NCBI GenBank assembly: GCA_945859605.1
Contig: OX243814.1
Coordinates: 40,571,269 to 40,635,268, forward strand
Direction: 5' to 3'
Source of the DNA: Lumbricus rubellus
Lineage: Eukaryota; Annelida; Clitellata; Crassiclitellata; Lumbricidae
Length of the DNA stretch: 64,000 nucleotides
The notes under the pieces are model-generated. The model worked only from the letters and a program-made list of their open reading frames with translations. It was not told the DNA's origin and made no database searches. Position numbers and translations under genes: made by a program. Positions within the stretch are counted from its first letter, which is position 1. Every line of letters starts with the position of its first letter. Below, in pieces: positions 1 to 64,000 of this stretch.

Positions 1-535
1 TTCGTCTAACGACAACTGGTCTACTGACAACTTATCCAGCGCTTGAGAAATGGAAGCTGGATGATAGTTTTTAGAGGTGAAATGGAGGTTGGATTGATGA
101 AAAAACGCAAAAGAAATGGAATCTGGATGATGATTCTCTTACAGGTGAAATAGAAGCTGGATTGACGAAATTAACGCATGATAAATAAAAGCTGGATGAA
201 GGTATTTCTAGATCTGAAATGGAAGCAGGATTGATAGGAAAACCGCTTAAGTGATGGAAGCTGGATGAGGATATTTTTATATATGAAATAGAAGTTGGAT
301 TGACTAAAATAACAGGCGAGAAATAGAAGCTGGATGAAGGTATTTTTAGATTTGATGTAGAAATGGGTGCATGTTGGAATACATGAATGAAAATCATCAA
401 TCCAGCTTCCATTTAAGCAAAAAAAACATTTTCGTAAATCCAGCTTCTATTTCATCAATACGATTCGTCAGTAGACCAGTTGTCGTTAGCCAATTGTCCG
501 GAGACGAGTTGTCGGTAAACCAGTTGTCGTGGAAC
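1..535 (-). mobile_element. Foldback-type repeat element, copy 1 (truncated by the window start)
   Basis: The right end (461-535) iterates a ~14-bp word of the form GACAACTGGTCTA or its complement. The interior alternates two ~35-bp phrases containing GAAGCTGGATGAAGG and GAAGCTGGATTGATGA, and the phrases switch to the opposite orientation after about 395. The whole segment is the reverse complement of 38983-39568 at roughly 90 % by eye. No protein is encoded; ORFs here are by-products of the repeat. The left end lies outside the window. Confidence 0.8.
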
Positions 536-757
536 CCTTTAAAATAGCATAACTGGTCAAATTTTGAAATATTTTAATAAAAATTTTGAATTTGTGCTTG
601 GAAATGGTGGACAAACAAATAATAAAATTTTCAGCAAAATCTAAAGTTGAAAGTGGGAAAATGTTAAAAAAATTGGTTGATTTGACACGGAATGACCCTA
701 CTCTTAAAATTTGGGACGTCATTACCAGTATTGCCGAAAGGTAGATCAAACTAATCT

Positions 758-2266
758 TTGACTCTGACATATCGATATAAACGTCCAGCACATCTCACAC
801 TTGTCCGGTCTATCCAAGAAACCCATCTTCCATCTTCTCAAAAACAGTCAATCCTGCTTCCTGTTCTGAAGCGAGATGGTCTGGACCGAAATGATCCAGC
901 CAACTACAGGCCAATTGCAAATGTTACTTTTTTATCCAAAATTTTAGAACGAATTGTTGCAAACCAATTAATTGCATATTTAGACATGAATGGGTTACTC
1001 CCCTCTCAGCAATCAGGTTTCCGTAGAAATCACTCTACTGAAACTCTTTTAGTTCGCCTATTATCTGACTTCTATGGTGCCATCGACCGTGGCCAGGTTA
1101 CTCTTTTAGCTTTGTTTGATGTCAGTGCTGCATTTGATGCAGTTGATCATTCTATCCTGCTCCAGCGTCTTTCTATTTCATTTGGCCTAGCTGATGCTCC
1201 TTTGGAGTGGCTTCGTTCTTTTCTGTCTGGGCGCACTAACTGTGTGGTATTGGGTGCCTCGAGGTCATCTTGGGTCCCAGCCCCTTTTGGTGTGCCACAG
1301 GGTTCTGTGTTGGGCCCTTTACTGTACATTCTCTACACAGCTGGTATTGGTTCCTTGTTGTCTGCATGTGGCCTTCTGCACCAACTCTATGCTGATGACG
1401 TTCAGGCCTATGCTCACTGCCTTGCCACTGATGCAGTGTCCACTGTATCGTTAATGTCCAATGCCATTGATGCTCTTACATCATGGATGGCATCTAATCG
1501 TTTGTTACTAAATCCCTCTAAAACTCAGTTTATCTGGTTTGGTACTCGCAGGCAATTGGCATCCATTGACCTGCACTTAATAACAGCAACTTTCCCTGAT
1601 ATATCTTTCTCTCTCACAGTCCGCGACCTTGGAATTACTCTGGATCAAGAGCTCAATTTCTCTAAGCATATCAATTTGGTCACTCGCAGTTGCTACTACC
1701 AGCTTCGGCAACTCCGAGTTGTCTCAAGATCTCTCTCTCATAGTGCTACTCTGACACTTGTCCATGCCTTTGTCACCAGTAGAATTGATCACTGCAGTTC
1801 GGTACTCATGGGTCTGCCACTTGGACTTATTGGGCGCCTTGAACGAGTTCTTCGTTCGGCTGCTCGCCTCATTGGCCGCATTCCTAAATATGCCCCCGTC
1901 TCTGCTTATATGCGTGATGTTCTTCACTGGCTCCCTGTTTCACAGCGCATCTCCTACCGAGTTGCTGCACTTGTCTGGCGTTGCCTTACTGATTGTGCTC
2001 CATCATACCTGTCTATTCTTTGTCGACCTGTCTCTGACCTTGCAGCCCGTCGAGCTCTTCGCTCTACGACAACGGGGGAGCTTTTGGTTCCTCGAGCTCG
2101 CACTTCTACAAGACAGCGCCGAGCCTTTTCTTCTGTGGGTCCCGCTATCTGGAATGGCCTCCCACTAAACTTGCGACTTATGCCTAGACTAAATTCACCT
2201 GCTTTTTATAAGTCGCTCAAAACCTATTATTTTAGCTGTGGCTGGACTGGGAGCGCCTCTGAGTAG
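758..2266 (+). CDS. CR1/L2-like LINE reverse transcriptase, 5'-truncated copy 1
   Basis: This is an open reverse-transcriptase frame of a non-LTR retrotransposon. Homology to the second copy begins only around 805, so roughly the first 16 codons are fortuitous flank and the endonuclease domain is missing. Visible RT blocks are the ANYRPIANV region near residue 48, LFDVSAAFD with the first catalytic Asp at residue 121, a VPQGSVLGP block, and the YADD box at residues 211-214. The C-terminal domain ends GSASE-stop. The frame has no stop or frameshift, so the insertion looks young, but without an endonuclease it cannot be autonomous. CR1/L2 assignment rests on the short-repeat 3' end and the RT blocks. 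Confidence 0.9.
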   Translation: MTLTYRYKRPAHLTLVRSIQETHLPSSQKQSILLPVLKRDGLDRNDPANYRPIANVTFLSKILERIVANQLIAYLDMNGLLPSQQSGFRRNHSTETLLVRLLSDFYGAIDRGQVTLLALFDVSAAFDAVDHSILLQRLSISFGLADAPLEWLRSFLSGRTNCVVLGASRSSWVPAPFGVPQGSVLGPLLYILYTAGIGSLLSACGLLHQLYADDVQAYAHCLATDAVSTVSLMSNAIDALTSWMASNRLLLNPSKTQFIWFGTRRQLASIDLHLITATFPDISFSLTVRDLGITLDQELNFSKHINLVTRSCYYQLRQLRVVSRSLSHSATLTLVHAFVTSRIDHCSSVLMGLPLGLIGRLERVLRSAARLIGRIPKYAPVSAYMRDVLHWLPVSQRISYRVAALVWRCLTDCAPSYLSILCRPVSDLAARRALRSTTTGELLVPRARTSTRQRRAFSSVGPAIWNGLPLNLRLMPRLNSPAFYKSLKTYYFSCGWTGSASE

Positions 2267-2325
2267 TTTCTTGAAGAAGCGCTATATAAATTCACGAAAT
2301 GAATGAATGAATGAATGAACTTGTA
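805..2325 (+). mobile_element. CR1/L2-like LINE, 5'-truncated, with GAATGAAT tail
   Basis: The element runs from the start of shared homology to the short 3' UTR (GCGCTATATAAAT) and a tail of GAAT repeats at 2297-2320. Such simple-repeat 3' ends are characteristic of CR1/L2-type LINEs. Its last ~630 bp are almost identical to 58986-59611. It sits ~270 bp downstream of a foldback copy. Confidence 0.85.
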
Positions 2326-3297
2326 TTTGCTAAATGTAATTAAGGTCTAAAAAAATGTTGTGTTTCCGGTAACCCGACCAACCCTCTTTTATTGCCGCGA
2401 CTCAAATAATTTTGTTAAAATATTTATTTTAAAAAAATTTAATAAAAAAATTTCTTTTAAAAAAAATTTAAAATTTTTAAAAAAATTCTACATTTGTATT
2501 GACAAAACAGAAAAGACGTCAACAAAATGAAATTAATAGGACTTTTCTAGAGCAGTTTTAGGTGCAGACAGTCGGGAAATAGGCAGTTTATACTTGCTTA
2601 GAACACGTACTTTGTTGCAGCGTGTACCTTTGTGCACGAAAGACTAGTGCTGTGGGGTATACTTTTTCGGATAGTCGCTGCATAAAACTATTTTACCAAA
2701 ATAAAAATATTTTTCGACCTACCTACCCAATTTTTTCAGCTCTGTTTCCGGAAACACAACATTTTTAAAGGCCTAATCAGTGTATTTATACCAATGGCGT
2801 AATTATACCAAAGCAACGACATGCTGTAGATGTGTATTGCCATGTTAATTGTCAGATTCAAAGTTCGACACAAAGACACACCCTAGTTTCTGTTATCGGA
2901 GGCGCAACCAGAGCATTTTCTTGAGGGTGTGCTCATATTGTAAGCGCCGAGGGCGCGAAGCTGCGAGTGCCGATGGCTTGATGCCCATGCCGATTAGGAT
3001 TTTGGGGAACGTCGTAAGCTCCCCCAGCGGGGTCTAGGGCTCCGACCCAGAAACCAACGCATTTTTAAGTTTAACTGTTGACATCAGCTAGAGCACGTTT
3101 CAGGCTCTTGTATGCCAGCTCTTTCTAGTTGCACAGAAGTGCTTTTACAGCTGAATAAATCCATTTAGAACTGCACATTAATAACTGCATGTTATAAAGC
3201 CCTGGGATGTGCCTCTGCATAAAACAAGATTTTTAAATTTTCACACTGCAATGATACATAACATCTTAGGCTGCCATTTTATCGAGATCTCTCAAAT
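2326..3297. other. Gene-free A/T-rich stretch
   Basis: This holds poly-A/T runs around 2400-2490 and no exon-like signal. A 62-codon ORF at 2849-3037 overlaps a more G/C-rich patch (2930-3050) that may be a repeat fragment. I recognise no protein family in it. Confidence 0.4.
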
Positions 3298-3774
3298 TTA
3301 GAAATTCGAAAAGTAATAGCAACCAAAAGTTGCCCAGTGACATGGGGGCAATTAGAAATGTGAAAAAACTTTTTAAAATATTAATGTCTTCGACCTGCTT
3401 GAAAGAGCTCTTAAAACTGAATAAAATTATATTTTCTTTTTGAGAATAGTCTCATATTGTTAGAAGATATTAACATTTTACCATACCTTCCTTTCGCACC
3501 ATGTAGCAAAGCCTAAAAACAGTAAAACACAAAATAACTTATCCTTTTAGATATATATTGCAATGCATAATACGTCATTCGCTTCATTTTAAGACTACCT
3601 TTCTGAAAACGCATTGTAAGGTGAGGTTTTATATTGTGTGTGTGGTATCATTGGGATAGTAACTAATATGCCCTCTGACTAAAAGCACTTCCAAAGACTG
3701 CCATGGAACTTGTATTGGCTTCACAGTACTTAGGATAAAGTTGCAAAATGTCAGACATTTGTCTCACATACAGG

Positions 3775-4112
3775 CAGTGGCGGATACTGAAATTTTAGAG
3801 GGGGGGGGTGCAAAATTTTTCCGTGATCTTTGTTACAAAACAAATCTGATGACCTTTTTTCAGTCATTTGCCCGAAATGTCTGTAAAATATACCAATTTT
3901 CCCTACCCAAAAATCTGATGACCTTTTTTAGTCATCTGGTCTTAATCTCTTGGAAATATACTATGATCTCTCTAGTCGTATGCTACTTTTTCTCTCTCGT
4001 CTTATCCCGCTGCATTGATTTTAAAGCTTGTTGAAACCATATGCGGGGCCACATCCCATGCACTTTTGAAATGGGGCCATGGCCGGATTGCCCCCCCCTG
4101 GATCCGCCCCTG
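3775..4112. mobile_element. hAT-like MITE, GGCGGATCC family, copy a
   Basis: The ends are imperfect inverted repeats: CAGTGGCGGATACTG at the left and GGATCCGCCCCTG at the right. It is flanked by an 8-bp near-duplication, CATACAGG (3767-3774) and CATATAGG (4113-4120). The interior repeats TGATGACCTTTTTTAGTCAT. The same family occurs at 18782-19110, 34762-35098 and 62779-63300. An 8-bp target duplication fits the hAT superfamily. Confidence 0.75.
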
Positions 4113-4120
4113 CATATAGG

Positions 4121-5574
4121 CATGCGTCATTGATCAGCAACAAGCAATCGTGTTCTTCAAAAGATTCTCCTAAGCACTGTTTCTTTGAGAGAGTGCTGCA
4201 GTTTATAGTAGTGGTGCCCGAACATAATCACTTTGTTTTCTGCACCAAAGCTACGGTTGCAGCAACTTCAGTCAATCTTACTCTGAAGCATTAACAAGAA
4301 AATTGAGCTGTTCTGCATATAGGCTATGTTGGATAAAATTGGAGGAACGGTGACTATAACAATTCGAGTTTATTAGATTTGCCTAATTTGTTGAATTTCA
4401 TTTCGGGACAGAACTTCGAAGCAATTCACAGAAAACGTTCTTATCTGGTTCTCAGCCTTCACATTTTCCAAAGATCTAGACCTGTCTTCAATAGCAGTAT
4501 GCACCTTGTTCTTTTCAGTGATCATGCGCAGCAGCAGATTGTCTGGGGGAGGGTGTGAAGCAGCCTAAGCAATCATCTATCTGAATCACTGGATCTAGCA
4601 CTTCTTTCGATGAATCATAAAAATGTATTACAAAGAAAATCTTTTGCCAAAGACGAAGACATCCATGATTGCACGACCGTGTCGTTATATACAATTTAAC
4701 TACATTCAACATTAATTTTGACGAAAAATTCCAAGTGTTGTTTCAATTTTCTTGTTGGGTATAAGATGCTACAAGAAGCCGAAGTACTCGATTTTTCCTT
4801 TTGGCAGCCATGAAGGGTGAGACATCTTCCCCTGGATTTTTCAGTGCAAGATCTTGTAAACAGTCACCGAAATTAACTGCTTTGCTTATGTGATACTTGT
4901 AATCCGTACTTAGACCTCTGTCAATGTCTAGCATTGTTTGCTTTCAATTGATTCAAATGCAACAGAATGCTTTAGCTTCTGCTGTGCATGATCATTGATG
5001 AGCGTATGCTCCTATGAACGAACTTGGTCTGAGGAGAATGTCAATAGCTGAAAACCAGAAAGAAAGTTGGCTGCATGTGCACAGTGTGCAGTGCTTCGAA
5101 GTGCTGCCTCAGAATATATATAGAAACTCAACAGATTGTGTAGAATCAATAAACTTTCATGGCTGCACGATCGCTGTTCTTCCAATCTTTTCCACAATGG
5201 CCTATCGGCAGAAGAGCTCGCATTTCTTGTTACTGGTCAAGCTCAAGAGTTTGACTGTTATCAATGTATGTCCATTGTCCAGCTGAGATTGTTTTTCAAA
5301 GGTGTGTTAAAAGTGTGACAGAAGCTACTGCAGCCGAGGCTGAGGTGCAGACAACAAAGATAATTCTGCTCGAACGCCGTTACGATCGTCGATCACGAGA
5401 ACTGAAACCGATGTTTGAACTCAAAAAGGACCTAGGACTGTAACAGACTGCAATTACTCAAAGACACGGTGGTTTGGATAAAGAACATAATTGTTTGCTG
5501 ATGATAAATTTTGCATGTCTGTTCGTGAGACAAAATTAATGACTGGCGTTTTGAAACTTTATTCTGCTATGAAG
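4121..5574. other. Centre of the long inverted repeat, no gene recognised
   Basis: Short ORFs of 60-90 codons occur on both strands (for example 4743-4934 minus and 5014-5286 plus). None shows a recognisable domain, splice context or conservation within the window. Confidence 0.35.
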
Positions 5575-6094
5575 CCAATATGACTTCCATGGCAGTCTTT
5601 TGAAGTGCTTTTTGCCAGGGTGCATATTAGATACCATCCCAATAATACCACACAAGCAATATAAAACCTCGCCTTATAATGCATTTTCAGAAAGGTAGTC
5701 TTAAACTGGAGCCAATGACATATTATGCATTGAAATATCACAGAGGATAAAAAAGTTATTTTGTGTTATACTGGTTTTAGGCTTCGCGACATGTCGTGAA
5801 AGGGAGGTATGCTAAAAAGTTAATATCTTCTATAAATATGAGACTATTCTCAAAAATAGCATATCAAAGGTTTATCGAGTGGCGGTTAATTATTATGCAC
5901 TAAGAATATTTCATAAGAAAATCTGCAATTTTCTCTCAAAAATGCAATTTTTCGGAACTGTGGCCCTCTTTTGCGGGCTGAAGACATTAATATTTTTAAA
6001 AACTTTCACATTTATTGACCCCATGTCATTGGGCAACTTTTGGTTGTTATTACTTTTTGAATTTAAGATTTTCGGTTTTTCACCCCACCCTACT

Positions 6095-6760
6095 ATGTCT
6101 TCTTCTTCTTTATCTGTGGGCTAACAGCCCGTACATGTAGGTGTCCACTGCACACTTGACCACTGTTCTCCATACTTCTCTGTCCTGTGCCCGATGCGTC
6201 AGTTCCTGTGCATTCATCCCACACCATTCTTCAATGTCCTGCAACCATTCTCTGCATGGTCTTCCCCTTCTCCCCGATCCTTCCATGATTCCCGTCAATT
6301 TATGCTCTTTATCTTTCTATCATCACTCATTCTTTGGATATGTCCGAATAATTTCAGTTTCCTTTTCATTATGGTTTCTATCATATCTGATTTGCTGTCA
6401 AGTCTTCTTCGCACTTCCACATTACTTATTTTTGTGTCCAGCTTATCTGCAATATTCTCCTATAGCCTAACAGTACATTTCGAAAGCTATTATCCTCTTT
6501 TTGTCCTCCTTTTTTAGTGTCCAGGTTTCACATGCATACAACGTCGTGCTGAATACGCATGTTTCTAGTATTCTTTTCTTTGTGCCTTGTGATATTGTTT
6601 TGCTCCTCCATATGTTGTTGAATCCCGCCATTATCCCTTTTGCTTTATTAATTCTTCTTCTAATCTCCTTCGTGCAGTTGTTATCTGACGTCAGTAGGCT
6701 CCCTAAGTATACAAATTCTGTGACATTTTCGACCCTACTATGTACTTGAGCAAAGTACAG
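6095..6760 (-). mobile_element. RTE-like LINE 3' fragment
   Basis: Read on the minus strand, this stretch encodes the C-terminal part of a LINE polyprotein. From about 6720 down to 6130 it shows a FVYLGS..-like block, then T-K-K-R-I-L-E, Y-A-C-E-T-W-T-L and F-G-H blocks, and ends with G-S-G-R-R-G-R-P-C-R-E-W and a D-R-E-V-W-R motif. The 3' tail is an AAGAAGAAG run (plus-strand CTTCTTCTT at 6101-6110). The frame is broken at least twice. The family assignment is approximate. Confidence 0.75.
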
Positions 6761-7820
6761 ATAAAGGATTAAGCGACTCTAAAGTGCTTTAAAAAGTTAT
6801 AACTGTTGTGTCCCACCCATGGCATGAATTAACATTGGCACAGCCATAGAAGCCTCTGATACCAGTGGTATTTCTATTCTAAAATAATGCTTTGTGAAAA
6901 CTTGGGCAGGCCTATTTTCTGGTAGTTCGTCATCAATGATTATTTTAATACAGGAAACAAGAGCTTCCTGACGCTTCTTCGTTCGGATGACTGGCTGCCC
7001 AGCTGTAACGAGAATGGATCTCTCGTCACCTCTTCTTATTAGCAAGTTTGGCAGTGTAATTTCTGTGGCATCTCGAAGCAATTTGAATCATCAGTTGCTG
7101 TTGGTATGGATTGTCTTTGTGTCGTGGTCCGTTGGTAAGTAACACTTTTTCACGAGCGTGCAAAGTTGCGAAGATGTTTTTATGAAACCTGAAGACACGG
7201 GCAGTTGAGCTCCTGAATGATGTAACTTCTTTAAATCCAGTTTAACTTGTCACCTGAATTTGTGAAGCTACGTTTACAGTTATTTCAGCTTAGATAATTT
7301 TGTAAAGTAACATTGAAATTGCAAGTTCATTTATTTGTAATTTTGATGAGATATAGGTTAGGTTGTTAACAAATTATTTTATTAACCATGTATTGATCAT
7401 TTTTTTCAATCCAAAATTGTCCCCCCCCCCCTCAACCAGATTTGCATGTTGGTTTGTCATAGCCTAAGATGTGTAGTGTTTACTATGTAATCACGTGAGA
7501 CAGAAGCAACGCATAGGTCTGGTCTGCTTTGTTTAATATCCTACCTGACCCTTTATAGAAATGGATGCAACGTGAGGGTGCATGCCTTTGTAAATTCGTC
7601 AACAAGCATTCTGTTCATTTGAATTGACTAATTTGGTAAACAGGCAAAGCATTTTGCCACATCCTTTATTTTTGCATTTCAGTAGAGGGTGCATTTTCAG
7701 TATGGGTGAGCGAACAATGAATTACTTGACACGAAACAGTAAACTTGACTAGCATGTGTGATTTGCGCTGATATATCAGACAGGATAGTCTATTCTAAGG
7801 GACACCCTGGTCCTGTAGGT
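6761..7820. other. Gene-free stretch
   Basis: The only sizeable ORF is a 94-codon minus-strand frame at 6797-7081 with no domain I recognise and no splice context. A poly-C run lies at 7421-7432. Nothing else is supportable. Confidence 0.35.
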
Positions 7821-8045
7821 CAGAGGTTCTCAACCTTTTTTCGCGCGCGACACACCTAAACTTGTAACCCTTGTCTAGAATTATTAACTTTGTTTTTGAG
7901 GGGTTGAGGCAGAGTAGTTTGGACGACATCCATTGAGAGATTAGATTGACTGCATTGAGAAGTTGACCAATGGAGGTGGAAAACGAGCTTGGGGAGAAGG
8001 ATACATAGAGTTCGGTGTCGTCTGCATAGAGATGATGGTCAACAG
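7821..8045 (-). mobile_element. LINE reverse-transcriptase fragment next to a hAT-type end
   Basis: On the minus strand, 8045 to about 7862 encodes a short RT segment with the box HHLYADDTELY, followed by L-N-P-S-K-T-K. This is the palm region of a CR1/L2-like LINE. It stops at 7821-7860, where CAGAGGTTCTCAACCTTTTTT resembles a hAT terminal inverted repeat. The fragment is about 60 codons. Confidence 0.7.
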
Positions 8046-8059
8046 AAGAGGAATCTGAG

Positions 8060-8345
8060 ATGACTTAAAATTTCCGACTCCTCAGATTCTATTTAGACAG
8101 CTATTTTCAACAATCCAGCTTCTAGTTAAGAATGACTTGCTTTCATCATTCCAACTTCAATTTATCAACAATTATTTTCATCAATTCAGCTGCCATTTTT
8201 TACGTTCGTTCCTCGATAAAACGTCCCTAGATCAACAGACTTTGATGAGTAGTCATTTTATGAGTTGCCATTGATGAGTAGTCCATTTATGAGTAGTCCT
8301 TTGATGAATAGTCCCTTGATGAATCGTCCTTTTATGAGTAGTCTT
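8060..8345. repeat. Foldback-family remnant with a 15-bp tandem repeat
   Basis: 8100-8200 contains AATCCAGCTTCTA and similar words from the foldback family. 8241-8345 is an imperfect tandem repeat of ~15 bp (TTGATGAGTAGTCC and variants, about seven units). The iterated end has a different word from the main family but the same architecture. Confidence 0.6.
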
Positions 8346-8999
8346 AGAACCATCTTGGGCACCCCTATTACTCGAGTCCAGTCATCAAAGTTTCTGAGAG
8401 TATGGCCTATACGTAGACCAACATTTATCCTGGAAACACCATATAATTTTATATAATACCTCAACTAAAATAGCAAAAAAATGGAATTCTCACACGAATA
8501 TAGATCTATAGATCACACAACAGACCCCTACCACACTCTATTACACCTTAATTCAGGCGTATATAACTTACTGTAACCTGGTATCGGCCACTGCTAGGCC
8601 CGCATTAGGGTAGTGCTAAGGGTGCTGCAGCACCCGTTCCCGCAGGTTTTGGGGCCCGCGTTTTTGGAAATGATCAAAAATAACGAGATTACTACAACAT
8701 TAATAGGCCGATACGATGTCATTGTCGACGACATTTTGTCGTGTTTTCCCACACGTCATATTTATTAGCTCAAACTAACAATTTAGGAATTAGTTGAAAT
8801 TGCAGACACTTATTATTATTACTATGGCTCTAACTTTTGAAGTATGACCCTTCGACAGTGATATAATGAAGAAAGGCTACGCAGTTCAGTCATTCTCACT
8901 TGCCTCTTGAAATGAGAGATATAGGCCTATTGTTCAAGAAATTTCAATGGTTAACTCCTAATTTCTTAAACCTATGGTTTTCGTATCTTTTACTCTAGT

Positions 9000-9300
9000 T
9001 TCTGCCTCTGATAGACAGGCTAAAATGTCCGACGTCGCCATTCTTCTTGACGTTGGGCCCTTCCTCGAGCTTTCCATATTCATTACATTTTTGTCATCGT
9101 ACAATCCAGAGTCATCTGTCGTGGTCCAACTCTTGTTCGCTTCCCCTTCATTTTTCCTTCAATGACCGTTCGTAGCGGTGAGTCTGCCATCAGCCTGTCT
9201 TCTACCAACGTCTTTTGCTTCTCTTTTACTGTGTGTACTTTGTCCTTCTTCACCGTCATTCTTAGACCTTGATACAAGAAGTTCATGATGCTCTTAAGAG
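9000..9300 (-). pseudogene. LINE C-terminal fragment
   Basis: The minus-strand frame reads ..V-I-E-G-K-M-K-G-K-R-T-R-x-G-P-R-Q-M-T-L-D and continues with Q-R-Q-E-E-W-R-R-R-T-F. This is the basic C-terminal tail common to RTE/Jockey-type polyproteins. The same tail, with G-K-M-E-G-K-R-K-R-G-R-P-R-Q, recurs on the plus strand at 53790-54000. It is broken by stops. Confidence 0.6.
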
Positions 9301-9372
9301 CGGATTACCAAGACATTACTGGAGTCTGCGAAAGAAATCGACTGTTTTATCTTCTTTCTTTATTCTCTTCCG

Positions 9373-9660
9373 TCAGTCGAGTGACGACGATGAGGCTTCC
9401 ACATGACTTTTCCAAACTCCTCTGTTTCTGATGAGATTCTTTGCTCTTGACATGTCAATATTCATCTCCTTCAGGTCTTCTCTGACGTTGTCCATCCAGG
9501 TTTTTGGTTGTCTTCCTCTGCTTCTCTCCTCCTCTACATGCCCGTGCAAGGCCGCGAGGGGTAGTCTTTTTTCTTCCATTCGCTCCACATGGCCGAACCA
9601 TCTGAGCCTTCTTATGAATTAGTTGTTCTTCCAATTTTCAGGTCTAATAAGATGTTTTAT
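9373..9660 (-). pseudogene. LINE C-terminal fragment
   Basis: On the minus strand, R-R-L-R-W-F-G-H-V-E-R-M is followed by LPLAALHGHVEEERSRGRQP and then W-M-D-N-V-R-E-D-L. This is a typical LINE C-terminus. Its 5' part overlaps the left arm of the perfect hairpin at 9622-9690. One in-frame stop precedes the G-H-V block. Confidence 0.7.
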
Positions 9661-9690
9661 CTTATTAGACCTGAAAATTGGAAGAACAAC
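9622..9690. repeat. Perfect 32-bp hairpin with 5-nt loop
   Basis: 9622-9653 and 9659-9690 are exact reverse complements separated by GTTTT. The left arm belongs to LINE-derived sequence, so this is probably an inverted duplication created at a breakpoint or by template switching. Confidence 0.95.
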
Positions 9691-10586
9691 TGTTGGGCCC
9701 CCTGTTAGAATTAGGATAAACTGAGAAGAAAACATTAACAAGGATCCGAAGAAACCGCTGATAAAACATTGATGGATCGAATGTGTTGTTGTGTATCAGA
9801 GACATAGACAATAAGAAAAAAGAATACCTTATATGCAAAATGACTGGAGGTCTTCGAAATGTGGACATGGAGAATAATGAAGAAAATCAATTGAATGGAA
9901 CTTTATTATATATCATATTAGGCCTACTATTTAACAAATGAAGAAGTCGTTCGTTCCTTCTGTCACCGTAGACCTACTATTGTATGAAACTTTGCCTGAG
10001 AAAACAAAACAATAAATACACCATATGAAAGGCATCCTTAGGCTTTACTCATTAATAAACATTGGTATAGGCCTAATTATGTGCCTTGTGGACCGGCCAC
10101 TGAAAAAAGAGGACCCGCAAAGATATCATAGCACCGGGCCCGCAGCACCCTTAATGCGGGCCTGGCCACTGCATAGTAGGCTACATACAAGTCAAATAAA
10201 ATTAATCATGTCTAAGCTTTTAAGACTTCGAAAATGGGCTATTAGATTTATTGCAGGAATTAAATAAGGAGCCCACACAGAAAATAGAATTTCTTTGTCC
10301 GACAATATTACTTAAGAAAATCAGTTGTGAATACAGACTTGACTGACAGTCCGAATCGTTTAAGTTGAACACATGCAGGCTGCGAAATATTTGCGAAACC
10401 TTGGATCAGCCATTGGGAAAGTAACAATAGGCCTACCATTTTTTTAAATACATTTTCTACTTGCTACCAACCAAGTGTCTTTTTACTGATGCATTAAATC
10501 TATATAAGTAATTCTGTTTCACTCTAACCTGGAGCTGCTCTTCTATGGCCAAATGCATTGCTTTGTGGACGAATTTGTGTATTTAG

Positions 10587-10865
10587 GGTACACAGAACCT
10601 TCATGTCCACTGAATCGTGCTCCAGTAAATGATGATAAAGATTGGTCTGACTGGTCATCGAAAGAAACTAATCTCACAGACTGGTGTAACAATACGCTCT
10701 TGGATGGTGAAAATGGTGTGGAAAAGATGAAGGGTCGCCTGTATTCTGTCGATGCACTTGTCAAAGGTCATTTAGACCCGTCTTTCACTTCATCGGCATG
10801 CACTTCTCGTAGACAAGGACTCGAATCAGTCGAGGCTACTCATGTTGCAAAGGTGGTTGTGCCAG
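10587..10865 (+). CDS. Exon A1: diverged V-like Ig exon
   Basis: This 93-codon exon follows the acceptor TTTGTGTATTTAG and ends before GTAATT, phase 1 on both sides. It aligns end to end with the A4 and A5 exons: conserved L-N-R-A..V start, G-x-L..S-V-D-A, E-A-T-H-V-A-K-V-V-V-P-G end. The B-strand Cys of the L-N-C motif is replaced (W-S-D-W-S), and the F-strand G-C-D-S has become G-L-E-S, so the canonical Ig disulfide is absent. A D-W-C-N-N Cys sits where the C-strand Trp region was. It could be a decaying exon or a remodelled domain; the intact ORF and splice sites leave both possible. Downstream intron sequence is also homologous to that after A2. Confidence 0.6.
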
Positions 10866-11268
10866 GTAATTACTCGAGCATAATTCAGATTGCCATCTTT
10901 GGGTATAAACTCATAGGGCCTACAAATGGTTAAACACTTGGATTTTATCTAATGTTTCATAACGTAGTGAAAGGTAAAAGTTCAATTGAACTGCTAAACA
11001 TCAAGGCCTACCAAAGAATTTTGGATACTGGCCTTGTAGTGCAACCTTAGAGAGCAAAGATTGAACGATATAATATTTGGCACAGAACTAAAATGGCGTG
11101 CATTCAGTTCATGAACCTGTTCAAGAATACAGTAACCTTCAACTCACTTTCATTGAGGAGCATTTCTAATACCAATAGTTGCAAACGATACATTTCACTG
11201 GTGCTCATGCCGTATAGGTGATTGTATTAGGTATCACTAGGCAATTATGTGCGGATTTATGTTTCTAG

Positions 11269-11547
11269 GGTTCAGTCTTGCAGAATCATCATGTCTACTG
11301 AATCGATCTCCAATAAATGATGATAAAGATTGGTTTGACTGGTCATCCGAAAAAACTAATCTCCCAGACTGGTGTAACAATATGCTCTTGGATGGCAAAA
11401 CTGTTGCGGAAAAGATGAAGGTGTACTCTGTCGATGCACCTGTCAGAGGTCATTTAGACCCGTCTTTCACTTCATTCGAAAGGACCTCTCTTAGATACGG
11501 GTTCGGATCCGTCAAGACTACTCATATTGCAGAGGTGGCTGTGCTAG
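11269..11547 (+). CDS. Exon A2: diverged V-like Ig exon, tandem duplicate of A1
   Basis: The exon lies between the acceptor TTTATGTTTCTAG and the donor GTAAGG, phase 1-1, 279 bp, exactly the length of A1. It shares K-D-W-x-D-W-S-S, D-W-C-N-N and G-H-L-D-P-S-F-T-S with A1. Flanking intron (GATTGCCATCTTTG..GTATAAACTCATA) also matches, so the ~690-bp unit of exon plus intron was duplicated. Both canonical cysteines are missing (G-F-G-S at the F strand). Confidence 0.6.
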
Positions 11548-11802
11548 GTAAGGGTTTAAGCATTGAGCATATTTCAGATTGCCATCTTTGTGTATAAACT
11601 CATACGGCCTACAGATCGTTAGCAGCTGAGATTTTATCTAATGTTTTACAATGTAACGAAAGATAAAATGTTCAATTGAACTGCTGAACATGCCAAAGCA
11701 TTCCTGATACTGGTCTTGTAGTGCAACATTGGATTGTGAAGGTTCACCGATATAATTGGCAGAGAAACAAAATGGCATGTATTCAGTTTATTAATCTGTT
11801 AA

Positions 11803-11865
11803 CCCTTTAATGCCGGAGGGTGTAGAATTTTCGATACTATTTACTACCATCTCGGCATTAAAGGG
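11803..11865. mobile_element. 63-bp piggyBac-like miniature element
   Basis: TTAA (11799-11802), then CCCTTTAATGCCG, ending CGGCATTAAAGGG, then TTAA (11866-11869). Perfect 13-bp ends beginning CCCT and flanked by TTAA are the hallmark of piggyBac insertions. There is no room for coding sequence. Confidence 0.75.
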
Positions 11866-12027
11866 TTAAATAATACGGTAACCTTTTATTCACACTTTTT
11901 GAGGAACACTTCTTGTACTGAGCAATTCGGACGAAGCAGTGTCACTGGTGCTCACACGTACTGCTTAGGTCATTGTATTGGGTGTTACTAGATAATTATA
12001 TGCTCATTGTATTAGGTAATTAATTAT

Positions 12028-12149
12028 GTTTTCTTATACCGAAGATGAAGATGCAAACCAGCTATGGACAAAGATGAAAACTGTAATCCAGGATGCTGCA
12101 GAGAAGCATGTCCCAAAGAAAACAGCAAGTAAAACTACTCCATGGCTAT
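12028..12149 (+). pseudogene. RTE-like LINE, 5' piece upstream of a hAT-like insertion
   Basis: The frame 12029-12148 encodes ..N-Q-L-W-T-K-M-K-T-V-I-Q-D-A-A-E-K-H-V-P-K-K and T-P-W-L, the linker between endonuclease and RT in RTE-like LINEs. The next codons of the same element resume at 14341 (W-L-S-K-E-A-I-K). The LINE was therefore one piece until the 12150-14340 element inserted. It is 5'-truncated near 12028. Confidence 0.75.
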
Positions 12150-14340
12150 TAGGGTGGTCGTTAGAAATGAAAGTTGGAATCTACTGTTCTCCAAGTTTCC
12201 ATTTGGTGCCATTCCATCCAGAAACATCACACAAAATGTTGTGAGAGAAAATATTAATATTTAGGACTTGCGCAACACCATCAAAGTTTCACCATGTACC
12301 AAAGAAGCGAAAACTTGAATTGCAAGCATAAAAACCATGCATCCTCACATCAGAATTCAATACAATGTGACTATATTATTGCATATATGATTACCAATGA
12401 TTACACTGTTTGGTGATCAAGATTGCAATTATTATTATTGCTGCATAGGTATTTAATCAATGTCAATGTGACCTTGAAGACTCTGCGGCACTCTCTTTTG
12501 TTTGTGCTGAGAACGAGTTGCGACGTTCTTCTTCAACTTCTGATATAAATTGTTTTTGTTGTTCATTCCTTGTACTTGAGGCATTGAAATGCTGAATAAG
12601 GGTGACACCTCGCTCAGCTAGAATGATCACTGATAACCTTTATGGATCTCCAGCTTGTCGAGCTTTTCATGCAGTCTTCGTGCTTTATCCGACCGCTTAA
12701 CTGGATCGTGTTCCAGAAGTGCATCTAATAGTTTAATTCAAGATGCAGAACAGGTCATGGGTTGAATTTATCACGAAATGATGTCGATCTACCCTTTTTT
12801 GCGAATGGTTGGGTGAAGAGTTGTTGTATACGTTTGTGGATCTCAGAACCTTCTTTGTCCACTAGAACTGCTATGATCAATTTCTTCTCTCCCAATGACA
12901 TGTCATTGCGAAAGAAACCTAAGCTTGCCGACAGCTTGGATAAATACCAGAGATTTCGACCAAAGGGTGTCACAGCGGCATCAGCAATGACCTTCCGTGG
13001 ATATAAAGAGAGAAAAAAACAACAGTACTAGATCGTTCCTATAGGATCAGTGGTTGCTGAATGCTGGTGGGGTTTGAAACTAATGGCGGCCATGTAGATG
13101 CATGTCCCGAATAGACTAATAAGCTTAATTAATTATTTCCGGATGCTCCCACACATATTCGTCATAAGATGAGCCGACTCTTTGACTATAATCGTTGCTG
13201 TAGCCTAGAGGATACTTGTCTTGAAATATAGCAACAACCTCAAGCAGTAAATTGCTCTCGTCGTCCATTTAGGCTACTGTTATTGAGGGGTTTGCAGCCG
13301 ATGCTAGCTTCTTTAAACCTTGCCGTTCTGCAGCTTCCAGATATGCTCAGTCTCCTGAGTTGGAACTTTGTCAAAGAAGCTGCTTAGTAGTCTGAGTGAT
13401 ACTGTCCCTGATGCCAATTTATCACGAAATGATGATGGAGCAGTACTTTGAGCAGTTCTCTGCTAGAACGTCTCTTCAAGATGGGAGCTTGGAACCTTTG
13501 AAGCTCTCCTCTGTCCTCTAGCATGCGACATTACCGCTAACGCTATTGTAATCGGCATCGCCTTCTCACTATTAGATGCAGACATTTAAATAATGCCCCT
13601 ATAATGCTGTATATGTTAATAATATATATGCATGCGTTGTTGGAACCAAGTTCAGCAATGAACAAGCAAAGCATGTTCAAGTGGTGAAGATAAAAACATG
13701 TCTGTAAGCCGATACAACAGGTCGAACAGGAAGGGAGAGCAAGGATATCGTTGTTTGGAACACAAACAATTACATAGAACCTTTGCATCATAGCACTGTA
13801 AGCTAATAGGGCCTAATACATGATAAATTCTACAATGCATGAGATACTATACAGCCTAAGATATAATAATAGGCCTAATGTATGTAGGACTATGTGTATT
13901 GTGTACGGTAGTGCATTGATGATTTGGATTGTAACTAATAAAAGATCATAACATTGGACAGAATAGATCAATTTTCGCAGGAATTCCCTCACTTGTCAAT
14001 TACCGCTAAAATGCTCGTAAAAATAGATAAAATTTAGCAATCACTGATGACAAAAACATTGTAGAATATACCTTTAAGCTGTGCCTAAGTAAAAATCATA
14101 AAGTATTTCTGTCAGAAAACTATAACTCTAAGACTTTGAAGTAAATAACACTTATGCTCAAAATTACGACAATTATTTGTAAAATACTAAACTTCAACGA
14201 CGTTGCGCAAGTCCTAAATATTTTTCAATTCTGATAATTTTTTGGCTACATAGGTTTTAGACCAAGTGGCACGAAATGGCGAGTTGGAGAAATATGAGAT
14301 CTTAAGTTGAAAATTTTCTATTAGAGATGCAACCACCCTA
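12150..14340. mobile_element. 2.2-kb hAT-like element inserted in an RTE-like LINE
   Basis: The ends are perfect 9-bp inverted repeats, TAGGGTGGT and ACCACCCTA. It is flanked by an exact 8-bp duplication ATGGCTAT (12142-12149 and 14341-14348), and removing the element restores the LINE reading frame. Eight-bp duplications and TAGGG ends fit hAT; P-like elements also make 8-bp duplications. A minus-strand ORF at 12755-12973 and nearby frames (D-K-A-R-R-L-H-E-K-L-D) may be transposase debris, but I do not recognise the family. Confidence 0.8.
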
Positions 14341-16214
14341 ATGGCTATCTAAGGAGGCCATTAAGGTGGCATTGGAAAGGAGAGAAACATAGAAAGAAGG
14401 AAACAGAGATAGGGGTAAAAACATTAAATAGGGCCTTCCAAAAGAAAACAAGAGAGGACAAGGAAAACCATCTCAAGGAAATGTTCAGGGAACTGGAGGA
14501 AAATGAGAAGAAAGGAAGAACTAAATAAATGTTTGCAAAGATAAAGAAAATAACAAAGACAGCTGCCCCTAGAATGGGTTCACTCAAAACGAAAGATGGG
14601 AAGATAATAGGAGTCGAGGAGGGGATAAAGAAAAGATGAAAGAAGTCACGGAAGAGCTATACAAAGAGGATGAACGTGTTAAGAGGGAAAACATCAAAAT
14701 GGATGAATTTGAAAGTGAACCAGAAATAATGGAAGCAGAGGTGGAATGGGCAATAAGACAGCTTAAGGACAACAAAGCGCCAGGACATGACGGAATACCT
14801 ATAGAACTGATAAAGGCAGGAGAAGAAGCAGTGGTGAAGACAATCACAAAACTATGCAATCAAAGCTGGAGAACTGGGGAGTGGCTGGAGGACTGGAAGA
14901 GGTCAGTATTCATCCCAATATTCAAGAAAGGAGATGCGAGGGAGTCTGGAAATTATCGAACGATAGCGATGATATTGCACACTAGTAAATACTCCTCAAA
15001 ATAATACACAAAAGAATGTAGAATACAATCGAAAGAGAATTACCAGTCAATCAAGCGGGTTTCAGGAAAGCGAGAGGAACGCGCGACCACATTGCCAACA
15101 TAAGGTGGATTATGGAGAGACAGAAGGAGTATGGTCAGGAGGTACATCTGTGTTTTATAGACAACTATATATATATAGAAAGGCGTTTGATTGCATAGAC
15201 CATACATTACTGTGGAAGACATTAATTGAGATGGGAATGCCGTTACATCTGGTAAAACTACTAAAAGGTCTTTATGTGGATCAAGAGGCGGTAATAAGAA
15301 CTGAATATGGAGATACGAGTAAATTTAAAATAAGGAAAGGAGTGAGGCATGGGTGCATTTTGTTCCCTTTCCTGTTTAACTGTATGCCGAGAGAATTATG
15401 AGGAAGGCTGGATTGGAGGAGGCAACGGAGGGGGTTATAATAGCAGGGAAAATATTGAATAACCTGAGATACGCTGTTGATACGACATTACTAGCTGGAA
15501 AGAAGAACGACTTAATAAGAAGAGTCAGGAAAGAGAGTGAAAAGGCAGGCTTATACTTCAACATAAAGAAAACAAAGGTTATGACAACTTCAACATGGGA
15601 GAATTTTGAGGTGGACGACGAAGCGATAGAGGTAGTAATAGTATAGAGCTTCACATTCCTTGGATCTTTGATAGAGAAGGAGGGAAGAAGTGATCTGGAA
15701 ATAAGGCGAAGGATAACACTGGGGTAAACGGCAATGAACGGTCTGGGAAGGATATGGAAAGACAAACATGTGAGTAGAGAAACAAAGAAAAGAATGGTAA
15801 GAGCACTGATCTTTCCAGTGGTCATTTATGGATGTAAGACGTGGACGAAGACACAGGTTATGGAAAAGAAAATCAATGCTGAGGATCTCATGGACGGAAA
15901 GGAGAACTAACGAGTCAGTGCGCGGGGAGCTGGGTATCGTGAAGGACGAGACGCTGCAGCAAACAGCAACTAGGAGGAAATTAAGTTACTTCGGCCACGT
16001 GATGAGATCAAACGGTTTGGAAAAAGAATTGATGATGGCATGCGGAGAGGGAAGAAAAAGGCGAGGAAGACCAAGGAAGAAATGGATGGATGAAATACAC
16101 GAAAAGTATGGTATGAGCTTGGAGGCGCTAAGAGAGGCGACAAGAGAGAGGAAACACTGGAGAGGGTACATCGTGACTATCGCCAAAGCTCCACGAGCTG
16201 ACGGTACCAGGTGA
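14341..16214 (+). pseudogene. RTE-like LINE reverse transcriptase, broken
   Basis: Frames in succession (14341-14530, 14636-15004, 15105-15401, 15398-15646, 15828-16214) encode an RT. Visible are D-N-K-A-P-G-H-D-G-I-P near 14770, F-I-P-I-F-K-K-G-D, A-F-D-C-I-D-H near 15185, R-K-G-V-R-H-G-C near 15340, and R-Y-A-V-D-T-T-L at 15465-15490. The YADD box is altered to YAVD. The C-terminus has K-L-S-Y-F-G-H-V-M-R, R-R-G-R-P-R-K-K-W-M-D and ends near 16214. Several frameshifts and stops make it inactive. Confidence 0.85.
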
Positions 16215-16221
16215 CTAGATG

Positions 16222-16520
16222 ATACAGGGTGGCCATAATAAAGTACCCCCTAAGGTTTTTTGCCAATCTCTTGGACAGAAGTAAGAATTTTTAAGTGAAA
16301 TTTACAGGCTTAAGGCAAGTCATATTTACATGCAATTATTAATGGCCAAATTTCACTAATATATTTCAAGCAGAACAATAGTTTTACCACTTTTAGTGAG
16401 ATCGCCCACTGTTTTTTGACGATTCAACAACATAACGCAGCAAAAAGTAAAAAAACGCGATTTTATCAAGTCTTGTCTCAAATAATTGTCATCAGATGAA
16501 CTTGATAAATTTGCCAGATA
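16222..16520. mobile_element. Decayed DNA-transposon-like repeat, copy 1
   Basis: This begins ACAGGGTGGCCATAATAAAG and shares scattered blocks with 23833-24135: TTACAGGCTTAA, TCATATTTAC, AATTTCA and CACTTTTAGTGA. An ACAGGGTGG-type end is seen in some mariner-like elements. The other end was not found. Confidence 0.45.
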
Positions 16521-16610
16521 ATCGTTATAATTATTATTATTTAGAAAAGAAGCTGCACTTCCCTGTGAAGATCTATGTACACACTTAGCAGGATGACAAT
16601 GAAGCTGGTA

Positions 16611-17490
16611 AATCATATCAGCTCTGGAAATGTGCAGTTTTAGCATTCTTTCATAGTATACCGGAAATAATTATATCAATTGTCCTACACATATATGGAT
16701 ATGTGTATTGTTTGAATCAGATTAGTAATATTTCTTGTTCCCTAAAGACCACATATTCTGCATCAAAGTGCAATATGGAGTTGCATATTGGCTCCGGAAA
16801 TGTGCACTTTTAGCATACTTTCCTAGTATACTGGAGCCATATCAATTGTCCAACACATGTCTGCACATCTGTAATGTTTGAATCAGATTAGTAATGTGTC
16901 ACGTTGTCAAAAGACAGCATATTCTGTATATAAGTGCATAAAGAGTTGTGTATCGGCTCTTAAAATTTGAACATTTAGCATACTTCCATAGCATACTGGC
17001 GCTATAACAATTGTACCACACATGTATGTGTGTCATGTTTTAAATCAAGTTACCGGTAGTAATGTTTCCGGTTGTCAAAACATCACATATTCTGCATCTA
17101 AGTGCATAAAGAGTTGTGTATCGGCTCTTAAAATGTTAATTTTTAGATACTTTCATAGTATACTTGTGTTCTATCAATTGTCCCACACATGTATGCATAT
17201 GTGTAATGTTTTAAATAGGTTAGTAACGTTTCATGTTGTCAAAAGACCACATATTTTGCATCAATATGCATAAAGAGTTGCATATCAGCTCTGAAAGTGC
17301 AAATTTTTAGCATACTTTCATAGTATACTTGTTCTGTATCAATTGTCCCACACTGTGTAATGTTTAAATCAGATTAGTAATGTTTCATGTTGTCAAAAGA
17401 CCACTTATTCTACATCCAAGTGTTGTTTAGAACTGCATAACAACTCTGGAGCATGTCCATTTTTAGCATACTTTCAACCTTCTGTTTAAG
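16611..17490. repeat. Tandem array of ~165-bp units
   Basis: Units begin GGCTCT near 16621, 16791, 16956, 17124, 17288 and 17443, giving spacings of 170, 165, 168, 164 and 155 bp. Shared words are TTTTAGCATACTTTCATAGT, TATCAATTGTCC and GTTGTCAAAAGACCACATATT. Five full units with moderate divergence; no coding function seen. Confidence 0.85.
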
Positions 17491-18166
17491 TATGTTTCCG
17501 TTTGAATTTTTTGATGTCTCTTGCTGAAAAGTTTTAAAAATATGTTTGTCTTGAAGCTGTAAAAATTTGTTGCTTTTATCCACAAGATGCACAATGCACT
17601 GCATTTTGGGACCTTAACCTCCTCACTATATTATAGTTCCATCCATTAATGTCTGTTTTAAGCATTATGTGACACACTATGTCCTCAGTCAGTGCTTGGT
17701 TCTGGTGTCAATTCTTAATTCTACATTAATGCAAGGTATACTCAATACAATGGTCGAAAAGTACTATATTTATCCGGTTAGCCATTCTGAATTTCGATGT
17801 GAATTGAATGCACAGTTGGAACGCACGTGCATGAGCAACTTTTTGCTCCACAATAATTATGCTTATTCATTGTTGAACGCAGCTCAAATTTTGAAAGACC
17901 AGAGTCCAGGCGATAGCCCTTGTTGTGCAAGGCGGTTTCAATACCGACTTCAAACATATTAATGATCTTACAACTCGAACCCAAGCAACGCAACCTTAGA
18001 CTAGCCTTTGGGAAAGTGGCACAGAAACATTTTTCATAGAGATAAAATAGAGATAACATCTTATTAATATTCTTTTATTACCTAAAATTTGGTACTTGTC
18101 TTTAAAAAATTTAATGGCTCTTTAATGACCAGGAGCATTGCTTTGTTGACGAATGTGTGTTTCTAG
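17491..18166. other. Intronic sequence before exon A3
   Basis: There are no supported exons. The last ~70 bp before 18167 (GCATTGCTTTGTTGACGAA) are homologous to the same position before A1, showing that the duplicated unit includes the intron end. Confidence 0.4.
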
Positions 18167-18439
18167 GGTACAGTCTTGAAGAACCTTTGAGTTCACTAAA
18201 TGATACTGCAGTAAAAGGTGATAAAGATCGACTTGACTGTACGTCGGAAGAAGCTAATCGTCCTGGCTGGTGTTATGATGCACCATTGGATGGCGAATGT
18301 GTTACGGAAAACATGAGGAGTCGATTGAACTCTGTCGATGAACCTGCTGAAGGTCATTTTGACCAGTTTTTCACTTCACCGGAAATCACTTCTTGTAGAC
18401 ATGTCGAGGCTACTCTTACTGCAGAGCGGGCTGTGTTAG
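18167..18439 (+). CDS. Exon A3: diverged V-like Ig exon
   Basis: The exon lies between the acceptor GTGTGTTTCTAG and the donor GTAAGC, phase 1-1, 91 codons. It aligns with A1 and A2 and with A4/A5 (V-K-G-D-K-D start, S-V-D-E-P-A-E-G-H-F, A-V-L-G end). The first Ig Cys is kept (R-L-D-C), the C-strand reads G-W-C-Y-D, and the F-strand region is shortened so that the second Cys appears as T-S-C-R-H. It is intermediate between the canonical A4/A5 exons and the Cys-less A1/A2. No B-like exon was found after it. Confidence 0.55.
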
Positions 18440-18781
18440 GTAAGCAATTTTTGCATTCATCTATGTGTCATTTTCAGCGTAACTCAGAATGCTACCGGGC
18501 AAAACTAACGAGATCTGCACGTTGCTAAGAACTGAGGTATTATTTAAAGTTCCCCAACGCAGAAAATAGTGAAAAAGTTGAATTATATTGCTTAAACTTC
18601 CCTAATGCTGGTGTCGTAATACACCTTTTAAATGGGAAGGTTCATTGGCGTGTTATAATGGTATGCGGAAGTTTCATCAACGTAATGTTCGACAAGGACT
18701 GTTCGTCAAGTGGACGATTTGTCAATGGAGGTATATAGCCTTTTTTAACGCAGGACAAAGCTAATATTCTAAGGCATAGAC

Positions 18782-19110
18782 AAGGGCGGATACAGGAATT
18801 TTCTAAGGGGCCAACATTTTCGGTCCTGGGTAGGAAAAATGAAAAATTTGATGACTTTTTAGTCGCTTGTCGATTTCTCCGAAAAAAATACCATTTTATC
18901 CCTTTTTTTAGTTGTTTGGTCGAAATCTCATGCAAAAAGATACCATTTTCCAGAAACCATACCGTTTTCCTTGCCAAAATTGGGAATAATCTTTTTTTAG
19001 TCGTACAGTACTTTTGCCACGTCCACTTTCCACGCCAGAATAACTGGTGAGAAATTTTAACAATTCTAAATGGGGGCCATGACCGGATTTGCCCCCTGGA
19101 TCCATCCCGA
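18782..19110. mobile_element. hAT-like MITE, GGCGGATCC family, copy b
   Basis: The left end is AAGGGCGGATACAGG and the right end CCTGGATCCATCCCGA. Flanks are GCATAGAC (18774-18781) and GCATAGAT (19111-19118), an 8-bp target duplication with one change. The interior has the family's GATGACTTTTTAGTCG words. Confidence 0.8.
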
Positions 19111-19118
19111 GCATAGAT

Positions 19119-19715
19119 TCTTTTTTTTACTTAAAAGCTACTGTCCATCCATTATCTGAAACGGTCTGTCAACAGCAGATTCTTAAGTCAATCAATAAAT
19201 TTATTTATTGATCGTCATAGAACGTTAATCATAAATATAAACATTAAGTTAACGTTACAGCAAATGCGTTATGGAATATTGAATAAGTCAGATCTTCGCA
19301 ATTTTTGAATTTGGGTAATGTTCGATGGATACCAATTACCAAACGCCGTACCGAATGCATATGATAGTTAATTCGACATGTTTCTGGACTCAAATTCTTA
19401 TCCTACAGAGGTGAAATTTAGCGCACAAACATAAGGACCTTTTGCAATCAAAATAACGGGAACCACTATGCATAGAAACAAGTTCTTCGTAAAAAAAATT
19501 CCAATTTAGTAAGGAGCTGAAACCTTTTACTATGAGAGCATACAAAATATAATAAAATTTGTAACTACAAATTATTGTGCTGCATACGCATCGAATTTAG
19601 CTAACGTAGTTAAGGTTATAAAAACATATAAAAACATGGTTGATATGGAATAACAATACTTCTACAACTATCTTCTGCGTTTACATGTTCACCACATTAA
19701 TTTCTTCAAAATCCC
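19119..19715. other. Gene-free A/T-rich stretch
   Basis: No exon, RNA gene or recognisable repeat is seen. Confidence 0.35.
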
Positions 19716-19719
19716 TGAA

Positions 19720-20420
19720 ATCATGATTTGCCCTGTGTTATTTATGCAGCCTACTAAACTTCAGCGTGGGCTTCCCCGTTTCCCAGTCGGAAGTCTTTTC
19801 CACTGAATCAGTGGGTGAATTTGATTATTTGTGTTAAGTTTGCATAATGAAGATTTCAAATACGTTGTTAAATAAATGCATGATCCCTCTGGGAATTGTT
19901 TGAGAGCCGCATAATATGCTAATATTTAATTCTTTTTGCGGTACAGTTGGTCTAGTAAGCCTCCATAGTTAGTGACCCAAATCATGTCACAATAACTTAA
20001 CACGGCTGAATTAAGGAATGGTTTTAAGTACTTAGAGTAATACTTGGGGTTATTTGTTGCTCTAGTTCAGCAACCATCAATAATTTATTGAGCCAAGAAA
20101 TACAAAATAACATCACGTCAAACTGAGCAAGTAATCTCAGGGTCACAAAATGGAACACAGAAGTAACTGCAAAGTCCCGCTGGTTACGGCCACCTATGTT
20201 CGTTTCTGGTGCTAGATGGTTGACAGGTATAAATTTTTTATATAGAAGCCTACACCACCACCGCAAACCACTTTTCCCAGGTTTATATCTACATTATATC
20301 CATCAATCTTAATTGCATCAGATGAAAAGGCATCTAGCCATGTTTCCGTCAATGCAGTTGAAGCTGTATGTTTGCAAGTTTAGGTGATACACTTGTACAG
20401 TTGACATGCATAACGGTCTT
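19720..20420 (-). pseudogene. Decayed non-LTR LINE with internal deletion
   Basis: On the minus strand, about 20395-20215 encodes an endonuclease-like block, E-T-W-L-D-A-F-S-S-D-A-I-K-I-D-G-Y-N-V, followed in a shifted frame by G-G-G-V-G-F-Y-I-K-N. About 20010-19740 then encodes RT C-terminal sequence (L-N-S-A-V-L-S-Y-C-D-M-I-W-V). Most of the RT is deleted. The type is Jockey- or CR1-like; I cannot be more exact. Confidence 0.6.
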
Positions 20421-21552
20421 GAAGGAGCATAATTGCAAGTTGTTACCTAGCTTCAGGCTCAATTGAGGAGGAGTGTTATAGCCGTGATCTATTGGTCTGG
20501 ATACATAATAATTGTGGGCCGGATCTAGGTCAAAGTTATTTGTTAGTCGTCTATTCCCTTGGTATTGGTCGCAGAATGCAAGTTTACGTCCTTCCTTGGT
20601 CTTCTGTATTCCCAGCAGGCTATCAACAGTTTCTGTTATGTAAACATTTAAATAATCTGCACTAGTTATACGGTTAAATGACAGTGCTGACCATAGGCTG
20701 TTTTGGCAGTATCAACAGTTAGAGTCTTTTAGAATTCATTGGCTCAATTTTCTTTTTTGTATTGTTTGTGCACTATAATTTAATATATAATCTTCCAGCA
20801 CTGATTGCTGACCTCCCAGCATTTTATCTGGTTAATCTTGAAATTGAAAGTAGGGGCCCCTACCTAGCAGGATTTTTTCCCTTCAGGGATACCCTTTGTA
20901 TTCCAAGAACTGTAAATTGCATTGAATTGATTGTTCTGTTTCACATTTGTTGTCTAAGTTTACTGTTTAAAAAAAAACAGAACTGTATATGGTTGACTTG
21001 GGAGCAATAAAAAAGCAACATCTATAAGGATAGATGGCAGTGTTTACAAACGTAGAATTGGATTAGCTTATAGTCGTCGGTTTGGGGTTCTGACATAGGT
21101 AACATAAGTTCAAGTTGTCGAGATAGGACACCTATTATTTAGACAAGATAAATTAAGATAAGAATAGTCTTTAATAGGACCAATTTCTATTCGCATTTTG
21201 GTGTACAGACATGGTATAATAAACAAACGCACATAATTTCTATATCCAATCAATGCCAACTGTTTCAAAATAGCACAAAATCCTAAGTCCAAAATCTAAT
21301 ATAAATAAAAATTTAAACAAATTATGTTCATTTCGATATGTTTGATGTTGTGTGCTTAATGTGGTATGTGGTCTTTCCAATTTATATGGGTATAAATTTA
21401 TATACAGATCTGTATTATTACCGAGAACCTTTGCAGACTATACTTGGATAATTGTAATTCCATCTGTCAGAGCCGAGCTTATTGCGATGGTTGAAGTTTT
21501 CTGTGAGCAGAAAATAGAACACAGTTGGTTTTGTGCAGGTTGAGAGGCCTCA
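20421..21552. other. Gene-free stretch
   Basis: The first ~200 bp probably continue the decayed LINE. An 82-codon ORF at 20762-21010 has no recognisable domain. Nothing else is supported. Confidence 0.35.
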
Positions 21553-21556
21553 TTAA

Positions 21557-22535
21557 CCCTCGGGCTACCAGGGGGGTATCCACCCCTCCCTAGGTTTTTC
21601 CCAAATCAAACTTTTTGGGTTTGGAATAAAATTTTGACGTTTTAGGTAGCTGTAGAGGATTCATTTGCACACATTTTGAGCTAAAATGTGTGATGATATA
21701 CCATACCATTCAAAAGTTATACCCGATATACCCGAGGCACCAGGGGGGGTGGATACCACCACCCCCCTTAGATTATCGGCTGTATCTTATCTGTCCTTTG
21801 ACATGAAGAGACACAAATTACACCATTCTGTAGAGGGAATGTGGGGCTACATTTCCATTTTCCATGCTCAGTGAGTTGTCTTTGGGCAACCGGAAGTGCT
21901 CAAAATAAATTAAAATATAAATAAAGGTGTTTTATTTTTTAAAATTTTCATGTTTTTCCTATTAAAAATTATTCATATTTTATTTTTTAAGAAAAATAAA
22001 TTATGTCATTCTATAGAGGGCATTTAGGGCTATTTTTTGATACCAATTAATGTGACATTTGATGACCGGAAGTGCTCAAAATAAATTTAAATGTGTGAAA
22101 ATGTTGGGGTTTTTTTACAACGCAAACCGACAAGTCTGCGTAAACGTTTTTCAGCTGCTAATACATATTTTTTTCTTGTTATTGTAATTAAAACTAACTT
22201 ATTACTAGTTTTTGTAGTTGAATATTGGACTTTATTATATGTAAACTATTTTTAATTAAATAAATTATGTTAAAAACATGCAGAATATAATATTTTGCTA
22301 ATGCGAAAGTATACATTTTGTGGAATCGACGGGTGCCTACGGTAAAAAATTCATAACTTCGGGGTGCTTTCATATATTTTAAACCTAAATATACCATTTT
22401 GTGCAGAAATGAATGCTGAATCCATTGGTGTATTACAAGTTATGATATCTCAAACCAAACCCAAAATCCAGGGGGGTGGTAACCACCCCCCCCCTTGGTA
22501 GTCAGTGTTACAAAAAAAGCTTGGTAGCCTGAGGG
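21557..22535. mobile_element. 979-bp non-autonomous piggyBac-like element
   Basis: TTAA at 21553-21556 and 22536-22539 flank ends CCCTCGGGCTACCAGG and CTTGGTAGCCTGAGGG. These are inverted repeats over 16 bp with two mismatches. CCC-starting ends with TTAA duplication are diagnostic of piggyBac insertion. The interior is A/T-rich with GGGGGTGG/CCACCCCC blocks near both ends and no transposase. Confidence 0.85.
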
Positions 22536-22539
22536 TTAA

Positions 22540-23331
22540 CCTTGAACCAGCCAGCCATAGAGTTTAATTCACTGTTCAACAGCTGATAGACACTACATGT
22601 TTTCATAGGATTTATGTGAAATGAATGCATTCGTAATTTAGAATATTTTTTATTATCAGCCATGTGCTAATCGCCTATACAATGAAGCGTGTTGCATTTC
22701 CGGACCGTTCGTTCATTACATGAGTTTATCCGCCTTAGGAGATGAGTAAAATCAATGTTGAGCTAATAAACACGATTGATATAGTCTTGGACTTTCTCCA
22801 AATAGGCCTACACTAGATCTTTAGAATTAAACGATTTAAATTTAACACAGTCATTTCTGTATAATTAAAACTGGTAACAACTAACAAGGTGCAGTTTCCA
22901 GTGAAAGCGTGACTCTAATTCGCATTCACCTTTCGTTTACTTTGAAAATCAGTGTCAATTAATAGAAACCTTCATTTTAATTAGTTAAAGAGATCCATCG
23001 GTTAAGCGAACTAAAGCCATTAGGCACCGGCTCATATTATGACTCTACCACTGTAGGCTCATATTATACTCTACCACTTACTTTCATAATCTTATTTACA
23101 GCATGACAGTAAAAAACCTTCTCGATGTCAAGTATTGACTTTAATTGTGCCTCCTGCAAGAGTGACCTTCCTCAAGCATAGACATTATTTTCTTTAACTT
23201 TATGGTATAGGGCCTTCTACTAGTACTCACGATATTTGAATGCCCTGTCATGGCGACCGTTGCATTAAATTGTTTGTGATGTTAAATAGCATATTTAACT
23301 GGGGATTGTAGGTCTATTATTGTATTTATAG
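22540..23331. other. Gene-free stretch
   Basis: Probable intron or intergenic DNA. A short duplication of GGCTCATATTATGACTCTACCACT lies near 23030-23070. No exon is supported. Confidence 0.35.
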
Positions 23332-23597
23332 GAATAATGATATTGCTGACCTTGTCAATTATTGGGACGGTGAAGTCAACAAAACAAATCGGAAGCACGA
23401 GCAAAGGAAACTTTAGACGTGAGAACTTTGGCTGTCCTACGGTTAAGGGAGTGCGTCACTCGTCAGTTCATTGCATCACCAAGTCGTCCAATGCTATTTC
23501 TGTGTCAAATCGCAACATTCTGGGGAGTCGCCTGCTGCCATGGATCGCCTTCATTGTCTGCTGCATTGGTATGAACACAATAATTACTAGTGTGTAG
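23332..23597 (+). CDS. Candidate terminal exon with hydrophobic C-tail
   Basis: An open frame follows a possible acceptor (TGTATTTATAG, 23321-23331) in phase 1, the phase used throughout the locus, and ends with TAG at 23595-23597. The last ~25 residues include S-R-L-L-P-W-I-A-F-I-V-C-C-I-G-M, resembling the hydrophobic tail of the 59997-60106 exon (L-L-Q-L-F-L-A-F-I-A-A-Y). A shorter version could start at 23467 after CGTCAG, also phase 1. If real it would close an upstream gene that used A1-A3. An alternative reading is a chance ORF, or a first exon with a signal peptide (M-I-L-L-T-L-S-I-I-G). Confidence 0.35.
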
Positions 23598-23832
23598 GAA
23601 AAGAAACACTTTGTAAAAGTATCCTGACTAGTCAATCTAAATTAATAGGAAATAAGTCACTCCAGAAAACAGAAATAGAACTGAATGCGTTTCTTACTAG
23701 TTGAGGTCTAAATCAAAGTTTCCATGGGCTTTTGCATTGCTTTTCACACATAGACAACATACTGACGAAAGAATGAGTAATTGTTTGCTCACACTGCGGG
23801 TATTCAATGAATTGTAACATTTTTAGTAGTAA

Positions 23833-24135
23833 TATACTGGGTGGATCATAAAAAGACCGTTTTGTTTTTTTGCCGATATCCTGGCCAGTTTTTAAATCCA
23901 TTTTACAGGCTTAAAGGCAACTCATATTTACGTAGGCTACAATGATCAAATTTCATGAACATAATAATTTAAAACCAAACAAAGGTATATCACTTTTAGT
24001 GATTCCACCCGCTCTTTTTTCAAAACTCAAAAGCATAACAGACGCGATGAGATGCGCAGACTATTTCCCATCGTCTGCAGATGAACCGAGAAACCCTGCA
24101 TCAGCGGTAATTCTGGGCATATTTGCAGGTTAAAG
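23833..24135. mobile_element. Decayed DNA-transposon-like repeat, copy 2
   Basis: This is a relative of 16222-16520, beginning ACTGGGTGGATCATAAAAAG and sharing TTACAGGCTTAAAGGCA, CTCATATTTAC and CACTTTTAGTGATT. A 63-codon ORF at 23942-24133 lies in it and is not supported as a gene. Confidence 0.45.
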
Positions 24136-24614
24136 ATATAACTGAAAGAGAAACCATGGCAACGAGATTTTCTGGTTGGGAACCTTGATGTGTTTTGCTG
24201 GACCTTTTAAGTGCTGATGAATGCAGAATCCTTGAAAAAGAGGAGGAGCACCGCAAGCCATGATTCTAACATAATGCATCAGATCAAAGTAACTGTAGGA
24301 ATCTATCACTCATCGCAGCTGTGACCCTCGTCCATTCCTTCAGTCTGACTTGACTCTAATACATTATTATAGCTAGATTTTTTTTTATTTTTCGCATCTG
24401 GTATAGCACTTTTTTAGGCTTGCTACTCAGAGGCGCTCCCGACTACTGCGCGGACACTGCGTCGGAGTTTCACGTCGAAGCGCACGAGCAAGCCTTAGAC
24501 CCTGTAGGCGTAGGGTACAGATTACAGAAATTTATATCAAATATTTTGTGCTTTGTGGTTGCCCAAGGCTAGCTAGTTAGACATGTTATCCTTCTTTATC
24601 TTTGTTGTCAACAG
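24136..24614. other. Intronic sequence with a CR1 3'-end remnant
   Basis: 24422-24442 contains TACTCAGAGGCGCTCCC, the reverse complement of the end of the CR1-like LINE ORF. No exon is seen. If gene 2 starts here, the signal-peptide exon should be in this stretch; I could not find one. Confidence 0.4.
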
Positions 24615-24944
24615 CTGTGCTTCCTGAATCCGTCAATGGGTATGTAATCACGGAGTCTGGTTTTAAGATTGTTTCAATTGGAGACAGCGTTGAGTTGGAA
24701 TGCATCTTCAATTCATCCCGTCCACTCGAATGGTATTTTACACCTTATGGTAACAATGAAAGTGAAATTGTCAGTGATGGCAGCAAAGCGGATTCAAACG
24801 ATTCAAATGTATACAGCATAGTTCGTGAGGAGTCTGGCCATGTTCATCTTATTATTGATCCTGTGGGCAAAGAACATGCTGGAGGATACGAATGCCGTGA
24901 TGCAGGTGAAACCTACAAGCTTACCATGGAGGTGACCGTTCTGA
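24615..24944 (+). CDS. Exon C1: immunoglobulin domain
   Basis: This 110-codon exon lies between TTGTTGTCAACAG and GTAAGT, phase 1-1. It encodes a full Ig fold: B-strand V-E-L-E-C, C-strand Trp in L-E-W-Y-F-T-P, E-strand V-H-L-I-I-D, F-strand E-H-A-G-G-Y-E-C, and a G-strand M-E-V-T-V-L. N-glycosylation sequons N-S-S, N-E-S and N-D-S are visible. It pairs with exon C2 (same length, about half the residues identical by eye). The E-H-A-G-x-Y-x-C motif makes the Ig call secure; V-set versus I-set is uncertain. It is the first exon of module 1. Confidence 0.88.
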
Positions 24945-25109
24945 GTAAGTAGATTTCTTCGACTTTGTTCAAACAATTAATTTACTCATGTTCTTGATAA
25001 TATATATGACTGCCACGATGACAGGGATTATGATGAGCGTCAGCATGACGATGATGATGGTAATGATAATTGTGGCAATGTGGCATTATTTGTTTTATTT
25101 GGCCGTGCT

Positions 25110-25178
25110 CAGGTTGGGAGCGCCTCTGAGTAGCCCCGTTAAAGAGGCGCTATATAAATGCATATAATGAATGAATGA
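25110..25178 (+). mobile_element. CR1-like LINE 3'-terminal remnant
   Basis: GGGAGCGCCTCTGAGTAG is followed by GAGGCGCTATATAAATG and a GAAT-repeat tail. This is the last ~65 bp of the CR1-like element seen at 2230-2320 and 30780-30845. Confidence 0.8.
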
Positions 25179-25298
25179 ATAATTAGCATGCAGCCAACGT
25201 AGGCCTATGTTTATGGCAAGGCTTTGAAGCGCCATCGGCAGATGTCTCCTGTATCCGACACTAGCAGGCCTATAAAAGTTTCATATAATTATATACAT

Positions 25299-26184
25299 AC
25301 TAGCTGTACCCGGCCACGCGTTGCTGTGGCAGAAAAGACCTCCCCCTCCGCTGCTTTCCTCCCTCACACCGTCCCTTACCGACAGCGGATCGAGCCCAAG
25401 AATGTTGAAAGGCCGCTTTCGTTATGGAATTATTAAGCGACTCGCTTATGACGTCACGGCACGCGACCTCATTCATGTTTCGTCACTGTGTTTCGGGTGA
25501 AGACGATTCTGAAATTTTGCAAGCGTGCGGTTTGGTTGAATTTGCAAATCGCGGTCGAACGTATTGCAAAGTTCACTTTTTGTGGAAAAGATTGCGTTTT
25601 TTTCTGGAAGAATAATCTTAAGACACGGTGCTATTGGAATGGAAGGTTTTGGTAAATTTTCAAAACAATCGGTGCGTAACTTTGGGCGTGATTGTGTACC
25701 GCTCTATTGGAAAGTTTAATTCTTATTTCGAAGTGACTAGCGGACCTCCAAGCGGCCGTCGAATCTCAAATACTAGCGGACCGCCAGTCACGTGTAACCT
25801 GTCACGTGGCGAGTCTTGATTCTTGAATATTGTTACAATGGTGGCAGTTACCGATAGTTGGTTTTATGTCGGACAAAAGTTTTCTTGTTTTAATGACTTA
25901 GAAAATTACTAGAAACAGAGTAAGCAACCAATTTTTTCGTGAGTGTTGGTTAGGTTCAGGTTAGGCGTCGTGAGGGTCGGTTAGGGTTAGTTTTAGGGTT
26001 TGTTTAGCCATTAGAAACTCTTGTGGATTGGTGTAAATAGAAAGCCTGGCGGCTTGCTAGTATTCAGTATTGGACGGCCGCCAGTCATGTGACAGGTTAC
26101 ACGTGACTGGCGGTCAGCTAGTATTTGAGATTCGACGGCCGCTTGGAGGTCCGCTAGTCACAGCCTTTTTATTTATATAGATTA
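25299..26184. mobile_element. Dispersed repeat interrupted by a 429-bp inverted-repeat element
   Basis: 25299-25732 plus 26162-26184 match 40104-40652: start ACTAGCTGTACCCGGCCACG, shared G-C-rich and AAAAGATTGCGTTTTTT blocks, end TTATTTATATAGATTA. The family is unknown to me. The nested part 25733-26161 has ~80-bp terminal inverted repeats beginning GTGACTAGCGGACCTCCAAG and no ORF. Confidence 0.75.
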
Positions 26185-26459
26185 GTCCAGGCAATTTACA
26201 GTTTCACCTGGGCAAAATTGCAACACAAGCTTTTAAGACAGTTTCCTGCTCAGAATTTCCTGCTGAATAGCATATCCAAAATCTGCCAAAATCCGATCAC
26301 AGGGTCACTCCCCCCCCCAAAAAAATGGGGTTCAAAATATAATGGGTCTCAACTTCTCATGCTTTTTTACTTTGAATATCGGGCTGCTAGTACAGCGGCC
26401 TGGTTAAAAATTGATCACTTTGTGATACAAGCATAAAATTTGGTAAATTCTTTGAACAT

Positions 26460-26800
26460 GTCATAAATTGGCTATAGGGCCATCGCAAATTTGACCCCTG
26501 GCCCCAATGGCAGCCATTTTTCAAAATGGCCCCCGGTTTACAGATTTTAAATTATCTCAGCTTCCAGTACACTTAGAATCGTCATTTTGGTGTTTAAACA
26601 TATGTAGTTAGGGGCGAGGATTCCAACAAAGCCATTGCAAATGTTCCGAACGGCTTCAATGGCGGCCATTTTCCAAAATGGCTGACCGAAATTCGAAATT
26701 TTTAATATCTCAGCTTCCAGTACACTTAGAATCGTTATGATGTGGTTTACACAACCATAATTAAAGGCCAGGATTCCAATGAAATAAAATACAAACGTTT
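26460..26800. repeat. Diverged two-unit ~150-bp direct repeat
   Basis: CTCAGCTTCCAGTACACTTA occurs near 26557 and 26710. Each is preceded by a GGC(A/G)GCCATTTT(T/C)CAAAATGGC block and followed by a similar gap. No coding role. Confidence 0.7.
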
Positions 26801-26999
26801 CTGTTCACAAGATTTGCAGCCAAGAACATCAATGATGCGGAAAGGTAGAAATTTTCTGCTTAAATTTGAAAATAAGCTGTTATAATGGGCTCATGGTGCG
26901 TCAAGTACAACAATCATACTAGTTCTGAAACTTCTGATTGTGTTCATGTTCAGTATGCTGGATTGGTGAAAACGTTCTTCTTTAACTGGAGCTATATTG

Positions 27000-27412
27000 A
27001 TAAAAATACGCTTGCTTAAATTGGAACTGGATTGATGAAAAAACGCTCATGAAATGGAAACTAGATAATGGTATTTTTATATCTGAATAGAAGCTGGATT
27101 AATGAATAGAATGCTTGGTAAATGGAAGCTGGATTGATGAATTTCATTCATGTATTTCAACATGCATCCAGCTTCCATTTCTCAAGCGCTTTATCATTAA
27201 TCTGGCTTTCATTTCTCAAGCGTTATTTTTATCAATTCAGGTTCTATTTCACCTATAAGGAACCTTCATCCACCTTCCATTCACCATTTGCCGGTGAGCT
27301 AATAATATCGTAGTAGGCCTATACCAATTGTCGTGAACCAGCTGTCGGTGAACGATTTGTCCGTGAGCCAGTTGTCGTTGTACCAGTTGTCGGTGAACCA
27401 GTTGTCGTGACA
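27000..27412. mobile_element. Foldback-type repeat element, copy 3
   Basis: It has GAACTGGATTGATGAAAAAACGC phrases, then ATCCAGCTTCCATTTCTCAAGC in the opposite sense, and a right end (27337-27412) iterating CCAGTTGTCGGTGAACC words and closing GTTGTCGTGACACC. It lies immediately 5' of the CR1-like LINE. Confidence 0.75.
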
Positions 27413-27714
27413 CCGTTACGGTCTGCTGCCTTAAGCTAACAAAAAAACTGTGGCTATGGATAGCTGTGGTTAAATTCTCAATCTTTTATTAAGGACCCCT
27501 GGTTTGGAATAGTTTATCTCGTAACATTCGAATTTTATCAGCTTTCACCCAATCACTAAATCGTTTTTCAAAGTCTATGATTCTAACTTTTCGATTAGAA
27601 GTTGACCGATATTTTTGTTTTCGTGTTTGGAGTTTATAATTCGATATTGGATTATTTTTCGACTCTTCTGAAGGATTATTTTTGCGTGGTTTTGTTGCGA
27701 GTTTGTAACGTACC

Positions 27715-29319
27715 ATGTCTGCGCCTTCTGTGTACACCATTGTTTACACCGCTGACCTAATTAGGTCGTTAAATACAAGCTTGTCGCCGCCTCGTCGGTT
27801 GACCCGTAAGACATTGTTCAGCCTTGGACTATGGCGCCCGGCCTATCTTCGGTCTCTTCCGTGCCCGTCTTCGGCTTCTAGTCGTTCGGAGCCCTGCTCG
27901 GAGCCCTGCCGACCTCCGCCTTCGCCTTCGTCGGTCATTCGTCTAGCTACCCTGAATGTACGTTCTATAAAACATAAATACGTGCCGACGGCGGACATGA
28001 TCACGTCCAATGACTTGGATGTTTTGGTCGTGACCGAGTCATGGCATGTTTCTTCCTCTGATGTTGCTGTTCGTCGTGCTGCTCCGCCTGGCTTCCAGTT
28101 CATCGATCGTCCGAGGGATTGTCCGAGGGCAGACGACACCGGTGATGCCGTCCAGGGAGGAGGTGGGATGATCGTCTACCACCGCAATCAGCTGAGGGCG
28201 AAGAGGATCGAGTTGGACAGGACCCCGTCGACCTTCGAGGCCCTCGCGGTCTCCCTGTCATCCAAGCGGGGTCCAACTACGCTCCTGGCCATCTACCGCC
28301 CCGGTTCATCACCTCCGTCGTCGACGTTCTTCGAAGAGCTCTTGGCTCTACTGGAACAATTTGCGCTTCACAACACGCAGCTGGTTCTCACCGGGGACCT
28401 CAATCTACACCTAGAGGACCCGTCGCTCTCGGAATCCATGCATTTTGCGGCGGTTATGGAACAGTTCGGACTCAAGCAGCATGTCGCTGAACCCACTCAC
28501 TTGCTGGGTGGGTGGCTCGACGTCATGGTCACAAGAGATGACTGTCGGGTGTCAGATGTGACCGTCTTTCCTCCTGTTCTCTCCGACCACGGTCTCGTCG
28601 TCGCGTCAATACCATTCATCTACGAACCTCTTCTCCTCGCTGCTCGTCAGATCTGTCAATGGAAAAGCCTTGACCGTTCTGCATTCCGCTCAGCGATACG
28701 GGCTCATCCCCTCTTCGCTGATCTTCAGTCATCTGCCGATCTCTCTACGTCAGAGCTGTTCAGCTCTTACGAGACAGCGTTGTCTGGTCTCCTAGACGCC
28801 TTTCTACCTGTACGCAACGTCCAGTCGCGCTACCGCCCGTCTTCTCCGTGGTTTGACGCAGAATGCCGGAGGCTCCGACGGCAGGCAAGAAGACTCGAGA
28901 GAATCTGGATGAGAACACGTTCTCCTGCTGATCGGGCCTCGTGGGTCCGGTTCGTAAGAGAAATGCACACGTCGTACCGTACCAGAGAACGTGAATACTG
29001 GGAGACCATCATCACTCGCCAGTCTAAGGAGCCGAAGAGACTCTGGACCACTTTCAACGGCCTACTTGGTCGTTCGAGGGGTGGTCGTCAGTCGGAGTCT
29101 CCTCCGTCGTTCTCTGCGGAAGTGTTCTTGCAACGATTCTCCGCCAAGATTTCTTCCATTCGGAGTTCCACCGACGAATCGCCACCGCCTACGTTCTCTA
29201 CCACCGAGCATCTGCACTCCAGGAGATTTCGAGCAAGGAGCTGCGTCGACTCATCCTCTCCTCTGCCGCCAAGACGTGTGAGCTGGATCCTGCACCGACA
29301 TTTCTCGTTCAGGAACTAA
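27715..29319 (+). CDS. CR1/L2-like LINE ORF: AP-endonuclease domain and RT N-terminus
   Basis: This 534-codon frame carries the exonuclease-endonuclease-phosphatase fold of LINE endonucleases: L-A-T-L-N-V-R-S-I near residue 77, V-V-T-E-S-W near 105, G-G-G-M-I-V-Y-H-R near 150, T-G-D-L-N-L-H-L-E near 227, L-D-V-M-V-T near 264, and S-D-H-G-L-V near 291. The domain nicks target DNA to prime reverse transcription. The frame runs into the pre-RT linker and shifts near 29280. Confidence 0.88.
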   Translation: MSAPSVYTIVYTADLIRSLNTSLSPPRRLTRKTLFSLGLWRPAYLRSLPCPSSASSRSEPCSEPCRPPPSPSSVIRLATLNVRSIKHKYVPTADMITSNDLDVLVVTESWHVSSSDVAVRRAAPPGFQFIDRPRDCPRADDTGDAVQGGGGMIVYHRNQLRAKRIELDRTPSTFEALAVSLSSKRGPTTLLAIYRPGSSPPSSTFFEELLALLEQFALHNTQLVLTGDLNLHLEDPSLSESMHFAAVMEQFGLKQHVAEPTHLLGGWLDVMVTRDDCRVSDVTVFPPVLSDHGLVVASIPFIYEPLLLAARQICQWKSLDRSAFRSAIRAHPLFADLQSSADLSTSELFSSYETALSGLLDAFLPVRNVQSRYRPSSPWFDAECRRLRRQARRLERIWMRTRSPADRASWVRFVREMHTSYRTREREYWETIITRQSKEPKRLWTTFNGLLGRSRGGRQSESPPSFSAEVFLQRFSAKISSIRSSTDESPPPTFSTTEHLHSRRFRARSCVDSSSPLPPRRVSWILHRHFSFRN

Positions 29320-30801
29320 TCGAGGATCTACTTCCCTTCCTTACTCTTCTATGCAACAGTTCGATCCGTGAGACGTGCCTACCCGCCTCGCAGAAACGTT
29401 CTGTTATCCTCCCCGTACTGAAGCGCGATGGTCTCGATCAAAGCGATCCTGCTAACTATCGCCCTATTGCAAATGTTACCTTTTTATCTAAATTACTAGA
29501 ACGCATTATTGCCAATCAGCTAATTACCTACTTGGATGCAAATGATTTTGATTCCGTCGCAGTAGTCGGGTTTCCGTCGGAATCATTCCACGGAGACTCT
29601 ACTGCTTCGACTTTTGTCAGACTTCTATAGCGCAGTTGACCGGGGTCAAGTCACTCTCCTTGCTCTTTTTGATGTAAGCTCTGCCTTCGACTCTGTGGAC
29701 CACTCAATTCTCTTGCAGCGCCTCTCCACTTCTTTCGGCTTAGTGGACCAGCCTCTTGACTGGCTCACATCCTTCTTAACTGACCGCTCTAACTGTGTAG
29801 TTCTTGGGTCGTCCAGGTCTGCTTGGGTCCCTGCCCCTCTCGGGGTGCCCCAGGGTTCCGTTTTGGGCCTGCTGCTCTATCTTCTCTATACTGCTGACAT
29901 CTGCTCCTTACTGACATCTCAGGGCCTTCTGCACCAGCTATTTGCCGATGATGTGCAAGCCTACATCCATACCTACTCGGTTGATGCGGTGGCCGCTGTC
30001 AACCAGATGTGTAGAAATATGGATGTCCTCTCTCTTTGGATGGCCTCCAATCGGCTACTCTTAAACCCCTCCAAAACGCAATTTATTTGGTTGGGTGGCC
30101 GTAGACAACTCCAGGGGTATTGACCTTTCCCAACTTGCTCTGCTCTTTCCTCATATCACCTTTTCCCTCACAGTTCGTGATCTAGGTCTCACCCTCGATT
30201 CTGAACTTACTCTGTCCCAGCATGTGAACTTGGTTGCGAGGAGTGCCTATTACCAGCTTCGTCAGCTCCGGGTGGTCTCCCGTTCTCTCTCTCACGATGC
30301 GGTCGTCGTCCTTGTCCACGCCTTTGTTACAAGTCGAATTGACAACTGTTGTTCCTTACTTGTTGGTCTTCCCCTTGGGGTCCTGGGGCGACTTGATCGC
30401 GTCTTATTGGGCGGCTTCCTAAATTTGCGCCTGTCTCTGCCTATATGCGTGATGTGCTGCACTGGCTGCCTGTGTCCCAGCGAATCTCATACCGCATTGC
30501 TGCTGTGGTCTCTCGCTGTGTCCTTGGCTGTGCTCCGTCATACTTGCGTGATCTGTGCTGTCCAGTCTCTGACGTTGCAGCGCGTCGTGTACTTCGCTCT
30601 TCGTCTAAAGGTGAGCTTCTGGTCCCGCGGGCTCGCTTGGCTATTAAGCAGCGCCGTGCTTTCTCGGTCATGGGGCCTACTGTCTGGAATGACCTCCCGG
30701 TCCCGCTTCGCTCACTACTTGTGGTCCATCCGGCTGCGTTCTACAAGTCCCTCAAGTCTTTTTTCTTTGTTCGTGGTTGGGCTGGGAGCGCCTCTGAGTA
30801 G
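29280..30801 (+). pseudogene. CR1/L2-like LINE reverse transcriptase with frameshifts
   Basis: The RT continues through at least four frame changes (near 29280, 29560-29610, 30110 and 30400). Blocks seen are A-N-Y-R-P-I-A-N-V near 29455, L-F-D-V-S-S-A-F-D near 29670, V-P-Q-G-S-V-L-G near 29845, F-A-D-D-V-Q-A-Y near 29942 (YADD with Phe first) and the G-S-A-S-E end at 30799. It is parallel to the intact frame at 805-2266. Confidence 0.85.
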
Positions 30802-31395
30802 TTTCTTGAAGGGGCGCTATATAAATGCTCTGAATGAATGAATGAATTTAAAAGTCTCATTCGCGCATGTGCACTAAATGAATCAATTCCTTTATGTCCT
30901 TGATTGGTTATCTCTCTTTTATCACATGAATATTATTTCTTTTCAATGTCGCTTGTTTTATGTACCAATCACTGAGTAAATTAATTTGGACCCTATATAT
31001 GCCGTTCTTTTTGCTGTGCCTGTTGTTCCTGAACAATCCGTATTATTTACTAGGTTCAAAGTGTTGCTTAAATCTGCTTGATCGTTTATGCAACTATGTT
31101 GTTCAACACCTATATATCTGTATTTCTCAGATCAATAAACTCATTGATTGATTGGCATAAATGAATTCGACGAAGCTACCATCTTTCTCAGTAATAGTTA
31201 TATAATTTTTTACTTTATAATGCAGTCTCTGATTTCATGCTACTTTTGTATATCTCTCAGTTTTTGTATATGTCTCAGTTTTTCGTTTAACAAGGGGTTA
31301 AATTATGAAAAGACTTTGACAATATATATGCGTTTCCCAATCTCTAAATTATTACTTGTTGCATGAAATCACTTTGTTCCATTCACCATGTTTAG

Positions 31396-31559
31396 ATCCA
31401 TATCCGGTTTGCGAGAAGAGTCCAGAGTCTTCGTCGGTTGTCTGCCGTTTGCACTACGACGGAAATAAAAAGCCGAACTTTAAATGGGTGGATTCTGGAA
31501 ACACTACCTTCTGCAACGAATCCGGTACCAGCATTACATCCACATTTGAATACTCTTGA
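31396..31559 (+). CDS. Exon D1: truncated Ig-like exon
   Basis: It follows the acceptor ATGTTTAG in phase 1 and starts D-P-Y-P-V-C, matching the D-P-Q-P-T-C start of the B exons. It has V-V-C as B-strand and F-K-W as C-strand, then stops at 31557-31559, so the second half of the fold is missing. A possible phase-1 donor, G|GTACC, after 31524 would end the exon before the stop at 129 bp; exon D2 has the same option at the same codon. It is either a short half-domain exon, a premature end, or a pseudo-exon that can be skipped without changing frame. Confidence 0.55.
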
Positions 31560-31957
31560 GTCGTATTGACCCGCTTGTAGTCTTTTTTTATGGTTCACGC
31601 CATACTCCATAGTCGATCGTAACAAGGCCAGGCCGAGTAGATCGAGAAATCATCTTCTCTATCGATTTGCAAATTTGCCCAAAAAAATTAAATTTATTAG
31701 TTGTTCCAATTCAAATCGATCGTTGTTTCCTCAGCTCGACTCAATAATGAAATATATTTCGTAACTACTTTTTTAGCTACCCGGTACGTCATAAAATAAC
31801 ATGCATTAGGCCTATGTAATGATGTAGTTCGTGTTAACACTCAACTGCAAATAATGAACCTCTTGGCGCTGGAGTTCAAGTATTCCTGGAACTATAGAAG
31901 TTATATACTACAGAGATCCTTTAAAACTTTAACCTAGTGTTAGACATAAAAAAACTC

Positions 31958-32135
31958 AGAAGCTGGATTGACGAAAACAACGTTTGAGAAATGGAAGCTG
32001 GATGAAGGTTCTCTGTAGGTGAAATGGAAGCTGGATGAAGGTTCTCTAGAGGTGAAATGGAAGCTGGATGAAGGTTCTCTGTAGGTGAAATAGAAGCTGG
32101 ATTGACGAAAACAACGCTTAAGAAATGGAAGCTAA
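31958..32135. mobile_element. Foldback-family interior fragment
   Basis: GGAAGCTGGATGAAGGTTCTC repeats three times at ~42-bp spacing, with GAAGCTGGATTGACGAAAAC on either side. The iterated ends are missing. Confidence 0.7.
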
Positions 32136-32149
32136 ATGAATGTATTATA

Positions 32150-32743
32150 TGGGGGTAACCTGAAACCGTAGGGGGTAGGATGAAACCGGTTTCAGATTAC
32201 CCTTAGGGAGTAATCTGAAACCGGTTTCCAGTTACTGGGAGGGTAATGTTTAGGAGGGGGTAATTTGAAACCTTTACACAATTGTAACGGTTTCAAATTA
32301 CCCCTTCCTATACATTGCCCCCCCCCCCTGCAAACTGTAATTTGCATCAATCATCGCATTTATTGCTCTAAAAATATCAGAAAAATCATCCCGCTTCTTT
32401 TTTCGGTCTGAAGATTTTCATCCGTCATTCCACTTGGTGGTTTGTTATCAATATTTTCACCTGTAACTAAAATACTAAATCGCCGCTGAAGTTACATTTA
32501 GAAATGGCTTCGAGGCTATTATTTTTTTCCCGATTCAAATATTGATAACAAACCACGAAGTGGGATGACGGATGAAAATCTTCAAACCAAAACGAGAAGC
32601 GGGATGATTTTTTCTGATTTTTTAGTGCAATAAATGCGATGATTGATGCAAATCTAGTTTCCGGGGGTAATCTGAAACCGGTTTCAAGTTACGGGGGGAG
32701 GGGGTAATGTTTAGGAGGGGGTAATTTGAAATCTTTACACTGG
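32150..32743. mobile_element. Long-TIR element, GGTAATTTGAAACC family, copy 1
   Basis: 32283-32480 and 32540-32743 are inverted: AAATTACCCC..ATCATCCCGCTTCTT..GATTTTCATCCGTCAT on the left and its complement on the right. 32150-32282 adds further copies of the terminal words (GTAATCTGAAACCGGTTTC). No ORF. Copy 2 is at 33711-34098. Confidence 0.8.
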
Positions 32744-33376
32744 CACAACTTTCTGAATCACTGTACTAGATCATGTGACAAAGTTTGGTGAGGCACGTTT
32801 CTATAAGCTCCAAATTAAACATTGATGCGTTCAGGCACTTAAGACGCAAGATGCTCGAGTGGCGCTTTGTAAATTTTGAGGTCACGATTATGATTACGAA
32901 GACTGATGTCTGACTGTTCGTGTGCTTGAGAGCTAAATAAGGTAAAGCCAGTAAAAGTTAAGCACGCCTTAATTTAACCGCATTACTCTTACATTTTTTC
33001 TTGACGCTTTTCGAAGCTGTAGCCTATCTCCTTGGTAATGCATTCAATCATTGCCAGAAAACTGAAATAGCTTTTAAATAGCAATTTGGTGATAACGAAA
33101 ATATACTTTTATTCAGGTAGATATGTTTTTTATGATTTTATCGCATGCCATTGACTATAATAGGCTGTAGCAAAAATGCCACGAAACCCCATTTAGACCT
33201 ACTTGAAATAATTGTCGGCAAAAAGAAATCTATATAACTAGTGAAGTTATGTCCACAAAAAACTCCACATAGTGCTATTTTAATCTTTAATTTTAAAATT
33301 TCTTCGTCAGAATAAGCATATGTAAGAGCTAATGAACTTGCAAATAGAAAATCTTTATTGTTTTATGTTCCTTCAG

Positions 33377-33451
33377 CAATCGGATCACTACGTATCACAA
33401 GCTACAACAGTTCTTTTGAGCGTCGGCGATGCAACCCCAACAAAGACGAGG
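33377..33451 (+). CDS. Exon E1: short linker exon
   Basis: This 25-codon exon lies between TATGTTCCTTCAG and GTAAGT, phase 1-1. It encodes roughly A-I-G-S-L-R-I-T-S-Y with a single Cys near the end (R-R-R-C-N-P-N). It aligns with exon E2 (T-I-G-S-V-R-M-T-D-Y, also one Cys). It always sits between D and A exons. The lone Cys could form an inter-chain or inter-domain bond. Confidence 0.6.
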
Positions 33452-33710
33452 GTAAGTTACTTCAGCCCCTATAACAAGCTTCGAATCGACCGTTTATATT
33501 TACAGTAAGAAAATGTTTAATAAAGTTATTTATTCAATAACTGACACATATGTAATATATTTTGCCATTGATTTTTTCGTCTATATTGGACCATTATTGG
33601 TGTTTAATCAAGCGATTATCTAATCAGATCTATTGTGCTGATAATACGCAACATAAGCTTCTGGCAAAGCTTTAGCGAAGATCATAAGCCGTGCTTGAAG
33701 GCTTCAAACC

Positions 33711-34098
33711 CGGTGTAAAAGTTTCAAATTACCCCCTAAACATTGCCCCCCCCTGCAAACTTATTTGTATCAATGATCACACGTATTGGACTAAAAAAAT
33801 CAGAAAAAATTATCCCGCTTCTTGTTTTGGTCTGAAGATTTTCATCCGTCATCCCACTTCGTGGTTTGTTATCAATATTTTCAGCTGTAACTAATGTTAC
33901 ATGGAGAAACGGCTTCGAGGCTATTTTTGGGATCAAAATATTGATAACAAAACACAAAGTGGGATGACGGATGAAAATCTTCAGACCAAAACAAGAAGCG
34001 GGATCATTTTTCTGATTGTTTTAGTGCAATAAATGTGATGATTGATGAAAATCTAGTGTCCAGAGGTAATCGGGGGTAATTTGAAACCTTTACACCGG
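33711..34098. mobile_element. Long-TIR element, GGTAATTTGAAACC family, copy 2
   Basis: The left end is CGGTGTAAAAGTTTCAAATT and the right end AATTTGAAACCTTTACACCG. The arms are inverted over ~180 bp around a centre near 33900. Same interior words as copy 1. Confidence 0.8.
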
Positions 34099-34456
34099 TC
34101 AAAACCCCAAACGTTGAGCCTATCTTTGAATGTGCTGACATGCAAACTAAGTTTTGATGCCTTGTCGGTGGCCAAGCATGTCCTGGATACTATATTTATG
34201 TAGACTGCAGTGTCCAAAGTCCATAGCATTTTTCGAGCCATTACCGTAGTTCTTCAACAGTTTAGGTATTTCTTCTTAGGCCTACTTTGAATAGGCCTTT
34301 TCCAGGAGTTGGTAAGTGTGGACCCTCTTTTATATTAGCAAACCCTCACCTCTTCCTCGACAGCCGTCATTTGTTTTGCGGATAAATCAGGTCGTCCATT
34401 TTTTTCATTATTCTTGAAAATCACCATTGAACATGTCTTCTTTCACCTGTCACTCC

Positions 34457-34493
34457 GTGTTTGTGTGTGTGTGCATGTGTGTGTGTGTGTGTG
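34457..34493. repeat. (GT)n microsatellite
   Basis: An interrupted GT run of about 37 bp. Confidence 0.9.
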
Positions 34494-34761
34494 GAGGGAT
34501 TCTGTGAGTTCTCAGAGTCAGGCAGTTCTGATACAGCATTGACAGTTTCGTGACACACCAGTCAACCCGCTGTGTCACGCACCCAAATGCAAACAACTGC
34601 ATCACAGGCCATAATAGTAGCTGTAAGGAAGGATTAAGCTGAAGCAGGTGCAGTCCTAACAAAACAAACAAAGAATCTAGAAAGATGGAGAAAACTTGTC
34701 CATGGAGCGACCAACCCTAGATCCGAGGACGGTTAAGACAACAAGGTGCAGTCCAACCAGT

Positions 34762-35098
34762 CTCATTTTCGGATACAGACATTTTGGAGGGGTCAAAATA
34801 TTTGGTCTTACGTTGACAAACATTTTCCTTGAAAAATCTAATAAACTTTTTTGTCCCCAAAACATCTAAAACCTTGTGACAACTCCGGTTAACTATTTGA
34901 AATCTGATTACCTTTTTTAGTCTTTGTTTCTAAAACTTCTAAAAATCTGTGACAACTTCGGTTATTTTAATCTGATGACCTATTTTAGTAGTCATTTTAC
35001 ATTGTTTGAAAGCTTCTTGAAACTTGATGGGGCACGAGCTATGCAAATCTGTAAATTGGGTGGGCATGGCCGGATTGGCCATCCCCTGGATCCCTCTG
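34762..35098. mobile_element. hAT-like MITE, GGCGGATCC family, copy c
   Basis: It starts near TTTTCGGATACAGAC, has CTGATTACCTTTTTTAGTC repeats inside, and ends GGCCATCCCCTGGATCC. It is more degraded than copies a and b; target duplication unclear. Confidence 0.6.
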
Positions 35099-35855
35099 TC
35101 CAGACTAAGTTTTAATCTTGCAATAGATAACTGAGATATAATTGACTTTCCCAATAGCCAGTGTTCTGGGTGGATCTCAAATTAGATGAGGCTATCAGTA
35201 AGCTAATAACGACTTTAACATGGCATAAAGACACATTAGCTGTAAAATGAAATGTTCAAAATGAACCGACCTCTAAATGTTACAAAATCGGCCTGAAATT
35301 TAACAGGGAGACTACCACAGAGGATACAAAATTTAATGAGCCTTGTGGAGAAAGTATCGTGATAATTTAATATTTTGGCTATGGTTTGTGGACCACACTA
35401 TTCACAAGTAAAAAAATATTCTGAATATCTCTTGGATTGTATTCGTCCTTAAGCACAAGGCTGCAAACCCAGGTTGGCTGACATCAGCTCAGTTAGTTGG
35501 ATTTGAGTTGATCCTTCTCAATGTACACATTGTACAGTGCACATGCAGAATTGTATTAACTATAAAAGGTCAATCCTCTCTGACAAAATCCACTAGAAAG
35601 CCCTGTGTGAATAAGTATAGCCTATATATTATATCTTTAGCAGACATAGTTATGCACCGGAAGAGAATGTAACGTGACACATGGGAGTAATAATGATGTA
35701 TTGTACAGTAATAATATAACTAATATGCAGTAATTTCGTATATTAGTGTTATTAAATGTATTAATAAGTGTAAAGCATCCTGGTTATAATTACCTTTTAA
35801 TGAGGAGGTCGGAATGTGGAATTTTGTGGTTGTGAAGATGACGAAGTAAGTGTAT
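35099..35855. other. Gene-free intron sequence
   Basis: No exon-like ORF with splice context and no recognised repeat. Confidence 0.35.
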
Positions 35856-35863
35856 CGCATACG

Positions 35864-36650
35864 TAGGGTTACCACAAGTGCTCAGATGAAAAAGAGAACA
35901 CACAAATGTTCATCCTGTTACCATCTCGTAGCGCGCTCCTAGCTTCATAGTGCTACACCAATGTTAAGTGTTGTAAAAAAAACCCATTAAACTACACAAA
36001 ATATTGGTCTTATTGTACATGATTTCAATTTAAACATTATTGAGTGAGCGTTCAGTACTTCAGTTCAGTACACATTATATTACTGTCAGTCTGTCGCTGA
36101 CTGTACACAGAAAAAACAGTGAATTTCTTATTTATGTACTTACTTACTTACCATAGACTGCGCTTGGGGCTCAGCCCAAAAACTGATGGCCTTCAACAAG
36201 TTAGGCTGGCTTCTGACAAAAACCTGTGCATTGTGCTTTCAGTGCGTCTGCAAAGAAACACTTAGGCTACGTTTCGGCATTTTGTTTTGTCAATTTTTTC
36301 GTGAATTTGAAAAAAATCAATTATTTTACTTACCCTTATCATTATGTACAGTGTAGTGTACCTAGCGTTATATTTATGCGTTTGAAAAAACCGCTTCAGA
36401 AACCGGAAGTCCAATGGTAATCATACCATTGACATAAATATTGCTGGAACGCGCTTTTAGTTCACGGAACGGAATAGTATATAACACGGAAAAGACTTAC
36501 TTTTCCGAAAATTAGGTAAGATCGATCAATCAGAGGACAGGCGGGGAAAACCCGGACATAAGCCATATTTCTCGAAAGCAGCCCGGACGCCCCGGACAGA
36601 GGCCAAAAAAGAGGACATGTCCGGGGAAACCCGGACGCATGGTAACCCTA
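35864..36650. mobile_element. 787-bp hAT-like MITE with exact target duplication
   Basis: The ends TAGGGTTACCA and TGGTAACCCTA are inverted repeats, and exact 8-bp duplications CGCATACG lie at 35856-35863 and 36651-36658. The right part has GTCCGGGGAAACCCGGAC words. No transposase. The perfect duplication suggests a recent insertion. Confidence 0.85.
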
Positions 36651-36658
36651 CGCATACG

Positions 36659-37519
36659 TGTAACGAACTGGAAGGAGGAAACTATTGACTCTATTGAGGA
36701 CCCCGCCCAGGGTCGGCCAACATATTATAAATCACGGTCAGTTTTGACACTCATCTCTTTGAATTTATTGGACACTGGAGTGGCAGGACAGAAACCTAGG
36801 TTTTTAGGTTATTAATTAAAATCGTTCTTGCTGGCTCAACTTGACGATGACCACAAACAGGAAGAGAGTGACCATTACGCCCGATATAGGTCACTGTGTC
36901 ATTAGGAAAGGAGTGACCATTACGCCCGATATAGGTCACTATGTCATTAATTATAGATGATTACCAGCAGGCCCATGAGTTGCCATAATACACATTGCAA
37001 ATAATTATAGACTGATTCTGCAGCATATGTCTCTATCATTAACAGAATGAGAGATTCCGATTCTTTCAGTTTGTATAACTAATAGGATCTTGAGATCTGT
37101 AACCTGGTCAGTCTAGGCAATTGGTTTAATAATTCCACAGCACTTGGTACAATGCACTCGATGACACAGTACCTGCAATATCAACGGTTTGCTTCCTTAT
37201 GCTATAATGTAGAATATTATTCATTTGACTTGGTGATAGAGTAGAGTAAATGTAGCGCCATTGTAATTGCAAAACTGTCTGCTCAGTTGGTAGTTAAGTT
37301 TAATTAAGATTACGGCATAACTTGTAAATGTAAAGCGCAGTGCGTCTTGCAGGCGTTTCAATAAAGAAAAGATTATTATTATTATTATAAAATGCGCTGC
37401 AAATCGAGCAAATAATTCAGCACATAATGAGTCTCATTGTCGCAAAATTTTGCATCAAAAACGGCTTCAAAGATCAGATGCACTGCTTCTGAAAATGTTG
37501 ATGCATTTGTTTATCTTAG
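36659..37519. other. Intron before exon A4
   Basis: A direct duplication of GAGTGACCATTACGCCCGATATAGGTCACT occurs at about 36866 and 36908. An ATT-repeat run lies at 37373-37388. No exon. Confidence 0.5.
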
Positions 37520-37816
37520 GGCATAGTCGTAAAACACTTTCCATTCCGATGAATTGGGCTGGAGTGAAAGGAGAGCAAGTTCGGTTGAACTGCTCAAAGC
37601 AAAAGGACCATACTGGATTTTGGTTTCGCAATGTACCTCAGTCTGCCGACGAGATCCTAATATATCACAGGAAGATTGTTACAACTGGCTTGTTTTCAGT
37701 CAATAACTCTCTTCCCGGACGTTCTGATTTGGTATTTTTTTCATTGGAAAGCACTTCTGGGAGGTTTGGATGTGATTCAGTCGAATCTACTCATACTGCA
37801 GAGGTTGTTGTATTGG
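37520..37816 (+). CDS. Exon A4: V-like immunoglobulin domain
   Basis: This 99-codon exon lies between TGTTTATCTTAG and GTAAGT, phase 1-1. Ig landmarks: G-E-Q-V-R-L-N-C (B strand), F-W-F-R-N-V (C strand Trp), I-L-I-Y-H-R (C'), G-R-S-D-L-V-F-F (D/E strands), and S-G-R-F-G-C-D-S (F strand Cys), ending T-A-E-V-V-V-L. It is the same length as A5 with the same Cys spacing. The intron after it shares GTTTCACAGTGTTTCACA with the intron after A5. It is followed 451 bp later by exon B1, giving an A-B two-domain unit like V-C pairs in Ig receptors. Confidence 0.85.
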
Positions 37817-38267
37817 GTAAGTACTGTATCTACGTGTGCACTTCTTTGTTGTATAGCTATTCAGGAAGGTAAAGGTAATTTCGATTGCCACAGATATAAA
37901 CTCATGAGGCTTGCACATCGTTTACAAGTTACAACCAAGAATTTGATCAAACGTTTCACAGTGTTTCACATGAATCACAAGTAAGCATGACTATTATTGA
38001 CATTCAGATTTTTTATTTGTTAAATATTTCGGGTCTAAGGCACTTACCGTACACTGCTTCCTAAACTGTGTTGTTTCAATATAATTGTTCTCAATATTTA
38101 TTTTGTTGCCCCGAGGTATTTAGGATCCCTCAGGGACTTCATTACTAACTATTGTTTAAAAACTAGTCCGGAATTGTCAGGGCTCGTCTTCAGGGTTTGA
38201 AGAAAAAGTTCCTTTAAAAGCGACCAAGTTATAGCAATTTATTATTATTATTATTTCTCGTTTCCAG

Positions 38268-38588
38268 ATCCGCAACCTACTTGTTCAAAGCAAACAAAGA
38301 ATGGTGTCGTGAATGTGAGCTGCAGTATTGGCTTCAGTGGAAACTGGCCTCCTGTGTTAGAGTGGACCGACTCAACTGGAAAACTAAAGACAATTGAAGC
38401 ACCGACGATTTTGAGCCATAGAGTGACTAGTTCTCTGAATGTGCCACAAAATAAAGATGTCCTCCATGATCTTCATTCTTTTGCATGCTCAGTGAGCTTC
38501 AAGGAAGACGACAAGCCATCGAAATCAACAGCATTGAACACTCCTGAAATATTTCTTAAGTCCTGCAAGATTATTATAGAAGAATCAG
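38268..38588 (+). CDS. Exon B1: C-set-like immunoglobulin domain
   Basis: This 107-codon exon lies between TTCTCGTTTCCAG and GTTAGT, phase 1-1. It begins D-P-Q-P-T-C; the B strand V-N-V-S-C-S-I-G-F, C strand P-V-L-E-W, E strand V-T-S-S-L-N-V and F strand S-F-A-C-S-V form an Ig fold. Two extra cysteines (T-C near the start and K-S-C near the end) could pair with each other. About half the residues match B2 by eye. Confidence 0.82.
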
Positions 38589-38982
38589 GTTAGTTTTTTG
38601 TTTAACGACTGCTATGAAATATTATGGTTCATTAGCTATTGCTCTTTGGGTAAATTGAAATTACCTGCACATCATCCACAAAATATGCGATTGCAAATCT
38701 TCTTCAGCATCTTAATTGTGCTAACCTTTTGGATGGTTTCGATATTAGTTTTTCCTGCTAAGATACTTTATTAGCATTCTCTTTTATTGAGTTTTGGTGT
38801 GGTTCAAATCTCCACTCTGTATACAATTTCTTTTATTCTTTTATATAAGTTTCTTTCCCGTTTCCTACCTTGGCCACTTGCTCTAATGCCAAGTTCCTTC
38901 TTGCCTTTCTGTGCACCTTGTTTCCTCTCTGAGTCTCTTCACTCTCCCATCTTTCTTCTATGCATTTCATCTTTTTTTCGGT

Positions 38983-39568
38983 TCCACGACAACTGGTCTA
39001 CCGACAACTCGTCTAACGACAACTCGTCTCCGGACAATTGGTCTAACGACAACTGGCCTACAGACGAATAATATTGATGAAATAGAAGCTGGATTTATGA
39101 AAATGGGTTTTTAGCCTAAATGGAAGCTGGATTGATGATTTTAATTCATGTATTTCAACATGCACCCATTTCTACTTCAAATCTAAAAACACCTTCATCC
39201 AGCTTCTGTTTCTCGCCTGTTATTTTAGTCAATCCAGCTTCTATTTCAAATATAAAAATACCATCATCCAGCTTCCATTACTTAAGCGATTTTCTTATCA
39301 ATCCAGCTTCTATTTGAGATCTAGAAATACCTTCATACAGCTTTTATTTATCATGCGTTATTTTCGTCAATCCAGCTTCTAGTTCACCTGTAAAAGAACC
39401 ATCATCCAGATTCCATTTCTCTCACGTTTTTTCATCAATCCAACATTCACTTCACCTCTAAAAACTGTCATCCAGCTTCCATTTCTCAAGCGCTGGATCA
39501 GTTGTCAGTAGACCAGTTGTCGTTAGACGAATTGTCCGGAGACCACTTGTCGGTAGACGAGTTGTCAC
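38983..39568 (+). mobile_element. Foldback-type repeat element, copy 2 (complete)
   Basis: The left end (38983-39066) iterates CGACAACT(G/C)GTCTA and the right end (39505-39568) the complement. The interior has about five ~70-bp dimers of two GAAGCTGGAT phrases in reverse sense. It is an inverted copy of 1-535 and the most complete copy here. Confidence 0.85.
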
Positions 39569-40103
39569 CCTTTTTTTCACTGCCCCTCAATCTTCCTAAT
39601 TCCGTGTCTCTCTTCCCGTTCTATATGCATGCTTGCCCTTTTGCTCCACCTTTTTAACGTATTTTATTTCCACTTCCTCTCTCTTCTCAATTCATTCCTC
39701 TCGTCCCACTCTCTTTCTGTTCCATTATTCCTTCCTTCCTCTCCCTGCCCCCCTTTTCTAGTTATGCATCACTAGATGACACTCTTCCTATAAGTGACGA
39801 AAATGACTTGGTTTATGGTTTATAAAAAAAATATTTAATCTGCGCAGTGTCGCGTTTTAATCTGCACAAATCTGATAGAAAATTGAATGTAGGCTACTGA
39901 GTTAGTGCCACATGAAATTATTTGGTGTTCAATCTCTAATTATCGTTGGAGAGGCAAAGAGTTTTAGAAATCACCTTTTAGTTTGTGATTTTCTCAGTTC
40001 CGTTTTTTTATTCAGACCTACGCTTAAAACTTGTCTAGCCTTTTTGAGCTTGTACACCATCCGCAGTTTTGGTTCTATATTCTCTTACTTATTATATTAT
40101 AAC
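39569..40103. other. Pyrimidine-rich intron sequence
   Basis: T/C-rich runs at 39580-39760; an 84-codon ORF at 39912-40166 has no recognised domain. No exon is supported. Confidence 0.35.
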
Positions 40104-40652
40104 ACTAGCTGTACCGGCCACGCGTTGCTGTGGTTGAAAAGCGTCCAACCATCCCTCCCTACCTAAACTCCCTCTCCCGCCCCTAGTCCCATTCCCTCCC
40201 TCTGCTTCCCTGCATTCCTGCCTTCTTCATCCCTCCCCACCGGTCCCTCCCCTCCCTCTTCATCCCGCTCCCTCTTCCTTCTTTCCTCCCTCACATCGTT
40301 CTTACCACACAGCGATAAAGTTGGTCATTCGCGACTTTTGGGCGACTTTACAACGTGATTTGGCGTTTCCGAAATCTCGCGACTTTTGGGCGCCTTTACA
40401 ACGTGATTTCGGGACAAAACGTTTCGGAAATCTGGCAACCCTGCGGTTTTATTGAATTTGCAAATGGCGGTCGAACGGATTGCGAAGTTCACTTTTTGTG
40501 GAAAAGATTGCGTTTTTTCGGGAAAAAGCATCTTAAAACACGGTCGTATTGGAATAGAAGGTTTTGGTAAATTTTAAAAACAATAGGTGCGTAACTTTGC
40601 GAGAAAAATTATTACAAACTATTGGAAAGTTTAATTTTTATTTATATAGATT
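40104..40652. mobile_element. Dispersed repeat, ACTAGCTGTACC family, second copy
   Basis: Uninterrupted relative of 25299-26184: starts ACTAGCTGTACCGGCCACG, has CCCTCC-rich sequence, GAATTTGCAAATGGCGGTCG and AAAAGATTGCGTTTTTTC blocks, and ends TTATTTATATAGATTA. Class unknown. Confidence 0.75.
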
Positions 40653-40973
40653 ATGACTTCACTAATGGATTCTGACTTTCACTTTATTGTAAATTTTGGA
40701 TTTCTGTTAGGTTACAAAACAACACTATTTCAGGCGCGTAATCGAAGTCATTAGATGACAGTTCCTGAGAGCTTAAAATTGGTTAAATGTAGGTCTACCG
40801 TTCTCATAATTTTTGTACTGCCTTTATGCCCTTTAATAATAATTATTATAGTCTGGTGGTTCTGGTCATTCTTCTGAACCTAAGATACATCAAGCCCACG
40901 CTCTCAGAGATCTTGTCTTGCGCTTACTGAACTCCCGAAACTTTCATCTCTTGTTCAAACACTAACGAAACTA

Positions 40974-42179
40974 CACCGTGAGTCCAAAAAAACTAAGCCA
41001 AATTGTTTTTCATATATCTCTAATGCCCGATAACATATCACGCCAAAATTTTCCAAATATTTAGAGACGTGGACCAAGAATATGATTCCAAAATTTCAAA
41101 ACATAAACTTGAACGGACGAAAAGATATGAATCTTTCAACTTCATATGCCGAAATTGCGGTTTACAAGCAATTTTCTGCCAGATTCAATAAAAAGTAAGC
41201 TAAACGGTTTTTCTTATATCTCCAATGCCTGATAATTAATCTTACCATAATTTTCCAGATTTTTAGAGGATTGAATCAGGAATGGGATTCCAAAATATCA
41301 TGTCTTAAATGTGAACGGATAGAAAGATAAAAATATTTAAACTTCAGCTCCAGAAATTTCTGTTTTCAGGAAGTCTGCTATGGTGCTAGTTGCGGTTTTG
41401 ATGCTTGATAGTTCCCAATTTTGGTCTTCAGGGATCCTGGAGTAAAATTAACGGAGTATATTATCGCAATGTTCTGCTGTCACAACATCTTCCACCTGTT
41501 ATCAGAAATCCATAGCCCCAGAAGGCGGTTTTCTTTTTCAACAGAACAGCGCCAGCCCACAGAGCCAGGGAAACCATCGAAATGCTGACAAGAGAGACGC
41601 CAGACTTCATTTTCCCCACATTATGGCCTCCGAACAGCCCATATTTGAATCCTGTCGACCATAAAGTGTGGAGCGTGATGCAAGACCGAGTCTACCAGAC
41701 AACAATCCATGATATAAACGATCTGAAGCAACCAACGCTTGTTGGAAGTGTTGGAAGACCTGGACCAGAGGATAATTGTTGCGTAATGCATGGCGCTAGC
41801 GCTTCCAGGCTTGGGTGCAAGCAGGAGGAGGACATTTTGAGCATCTTAATTACAAATAACAAAACCATACTGTTGGAATCATATTGTTAGTTCAATTCTC
41901 TACATATCTGGAAAATTTTAGATTGATTACTCATCAGGCACTAGAGATATAAGGAAACATTTTATTGAATGCAACAGAAAATTGCTTGTGAACTGAAAAT
42001 TCGGTATATGAAGTTTAAATATTCATATCTTTTTATCCGTTCAACTTTACCTCAGGAAATTTTGGAGTCATATTCTTGGTCCACTTCTCTAAATATTTGG
42101 AAAAGTTTAGCGTGATATGTTATCAGGCATTAGAGATATATGAAAAACAATTTGGCTTAGTTTTTTTTGACTCACGGTG
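40974..42179 (+). mobile_element. Tc1/mariner-type element with long inverted repeats
   Basis: The element begins CACCGTGAG, ends CTCACGGTG and is bounded by TA dinucleotides (40972-40973, 42180-42181), the Tc1/mariner target. About 200 bp at each end are inverted repeats, and further inward blocks also invert. Total 1206 bp. It contains a transposase remnant (next entry). Confidence 0.85.
41540..41870 (+). pseudogene. Mariner-type transposase catalytic-core remnant
   Basis: About 100 codons, with a one-base shift near 41560, encode F-Q-Q-N-S-A, then P-A-H-R-A-R-E-T-I-E-M-L, L-W-P-P-N-S-P-Y-L-N-P-V-D and V-W-S-V-M-Q-D-R-V-Y-Q. In the family the first box normally has Asp at the N of QQNS and the second has Asp at the Y of SPYL. 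Both are changed, so the core is dead. The N-terminal DNA-binding part is absent. Confidence 0.85.
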
Positions 42180-42181
42180 TA

Positions 42182-43090
42182 TAATTATTAGTCCCTGTAA
42201 AACTCCTCCATAGATGTTTCGCATGTCCAGTCTCAAGCAATAATTATTATAATAATCATTATATTCGATAATCATAATCGTCGACACTCTGGTAGTCTAA
42301 TTCCATGGCCAGGTTCCCAGCTTGTCTGTCGCCACGGACTGTTTTAAGAAACTCATCTTCTCCACTGAAGAGATGGTTTCTTTGGAATGACCACGCTGAC
42401 TGAACTCTACTTTTCATTGTTTCTTATGTTCATGTATAGGCCTAGAAGTTGCTGGTATTGTTGCCACTGCCTAACCTTGAATGTGGCGCCACCGTATTTA
42501 TTAAAGTTTTAAACAATCGAATTTCAATCATGTACTTGACTATGTAACGCCTGTGGAACACTGCACTTGTATCTTGATGAAGATCAGCAATTCTAGACTG
42601 ACAATCAGAGCAGTTATTGAGACGCTATATACACACAGATGTTCGAAATACTATTTTGAGGCATACAAATTAGCCTTTGTTGTTCTATTTTGCTACTGAA
42701 GTATTCGCTGTTCCGAATAACTAAGATGGCCGCTCAAGGAGCGATCCGAAGAAAAGTGTAAATTATAAGAGTTCGTTAAATTGCCTTACATTAATGCAGA
42801 CGGCTATATGCGTGACCATATCCATGAATGGCGACACTGATAATTATTAGGCAGGTAGGCCCTATACGTGAGATTATGTTGACACGTCTTATGCATTTGA
42901 TTATGACGTACATGTAGGCTATCTAACAAAATAGTATATATTGATCAGAATTAGCTGGACGTTGTTAAATCTGGCGATTACTCGGTATAGGCTATAGACC
43001 TGGCCAAAATTCTGCACAGTGAACACTGTCAAAGAGACTTCTCTAGGGCAACCGGTGTGATGCTGTCACGTTTTTGTTATTTCGTTGCAG
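42182..43090. other. Gene-free intron sequence before exon F1
   Basis: No recognised element or exon. Confidence 0.35.
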
Positions 43091-43141
43091 ACTATAAAAA
43101 TACTGATGAAATGATCATCTTTGGAAACATAGAATCTGCTG
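43091..43141 (+). CDS. Exon F1: short linker exon
   Basis: A 17-codon exon between TTATTTCGTTGCAG and GTAGGAAAG, phase 1-1, encoding D-Y-K-N-T-D-E-M-I-I-F-G-N-I-E-S-A. F2 has the same donor GTAGGAAAG. It ends module 1. Its small size makes the call dependent on splice signals and phase. Confidence 0.5.
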
Positions 43142-43320
43142 GTAGGAAAGATATTTTTCACATTTCTTGAGTTAGGTTTCCTGCAACGATCAAATTATAT
43201 TATTTGATTCCACATCATAGATAATCCTGCATGTAGCTAAAGCGGAAATAGTTGCCATCATGTGTGGAGATTGGGCCGTGAAAGCAATGCTATTTTTGTA
43301 AATTATGCGACTGATTTTAG

Positions 43321-43794
43321 GGTTCCCGGACAATTCGGACCTAGACAATTCAGACCGGACAATTCGGACCCGGACAATTCGGACCGAACAATTCTTAGCA
43401 TCAAAATTCGTGATGGGACTTCCACTTTAGGTCAGATTTTCCTAGCCTACCTATCTCCATCACCCAAAATGTATACTGTCCAAACTAATATTAATCTGAC
43501 ACCCGACTATGTATCGGGCATAAAAACCATCGGCCTATATAGGTATGAAACTTACATTGATCTAAATGAGATGCCTATAAGTTAATAATTTACTGCATTT
43601 AACTACTAACTTCAGTTTCTAATTTCTGTTAGTGGATCAATTTTAGAAGATCAGACAATATTTGCTTGGTGCCATATAATTATATTTCATACCATTGATA
43701 AACAAAAGTTTCATAGCCGTTACAAGAGCAATATTTTTACATGCACTCCGAATTGTCCGGATCCGAATTGTCCGGTCAGAATTGTCCGGACACC
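43321..43794. mobile_element. Foldback-type element with GGACAATTCGGACC-iterated ends
   Basis: The left end (43321-43396) repeats GACAATTCGGACC about five times; the right end (43748-43794) has three inverted copies. The termini (GGTTCCCGGACAA and its counterpart) resemble those of the GACAACTGGTC foldback family (GGTTCCACGACAA). The interior is A/T-rich with no transposase. Confidence 0.75.
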
Positions 43795-44229
43795 GATTTT
43801 AGACCGAGTAGTGGAATCAATGCGTATTAGTCAAGACGCCAAAAAGCATGGCTCGAACTCAGTCAACCATCTTTTACACAGTACATATGTGGATATCACC
43901 TTCTTCCTACTCTGTCAATCTTTATTGATATGCATAGCATTGCATAGCTTGCCACACCTATTATATAGTTACCTCGCCTGCCTGCCACACTTAGCCAGCT
44001 TGCCACTTCTGCTTCCAGGAATGCCTTGCCACGCTTTTCACAAGCAAGTCAAGCGTTGTGCTAAATTAATCTATGACAACTGACATAAGACGTCAAGTGC
44101 ATATGCATTCTAATCGTTATATCGAAATTTTTAAGCGCTATATACTTTAAAGCTGAGCAATGACTCTAACTTATTCGCGAGTGCTGCGTCAATAGATGTG
44201 GGTTGTCCAAACTGCAGATTTTTTATATT

Positions 44230-44910
44230 ATTGAGGATGTCTTAAATACTGTTTTAATACTGCAATCCGGATCTCCCGACTCCTCGAACTCCCTCAGGAG
44301 TGCCTGGCATCTCTCGTCCAGACACGGGGTTTACGTTGGTCGCACCCCTTTGGAACAGACAACTTTGCTACACTGAAGATTGCACCTCGGAACCTATCGT
44401 AGGCCTCCTGGATCGGAATGGTGCGGCTCGGAATCATAACGATGCTGTGCTCAAGTGTTTCTCAGTACTTTCCCCTGTGTGCCTTACGGAAGTTCCATCG
44501 TTGTTTCTGGGGGGCAGTGGATGATGGGGGAGCTGAAGTCCAATGTGCAGAAGAATAGGTCTGTGTTGGCTCCTAGGAAAGTCGTCCAGAGTCACCTGGG
44601 AGGCAGGCTGACGCCGCTTTGCTGCAGAACTGATCCAGCACAGGTCTGGGGAGAAATCTCTGCCCCAGCGGGCAGAGTGGAACGATCCGTGTTGCTTCGC
44701 ATCATAGGATGACCATTGACCACAGATCATTTGTCGCGGCCCATCCTGTGAGCAGCTCACCATCTTCATCAGCCGTCGCATACCCCCACTCAGGGTGATG
44801 ACTACTGAAGTCACCGACATAGATCACCGGGTGTTGCAAAGGCGGGGGAAAGTCATTTTCCCATCCTGAACTGGGAGGTGCTTTTGAATTAATTGCAGTG
44901 GACACTCACT
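44230..44910 (-). pseudogene. Jockey-like LINE endonuclease fragment
   Basis: On the minus strand the frames encode V-I-Y-V-G-D-F-S-S-H-H-P-E-W-G-Y near 44820 (the G-D-F-N-x-H-H box of LINE endonucleases) and then P-R-S-Q-H-R-P-I-L-L-H-I-G-L near 44580 (the S-x-H-x-P box). The frame breaks once. Only the end of the endonuclease and its linker remain. Confidence 0.75.
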
Positions 44911-45036
44911 AGTACTCAAAATCCATGTAGTTTTGTTCTTCTTTACTTATCCACTAATTTTTTTGTCTAAGACTAGCAAGCTAAACCTGTTACTAATAAG
45001 ATAGTCTATAATTATAGTTTCTTTTGTTGTCAACAG

Positions 45037-45366
45037 CTGTGTTTTCTGATTCCGTCAATGGGAATTTACAAACGGAGTCTCGTTATATGATCGTTTTACT
45101 GGGAGACAAAGTTAAGTTCAACTGCTCCATTAATCCATCCAGTCAATCCGAGTGGTATTTTACACCTCATGGTAGCAATGCCAGTAAATATATCAATAGC
45201 AGCAGCCAAACAGATTCAGGTGATCCAGATGCATTCGAAATAGTGAGTGAAGACTCCGGCCTTACTACACTGGTAATTGGCAATGTGCTTACAGAGCACG
45301 CTGGAAGATACGACTGCATCGACTCAATGGAAAAGTACATGCTCTCCGTGGAGGTGACCGTTGTGG
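45037..45366 (+). CDS. Exon C2: immunoglobulin domain
   Basis: A 110-codon exon between TTGTTGTCAACAG (identical to the C1 acceptor) and GTAAGG, phase 1-1. B strand V-K-F-N-C, C strand S-E-W-Y-F-T-P, E strand T-T-L-V-I-G, F strand E-H-A-G-R-Y-D-C, G strand V-E-V-T-V-V. N-A-S and N-S-S sequons. It opens module 2. Length and splice sites match C1, but the sequence has diverged through the B-C loop and middle strands. Confidence 0.88.
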
Positions 45367-45993
45367 GTAAGGCCATTTGCATGGTCATTGAAACAATTCT
45401 CTATTGACCTTGAAAAAACGACGAGGAGGGTGTTGATGACGATGCTGACGTTGATGAAAATGATTGTGTCCATGAACGGATTTTAATAGCATCGGCCTCG
45501 TTTTTTAGAATATTAGACTAATCTTGAGCAACTCTGGATTTTGTATGTTGTCTTACCTGGACTATGTGCAATTGTGTATGTATTACCATGCTTGTCCGTA
45601 TACCAAAATGCGGATAGCTATCGGTTAATTAAAGAATACTATTATCTTTCAACAGTTTCCGGTCGACAGTTAGGCTACATTATACAGTTGTGCAGTTATC
45701 TTAATTAACATCAGTCTTAACTACTAGCAGAACAGACAGCCTGCAATACAAGGCGCTAATAGCAGCATACAAAGCACGTCTATCCTACATATCTTATATG
45801 AAACTCGTTAACAAATATAGGATATACATGTTGGTGACAGTCTGTAGGCCTACCGCTAGCACCTTCATTTATCAAAAAGCAAATCGTGCATCGTAGTCAG
45901 TACCACTTGCTTATTTTCTATTCTGGTCTCTTCTCCCTCACACCTTTACTCCCTTCCTTTCTGATATGTCTATGTATAGGCCTAAGTATATAT

Positions 45994-45995
45994 AA

Positions 45996-46040
<45 letters not shown>
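45994..46040. repeat. (AT)n microsatellite
   Basis: An AT run of about 40 bp, with a shorter TATATA run at 46134-46152. The ORF over it is not a gene. Confidence 0.9.
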
Positions 46041-46044
<4 letters not shown>

Positions 46045-46379
46045 GCCTATCCTGCCATATGCCAACAAACTGGTCTTCTGGATGATAACACCTTGACTTT
46101 TAAGCATCACACATTCGTGCCGTACGTAATAGAAGATATATATATATATATTGTGCATATAATACAATTATACATATTATTTTTGGGGCGTCATTAGTGC
46201 AATCACTGGTTCCATGCCACTTTTTTCATAGTTGTCAATTTCATTTAGAGACTAAATTGCAAAAAGTTTTGTTAAATACTTAATTTTTCTCTTCTCTAAA
46301 CCGTTGTTTGTTGAAATGAAAGCAATTTTAAATTGTATTGAAAGCAATTTTTAAATTGGGCTGTGTTCCGTGTTTATAG

Positions 46380-46525
46380 ATCCAAATCCTCTTTGCGATT
46401 ACAATCGGGAATTTTCGTCAATTGACTGTGCTTTTTACTACGCTGGAAATAGCATACCCGACTTCATGTGGTTGACATCGGAAAACATTACCTTCTGCAA
46501 TGAATTTGGTACCGATATAATTTAA
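46380..46525 (+). CDS. Exon D2: truncated Ig-like exon
   Basis: It follows the acceptor GTGTTTATAG in phase 1 and starts D-P-N-P-L-C; B strand I-D-C-A-F, C strand F-M-W, then an in-frame stop at 46523-46525. G|GTACC after 46508 gives the same 129-bp option as in D1. Downstream, the remains of the second half of an Ig domain can be traced in broken frame (Q-I-Y-C-S near 46606), so the ancestral exon was probably full length. Confidence 0.5.
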
Positions 46526-47862
46526 ATTCAATTTTTATTTGGTAACATATCTTTTGCGAATTTGAAAACTGCTCCACTGCAAGCTAACTGTTGATCATCA
46601 CCCAGATATACTGCAGTCAATCTGAATTGGAAATAACTGCACGTGCGAACAGGGCAATAATATTAATGTTGTGATTGGAAATTTCTATATCGCCACTTCT
46701 GAGAACAGCTCATCACAAGGGCTCCCGATAAGGCGACGCTAAACCAAGACCAAAGAAAACGCTTTCATGGTTTACGGAGCAAAGAGGAAGCAAGACCAGG
46801 AAGCTCAAGTTACCGGCTACATAGTTGCCTAATCCAGAACACTGGTGAGACCACCGGAGCTGTGTTCTGTGGGACGTAAACTTGCTTTAAGGGAATCAAC
46901 TAAGGTGGTTTATACAGAAAGGAAAAGATATCTAGACTGATGTTCGAGACTAACCAAGAAACTAAGCTCTCTAAGATGATAGTAAGTTAGTATATTCTTG
47001 ATTGAACCTGCTGAAGAAAAGCTGCAATTCGGTGTACAGTCATCATATATAGCACAAATAAAAAAATTAATCAATAAGAGTACAGCTAGGTCACAGACTG
47101 CAAGAGAAGCTGGACTTTAAGCATCAAGATATTAGACTCCTGGTTTTGTTACTTTCTTGTATTTGTAAATATGACAACTCCTAGAGCATCGCCAGAAACA
47201 AGTTATTTGTAGGATTCTTAACACAGTCAAATGTCGGCTCAAAGCTGCGAACTTTAGACTCCGTATAATTATGACGGCACGTAGGAGTGCCTCTCAATTT
47301 AAGCCGCATCGTTTAAAATGGATTGCGGTTTACTATTATTGTGGTTATACTAAGTCGTGCATAACTGGCATTGGCATACGGTAATTAAACAGGAAGCATA
47401 TAAATAGCCTAATCACACATCAGTCATTGCTGCTTGAGTCGTTAACGAGTCTGATGCAAGTTTGAACGTGTCCGTCATAGCCGTATGACATGATCCGATA
47501 AATAGTTTAGCCTGCCTAAAGCCCAAGGTCAAACCATCATATTCACTGGAGAAACTGCCTTGCAGGCATGACTACTAGATATGACAGGTAAACTTGTAGA
47601 CTAGCTCTGATACGAATATTATCCGAATCTCATGCATGACTATTTTGCGCACGAATATATCACACTAAGACATCATGGTCTTATCCTCCAAAGTAAAGAC
47701 AACCAGAAAGATGTCCTCTCTAAGTAGTTCTGTCCAACTGGAGCGATTATGTCTATTTTATCTAGATGCAACTTTGATATTATATATTTCGGCCAAATAT
47801 GCGCATATATAATAGTCAGGAGCTATAGAACTTAATTGAAACGTGTGTTGTTATAATGACAG
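46526..47862. other. Intron between D2 and E2
   Basis: The first ~150 bp hold decayed Ig sequence; the rest shows no recognised feature. Confidence 0.4.
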
Positions 47863-47952
47863 TCAATGATTCTTCAACCATTGGATCAGTACGTATGACA
47901 GACTACAAAAACCCTTCTGAACGTTGTCGACATGCGCCTCAAGAAGATGACC
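47863..47952 (+). CDS. Exon E2: short linker exon with shifted acceptor
   Basis: A 30-codon exon between TTATAATGACAG and GTAAGT, phase 1-1. It encodes N-D-S-S-T-I-G-S-V-R-M-T-D-Y with one Cys (R-C-R-H). At the position equivalent to the E1 acceptor the AG has become AA, but an AG 15 nt upstream restores a usable site in the same phase, adding five residues. Confidence 0.55.
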
Positions 47953-48074
47953 GTAAGTTACTTCAACAACTCAATCGAGTCCAGAAACGACCGTTTGCAT
48001 TAACAGTGGCAAATTGTTTAATAAATTGTACCAATATATGTATCGCCACTAATTTTTTGTCTACATTCGTTTAG

Positions 48075-49014
48075 TCACTCGGTTATTTGATCAACTTGTT
48101 GTCTTAATGACATTATAATGATTTTATATTGTGTTTAAGTGAAGTTGTAATCAAAAATCTGAATCCGTTTAAGATGGCCGCTGAAGCCCAACAGATCAGA
48201 TAAGGAGAAGTTAAGCCACTCACTTGGTAATTATTCAAGCAGGTGAATCATTAGCTTATACCTTAAATGAATTAATTAGCGAACTGAGAGAAAACACAGA
48301 ACTGGGTGTTGAACTTTAAATTTGAGTGTCGGCCTACATTATGACCCTGATTACGCCTAGATTCAATCAGTTAGATTGTCCAATTTGTACCAGAACTGAT
48401 CCAGGTGCGCCAATTTTCTCAAAGTCAGTTCATTTTTAATGTCCTGTGTTTTTCCTTTCCATCTTCTGGTTTCTGAGGATGGTTCTCTTTCCCGGAACGC
48501 TGTGGGCTATGCACCGAGAGCGCCTCAAGAGTCAAAATAGTACTTACTGTGAGAGGCACTTTACAGTTTCTATATACTAGATAACCCAACCTTAAAAAAT
48601 TGTCTTTGACTTTGACTTTGAATGACATTCAGGATCTTCTATTAAAATTTCAAAAATTTCATAGTGTGAGAACGCCATTTTGAAACTAACCGTCATTTTA
48701 AATTCTAAAGGAAATTTTTTCTGATGTCTCCCCTTTATAAAATGTTCTCTTAGATCTCAACTACAAACTGTGCCAAACGGCAACCCGTGTTCGAAAAGTG
48801 CAGTAGACCTTTAGGCCTACATTCGTGTGCCGCCTGTACTAAACTGCATGTTGTGTCACCAAATCTGATTCTAGGCCTAGGTGAACCGTTTGCCAAAAAG
48901 GTTAAGACCCTCTGCTCAAACTGAACCTTTTATTTCCTCCATTTCAATATCCGTTACTTCGTGAAAGTGCAGATGCTCTGCTTTTGAGAATCTTGATATA
49001 TTTGTGTTTTGTAG
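48075..49014. other. Intron before exon A5
   Basis: No exon or recognised element. The last ~50 bp (GATGCTCTGCTTTTGAGAATCTTGAT) match the same position before A4. Confidence 0.4.
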
Positions 49015-49311
49015 AGCATAGTCCTGAAAAAACTCACAGTCCACTGAATCATGCTACAGTGAAAGGTGAACGAATTCGGTTGAACTGCTCAACACAGAAT
49101 GACGACACTCGATACTGGTTTCGTCATGTACCTCAGTCTGCCGATTCAGTTCTAATATACCATAAGACACTGAAAAGAAATAACCAATTTTTAGTCGATC
49201 AAGATGTTCCAGGACGTTTTGACCTGTTATTCATTTCATCGGAAAATACTTCTGGTGGATATGGATGTGATTCGGTCGGCGGCTCTTATACTGCAGAGGT
49301 GGTTATGCTAG
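49015..49311 (+). CDS. Exon A5: V-like immunoglobulin domain
   Basis: A 99-codon exon between TTTGTGTTTTGTAG and GTAAGT, phase 1-1. Landmarks: G-E-R-I-R-L-N-C, Y-W-F-R-H-V-P-Q-S-A-D-S, V-L-I-Y-H-K, G-R-F-D-L-L-F-I, S-G-G-Y-G-C-D-S, and T-A-E-V-V-M-L. N-T-S is a glycosylation sequon. Same length as A4. It lies 270 bp before exon B2. Confidence 0.87.
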
Positions 49312-49581
49312 GTAAGTGGTTTTTAAATTTCCTTATGCGTCGTGTTGAGGCGCATAATTATTATTCAGATATCCACAGGTTTACACTCAGAAGACTAATG
49401 CTTTAACATCGTTTACAGCCGAGAATTTGGTCAACGTTTCACAGTGTTTGACATTTGCTAATTAAGAAAAAAATTGTTATTGGCATTCAATTTTTTTTGT
49501 TAAACATGATTGAGCACTGCTTAAACACTGTGTTTTTCACAATAATTTTTCACAGTATTATTATTATTTTGTTAATTTCAG

Positions 49582-49899
49582 ATCAGCAACCTAGTTGTTC
49601 AGGTGCAAAAAAGGGTGGTTTTGTGAATGTAAGCTGCAGCACTGGCTTCAGTGGAAACTGGCCTCCTGTGATAGAATGGTTCGACCCAGCCGGATTGATT
49701 AAAGATAATCATAAAATGACAACTACCAGCGATCGAGTGACCAGTTTTCTGACGTTGGAATTGACTGGCGATCCCAAAGAACTCTTTTTTGTAAACTGCT
49801 CGGTAAAGTTCAATATAGAGGATAAACCATGGGGAACAACAGCGACAAACGTTCCAAAAATGGTTCGTAGCACCTGCGGGGTTACAATAGATGCATCAG
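49582..49899 (+). CDS. Exon B2: C-set-like immunoglobulin domain
   Basis: A 106-codon exon between TTGTTAATTTCAG and GTTAGA, phase 1-1. It starts D-Q-Q-P-S-C; B strand V-N-V-S-C-S-T-G-F-S-G-N-W, C strand V-I-E-W-F, E strand V-T-S-F-L-T-L, F strand F-V-N-C-S-V, and a final Cys in S-T-C-G. The V-S-C-S..F-S-G-N-W-P-P-V block is the best-conserved stretch with B1. Confidence 0.83.
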
Positions 49900-49989
49900 G
49901 TTAGATTTTTTCTACCATCTTCAATAAAGTACATTTTGGGTATTACAGCTATTGGTAGTCATTGCAAGATTATGACGTGTTAAAGTTAA

Positions 49990-50700
49990 TTGGCATTATC
50001 CAATGCTTTTCTGAAGGCAGTTGAAGTGCTGTGAAATATGAAAGGAGTTGTTGGAGGATAGCGTCAGTTTGTAAGAGAAGTAGGACAGTGATGTGTGTTG
50101 TCCCTACTGTATTTTTGCTCTTTTGTGGACTGGGCAATGGTGAGAGTGATAAAGGATGCTGATATCGGATTGAGATAGGTGAATTGTGGGAGGTTGGGTA
50201 TCTGGATTTAGCAGATGATATTGCCCTGATGGAAAGTACTGGGAGAGGCATGAAAACAATAACATCAAAACACAAACGGAGGCGGCGAAGGTGGACCATG
50301 CTATCAACACTGAAAAAAGAAAAATCATGCAGGTTGAAAATGGAATGAAGACAACAGGACTGTGATCAATGATCGGGAGTAGGAATATGTGGATGCCTTC
50401 TGCTACCTTGGTAGTATAACAGCGGACGTCACATTAGCAGCGACAGAGAAATAAGGATTACCTGGTAGTATGGGAAAATCAAATGATGCATTTTGAAACT
50501 TTCTAAACCTGCCTATATAATACCGTAGTTTTGAAGGCGCTGCTGTGTGCCCAGAGACGTGGCCAATGACGGTGGAAATTAAGAGAAGGTTGGAGGTTGA
50601 GCATTATAAATGGCTGAAAGTAATTTTACATGTAGCATGGCGTGAGAAGACTACAAAGAAAGCTATCAGAGAGTCGACACTCAGACGATGACAATTGTCC
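49990..50700 (+). pseudogene. Decayed LINE reverse-transcriptase fragment
   Basis: Frames contain L-D-L-A-D-D-I-A-L-M-E near 50200 (a YADD-type box with L-A-D-D) and later C-Y-L-G-S-I-T-like and K-K-A-I-R-E-S-T blocks. Many stops. RTE- or Jockey-like; the exact clade is not resolvable. Confidence 0.6.
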
Positions 50701-50704
50701 TCTA

Positions 50705-52429
50705 TTATTCCATTGATGTATACAAATTTTGCTCATGTTCTTTGTGCAAATGATGAAAAACGACTGATTTTTGTTTCTCATAAAATATTTCGGTAACTAC
50801 AGATCACATTTTCAGTCACGTACAATTCATGGGATGATAGGAGACTGAACTGGTGTGACATAAAAATTAGTTCTCGCTCAGCGAATGTCCAGACTCACTC
50901 TGTGCCTCACTCCGAAAGTGTTGAGCACTTGAGCTTTCTGATTCTGAATGGCTTGGGCGGAATCCATTTCACAACTTATTGTAGTCTATCAGGTCTCTGC
51001 TTCACTGAATTTCATTCAGAACTAAACCTAAAGCTAGTCCCTTTCAGCTGGCCTGCACCCTTCCTGAATTGACGTAGGCCTATTGCTTCTATGACTTATG
51101 GGATTACAGCCGCGGCTTGTCTAATCGATTATAAATTTGACTCTGATTTTACTTTTGTGCGACTTCGATTTTTTTATAAATGCTAGATTAGAAGTTTTAC
51201 ATTATTACAACAGCGCTTTATAGATCATTAGATGTGTTTGAAATCTGCTTGATATTTCGTGACAATGGCACTGATTATGTGCATAGCCATAGGACATGCT
51301 GATTTGACGTTATGCATTTGAGCCTGCGCCTTCTGGAAAATGCAGCTTAGCCCTTATATTACTTATAGGCAAACAGCCAGGTCCAAAATGACGTCACTGA
51401 TAAAATTATGTGCATTTATAGACATGTTGATTTCCATTTAAGCATGCACCTTGTGGAAAATGCAGCTTTGCTCTTGTATTTACTTATATGTATGTATATT
51501 TACTTGTATGGTACTTACCGTACTTATATACACGTAAAGGCAATTTCTCAGTTAGAGATGTAAAAAAACATGTTTTTTTGGCGTTGGAATATTTCAATGA
51601 AATATTTCAGTTTTATTTGAAATATTTCAGTTTTTTTAAACATTTGAAATTATTTTTTCTTTACATTTTACAACTAATTACAACCATAATAACAGTTTAT
51701 TTATTTCTCATATTACATATTATATGCATTATTGTGTTAGTGATGACCATCCTCGAGATACTCAATTTATTTCTAATTACCTGTTTTTAAGAATGACTTT
51801 TATGAGAGTTACATTGTATGTGGAAAAACATATTTTATTCACCAAATGTCACAAATTACAGTTTGATCTAATAAAGTATATGTTATTGTTCATTGTTATG
51901 CTTAACATTTATTATTAATCACTTGTTTTGTCATAAATGAAATAAATGTGATTTTAGTCCATTCTAAACAATAATAATAATAATAATAGTAATAATAATG
52001 ATACCGTACGTTTATTTAAGAAGTCTGTTATTCGTCAAACAACATAAATAAAACCAGGAATAGGCATAAATAAAACCAGGAATAGGCATGACGACGGAAA
52101 CTGTGTACAAGAAATTTGTCATGGCTGCCATCGACTACGATCAAATAGAGTGCAAACAATGACAAGCAAAGTAACGTCTGCTATTATAAAGTTAATATCC
52201 GATTGCAGAACAGACCATATCTTTGGAACAGCACCATGTCATTGGAACAGCACAAACTGGTCCAACTCAAGACATTGTGTCAATTAGTGTGCATACAATA
52301 CTTCAAAACAACATAAGCGCAGGGCACCAGCTTATTCACGAGCGCTGATAACAGTCATAAATTCTGCATGCATGCTTTGTCAATGATAGCCTATTTGAAG
52401 CATTCGCGTTTTTTTTTATTTCATTATAG
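50705..52429. other. Gene-free intron sequence
   Basis: A/T-rich, with a repeated TTTGAAATATTTCAGTTTT at 51585-51635, an ATA-repeat run near 51970-51998, and a direct duplication of AATAAAACCAGGAATAGGCAT at 52046 and 52068. A 100-codon ORF at 51488-51790 is low complexity. Confidence 0.4.
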
Positions 52430-52474
52430 CTCATGATGCTCCTGATGCAATTGATGGAAGCACAGAATCCCCTG
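52430..52474 (+). CDS. Exon F2: short stalk exon
   Basis: A 15-codon exon between TTTCATTATAG and GTAGGAAAG, phase 1-1, encoding A-H-D-A-P-D-A-I-D-G-S-T-E-S-P. Acidic and Pro/Ser-containing, as in extended stalks. Confidence 0.5.
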
Positions 52475-53197
52475 GTAGGAAAGCTATCTGTAATTCTGTA
52501 TTCTTTTTCATACTCTTATACCTTAGTTCTCTTGCATCGATCAAATTTAATCTGCTTTCTCTAGGAAATACATCTATCGGGTACGGTAGTTAAAAAACTA
52601 CATTCGTCTTTTCTCTTGAAAATAAATGATTGATAAGGGCATTGTCGTATTTTGATACGTTGTGACTGTAAGGTTTCCTAATCGAATGATTTCTATAGCG
52701 CCAGTATGATGATGCATAATGCATCATGATCGGTTCTAGCAGAGCCATGTTGGGTGAGATATATAATTATAAAAATATACATGTTAGCCCTATAGTATAG
52801 CATACGTTCTTGCACAATCTCTGAGTCAAACTATATAGTACATGTAAGGCGAAAACGCCCCGATGTAACTTTGAAACCGTAAAATTTAGAAACTATTATG
52901 GTTGTTAATTATGGGTCATGTTTTTAAGAAGTAGCAGACAGACATCTTCATGGTTTATACGATGGTACATGTATAAGCTTAGGCTTGCGTTTATTAAACC
53001 ACGAGTGCTTCGTCAAGTGACACGGGTTGCAGCCTACTGTTGTCAAGGTGAGAGAGTTTTGACTAGATAGATAAAAGAAATAGAGTTTTGACTAGATAGA
53101 TAAAAGAAATGGATATATAAACTATAATACCGGTAATTACCGGTATATTACAAATGATGCATTTGTGAGACTTTGCAATTATCATTTTTTCACACAG

Positions 53198-53248
53198 AGC
53201 ATGGAGAGGCTGCTGGTGACATTGATGTAGACCGAGCGGAGGACATTG
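53198..53248 (+). CDS. Stalk exon G
   Basis: A 17-codon exon between TTTTTTCACACAG and GTAGGAAAA, phase 1-1, encoding E-H-G-E-A-A-G-D-I-D-V-D-R-A-E-D-I. Strongly acidic. The donor matches F1 and F2, so the linker exons are probably related by duplication. Confidence 0.5.
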
Positions 53249-53664
53249 GTAGGAAAACTATCCTTATTCCTTTATTGTTTTGTTTGACTAATATTAAATT
53301 TTGTCCAATAGCATATGACTATACGCAAAGTCTTCTGTTGCCTCTTGTGAATTGAGACATCCGCTGAAAACATAATTACAATATAGCCAGATTGTACAAA
53401 TGTATAGTAATAATAATTATCATTAGTAGCTTGGAATTTACTTCCAGCAGAGAACATATGCAAGACAGGGGGAGTGGCGGGTAATGTATTTTACTGCTTC
53501 TGTGACTTGAACATCTCATGAAAATATTTTTCAATGTGTTCTACCTCTATTATATATCTAAACTTCATCACTCAATTTCGTCCAATATTCAAATCAAACG
53601 ATCAGAAATTAGAAAATTTGTCAAAAAACTTAGGTTTTAATGCAAAATCTGTTTCATGTTACAG

Positions 53665-53712
53665 GTTCAGGGCCGGCTGCTGGGGACAAAGGTGTTGCAA
53701 AGTGGAATGATG
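53665..53712 (+). CDS. Stalk exon H
   Basis: A 16-codon exon between TTTCATGTTACAG and GTAAGA, phase 1-1, encoding G/S-G-P-A-A-G-D-K-G-V-A-K-W-N-D. The A-A-G-D core is shared with exon G. Confidence 0.45.
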
Positions 53713-53789
53713 GTAAGACAACTTAAAAAATTGTTCTCTACTTTGCAGAACTCTTCTACAGAGCACGAATTATATAATATAATAAAGAT

Positions 53790-54005
53790 TGAACATTATG
53801 GATTGGACAGAAGACACACTCTGAGATGAAATTCTCTGCTAAGAATGGTGATCAAGGGAAAATGGAGGGGAAAAGGAAGAAGAGGAAGACCGAGACAGAT
53901 GATGCTAGGCTGGACGATGGAGAACGGATACCAAAAACTCAAGGAGAAGGCACAGCGGAGGATGGAGTGGCAACATTTTACATTTGAACCTGCCTAGGGG
54001 CAGAG
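53790..54005 (+). pseudogene. LINE C-terminal fragment
   Basis: The frame encodes G-K-M-E-G-K-R-K-R-G-R-P-R-Q-M-M-L-G-W-T and then Q-R-R-M-E-W-Q-H-F-T-F. Same C-terminal tail type as the minus-strand fragment at 9000-9300. Confidence 0.65.
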
Positions 54006-54239
54006 AACCTGACAAAAACTAAAGATTAATAAAATACTTCTAAGCGTTAATAAAAATAACAGTGAGGATTTCTATGGCGCCTCACATACTACATGTATAC
54101 TAAACGGCAGAATTATGAATAGGCCTTACAAAATAAATAAGTCTTCAGCGATGAAGTTCAGCCCAGATTTGAAGGAGTTAACTGAATCAGCCGCTCGCAG
54201 GGCGGTAGAAAGAAAAAGTGTTATCTTGCTGCCAATGTT

Positions 54240-54410
54240 ATTCAAGTTAACTAAAACTGAAACTGAATTTGAGTTAACTGAAAAGTTCCATTTGAGTTAA
54301 CTGAAACTAAAACTAAAACTGAAAAGTTCTGAAAACTGAAACTAAAACTAAACTGAAAAGTTCACAACTTAAACTAAAACTAAACTTGAAAGTTGAAAAC
54401 TGAATTAATT
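54240..54410. repeat. AAACTGA-rich low-complexity repeat, copy 1
   Basis: Runs of ACTGAAACTAAAACT and CTGAAAAGTTC; related to 55785-55920. Confidence 0.8.
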
Positions 54411-55784
54411 TTTCTGTGTGGCGCACAAACCAAATGAACTGAATCAGATGTCAGAAAGCAAAATGTCCTAAGCAAACATCCGATCTAACCCTTTCTCTAT
54501 CTGCTTTCTCTTTAGCGGTCAGCCTATTGTTAAATGCGGTCAACCATAAAGATTGTCTGTGTCCGGCAACAAGATAGTGATGTGTAGGCTATAATTAATT
54601 CCATTACAATGGTCAGTTAAACAACCTGACGCTGATTAGTTATTGCTACGGATGGCTGGGCACTGATCAAAGGGCCAGCAAAGTTAGTTACAGACCTGTG
54701 TATTTGAAGCATGGTCCCAGTAGGGGAAGAGTATGAATATTTGAACTTTAGCCTGTATAGAACATCGTACACAGGCCTACGGATCACATGTACCTGTCTA
54801 TATACAAGTATAATACCTATGAGGAATCAACGACCCCCATATAATTATGTTTGGAATCAGTTTGATGTTTGACACCTCGATTGACATGTCCATGTTATAG
54901 AACTCAGGCTAGATACATCAAGCATGTTATCCATATCATTGTTTAGCCTATAGATAGGAAAAACGAAGATGGAAATAGACGTGTTTATTGGTTATTTGTT
55001 GATGGTGGCAAGATTGGAACTTCACTGATCTTGGAACAGGGCGCAAAGTTTTATTACAATGTCATCTCCATTGATGGATCCGACACCACACACTTGTCGG
55101 ATTACAGCATGCAGGCACTGGCAGACTAGTTTGACATTTAATTGGCCCATGCTGGTGCAAGCCAATTGGAAGGGCAGAAAATATTATCACATGGGATAGG
55201 TCATTCCCTTACCACAGACTCCGAGCACTTATTTTAATTAAAGTATAGAGGTTTGCTGATGGAAGACAATTGTGACAGCTACTGTAAGTCTAAACATGAC
55301 AGATTTTATAAGGTACGTACGTTGAACCTGTGTTCATAAGTGCAAAAAATTTATCCATACACTTGCCCCGGATTACTGAACAAAACTTTATCTAGTTCAG
55401 TGTTTTTAAATTTCAATTTGGTTAAATTACATTGACATTTTTTTCTTCATAAAATTCAGTAGGCCACCGATTTTTTTATGCCTGTAAATTGACTGTTTCT
55501 GTGTATCTTGATCTTACTGCACTCTGACTGACTTAGGCCTATACTCCACCTCTTAGTAGTGACTCGGACTTGAATAGGTGCAATTTATTATGACAGAATT
55601 AGTAAGCTTTATTTATGTTTCTGCACCAGCATTGCAGTCAAAATTATAGTTGAAAAAGTTTTCAGTTTGTGGAGGTTCCGGTGCTCTTAAATTAAATCGG
55701 ACTATATATAGTGTTACTTTAGAAAAATGAATGTCATTAATAAAAAAATATTCAATCCTTCTTTGGAAGGTTTACAAAAACTTA
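54411..55784. other. Gene-free sequence between two AAACTGA repeats
   Basis: No exon or recognised element. Confidence 0.35.
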
Positions 55785-55920
55785 ATTGAAACTGAAAAGT
55801 TCTGAAAACTGAAACTAAAACTGAAACTGAAAAGATTTGAAAACTTAAACTAAAACTAAACTGAAAAGTTAAAACAAAACTAAAACTAAAACTGAAACTG
55901 AAAAGTAAATTGAAACTTAA
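55785..55920. repeat. AAACTGA-rich low-complexity repeat, copy 2
   Basis: Shares AAAAGTTCTGAAAACTGAAA with copy 1, in the same orientation and ~1.45 kb away. Confidence 0.8.
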
Positions 55921-56125
55921 ATAACACTGCTTGCTGCACTTGTATAACATTGTACTAAGCGAGAAATGACTATAACGTATATAGTCTTATAATTCACATG
56001 TAGGCTAACTCGTGTTTTATTTTGTTGCAAGGTTTTTCTTAGCTGGGGTTTCCACTGTTAAACTAAACGTATAATGCAACATATATTCAGAAACATAAAT
56101 GCGTTTTGTTATTCGTTTTTTGCAG

Positions 56126-56146
56126 GAATGGCTGCTGAAGAAGCAG
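56126..56146 (+). CDS. Stalk micro-exon I
   Basis: A 7-codon exon between TTCGTTTTTTGCAG and GTAGAT, phase 1-1, encoding G/M-A-A-E-E-A. Good polypyrimidine tract, but a 21-nt exon cannot be proven by sequence alone. Confidence 0.35.
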
Positions 56147-56232
56147 GTAGATCTATTATTATCACATGTTTCATGCACCTATGCAAACACTTACCAAGCT
56201 AGAAACTCTATCTCAAACCGTAGGCTCTGTGC

Positions 56233-56631
56233 CAGTGGTTCCCAAACTTTTTTTACTTTAGGGCCACTCTTTCTAAGTTGGAGGATATGAGGGCCACTTT
56301 TTTTAGTTAAAGGACATTAGGGGGCCAAAATGTTAAAATTTAATTTTTAAAAAAAAACAAAAAATTTTTATAATTGATTCAAAATATAATGTTTGATGTT
56401 ATTTATAGGTCTACGTCAAAATAAAATAATTTGTAATAGAAAATAATTATATATTCAATCCTGCCTAAAATTTAGGCAGGATTGAATATATAGTTATTTC
56501 CTATTTTGTCAATTTTTCCTAGATTTTTGTTAATTCTGTGAGGAATGAGGGCCATGTTTTAGGCCTGGCGGACCATTTTTTAGGCCTCACGGGCCAAAAG
56601 GGGCCCGCGGGCCACGGGTTGGGAACCGCTG
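56233..56631. mobile_element. hAT-like MITE, CAGTGGTTCCCAA family, copy 1
   Basis: The ends CAGTGGTTCCCAA and TTGGGAACCGCTG are inverted. Flanks CTCTGTGC (56225-56232) and CTCTATGC (56632-56639) are an 8-bp duplication with one change. The centre is a palindrome around 56470 (AATCCTGCCTAAA / TTTAGGCAGGATT). The same family, inflated by a minisatellite, is at 61625-62417. Confidence 0.88.
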
Positions 56632-56639
56632 CTCTATGC

Positions 56640-57560
56640 ACGCACAAGGACATTTGTAACTATTTTAAATTAGATTAATTGGGACCTGTGTATGAAACTC
56701 CATTCCAAATGCTGAGGACTTCATTCTCCTTCATGGGCTAGAGAGTTTCAGATGTAAATTGATCATGATAGCCACTGAACTGCTGCCGAACCGATAACAC
56801 CAGATGTAATGCTTTTACAATCTACAACTCTCAGTTGCTCTTACCATGACTGTGGGCTCAAACGTTTGTAGTAGTTAAGTTGCCTATAGTAATTAAGAAT
56901 AATTATTGTATTTGTTCATTGCTACAGTCCAGTTCATTTGGTTCAGTCCAGTTGGTTGTACCCCAATGTTTTAACTTATCTAAGTTCATTTAGATACGAT
57001 TTGTTTAGTACATTATTACCGGATATTACTGTCCGTCCTCTATAATTTCGTTATTATTTTTTTAGCTAAGAATCAGGAGTCTCCGGTTAGCGGAGACTCC
57101 TGATTCCTATCCTACTCCTATTTCCTCATGGTCCCTGAATTCACTTGTAGATAGTACTGCTGTCACATTATGAAGAAATATTGAAACATTTATATAACGC
57201 CAAATGTAGGCCTACATCTCTCCTACACAACAGCTACAGATCACTGCATTTGTTTGTTCTTGGCATCTCGTCTAATGTTGAGTGTAAAATTTCTAAAGCA
57301 CATCCACATAAAAATTAGTGGTCTTCCATAACTAACGAAAAGAAAAATTATTATTCAATGGATAGTATATAGCTTCAATTTATTGAATTAAATTAAATGC
57401 AAGATCATTAGACTATGTATGTAGGTACGTCTATTGAAATAATAGCAGTTGATGTTTGCTTTAAAGTGATACCGAACTCAGCGGAATTTTGACTATAGGC
57501 CTATCTGCGAAATCTTTGAAAATTGACAGAGGGCAATTTCATTTTTTATTTTAGAAAGTT
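56640..57560. other. Intron sequence with a 16-bp perfect hairpin
   Basis: 57070-57085 and 57091-57106 are exact complements around GTTAG (arms GAATCAGGAGTCTCCG). Otherwise no exon or element is seen. Confidence 0.6.
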
Positions 57561-57720
57561 TTATATAACGCTTTTTCAATGTAGGCTACTCATAGGCGCT
57601 ACCCGCCCATCCACGGCTAAATAGGGCAGTTTTGATATTTTTAAGGAACAGAGTGGAGTGGCCTCTGCATGGGCGGCAAAACTCCGAACGGCGGTCCCAA
57701 ATTATAACATTAGGTAAATC
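57561..57720 (-). pseudogene. CR1-like LINE 3' end, minus strand
   Basis: On the minus strand the frames encode I-I-W-D-R-R-S-E-F-C-R-P, then L-K-N-I-K-T-A-L-F-S-R-G-W-A-G-S-A-Y-E-stop, parallel to the G-W-T-G-S-A-S-E end of copy 1. This is followed by AAAGCGTTATATAAA. The GAAT tail is missing. Confidence 0.75.
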
Positions 57721-57794
57721 AACATGACGTGTCGTAATAGTGCGGTGTATTGGATGGGCACATAGAAACGGTTTCTTTTGCACTCCACACTTAT

Positions 57795-58265
57795 AAAACG
57801 ACCAGCTGGTCCACCGAAATAGAAGCCGGAATAATGAGAAAGCACTTGAGAAATGGAAGCTGGATGAAGACCTTTTACGGGTAAATGAAGGTGGATTGAT
57901 GAAAAAACGCAAGTGAAATATAAGCTGGATGAGGGTATTTTTAGATCGGAAATAGAAGCTGGATTGATGAATTGAACGGTTGAGAAATAGAACCTGGATG
58001 ATGGACATAATAAGTTAAATGGAAGATAGATTAATTAAAATGCTTACGAAACGGATGCTGGATGAAGGGTCCTTATAGGTGAAATATGAACTGGATTGAC
58101 GAAAATTAAACTTGTGAAATGGAAACTGGATTGTTGATTTCAGTGATGTATTTCAGCATGCATCCAGCTTCCATTTCAGCTGGAATGCCGTTTATCCAGC
58201 TTTCTTGTATCAAGCGTCCATCAATCACATGGTTTTCATCAATCCACCTTCTATTTCACCACAAA
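57795..58265. mobile_element. Foldback-type repeat element, copy 4
   Basis: GACCAGCTGGTCCACCGAAATAGAAGC at the start, GAAGCTGGATGAAG and GGATTGATGAAAAAACGC phrases, then inverted CATCCAGCTTCCATTTC after 58158. The iterated ends are reduced. Confidence 0.7.
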
Positions 58266-58299
58266 TCATGTTTAAAGGCTTCTCAGGACTCAGGAGATA

Positions 58300-58690
58300 G
58301 CCTATCGATTTATTTAATTTTATCATTTGGGACCGCCGTTCCCAGTTGTTGTGTGACAATTATAACATTAGACGATATAGACTATAGGCTATGTTTTAAT
58401 TTGGGACCGCCGTTCGGAGTTTTGCCCTCTGGGCAATAAGCGCAGTGTAACACTAACAGGAGGCTTTCCAGGTTCTTTTCGGGCCAGCAACCGATAATGA
58501 ACGGCCTGTCGGATAGCAGTCCGCGAGCGGGTAACCGGAAGCTGATCAGCTTTTTCCGCCGACCAAAGGGTGGATACACGCGGTACACCCGAGGTAGAAC
58601 AATGGCGCTCTGGCAGATGCAGGTAAACGGAGCCAAAGCAAGACACCCCGCATACAAATTGATCGGGTATTACGACCCATTCGACGGTGT
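58300..58690. other. G/C-rich segment of unknown origin
   Basis: 58325-58450 has two pieces resembling the TTTGGGACCGCCGTTC stretch of the nearby CR1 remnant. 58450-58690 is G/C-rich with open frames on both strands (58497-58690 plus: R-K-L-I-S-F-F-R-R-P-K-G-G-Y-T-R). I do not recognise the protein. It abuts the next foldback copy. Confidence 0.4.
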
Positions 58691-59752
58691 CACGACAACT
58701 CGTCCAACGACAACTCGTCCAACGACAACTCGTCCACTGAAATAGAAGCCGGATTAACGAGAAAGCGCTTGAAAAAAGGAAGCTGGATGAAAGTTCTTTA
58801 TTTACGAAATAGGAGCTGGGTTTATGAAAAAAAGTCTAATGGTTTTCTTGCTTAAATAGAAGCTGAATTGACGATTTTGATCATGTGTCTCAACATGCAT
58901 CCAGCTTCTATTTCAGATAGAAAAAAAATTTGATCCATCTTCCGTTTCTTAAGCGGTTTTTCATCAATCCAGCTTCTAATTCACCTGCTACTACCAGCTT
59001 CGGCAACTCCGAGTTGTCTCAAGATCTCTCTCTCATAGTGCTACTCTGACACTTGTCCATGCCTTTGTCACCAGTAGAATTGATCACTGCAGTTCGGTAC
59101 TCATGGGTCTGCCACTTGGACTAATTGGGCGCCTTGAACGAGTTCTTCGTTCGGCTGCTCGCCTCATTGGCCGCATTCCTAAATATGCCCCCGTCTCTGC
59201 TTATATGCGTGATGTTCTTCACTGGCTCCCTGTTTCACAGCGCATCTCCTACCGAGTTGCTGCACTTGTCTGGCGTTGCCTTACTGATTGTGCTCCATCA
59301 TACCTGTTTATTCTTTGTCGACCTGTCTCTGACCTTGCAGCCCGTCGAGCTCTTCGCTCTACGACAACGGGGGAGCTTTTGGTTCCTCGAGCTCGCACTT
59401 CTACAAGACAGCGCCGAGCCTTTTCTTCTGTGGGTCCCGCTATCTGGAATGGCCTCCCACTAAACTTGCGACTTATGCCTAGACTAAATTCACCTGCTTT
59501 TTATAAGTCGCTCAAAACCTATTATTTTAGCTGTGGCTGGACTGGGAGCGCCTCTGAGTAGTTTCTTGAAGAAGCGCTATATAAATTCACGAAATGAATG
59601 AATGAATGAATGTAAAAACCTTCATCCAGCTTCCATTTCTCATGCGTTTTCTCATTAATCCGGCTTCTATTTCAGTGGACGAGTTGTCGGTTGACCAGTT
59701 GTCCGTGAACGAGTTGTCGTTGGACGAGTTGTCTGTGGACGAGTTGTCGTGG
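58691..59752. mobile_element. Foldback-type repeat element, copy 5, split by a CR1 insertion
   Basis: The left end (58691-58737) iterates CGACAACTCGTCCAA three times; the right end (59676-59752) has about five inverted copies. The interior phrases are interrupted at TTCACCTG|TAAAAACC by a CR1 3' fragment. Removing 58986-59611 restores the TTCACCTGTAAAA sequence seen in copy 2 near 39390. Confidence 0.85.
58986..59611 (+). mobile_element. CR1-like LINE, 3' fragment nested in foldback copy 5
   Basis: It matches 1691-2317 with only a handful of differences by eye (for example 1826 region and one in the ..Y-L-S/F-I.. codon). It encodes the RT C-terminus, with frame 59103-59561 ending G-S-A-S-E, and closes with a GAAT tail. 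It is a young, severely 5'-truncated insertion with little or no target duplication. Confidence 0.88.
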
Positions 59753-59996
59753 TTACCCACTTCTACGAAGTAGTGGAAACTTTCTTCACAGAACCTGGAA
59801 CCTATATAGGACTAGTATTCCCATACAACCCAGAGTCCTAACCAATCCTGGGGAAACTCGTTTTCATTGTTCACAATACAATGGTCATATAATATAGGCT
59901 ACAACCATTGTATTGTATTATTCTATTGTATTCTTTGTATTCAAATTATTCTCTGTGATGATTAGCTCCTATTGCTTATTTGTGTCGCCCATTTAG
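59753..59996. other. Intron end before the terminal exon
   Basis: A short imperfect hairpin (ACAATACAATGG / ACCATTGTATTGT) near 59873-59920; otherwise plain sequence leading to the acceptor. Confidence 0.4.
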
Positions 59997-60106
59997 CTCC
60001 GACAGATAAGCCGAAGACCAGCACCGGTAGCGGCCAAGGAAGTTTCGCCCTTCTCCAGCTATTCCTCGCCTTCATCGCAGCTTACGTTGGCATCAGCCAA
60101 TTCTAA
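59997..60106 (+). CDS. Terminal exon J: GPI-attachment signal and stop
   Basis: It follows the acceptor TCGCCCATTTAG in phase 1 and ends with TAA at 60104-60106. It encodes a Lys/Thr/Ser/Gly-rich stretch (T-D-K-P-K-T-S-T-G-S-G) followed by ~17 mostly hydrophobic residues (F-A-L-L-Q-L-F-L-A-F-I-A-A-Y) and I-S-Q-F-stop, with no charged cytoplasmic tail. Small residues before a hydrophobic C-terminus are the hallmark of GPI-anchor signals. The mature protein would be tethered to the outer membrane leaflet. A short transmembrane helix without tail is the alternative. Confidence 0.78.
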
Positions 60107-60231
60107 GTTCAACGCACGAAATAGAAACAAAGACGCTAGCATAAAGTGCGAATTGCTTACTTTTTACATTACGTTGTTCTTAAATCTCTTCTTTCGATTC
60201 TAATTGTTCGTTCGTTTTCTGCGTTTTAAAG

Positions 60232-60317
60232 TCGCATGCAACGGCCAAGAATGTTTCGCCCTTCTCCAGCTATTCCTCGCCTTCATCGCAGCTTACATTG
60301 GCTTATGCCAATTCTAA
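60232..60317 (+). CDS. Possible alternative terminal exon J2
   Basis: After a possible acceptor (TTCGTTTTCTGCGTTTTAAAG) a phase-1 frame reads A-C-N-G-Q-E-C-F-A-L-L-Q-L-F and ends with TAA at 60315-60317. Open frame and hydrophobic tail are kept. It could be an alternative last exon or simply 3' UTR of exon J. Confidence 0.35.
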
Positions 60318-60441
60318 GCTCAACGCACGAAACAGAACAAAGACGCTGACATAAATTGCGAATTGCTTACATTTTACATTACGTTGTTTTTAAATTTCTT
60401 CTGTCGAAAATAATTGTTCGTTCGCTTTCTGCGTTTTAAAG

Positions 60442-60527
60442 TCGCATGCAACGGTCAAGGAAGTTTCGCCCTTCTCCAGCTATTCCTCGCCTTCATCGCA
60501 GCTTACATTGGCATCGGCCAATTCTAA
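60442..60527 (+). CDS. Possible alternative terminal exon J3
   Basis: Same arrangement as J2, with acceptor TTCGCTTTCTGCGTTTTAAAG. The frame A-C-N-G-Q-G-S-F-A-L-L-Q-L-F ends at 60525-60527. It keeps G-Q-G-S as in exon J, unlike J2. Confidence 0.35.
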
Positions 60528-60660
60528 GCTCAACGCACGAAACAGAACAAAGACGCTGACATAAATTGCGAATTGCTTACATTTTACATTACGTTGTTTT
60601 TAAATCTCTTCTGTCGAAAATAATTGTTCGTTCACTTTCTTCGTTTAAAAGTCGCATGCT

Positions 60661-61407
60661 GGGACTGAGTATAGACCTATGTTAGACTGAATTACTTGTA
60701 CATTTCATAAACACATAGCTATAAAAGGACATTGCTCTATTTCAGTATAAAAAAACATACTCGATTTTAACTGGAACAAAATGGTAAAAAATTATATTCT
60801 GATTAAGCCGCGCTTATAGCCTTGTCAAAATGCCTAAAATACCGTTGCTGACGTTTCAACATCATACCATTACAGGAACATATATGTGGCTCAACGTTGC
60901 TAAACTCTGCGATTCTTTTATTATGTTACAAATGGAGTTGAATTTTACTGCTTAGTGAATTTGTTCATTGTATGTGACTGCTGTTTAAATTTTTTATTAC
61001 GTTACAACTTACAAATGGAGTTGAATTTGACTGTTTACTGAGTTTGTTCATTGTAGGCCTATCTGACTGTTGTTTAAACTGTCTGTAACACAAAATGTTC
61101 GTTGTGTTTTACCATGGATAATCATCAAATATATGGTAGGCCTATTTAATAACTAACCGCTACCTATGAACCACTATTTTACTGCTGCAACCACCTCCAG
61201 TACCGCTTACAGGGCTGTTTTTAAGGAATTTTTTGAACTGCACAACCCCTTCTTTTCCTTCCCATCCTGCATGGTAAATTACTTCCAAAACGGAGGACAA
61301 TGACCATTTTTTGCTAGTTTTAACTGTAAAGATGTGCTTCTACAACTGCACAAATCCGTTTAGAACTGCACATTTTGTGTACAACTGCACGTTGAAAAAA
61401 GCCCTGA
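60661..61407. other. Downstream sequence with an ~85-bp tandem duplication
   Basis: AAATGGAGTTGAATTT recurs at about 60930 and 61012 with following TTGTTCATTGTA blocks (60920-61085). No clear polyadenylation signal was identified. No exon. Confidence 0.55.
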
Positions 61408-61512
61408 CCGCTTCTACTACTACTGCTACTAGGCCTACTACTACCAGGCCTACTACTACTAGGCCTACTACTACTGGCTTACTACAACTACTATTAATAC
61501 TACTGCAGTAGT
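61408..61512. repeat. (ACT)n-type microsatellite with AGGCCT interruptions
   Basis: Trinucleotide TAC runs broken by AGGCCTAC; the Thr-Arg-Pro-rich ORF over it is a by-product. Confidence 0.88.
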
Positions 61513-61624
61513 AGGCCTACTGCTACCGCACCACCATTACTAATGATAATTATAGGATAATAACAGAGATAATAGTAGGCTAAATCGTAATAATTGTGAT
61601 AATGACAAGAATAAGGCAATAGAC

Positions 61625-62417
61625 CAGTGGTTCTCAGCCAGTGGCCCGCGGGCCAAAAGTGACCCGCCAGGCCTAAAAATATGGCCCTCATCTCTCAAAG
61701 CATTAGCAAAAATATAAAAACATTGACAATTTGGACAGAATGGAACACAATTATTTTCTATTACAAATTATTATATTTTTACTTCCATAAAGTATAAACA
61801 ACATCAAACATTCAATTTTGATTCAATCATAACAAATTGATATGCTTTTGGTTAATTAAATTTTAGCCTTGTGACGCTAGGCTAATGTTCTTCAACCAAG
61901 AAAAAGTGGCCCTCGTGTTCTTCAACTTAGAAAAAGTGGCCCTCGTGTTCTTCAACTTAAAAAAGTGGCCCTCGTGTTCTCCAACTTAGAAAAATTGGCC
62001 CTCGTGTACTCCAATTTTGAAAAAGTGGCCCTCGTGCTCTCTAACTTAGAAAAAGTGGCCCTCGTGTTCTTCAACTTAGAAAAAGTGGCCCTCGTGTTCT
62101 TCAACTTAAAAAAGTGGCCCTCGTGTTCTCCAACTTAGAAAAATTGGCCCTCGTGTACTCCAATTTTGAAAAAGTGGCCCTCGTGTTCTCCAACTTAGAA
62201 AAAGTGGCCCTCGTGTACTCCAATTTTGAAAAAGTGGCCCTCGTGTTCTCCAACTTAGAAAAAGTGGCCCTCGTGTTCTTCAACTTAAAAAAGTGGCCCT
62301 CGTGTTCTCCAACTTAGAAAAATTGGCCCTCGTGTACTCCAATTTTGAAAAAGTGGCCCTCGTGCTCTCCAACTTAGAAAAAGTGGCCCTCGAGTCCAAA
62401 AAGGTCAGGAACCACTG
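61625..62417. mobile_element. hAT-like MITE, CAGTGGTTC family, copy 2, expanded by a minisatellite
   Basis: The ends CAGTGGTTCTCAG and AGGAACCACTG are inverted. Flanks CAATAGAC (61617-61624) and CATTAGAC (62418-62425) form an 8-bp duplication with one change. It is the reverse orientation of copy 1 and about twice its length because of the 30-bp repeat inside. Confidence 0.88.
61890..62395. repeat. 30-bp minisatellite, ~17 units
   Basis: The unit is GTGGCCCTCGTGTTCTCCAA followed by CTTAGAAAAA; some units are 29 bp (CTTAAAAAA). Variants with TACTCCAATTTTG and CTCTC also recur in a fixed order, so a ~149-bp five-unit block has itself been duplicated. Because 30 is a multiple of three, long periodic ORFs arise on both strands; these are not genes. 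Confidence 0.93.
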
Positions 62418-62429
62418 CATTAGACCAAT

Positions 62430-62778
62430 ACACAGAGCAGTAACTCAGCTCAGTGCAACGAATATGATTGATACAAATTTCAGTAACCGCTACATCTTCT
62501 CTATTATTGCATTGTAGGATCTTTGGTTTCGTCAAAATCCATAATTAAGCGCTGTGATCAATTATCTGAGCAATGAGTGAGCATAGACTATGCCTAGACT
62601 AGACTATTGATAATTCCTACACAGACTGCTGATTCCATCATTTCCATGCAGTCTGCAAGTTTTAGTTTGCTGTAATTCAGATATTTTCTAACTATAAACG
62701 GGCTTAGCCTACCTGAGACCTAATTGATTAGCTTGAGAGAAAAACTCGCCAAGTAGAAACTAATAGTGATACCCTGCT
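62430..62778. other. Gene-free stretch
   Basis: Nothing recognised. Confidence 0.35.
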
Positions 62779-63300
62779 TATGGGATCCAGAACTCTTTCA
62801 GGGGCGGGGGCAAAAATCTTTGATCTTGGGACAGGAAAAAGTTCGTCGTTGGTCGCCACAAAAAGTTGATCGAAAAAGTACTTTTCATCCGCCAAAAAGT
62901 TTATGACCTTATTTTTAGTCATGGGTCTTTGGCTGAGGAAAAAAAGTACTTTTCATCCGCCAAAAAAGTTTATGACCTTTTTTCTTTTTTTAATCTTTGG
63001 TTGAGGAAAAAGTGCTCTTCATCCGCCAAAAAAGTTGATGACCTTTTTTTTAGTCATCGGTCTTTGGCTGAGGAAAAAGTACTTTTCATTCGCCAAAAAA
63101 GTTGATGACCTTTTTTTTAGTCCTCCACTTGAAAACCGAATGGAGGGTCACGTCCCATGCGATTTTCCGAATAGGGGCGGGGCATTATGCCATTACACCC
63201 ATATGCGTAATGCTAATTTCATACCAAATGGGGGCACGTCCCATGGCAGTTTTGAATGGGGGGCCATGGTCGGATTGGCCCCCCCTGGATCCGCCCCTGC
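62779..63300. mobile_element. hAT-like MITE, GGCGGATCC family, copy d, with ~67-bp internal repeats
   Basis: Right end GGATTGGCCCCCCCTGGATC and CGCCCCTG; left end near GGGATCCAGAACTC. Four internal units start CTTTTCATCC near 62881, 62949, 63015 and 63082, each followed by GCCAAAAAAGT and TGACCTTTTTTTTAGTC. No transposase. Confidence 0.75.
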
Positions 63301-64000
63301 CTATAGGCCTACGTTGCTCTTCAGTTATTGCCAGTGTTTAAAAATGCCCGTCCAGAGGTGGTGAATCTTCAATTTTGGGAGAATTCTGAAACCTCAACGT
63401 AATCTTATCTAGCGAATAGCGCCTATTATTATAGGCTAGGCTTAAAGTGTGTGAGACACGAAACAGATGATCGGTTATGCTATTGTAACTGCAACACACT
63501 ACAGTGAGATTTCAGGTGTAAAATTGGCGATACCGGATCTCAGATGCCATAGCCTACATGGCGGATCCGGCTGAATTGAGCCACTGATTAGCCTACTGTG
63601 TTCATTCTTTAATCGACAATTAAGTTGCAAATTAGCACTAGGTTGCAGAGCGGCTTTCATGTGGGCCTAGGCCTAGTGGCATGGTTAGGAATTTATTTGT
63701 ACACGCGCCTCTGTTCCCAGTTGTCAACGTTTGTGTTCTAGCTAAAGGAGACTGCACACAGTGTACAATGCACAACAGCTTAGCGTCTATCTAATACGCA
63801 ATAGGCCTACTCGTTTCTTCACAGACGTCAGAACTCATAGACCACACGACGAGCGATTTGCTCTTCGTCTCTCATCACGTAGGTCAGAAGCGGATCCGGG
63901 GAGGGGCAAAATTTCTGTATCCACCTCTGACGTATAGGTAGCCTACATGTAGGCCTACGTGACGAGAGATTTAGCGTGCAGAGAGACTTCTTGTAATGAT
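63301..64000. other. Gene-free end of the window
   Basis: A short relative of the GGCGGATCC MITE ends lies at 63890-63940 (GCGGATCCGGGGAGGGGCAAAA..TATCCACCTCTGACG). No exon. Confidence 0.4.

What the first reader, a model, noticed from the sequence alone, without database searches (positions are those of the whole stretch)
10587..60106. A large modular Ig-superfamily locus encoding a probable GPI-anchored surface protein
Seen: nine or more Ig-like exons in five families, small linker exons and a terminal exon with a GPI-type tail, all on the plus strand. Known: Ig arrays on GPI anchors act in adhesion and recognition, and several invertebrate immune and allorecognition loci use expanded Ig exons. 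Inferred: this is a receptor family of that kind. I cannot name a described family that matches the C-D-E-A-B-F order.
Basis: partly seen in the sequence, partly recalled or inferred. Interest (0 to 1): 0.9.

Follow-up and report, generated by a model that had tools for sequence, protein, structure and literature searches.

The report
Earthworm GPI-anchored immunoglobulin-domain receptor locus
This stretch of earthworm chromosome 4 carries the exons of a cell-surface protein built from repeated pairs of immunoglobulin domains with a lipid (GPI) anchor signal, one member of a large related gene family that could include the unknown receptors earthworms use to recognise other cells.

Summary
The window is Lumbricus rubellus chromosome 4, 40.57-40.64 Mb. 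It has two tandem plus-strand blocks of exons C-D-E-A-B, then one terminal exon F. Ten inner exons are open, with AG/GT borders and symmetric 1-1 phase. C and A are V-set Ig domains, B a C2-like Ig domain. D resembles the first part of B, so D-E is more likely a split, shortened B-type domain than a linker, and each block reads V-C2-V-C2. F ends in a GPI-type signal; related exons occur at five other chromosome 4 places, one with a stop. A1-A3 are open V-derived exons lacking the Ig cysteine pair.

The locus is one of many: V-to-B exon pairs recur on several chromosomes, and the listed V-set exons are concentrated on chromosome 4. Some relatives end in a transmembrane exon instead. No fibrinogen domain, convincing recombination signal, signal-peptide exon or transcript evidence was found.

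Best reading: a germline-encoded GPI-anchored recognition or adhesion receptor, probably one gene of two V-C2-V-C2 blocks. A role in immunity or graft recognition is untested. The listings of eight literature searches showed no description of this family; an oligochaete paper lists "novel immunoglobulin V-set proteins". New variant of a known kind.

The parts
10587..10865 (+). A1: diverged V-derived exon, 279 nt, phase 1-1, open, no Ig cysteine pair
   Evidence: A-family profile E 1.4e-4; borders; only relatives in the genome search are A2, A3, weakly A4, A5 and a C8 place at E 0.35 (query A2)
11269..11547 (+). A2: diverged V-derived exon, 279 nt, phase 1-1, open
   Evidence: profile E 9e-8; DNA alignment with A1 at 79% over 566 columns; borders
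18167..18439 (+). A3: diverged V-derived exon, 273 nt, phase 1-1, open
   Evidence: profile E 9e-6; borders
24615..24944 (+). C1: V-set Ig exon, block 1
   Evidence: Pfam V-set E 2.4e-6, over the family cut-off; borders
31396..31524 (+). D1: probable first half of split B-type Ig domain, block 1
   Evidence: B profile E 0.001 in window scan; D1 16.2 bits, D1+E1 17.9 bits against a best of 9.1 in 1000 shuffles; borders
33377..33451 (+). E1: probable second half of that domain, block 1
   Evidence: conserved with E2, phase 1-1; adds only 1.7 bits to the D1 match
37520..37816 (+). A4: V-type Ig exon, block 1
   Evidence: A-family profile matches Ig V domains of PDB chains at best E 2.4e-10; no Pfam hit alone; borders
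38268..38588 (+). B1: C2-like Ig exon with the GNWxPxxEW motif, block 1
   Evidence: 47% identity to B2; borders; no Pfam hit alone; B family Pfam Ig_3 down to E 2.3e-5
45037..45366 (+). C2: V-set Ig exon, block 2
   Evidence: Pfam V-set E 1.6e-7, over the family cut-off; borders
46380..46508 (+). D2: probable first half of split B-type Ig domain, block 2
   Evidence: B profile E 0.017; D2 13.2 bits, D2+E2 14.5 bits; borders
47863..47952 (+). E2: probable second half of that domain, block 2
   Evidence: conserved with E1, phase 1-1; adds only 1.3 bits to the D2 match
49015..49311 (+). A5: V-type Ig exon, block 2
   Evidence: 55% identity to A4; Pfam V-set E 0.0035 alone, below the cut-off; borders
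49582..49899 (+). B2: C2-like Ig exon, block 2
   Evidence: predicted structure pLDDT 71.9; Foldseek best E 0.011, none at 0.001 or below, shown rows are antibody, T-cell receptor, PD-L1, MHC and other Ig-containing entries
59997..60106 (+). F: terminal exon with Ser/Thr/Gly stalk and C-terminal hydrophobic tail (GPI-anchor signal type)
   Evidence: DNA relatives at five other chromosome 4 places, one with an in-frame stop (four of the five also by protein)
60031..60659 (+). tandem triplication (210-base unit) of the tail part of F and following sequence; copies 2 and 3 keep the tail frame and an in-frame AG, so they may be alternative ends or 3' untranslated repeats
23290..23418 (+). weak candidate transmembrane exon between A3 and C1; may be chance
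   Evidence: strongest of 4 sense hits at 3 places in the window, 0 antisense; its donor is in phase 0, unlike the other exons
38792..38932 (+). two overlapping terminal-exon-like hits just behind B1; most likely chance, but they would suit a separate end for block 1
   Evidence: that scan has no specificity (26 sense against 22 antisense hits)

Best explanation
The locus encodes a germline-fixed, GPI-anchored Ig-superfamily receptor or adhesion protein of the earthworm Lumbricus rubellus. Its ectodomain is built from repeated V-C2 pairs: C with split D-E, then A with B, the set of four duplicated in tandem. All inner exons have phase 1-1, so whole domains can be duplicated, lost or skipped without breaking the frame; tandem duplication of exons and genes has made a large family in which the same V-C2 ectodomain type is joined either to a GPI signal (here) or to a transmembrane exon (relatives). 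Inferred steps: the outer V domains bind a protein ligand on another cell; the GPI form works as a ligand, adhesion molecule or co-receptor, while transmembrane relatives may signal. Shown: exon anatomy, Ig identity of C, A and B, family and clustering, the two tail types. Inferred: D-E as one domain, splicing into one mRNA, surface display, binding, and any role in immunity or recognition of foreign tissue.
For: Exon borders, phases and open frames. V-set identity of C and of the A family. Ig identity of B. D resembles the start of B. GPI-type tail in paralogues. V exon upstream of B on the same strand within the 1.5 kb flank in 21 of 28 non-window B loci, and B downstream in 5 of 8 V-set loci. 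65 of 149 listed V-set hits on chromosome 4. Transmembrane exons in related loci, 0 antisense. No F-like exon and no transmembrane exon with a consensus donor between B1 and C2, which favours one gene.
Against: No transcript evidence. No signal-peptide exon found in the window (two sense hits against three antisense, neither convincing); the 19.9 kb upstream was scanned for Ig exons only, nothing below E 0.05. At the 39.10 Mb relative an A-B pair is followed by a transmembrane exon within 0.4 kb, and two terminal-exon-like hits lie just behind B1, though in a scan without specificity: the two blocks could be two genes. A weak transmembrane candidate with a non-consensus donor lies at 43.8 kb. 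E adds little to the D match. A1-A3 have lost the Ig cysteine pair. dN/dS near 1 in C and B is compatible with relaxed constraint. LINE fragments and a mariner-like piece lie in the introns.
Confidence: 0.7

Rival explanations
1. Two tandem genes: gene 1 = C1-D1-E1-A4-B1 with its own, unrecognised tail; gene 2 = C2-D2-E2-A5-B2-F.
For: The two blocks have the same order and 68-72% DNA identity. At 39.10 Mb an A-B pair is followed by a transmembrane exon, with the next C-D about 13.5 kb downstream. Two terminal-exon-like hits lie at 38.8-38.9 kb behind B1 (scan without specificity).
Against: No F-like exon and no transmembrane exon with a consensus donor lies in the 6.4 kb between B1 and C2. BLAST at E <= 1e-5 shows no conserved segment upstream of C1 and C2 that would mark a second first exon.
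Confidence: 0.35
2. A decaying or pseudogenised locus: exon relics in a transposon-rich region, not expressed.
For: A1-A3 lost the Ig cysteines and have dN/dS near 1. One paralogous GPI exon has an in-frame stop. LINE and mariner fragments in introns. No signal-peptide exon found.
Against: All 13 inner exons are open with AG/GT borders; about 11 stops expected under neutral drift of the five-exon set, none seen. A4/A5 dN/dS 0.45 (95% 0.25-0.82).
Confidence: 0.12
3. Combinatorial exon choice: symmetric exons (A1-A3, A4, A5, the tripled F tail) are alternatively spliced in the style of arthropod Dscam, giving many isoforms of one receptor.
For: All inner exons are 1-1 phase, so any subset keeps the frame. 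A1-A3 are homologous exons; a genome search with A2 found, beyond them, only A4, A5 and one place at E 0.35. Three tail copies each keep frame and an in-frame AG.
Against: Phase 1-1 is the usual state of Ig exons (general knowledge). A1-A3 lost the canonical cysteines. No RNA evidence.
Confidence: 0.1
4. A somatically rearranging or mutating antigen receptor.
For: V-set domains with profile similarity to antibody and T-cell-receptor V domains.
Against: Every V exon ends in an ordinary splice donor. RSS-like patterns in the window: 0 for the 12-spacer and 2 for the 23-spacer form, chance mean 0.78 and 0.71; neither of the two adjoins an exon.
Confidence: 0.01

Closest known systems
Hydractinia Alr family (allorecognition complex)
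   Same: Clustered, expanded invertebrate IgSF genes with V-set domains (PMC11067881 and PMC11999971, passages).
   Different: Alr1 and Alr2 are described there as single-pass transmembrane proteins, with V-set and I-set domains; here V-C2 pairs, a C2-like domain with its own motif, a GPI tail, an annelid, no allorecognition data.
Novel immunoglobulin V-set proteins of the oligochaete Olavius algarvensis
   Same: A clitellate annelid; V-set proteins listed under pattern recognition proteins, 9 transcripts and 1 protein (PMC5117596, Table 1 passage).
   Different: No architecture or sequence was compared here; relation unknown.
Vertebrate CEACAM/PSG, CD48/CD58 and B7/butyrophilin families (recalled)
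   Same: V-C2 type ectodomains in duplicating families, some with GPI and transmembrane members; the best TM-score of the B2 model among the rows shown is to PD-L1 (0.66, E 0.055).
   Different: No orthology shown; sequence similarity is at Ig-fold level only.
Gastropod FREPs
   Same: Expanded Ig-bearing family in a lophotrochozoan; this genome also has a large fibrinogen-domain expansion.
   Different: No fibrinogen hit in the window in the capped genome list nor among the 26 window frames given to Pfam; listed clusters lie mainly on C6 and C7.
Arthropod Dscam (recalled)
   Same: Tandem homologous Ig exons in one locus.
   Different: No FNIII match among the 26 window frames scanned (114 frames of 80 aa or more exist), GPI instead of transmembrane, no evidence of alternative splicing.

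Membership tests
Immunoglobulin superfamily (V-set) | V-set domain with the conserved Cys-Trp-Cys core | tested here: met
   C1, C2 over the Pfam cut-off; A-family profile to PDB V domains E 2.4e-10, with Cys, Trp, Cys invariant in the ten A-family exons. A1-A3 fail the cysteine pair.
GPI-anchored proteins | C-terminal hydrophobic tail without cytoplasmic part, small residues before it | tested here: met
   F exon sequence and conserved paralogues; no GPI predictor was run
GPI-anchored proteins | N-terminal signal peptide and biochemical GPI attachment | tested here: inconclusive
   No signal exon found in the window; attachment not testable here
Alr allorecognition family | single-pass transmembrane anchor | tested here: not met
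   GPI-type end here; transmembrane ends only in relatives
Alr allorecognition family | alleles decide fusion or rejection | not testable with these tools
   no polymorphism or graft data
FREP | Ig domain plus C-terminal fibrinogen domain | tested here: not met
   No fibrinogen hit in the window in a list of 151 matches that is capped (890 candidates, 150 scored; nearest listed at C4:41.33 Mb, minus strand); none among the 26 window frames given to Pfam
Rearranging antigen receptor | RSS-flanked gene segments | tested here: not met
   at chance level and not at exons
Dscam-type hypervariable receptor | mutually exclusive splicing of Ig exon arrays | not testable with these tools
   no RNA data

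The most novel reading that the evidence does not exclude
Chromosome 4 of the earthworm carries an annelid recognition complex: dozens or more of V-C2 Ig exon pairs whose genes pair GPI-anchored and transmembrane versions of the same ectodomain, with frame-neutral exons open to combinatorial splicing; this would be the molecular basis of earthworm allograft rejection.
Probability: 0.1. Interest if true: 0.88.

Novelty: new variant of a known kind. Interest (0 to 1): 0.55.

Why it matters
Earthworms reject grafts with accelerated second responses (PMC2248247, passages), and none of the passages I read names the receptors. A clustered, expanded V-C2 Ig family with both GPI and transmembrane members, placed on chromosome 4 of a species with a public genome, alternate haplotype and RNA reads (PMC11015115), gives concrete candidates that can be tested for polymorphism and for expression in coelomocytes.

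Tried and rejected
Fibrinogen link (FREP): rejected, no fibrinogen hit in the window in a capped list nor among 26 window frames given to Pfam. RSS: rejected. My first argument, that B runs into C in one transcript because no F lies between them at the 39.10 Mb relative, was withdrawn when a transmembrane exon was found right after B there. D and E as linkers: replaced by a split B-type domain, with the caution that E adds only 1.7 and 1.3 bits. Echinoderm or hemichordate origin: rejected because mitochondrial AAA reads Lys and ATA reads Met at conserved COX1 positions (positions recalled); gene order nad3-nad2-cox1-cox2-atp8-cox3 pointed to an annelid (gene names assigned by eye and the annelid order recalled). 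Positive selection: not significant; NG86 C1/C2 1.01 (0.64-1.78), B1/B2 0.92 (0.54-1.59), YN00 1.47 and 1.31; 15 exon pairs with over 68% DNA identity, one of them the window's own A4/A5, range 0.22-2.21, highest bootstrap support for a value over 1 being 0.87. Structure of A5: unusable, pLDDT 39. Homologues in the 5.8-billion protein set: none at E <= 0.001. Cytoplasmic ITIM-like exons behind transmembrane exons: none found by a simple scan of four stretches, with none antisense either, so the scan may be too strict. Signal-peptide scan: none under strict rules, two sense against three antisense hits under looser rules, one of the sense hits judged by eye to be part of a LINE. Terminal-exon scan: 26 sense against 22 antisense hits, so no specificity beyond F itself. 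Nine of the 30 extracted B-family exons were left out by hand before the B alignment.
Full report
Where it is. The genome that holds the window has 787,420,884 bases in 368 contigs and the window is contig 4, 40,571,269-40,635,268. Its mitochondrial contig is 15,811 bp, reads AAA as Lys and ATA as Met at conserved COX1 positions (positions recalled), and shows the order nad3-nad2-cox1-cox2-atp8-cox3 (gene names assigned by eye). The Lumbricus rubellus assembly wcLumRube1.1 has 787.5 Mb, an mt genome of 15.81 kb and chromosome lengths that match the contigs: chromosome 4 is 53.92 Mb and contig 4 is 53,922,266 bp; 62.94, 56.54, 49.32, 36.88, 34.73, 33.68 and 29.72 Mb also match (PMC11015115, outline and section 5; contig lengths). 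The published total is 110 kb and 12 scaffolds larger, so the held copy is probably a filtered or later version. The window and the 19.9 kb upstream contain no N.

Anatomy. BLAST of the window against itself shows two tandem blocks on the plus strand with the same order, C-D-E-A-B, at 24.6-38.6 kb and 45.0-49.9 kb, at 68-72% identity. The aligned parts end within 25 bases of the exon borders for C, D and B and run further for E and A. Ten inner exons have AG before, GT after, lengths divisible by three and phase 1-1; I placed the borders by eye with the frame in view. A1, A2 and A3 at 10.6, 11.3 and 18.2 kb have the same form but lack the Ig cysteine pair. F at 59,997-60,106 ends the reading frame with a Ser/Thr/Gly stalk and a 20-residue hydrophobic tail up to the stop, the form of a GPI signal; no GPI predictor was run. 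The last part of F is repeated three times in tandem in a 210-base unit; copies 2 and 3 keep the frame and an in-frame AG.

What the domains are. C1 and C2 match Pfam V-set over its cut-off (E 2.4e-6 and 1.6e-7). A4 has no Pfam match alone and A5 a weak one, but a profile of ten A-family exons matches antibody and T-cell-receptor V domains in the PDB (best E 2.4e-10), and 5 of 10 members match V-set in Pfam at E <= 0.01. The B family (21 sequences aligned; 9 of the 30 extracted were left out by hand) has the consensus C...GNWxP..EW...C...ATNxP, with one Cys, one Gly, two Pro and one Trp invariant. 5 of 21 members match Ig_3 at E <= 0.01, best 2.3e-5; the PDB profile search gives titin, SYG-2 and JAM at E 3e-4 to 0.02. 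A model of B2 from two sequences has pLDDT 71.9. Its Foldseek matches have best E 0.011, none at 0.001 or below; the 50 rows shown are, as far as the titles tell, antibody, T-cell-receptor, PD-L1, MHC and similar Ig-containing entries, with TM-score up to 0.66 to PD-L1. The A5 model failed (pLDDT 39). D matches the first third of the B profile: D1 16.2 and D2 13.2 bits alone, 17.9 and 14.5 with E joined, against a best of 9.1 in 1000 shuffles of D-E. E thus adds little; that D-E is one shortened B-type domain cut by a phase-1 intron rests on D, on the frame and on the position. On that reading each block is V-C2-V-C2. As one chain A1 to F would be about 1085 residues without signal peptide.

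Selection. Under random substitution to the observed divergence about 11 stops are expected in the five exons C-D-E-A-B; none is present and 0 of 2000 runs gave none. dN/dS (NG86, bootstrap 95%) is 0.45 (0.25-0.82) for A4/A5, 0.40 (0.13-1.16) for D, but 1.01 (0.64-1.78) for C and 0.92 (0.54-1.59) for B; A1/A2 1.18 (0.60-3.77). YN00 gives 0.35, 0.19, 1.47 and 1.31 for A4/A5, D, C and B. Among 15 exon pairs with over 68% DNA identity (one of them A4/A5) the value ranges from 0.22 to 2.21, with bootstrap support for a value over 1 at most 0.87. This says protein-coding and fast-evolving in parts; it does not prove positive selection.

The family. Whole-genome searches found 34 places for B2, 10 for A5 and 14 for C2 at E <= 0.001, the window's own included. 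For all 40 A and B loci examined a phase-1 acceptor and donor could be placed, partly by construction since the script asked for that phase. Around B loci (1.5 kb flanks), a V exon lies upstream on the same strand in 21 of 28 loci outside the window, and B lies downstream in 5 of 8 V-set loci, so V-C2 exon pairs are a common building unit. Of the 149 V-set hits listed (731 candidates, 150 scored), 65 are on chromosome 4 (10.2 expected by length) and 27 form one cluster at C18:3.85-4.73 Mb, all on the minus strand. As a contrast, the 150 listed Ig_3 hits (2116 candidates, 150 scored) are spread over most chromosomes, with 8 on chromosome 4 by my count by eye and none at 36-51 Mb. C-D pairs also occur at 39.09 Mb and, as a weak hit (D at E 0.91), near 50.18 Mb. 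The stretch fetched at 39.09 Mb holds some N, so an E exon there may be hidden.

Two kinds of tail. F-like GPI exons lie at five other chromosome 4 places (39.97, 40.55, 40.74, 40.79 and 51.98 Mb), the one at 40.79 Mb with an in-frame stop; the protein search recovers four of the five. A scan of 44 loci for a phase-1 acceptor, a hydrophobic stretch and a consensus donor gave 13 sense hits at six distinct places and 0 antisense; at 39.10 Mb the transmembrane exon follows B by about 0.4 kb. Thus the same V-C2 ectodomain type carries either a GPI or a transmembrane end in different genes. ITIM-like exons behind four such transmembrane exons were not found, by a scan that found none antisense either.

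One gene or two. Between B1 and C2 (6.4 kb) there is no F-like exon and no transmembrane exon with a consensus donor; one weak candidate with another donor lies at 43.8 kb, and two terminal-exon-like hits lie at 38.8-38.9 kb, in a scan that gave 26 sense against 22 antisense hits. On balance this favours a single gene C1-to-F. The 39.10 Mb relative, where B is followed by a transmembrane exon and another C-D lies about 13.5 kb downstream, shows that neighbouring units can be separate genes. I hold one gene as more likely, about 55 to 35. No signal-peptide exon was found in the window. The 19.9 kb upstream begins with the end of the neighbouring GPI exon and shows no Ig exon below E 0.05; it was not scanned for signal peptides.

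Rivals excluded or weakened. No fibrinogen domain in the window in the listed genome hits (capped) nor among the 26 window frames given to Pfam, of 114 of 80 residues or more; listed clusters are mainly on C6 and C7, the nearest listed at C4:41.33 Mb. RSS-like patterns are at chance level and not at exons. No homologue in the 5.8-billion protein set, which probably reflects the scarcity of animals in that set (my inference).

Literature. Ten full-text searches were made; two served to name the species. The listings of the other eight showed no description of an annelid V-C2 or GPI Ig family. Searches returned nothing, and searches listed 25 of 736, 20 of 475 and 20 of 41 papers, so this is weak evidence of absence. 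Seen in passages: earthworm and leech graft rejection with accelerated rejection (PMC2248247); Hydractinia Alr as a clustered IgSF family with transmembrane Alr1 and Alr2 (PMC11067881; PMC11999971); "novel immunoglobulin V-set proteins", 9 transcripts, in Olavius algarvensis (PMC5117596 Table 1). PMC4172062 was read in passages and added nothing specific. The 2022 paper on the Alr family was not held. Comparisons with CEACAM, B7/butyrophilin, CD48/CD58 and Dscam rest on recall.

Verdict. A real, probably functional GPI-type Ig receptor locus of a large earthworm V-C2 family. It works like other IgSF recognition or adhesion families; it is not a member of Alr, FREP or rearranging receptors by the tests made. 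Its function remains to be tested.

Noticed in passing
755-2266, 27709-29319, 29566-30123, 58980-59561: LINE pieces: reverse transcriptase frames, an endonuclease frame, and a piece at 58986-59612 that is 99.7% identical to 1691-2317, so a recent copy.
   Followed up: partly
41516-41890: Mariner-like DDE transposase fragment (PF13358, E 1.4e-4, below the family cut-off; 'mariner' is my reading).
   Followed up: partly
467-529, 8240-8343, 27323-27410, 38986-39065, 39499-39567, 58692-58736, 59675-59749: Dispersed 15-base minisatellites of related sequence, often near a 33/69-base repeat (40-362, 31988-32102, 39170-39492), on both strands.
   Followed up: no
61886-62392: 17-copy tandem array of a 30-base unit, 90% match, downstream of F.
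   Followed up: no
G000 C18:3845774-4730707: 27 of the 149 listed V-set hits in 0.88 Mb, all on the minus strand: a large tandem Ig cluster.
   Followed up: partly
G000 C6 and C7: Large fibrinogen-domain expansion, dense at C7:20.6-23.8 Mb and C6:32.2-36.5 Mb among the listed hits.
   Followed up: no
L075 (G000 C4 about 50.18 Mb, minus strand): Compact relative with a V exon, a C2-like exon, a small exon and a transmembrane exon within about 2.6 kb (exons read by eye; transmembrane exon).
   Followed up: partly
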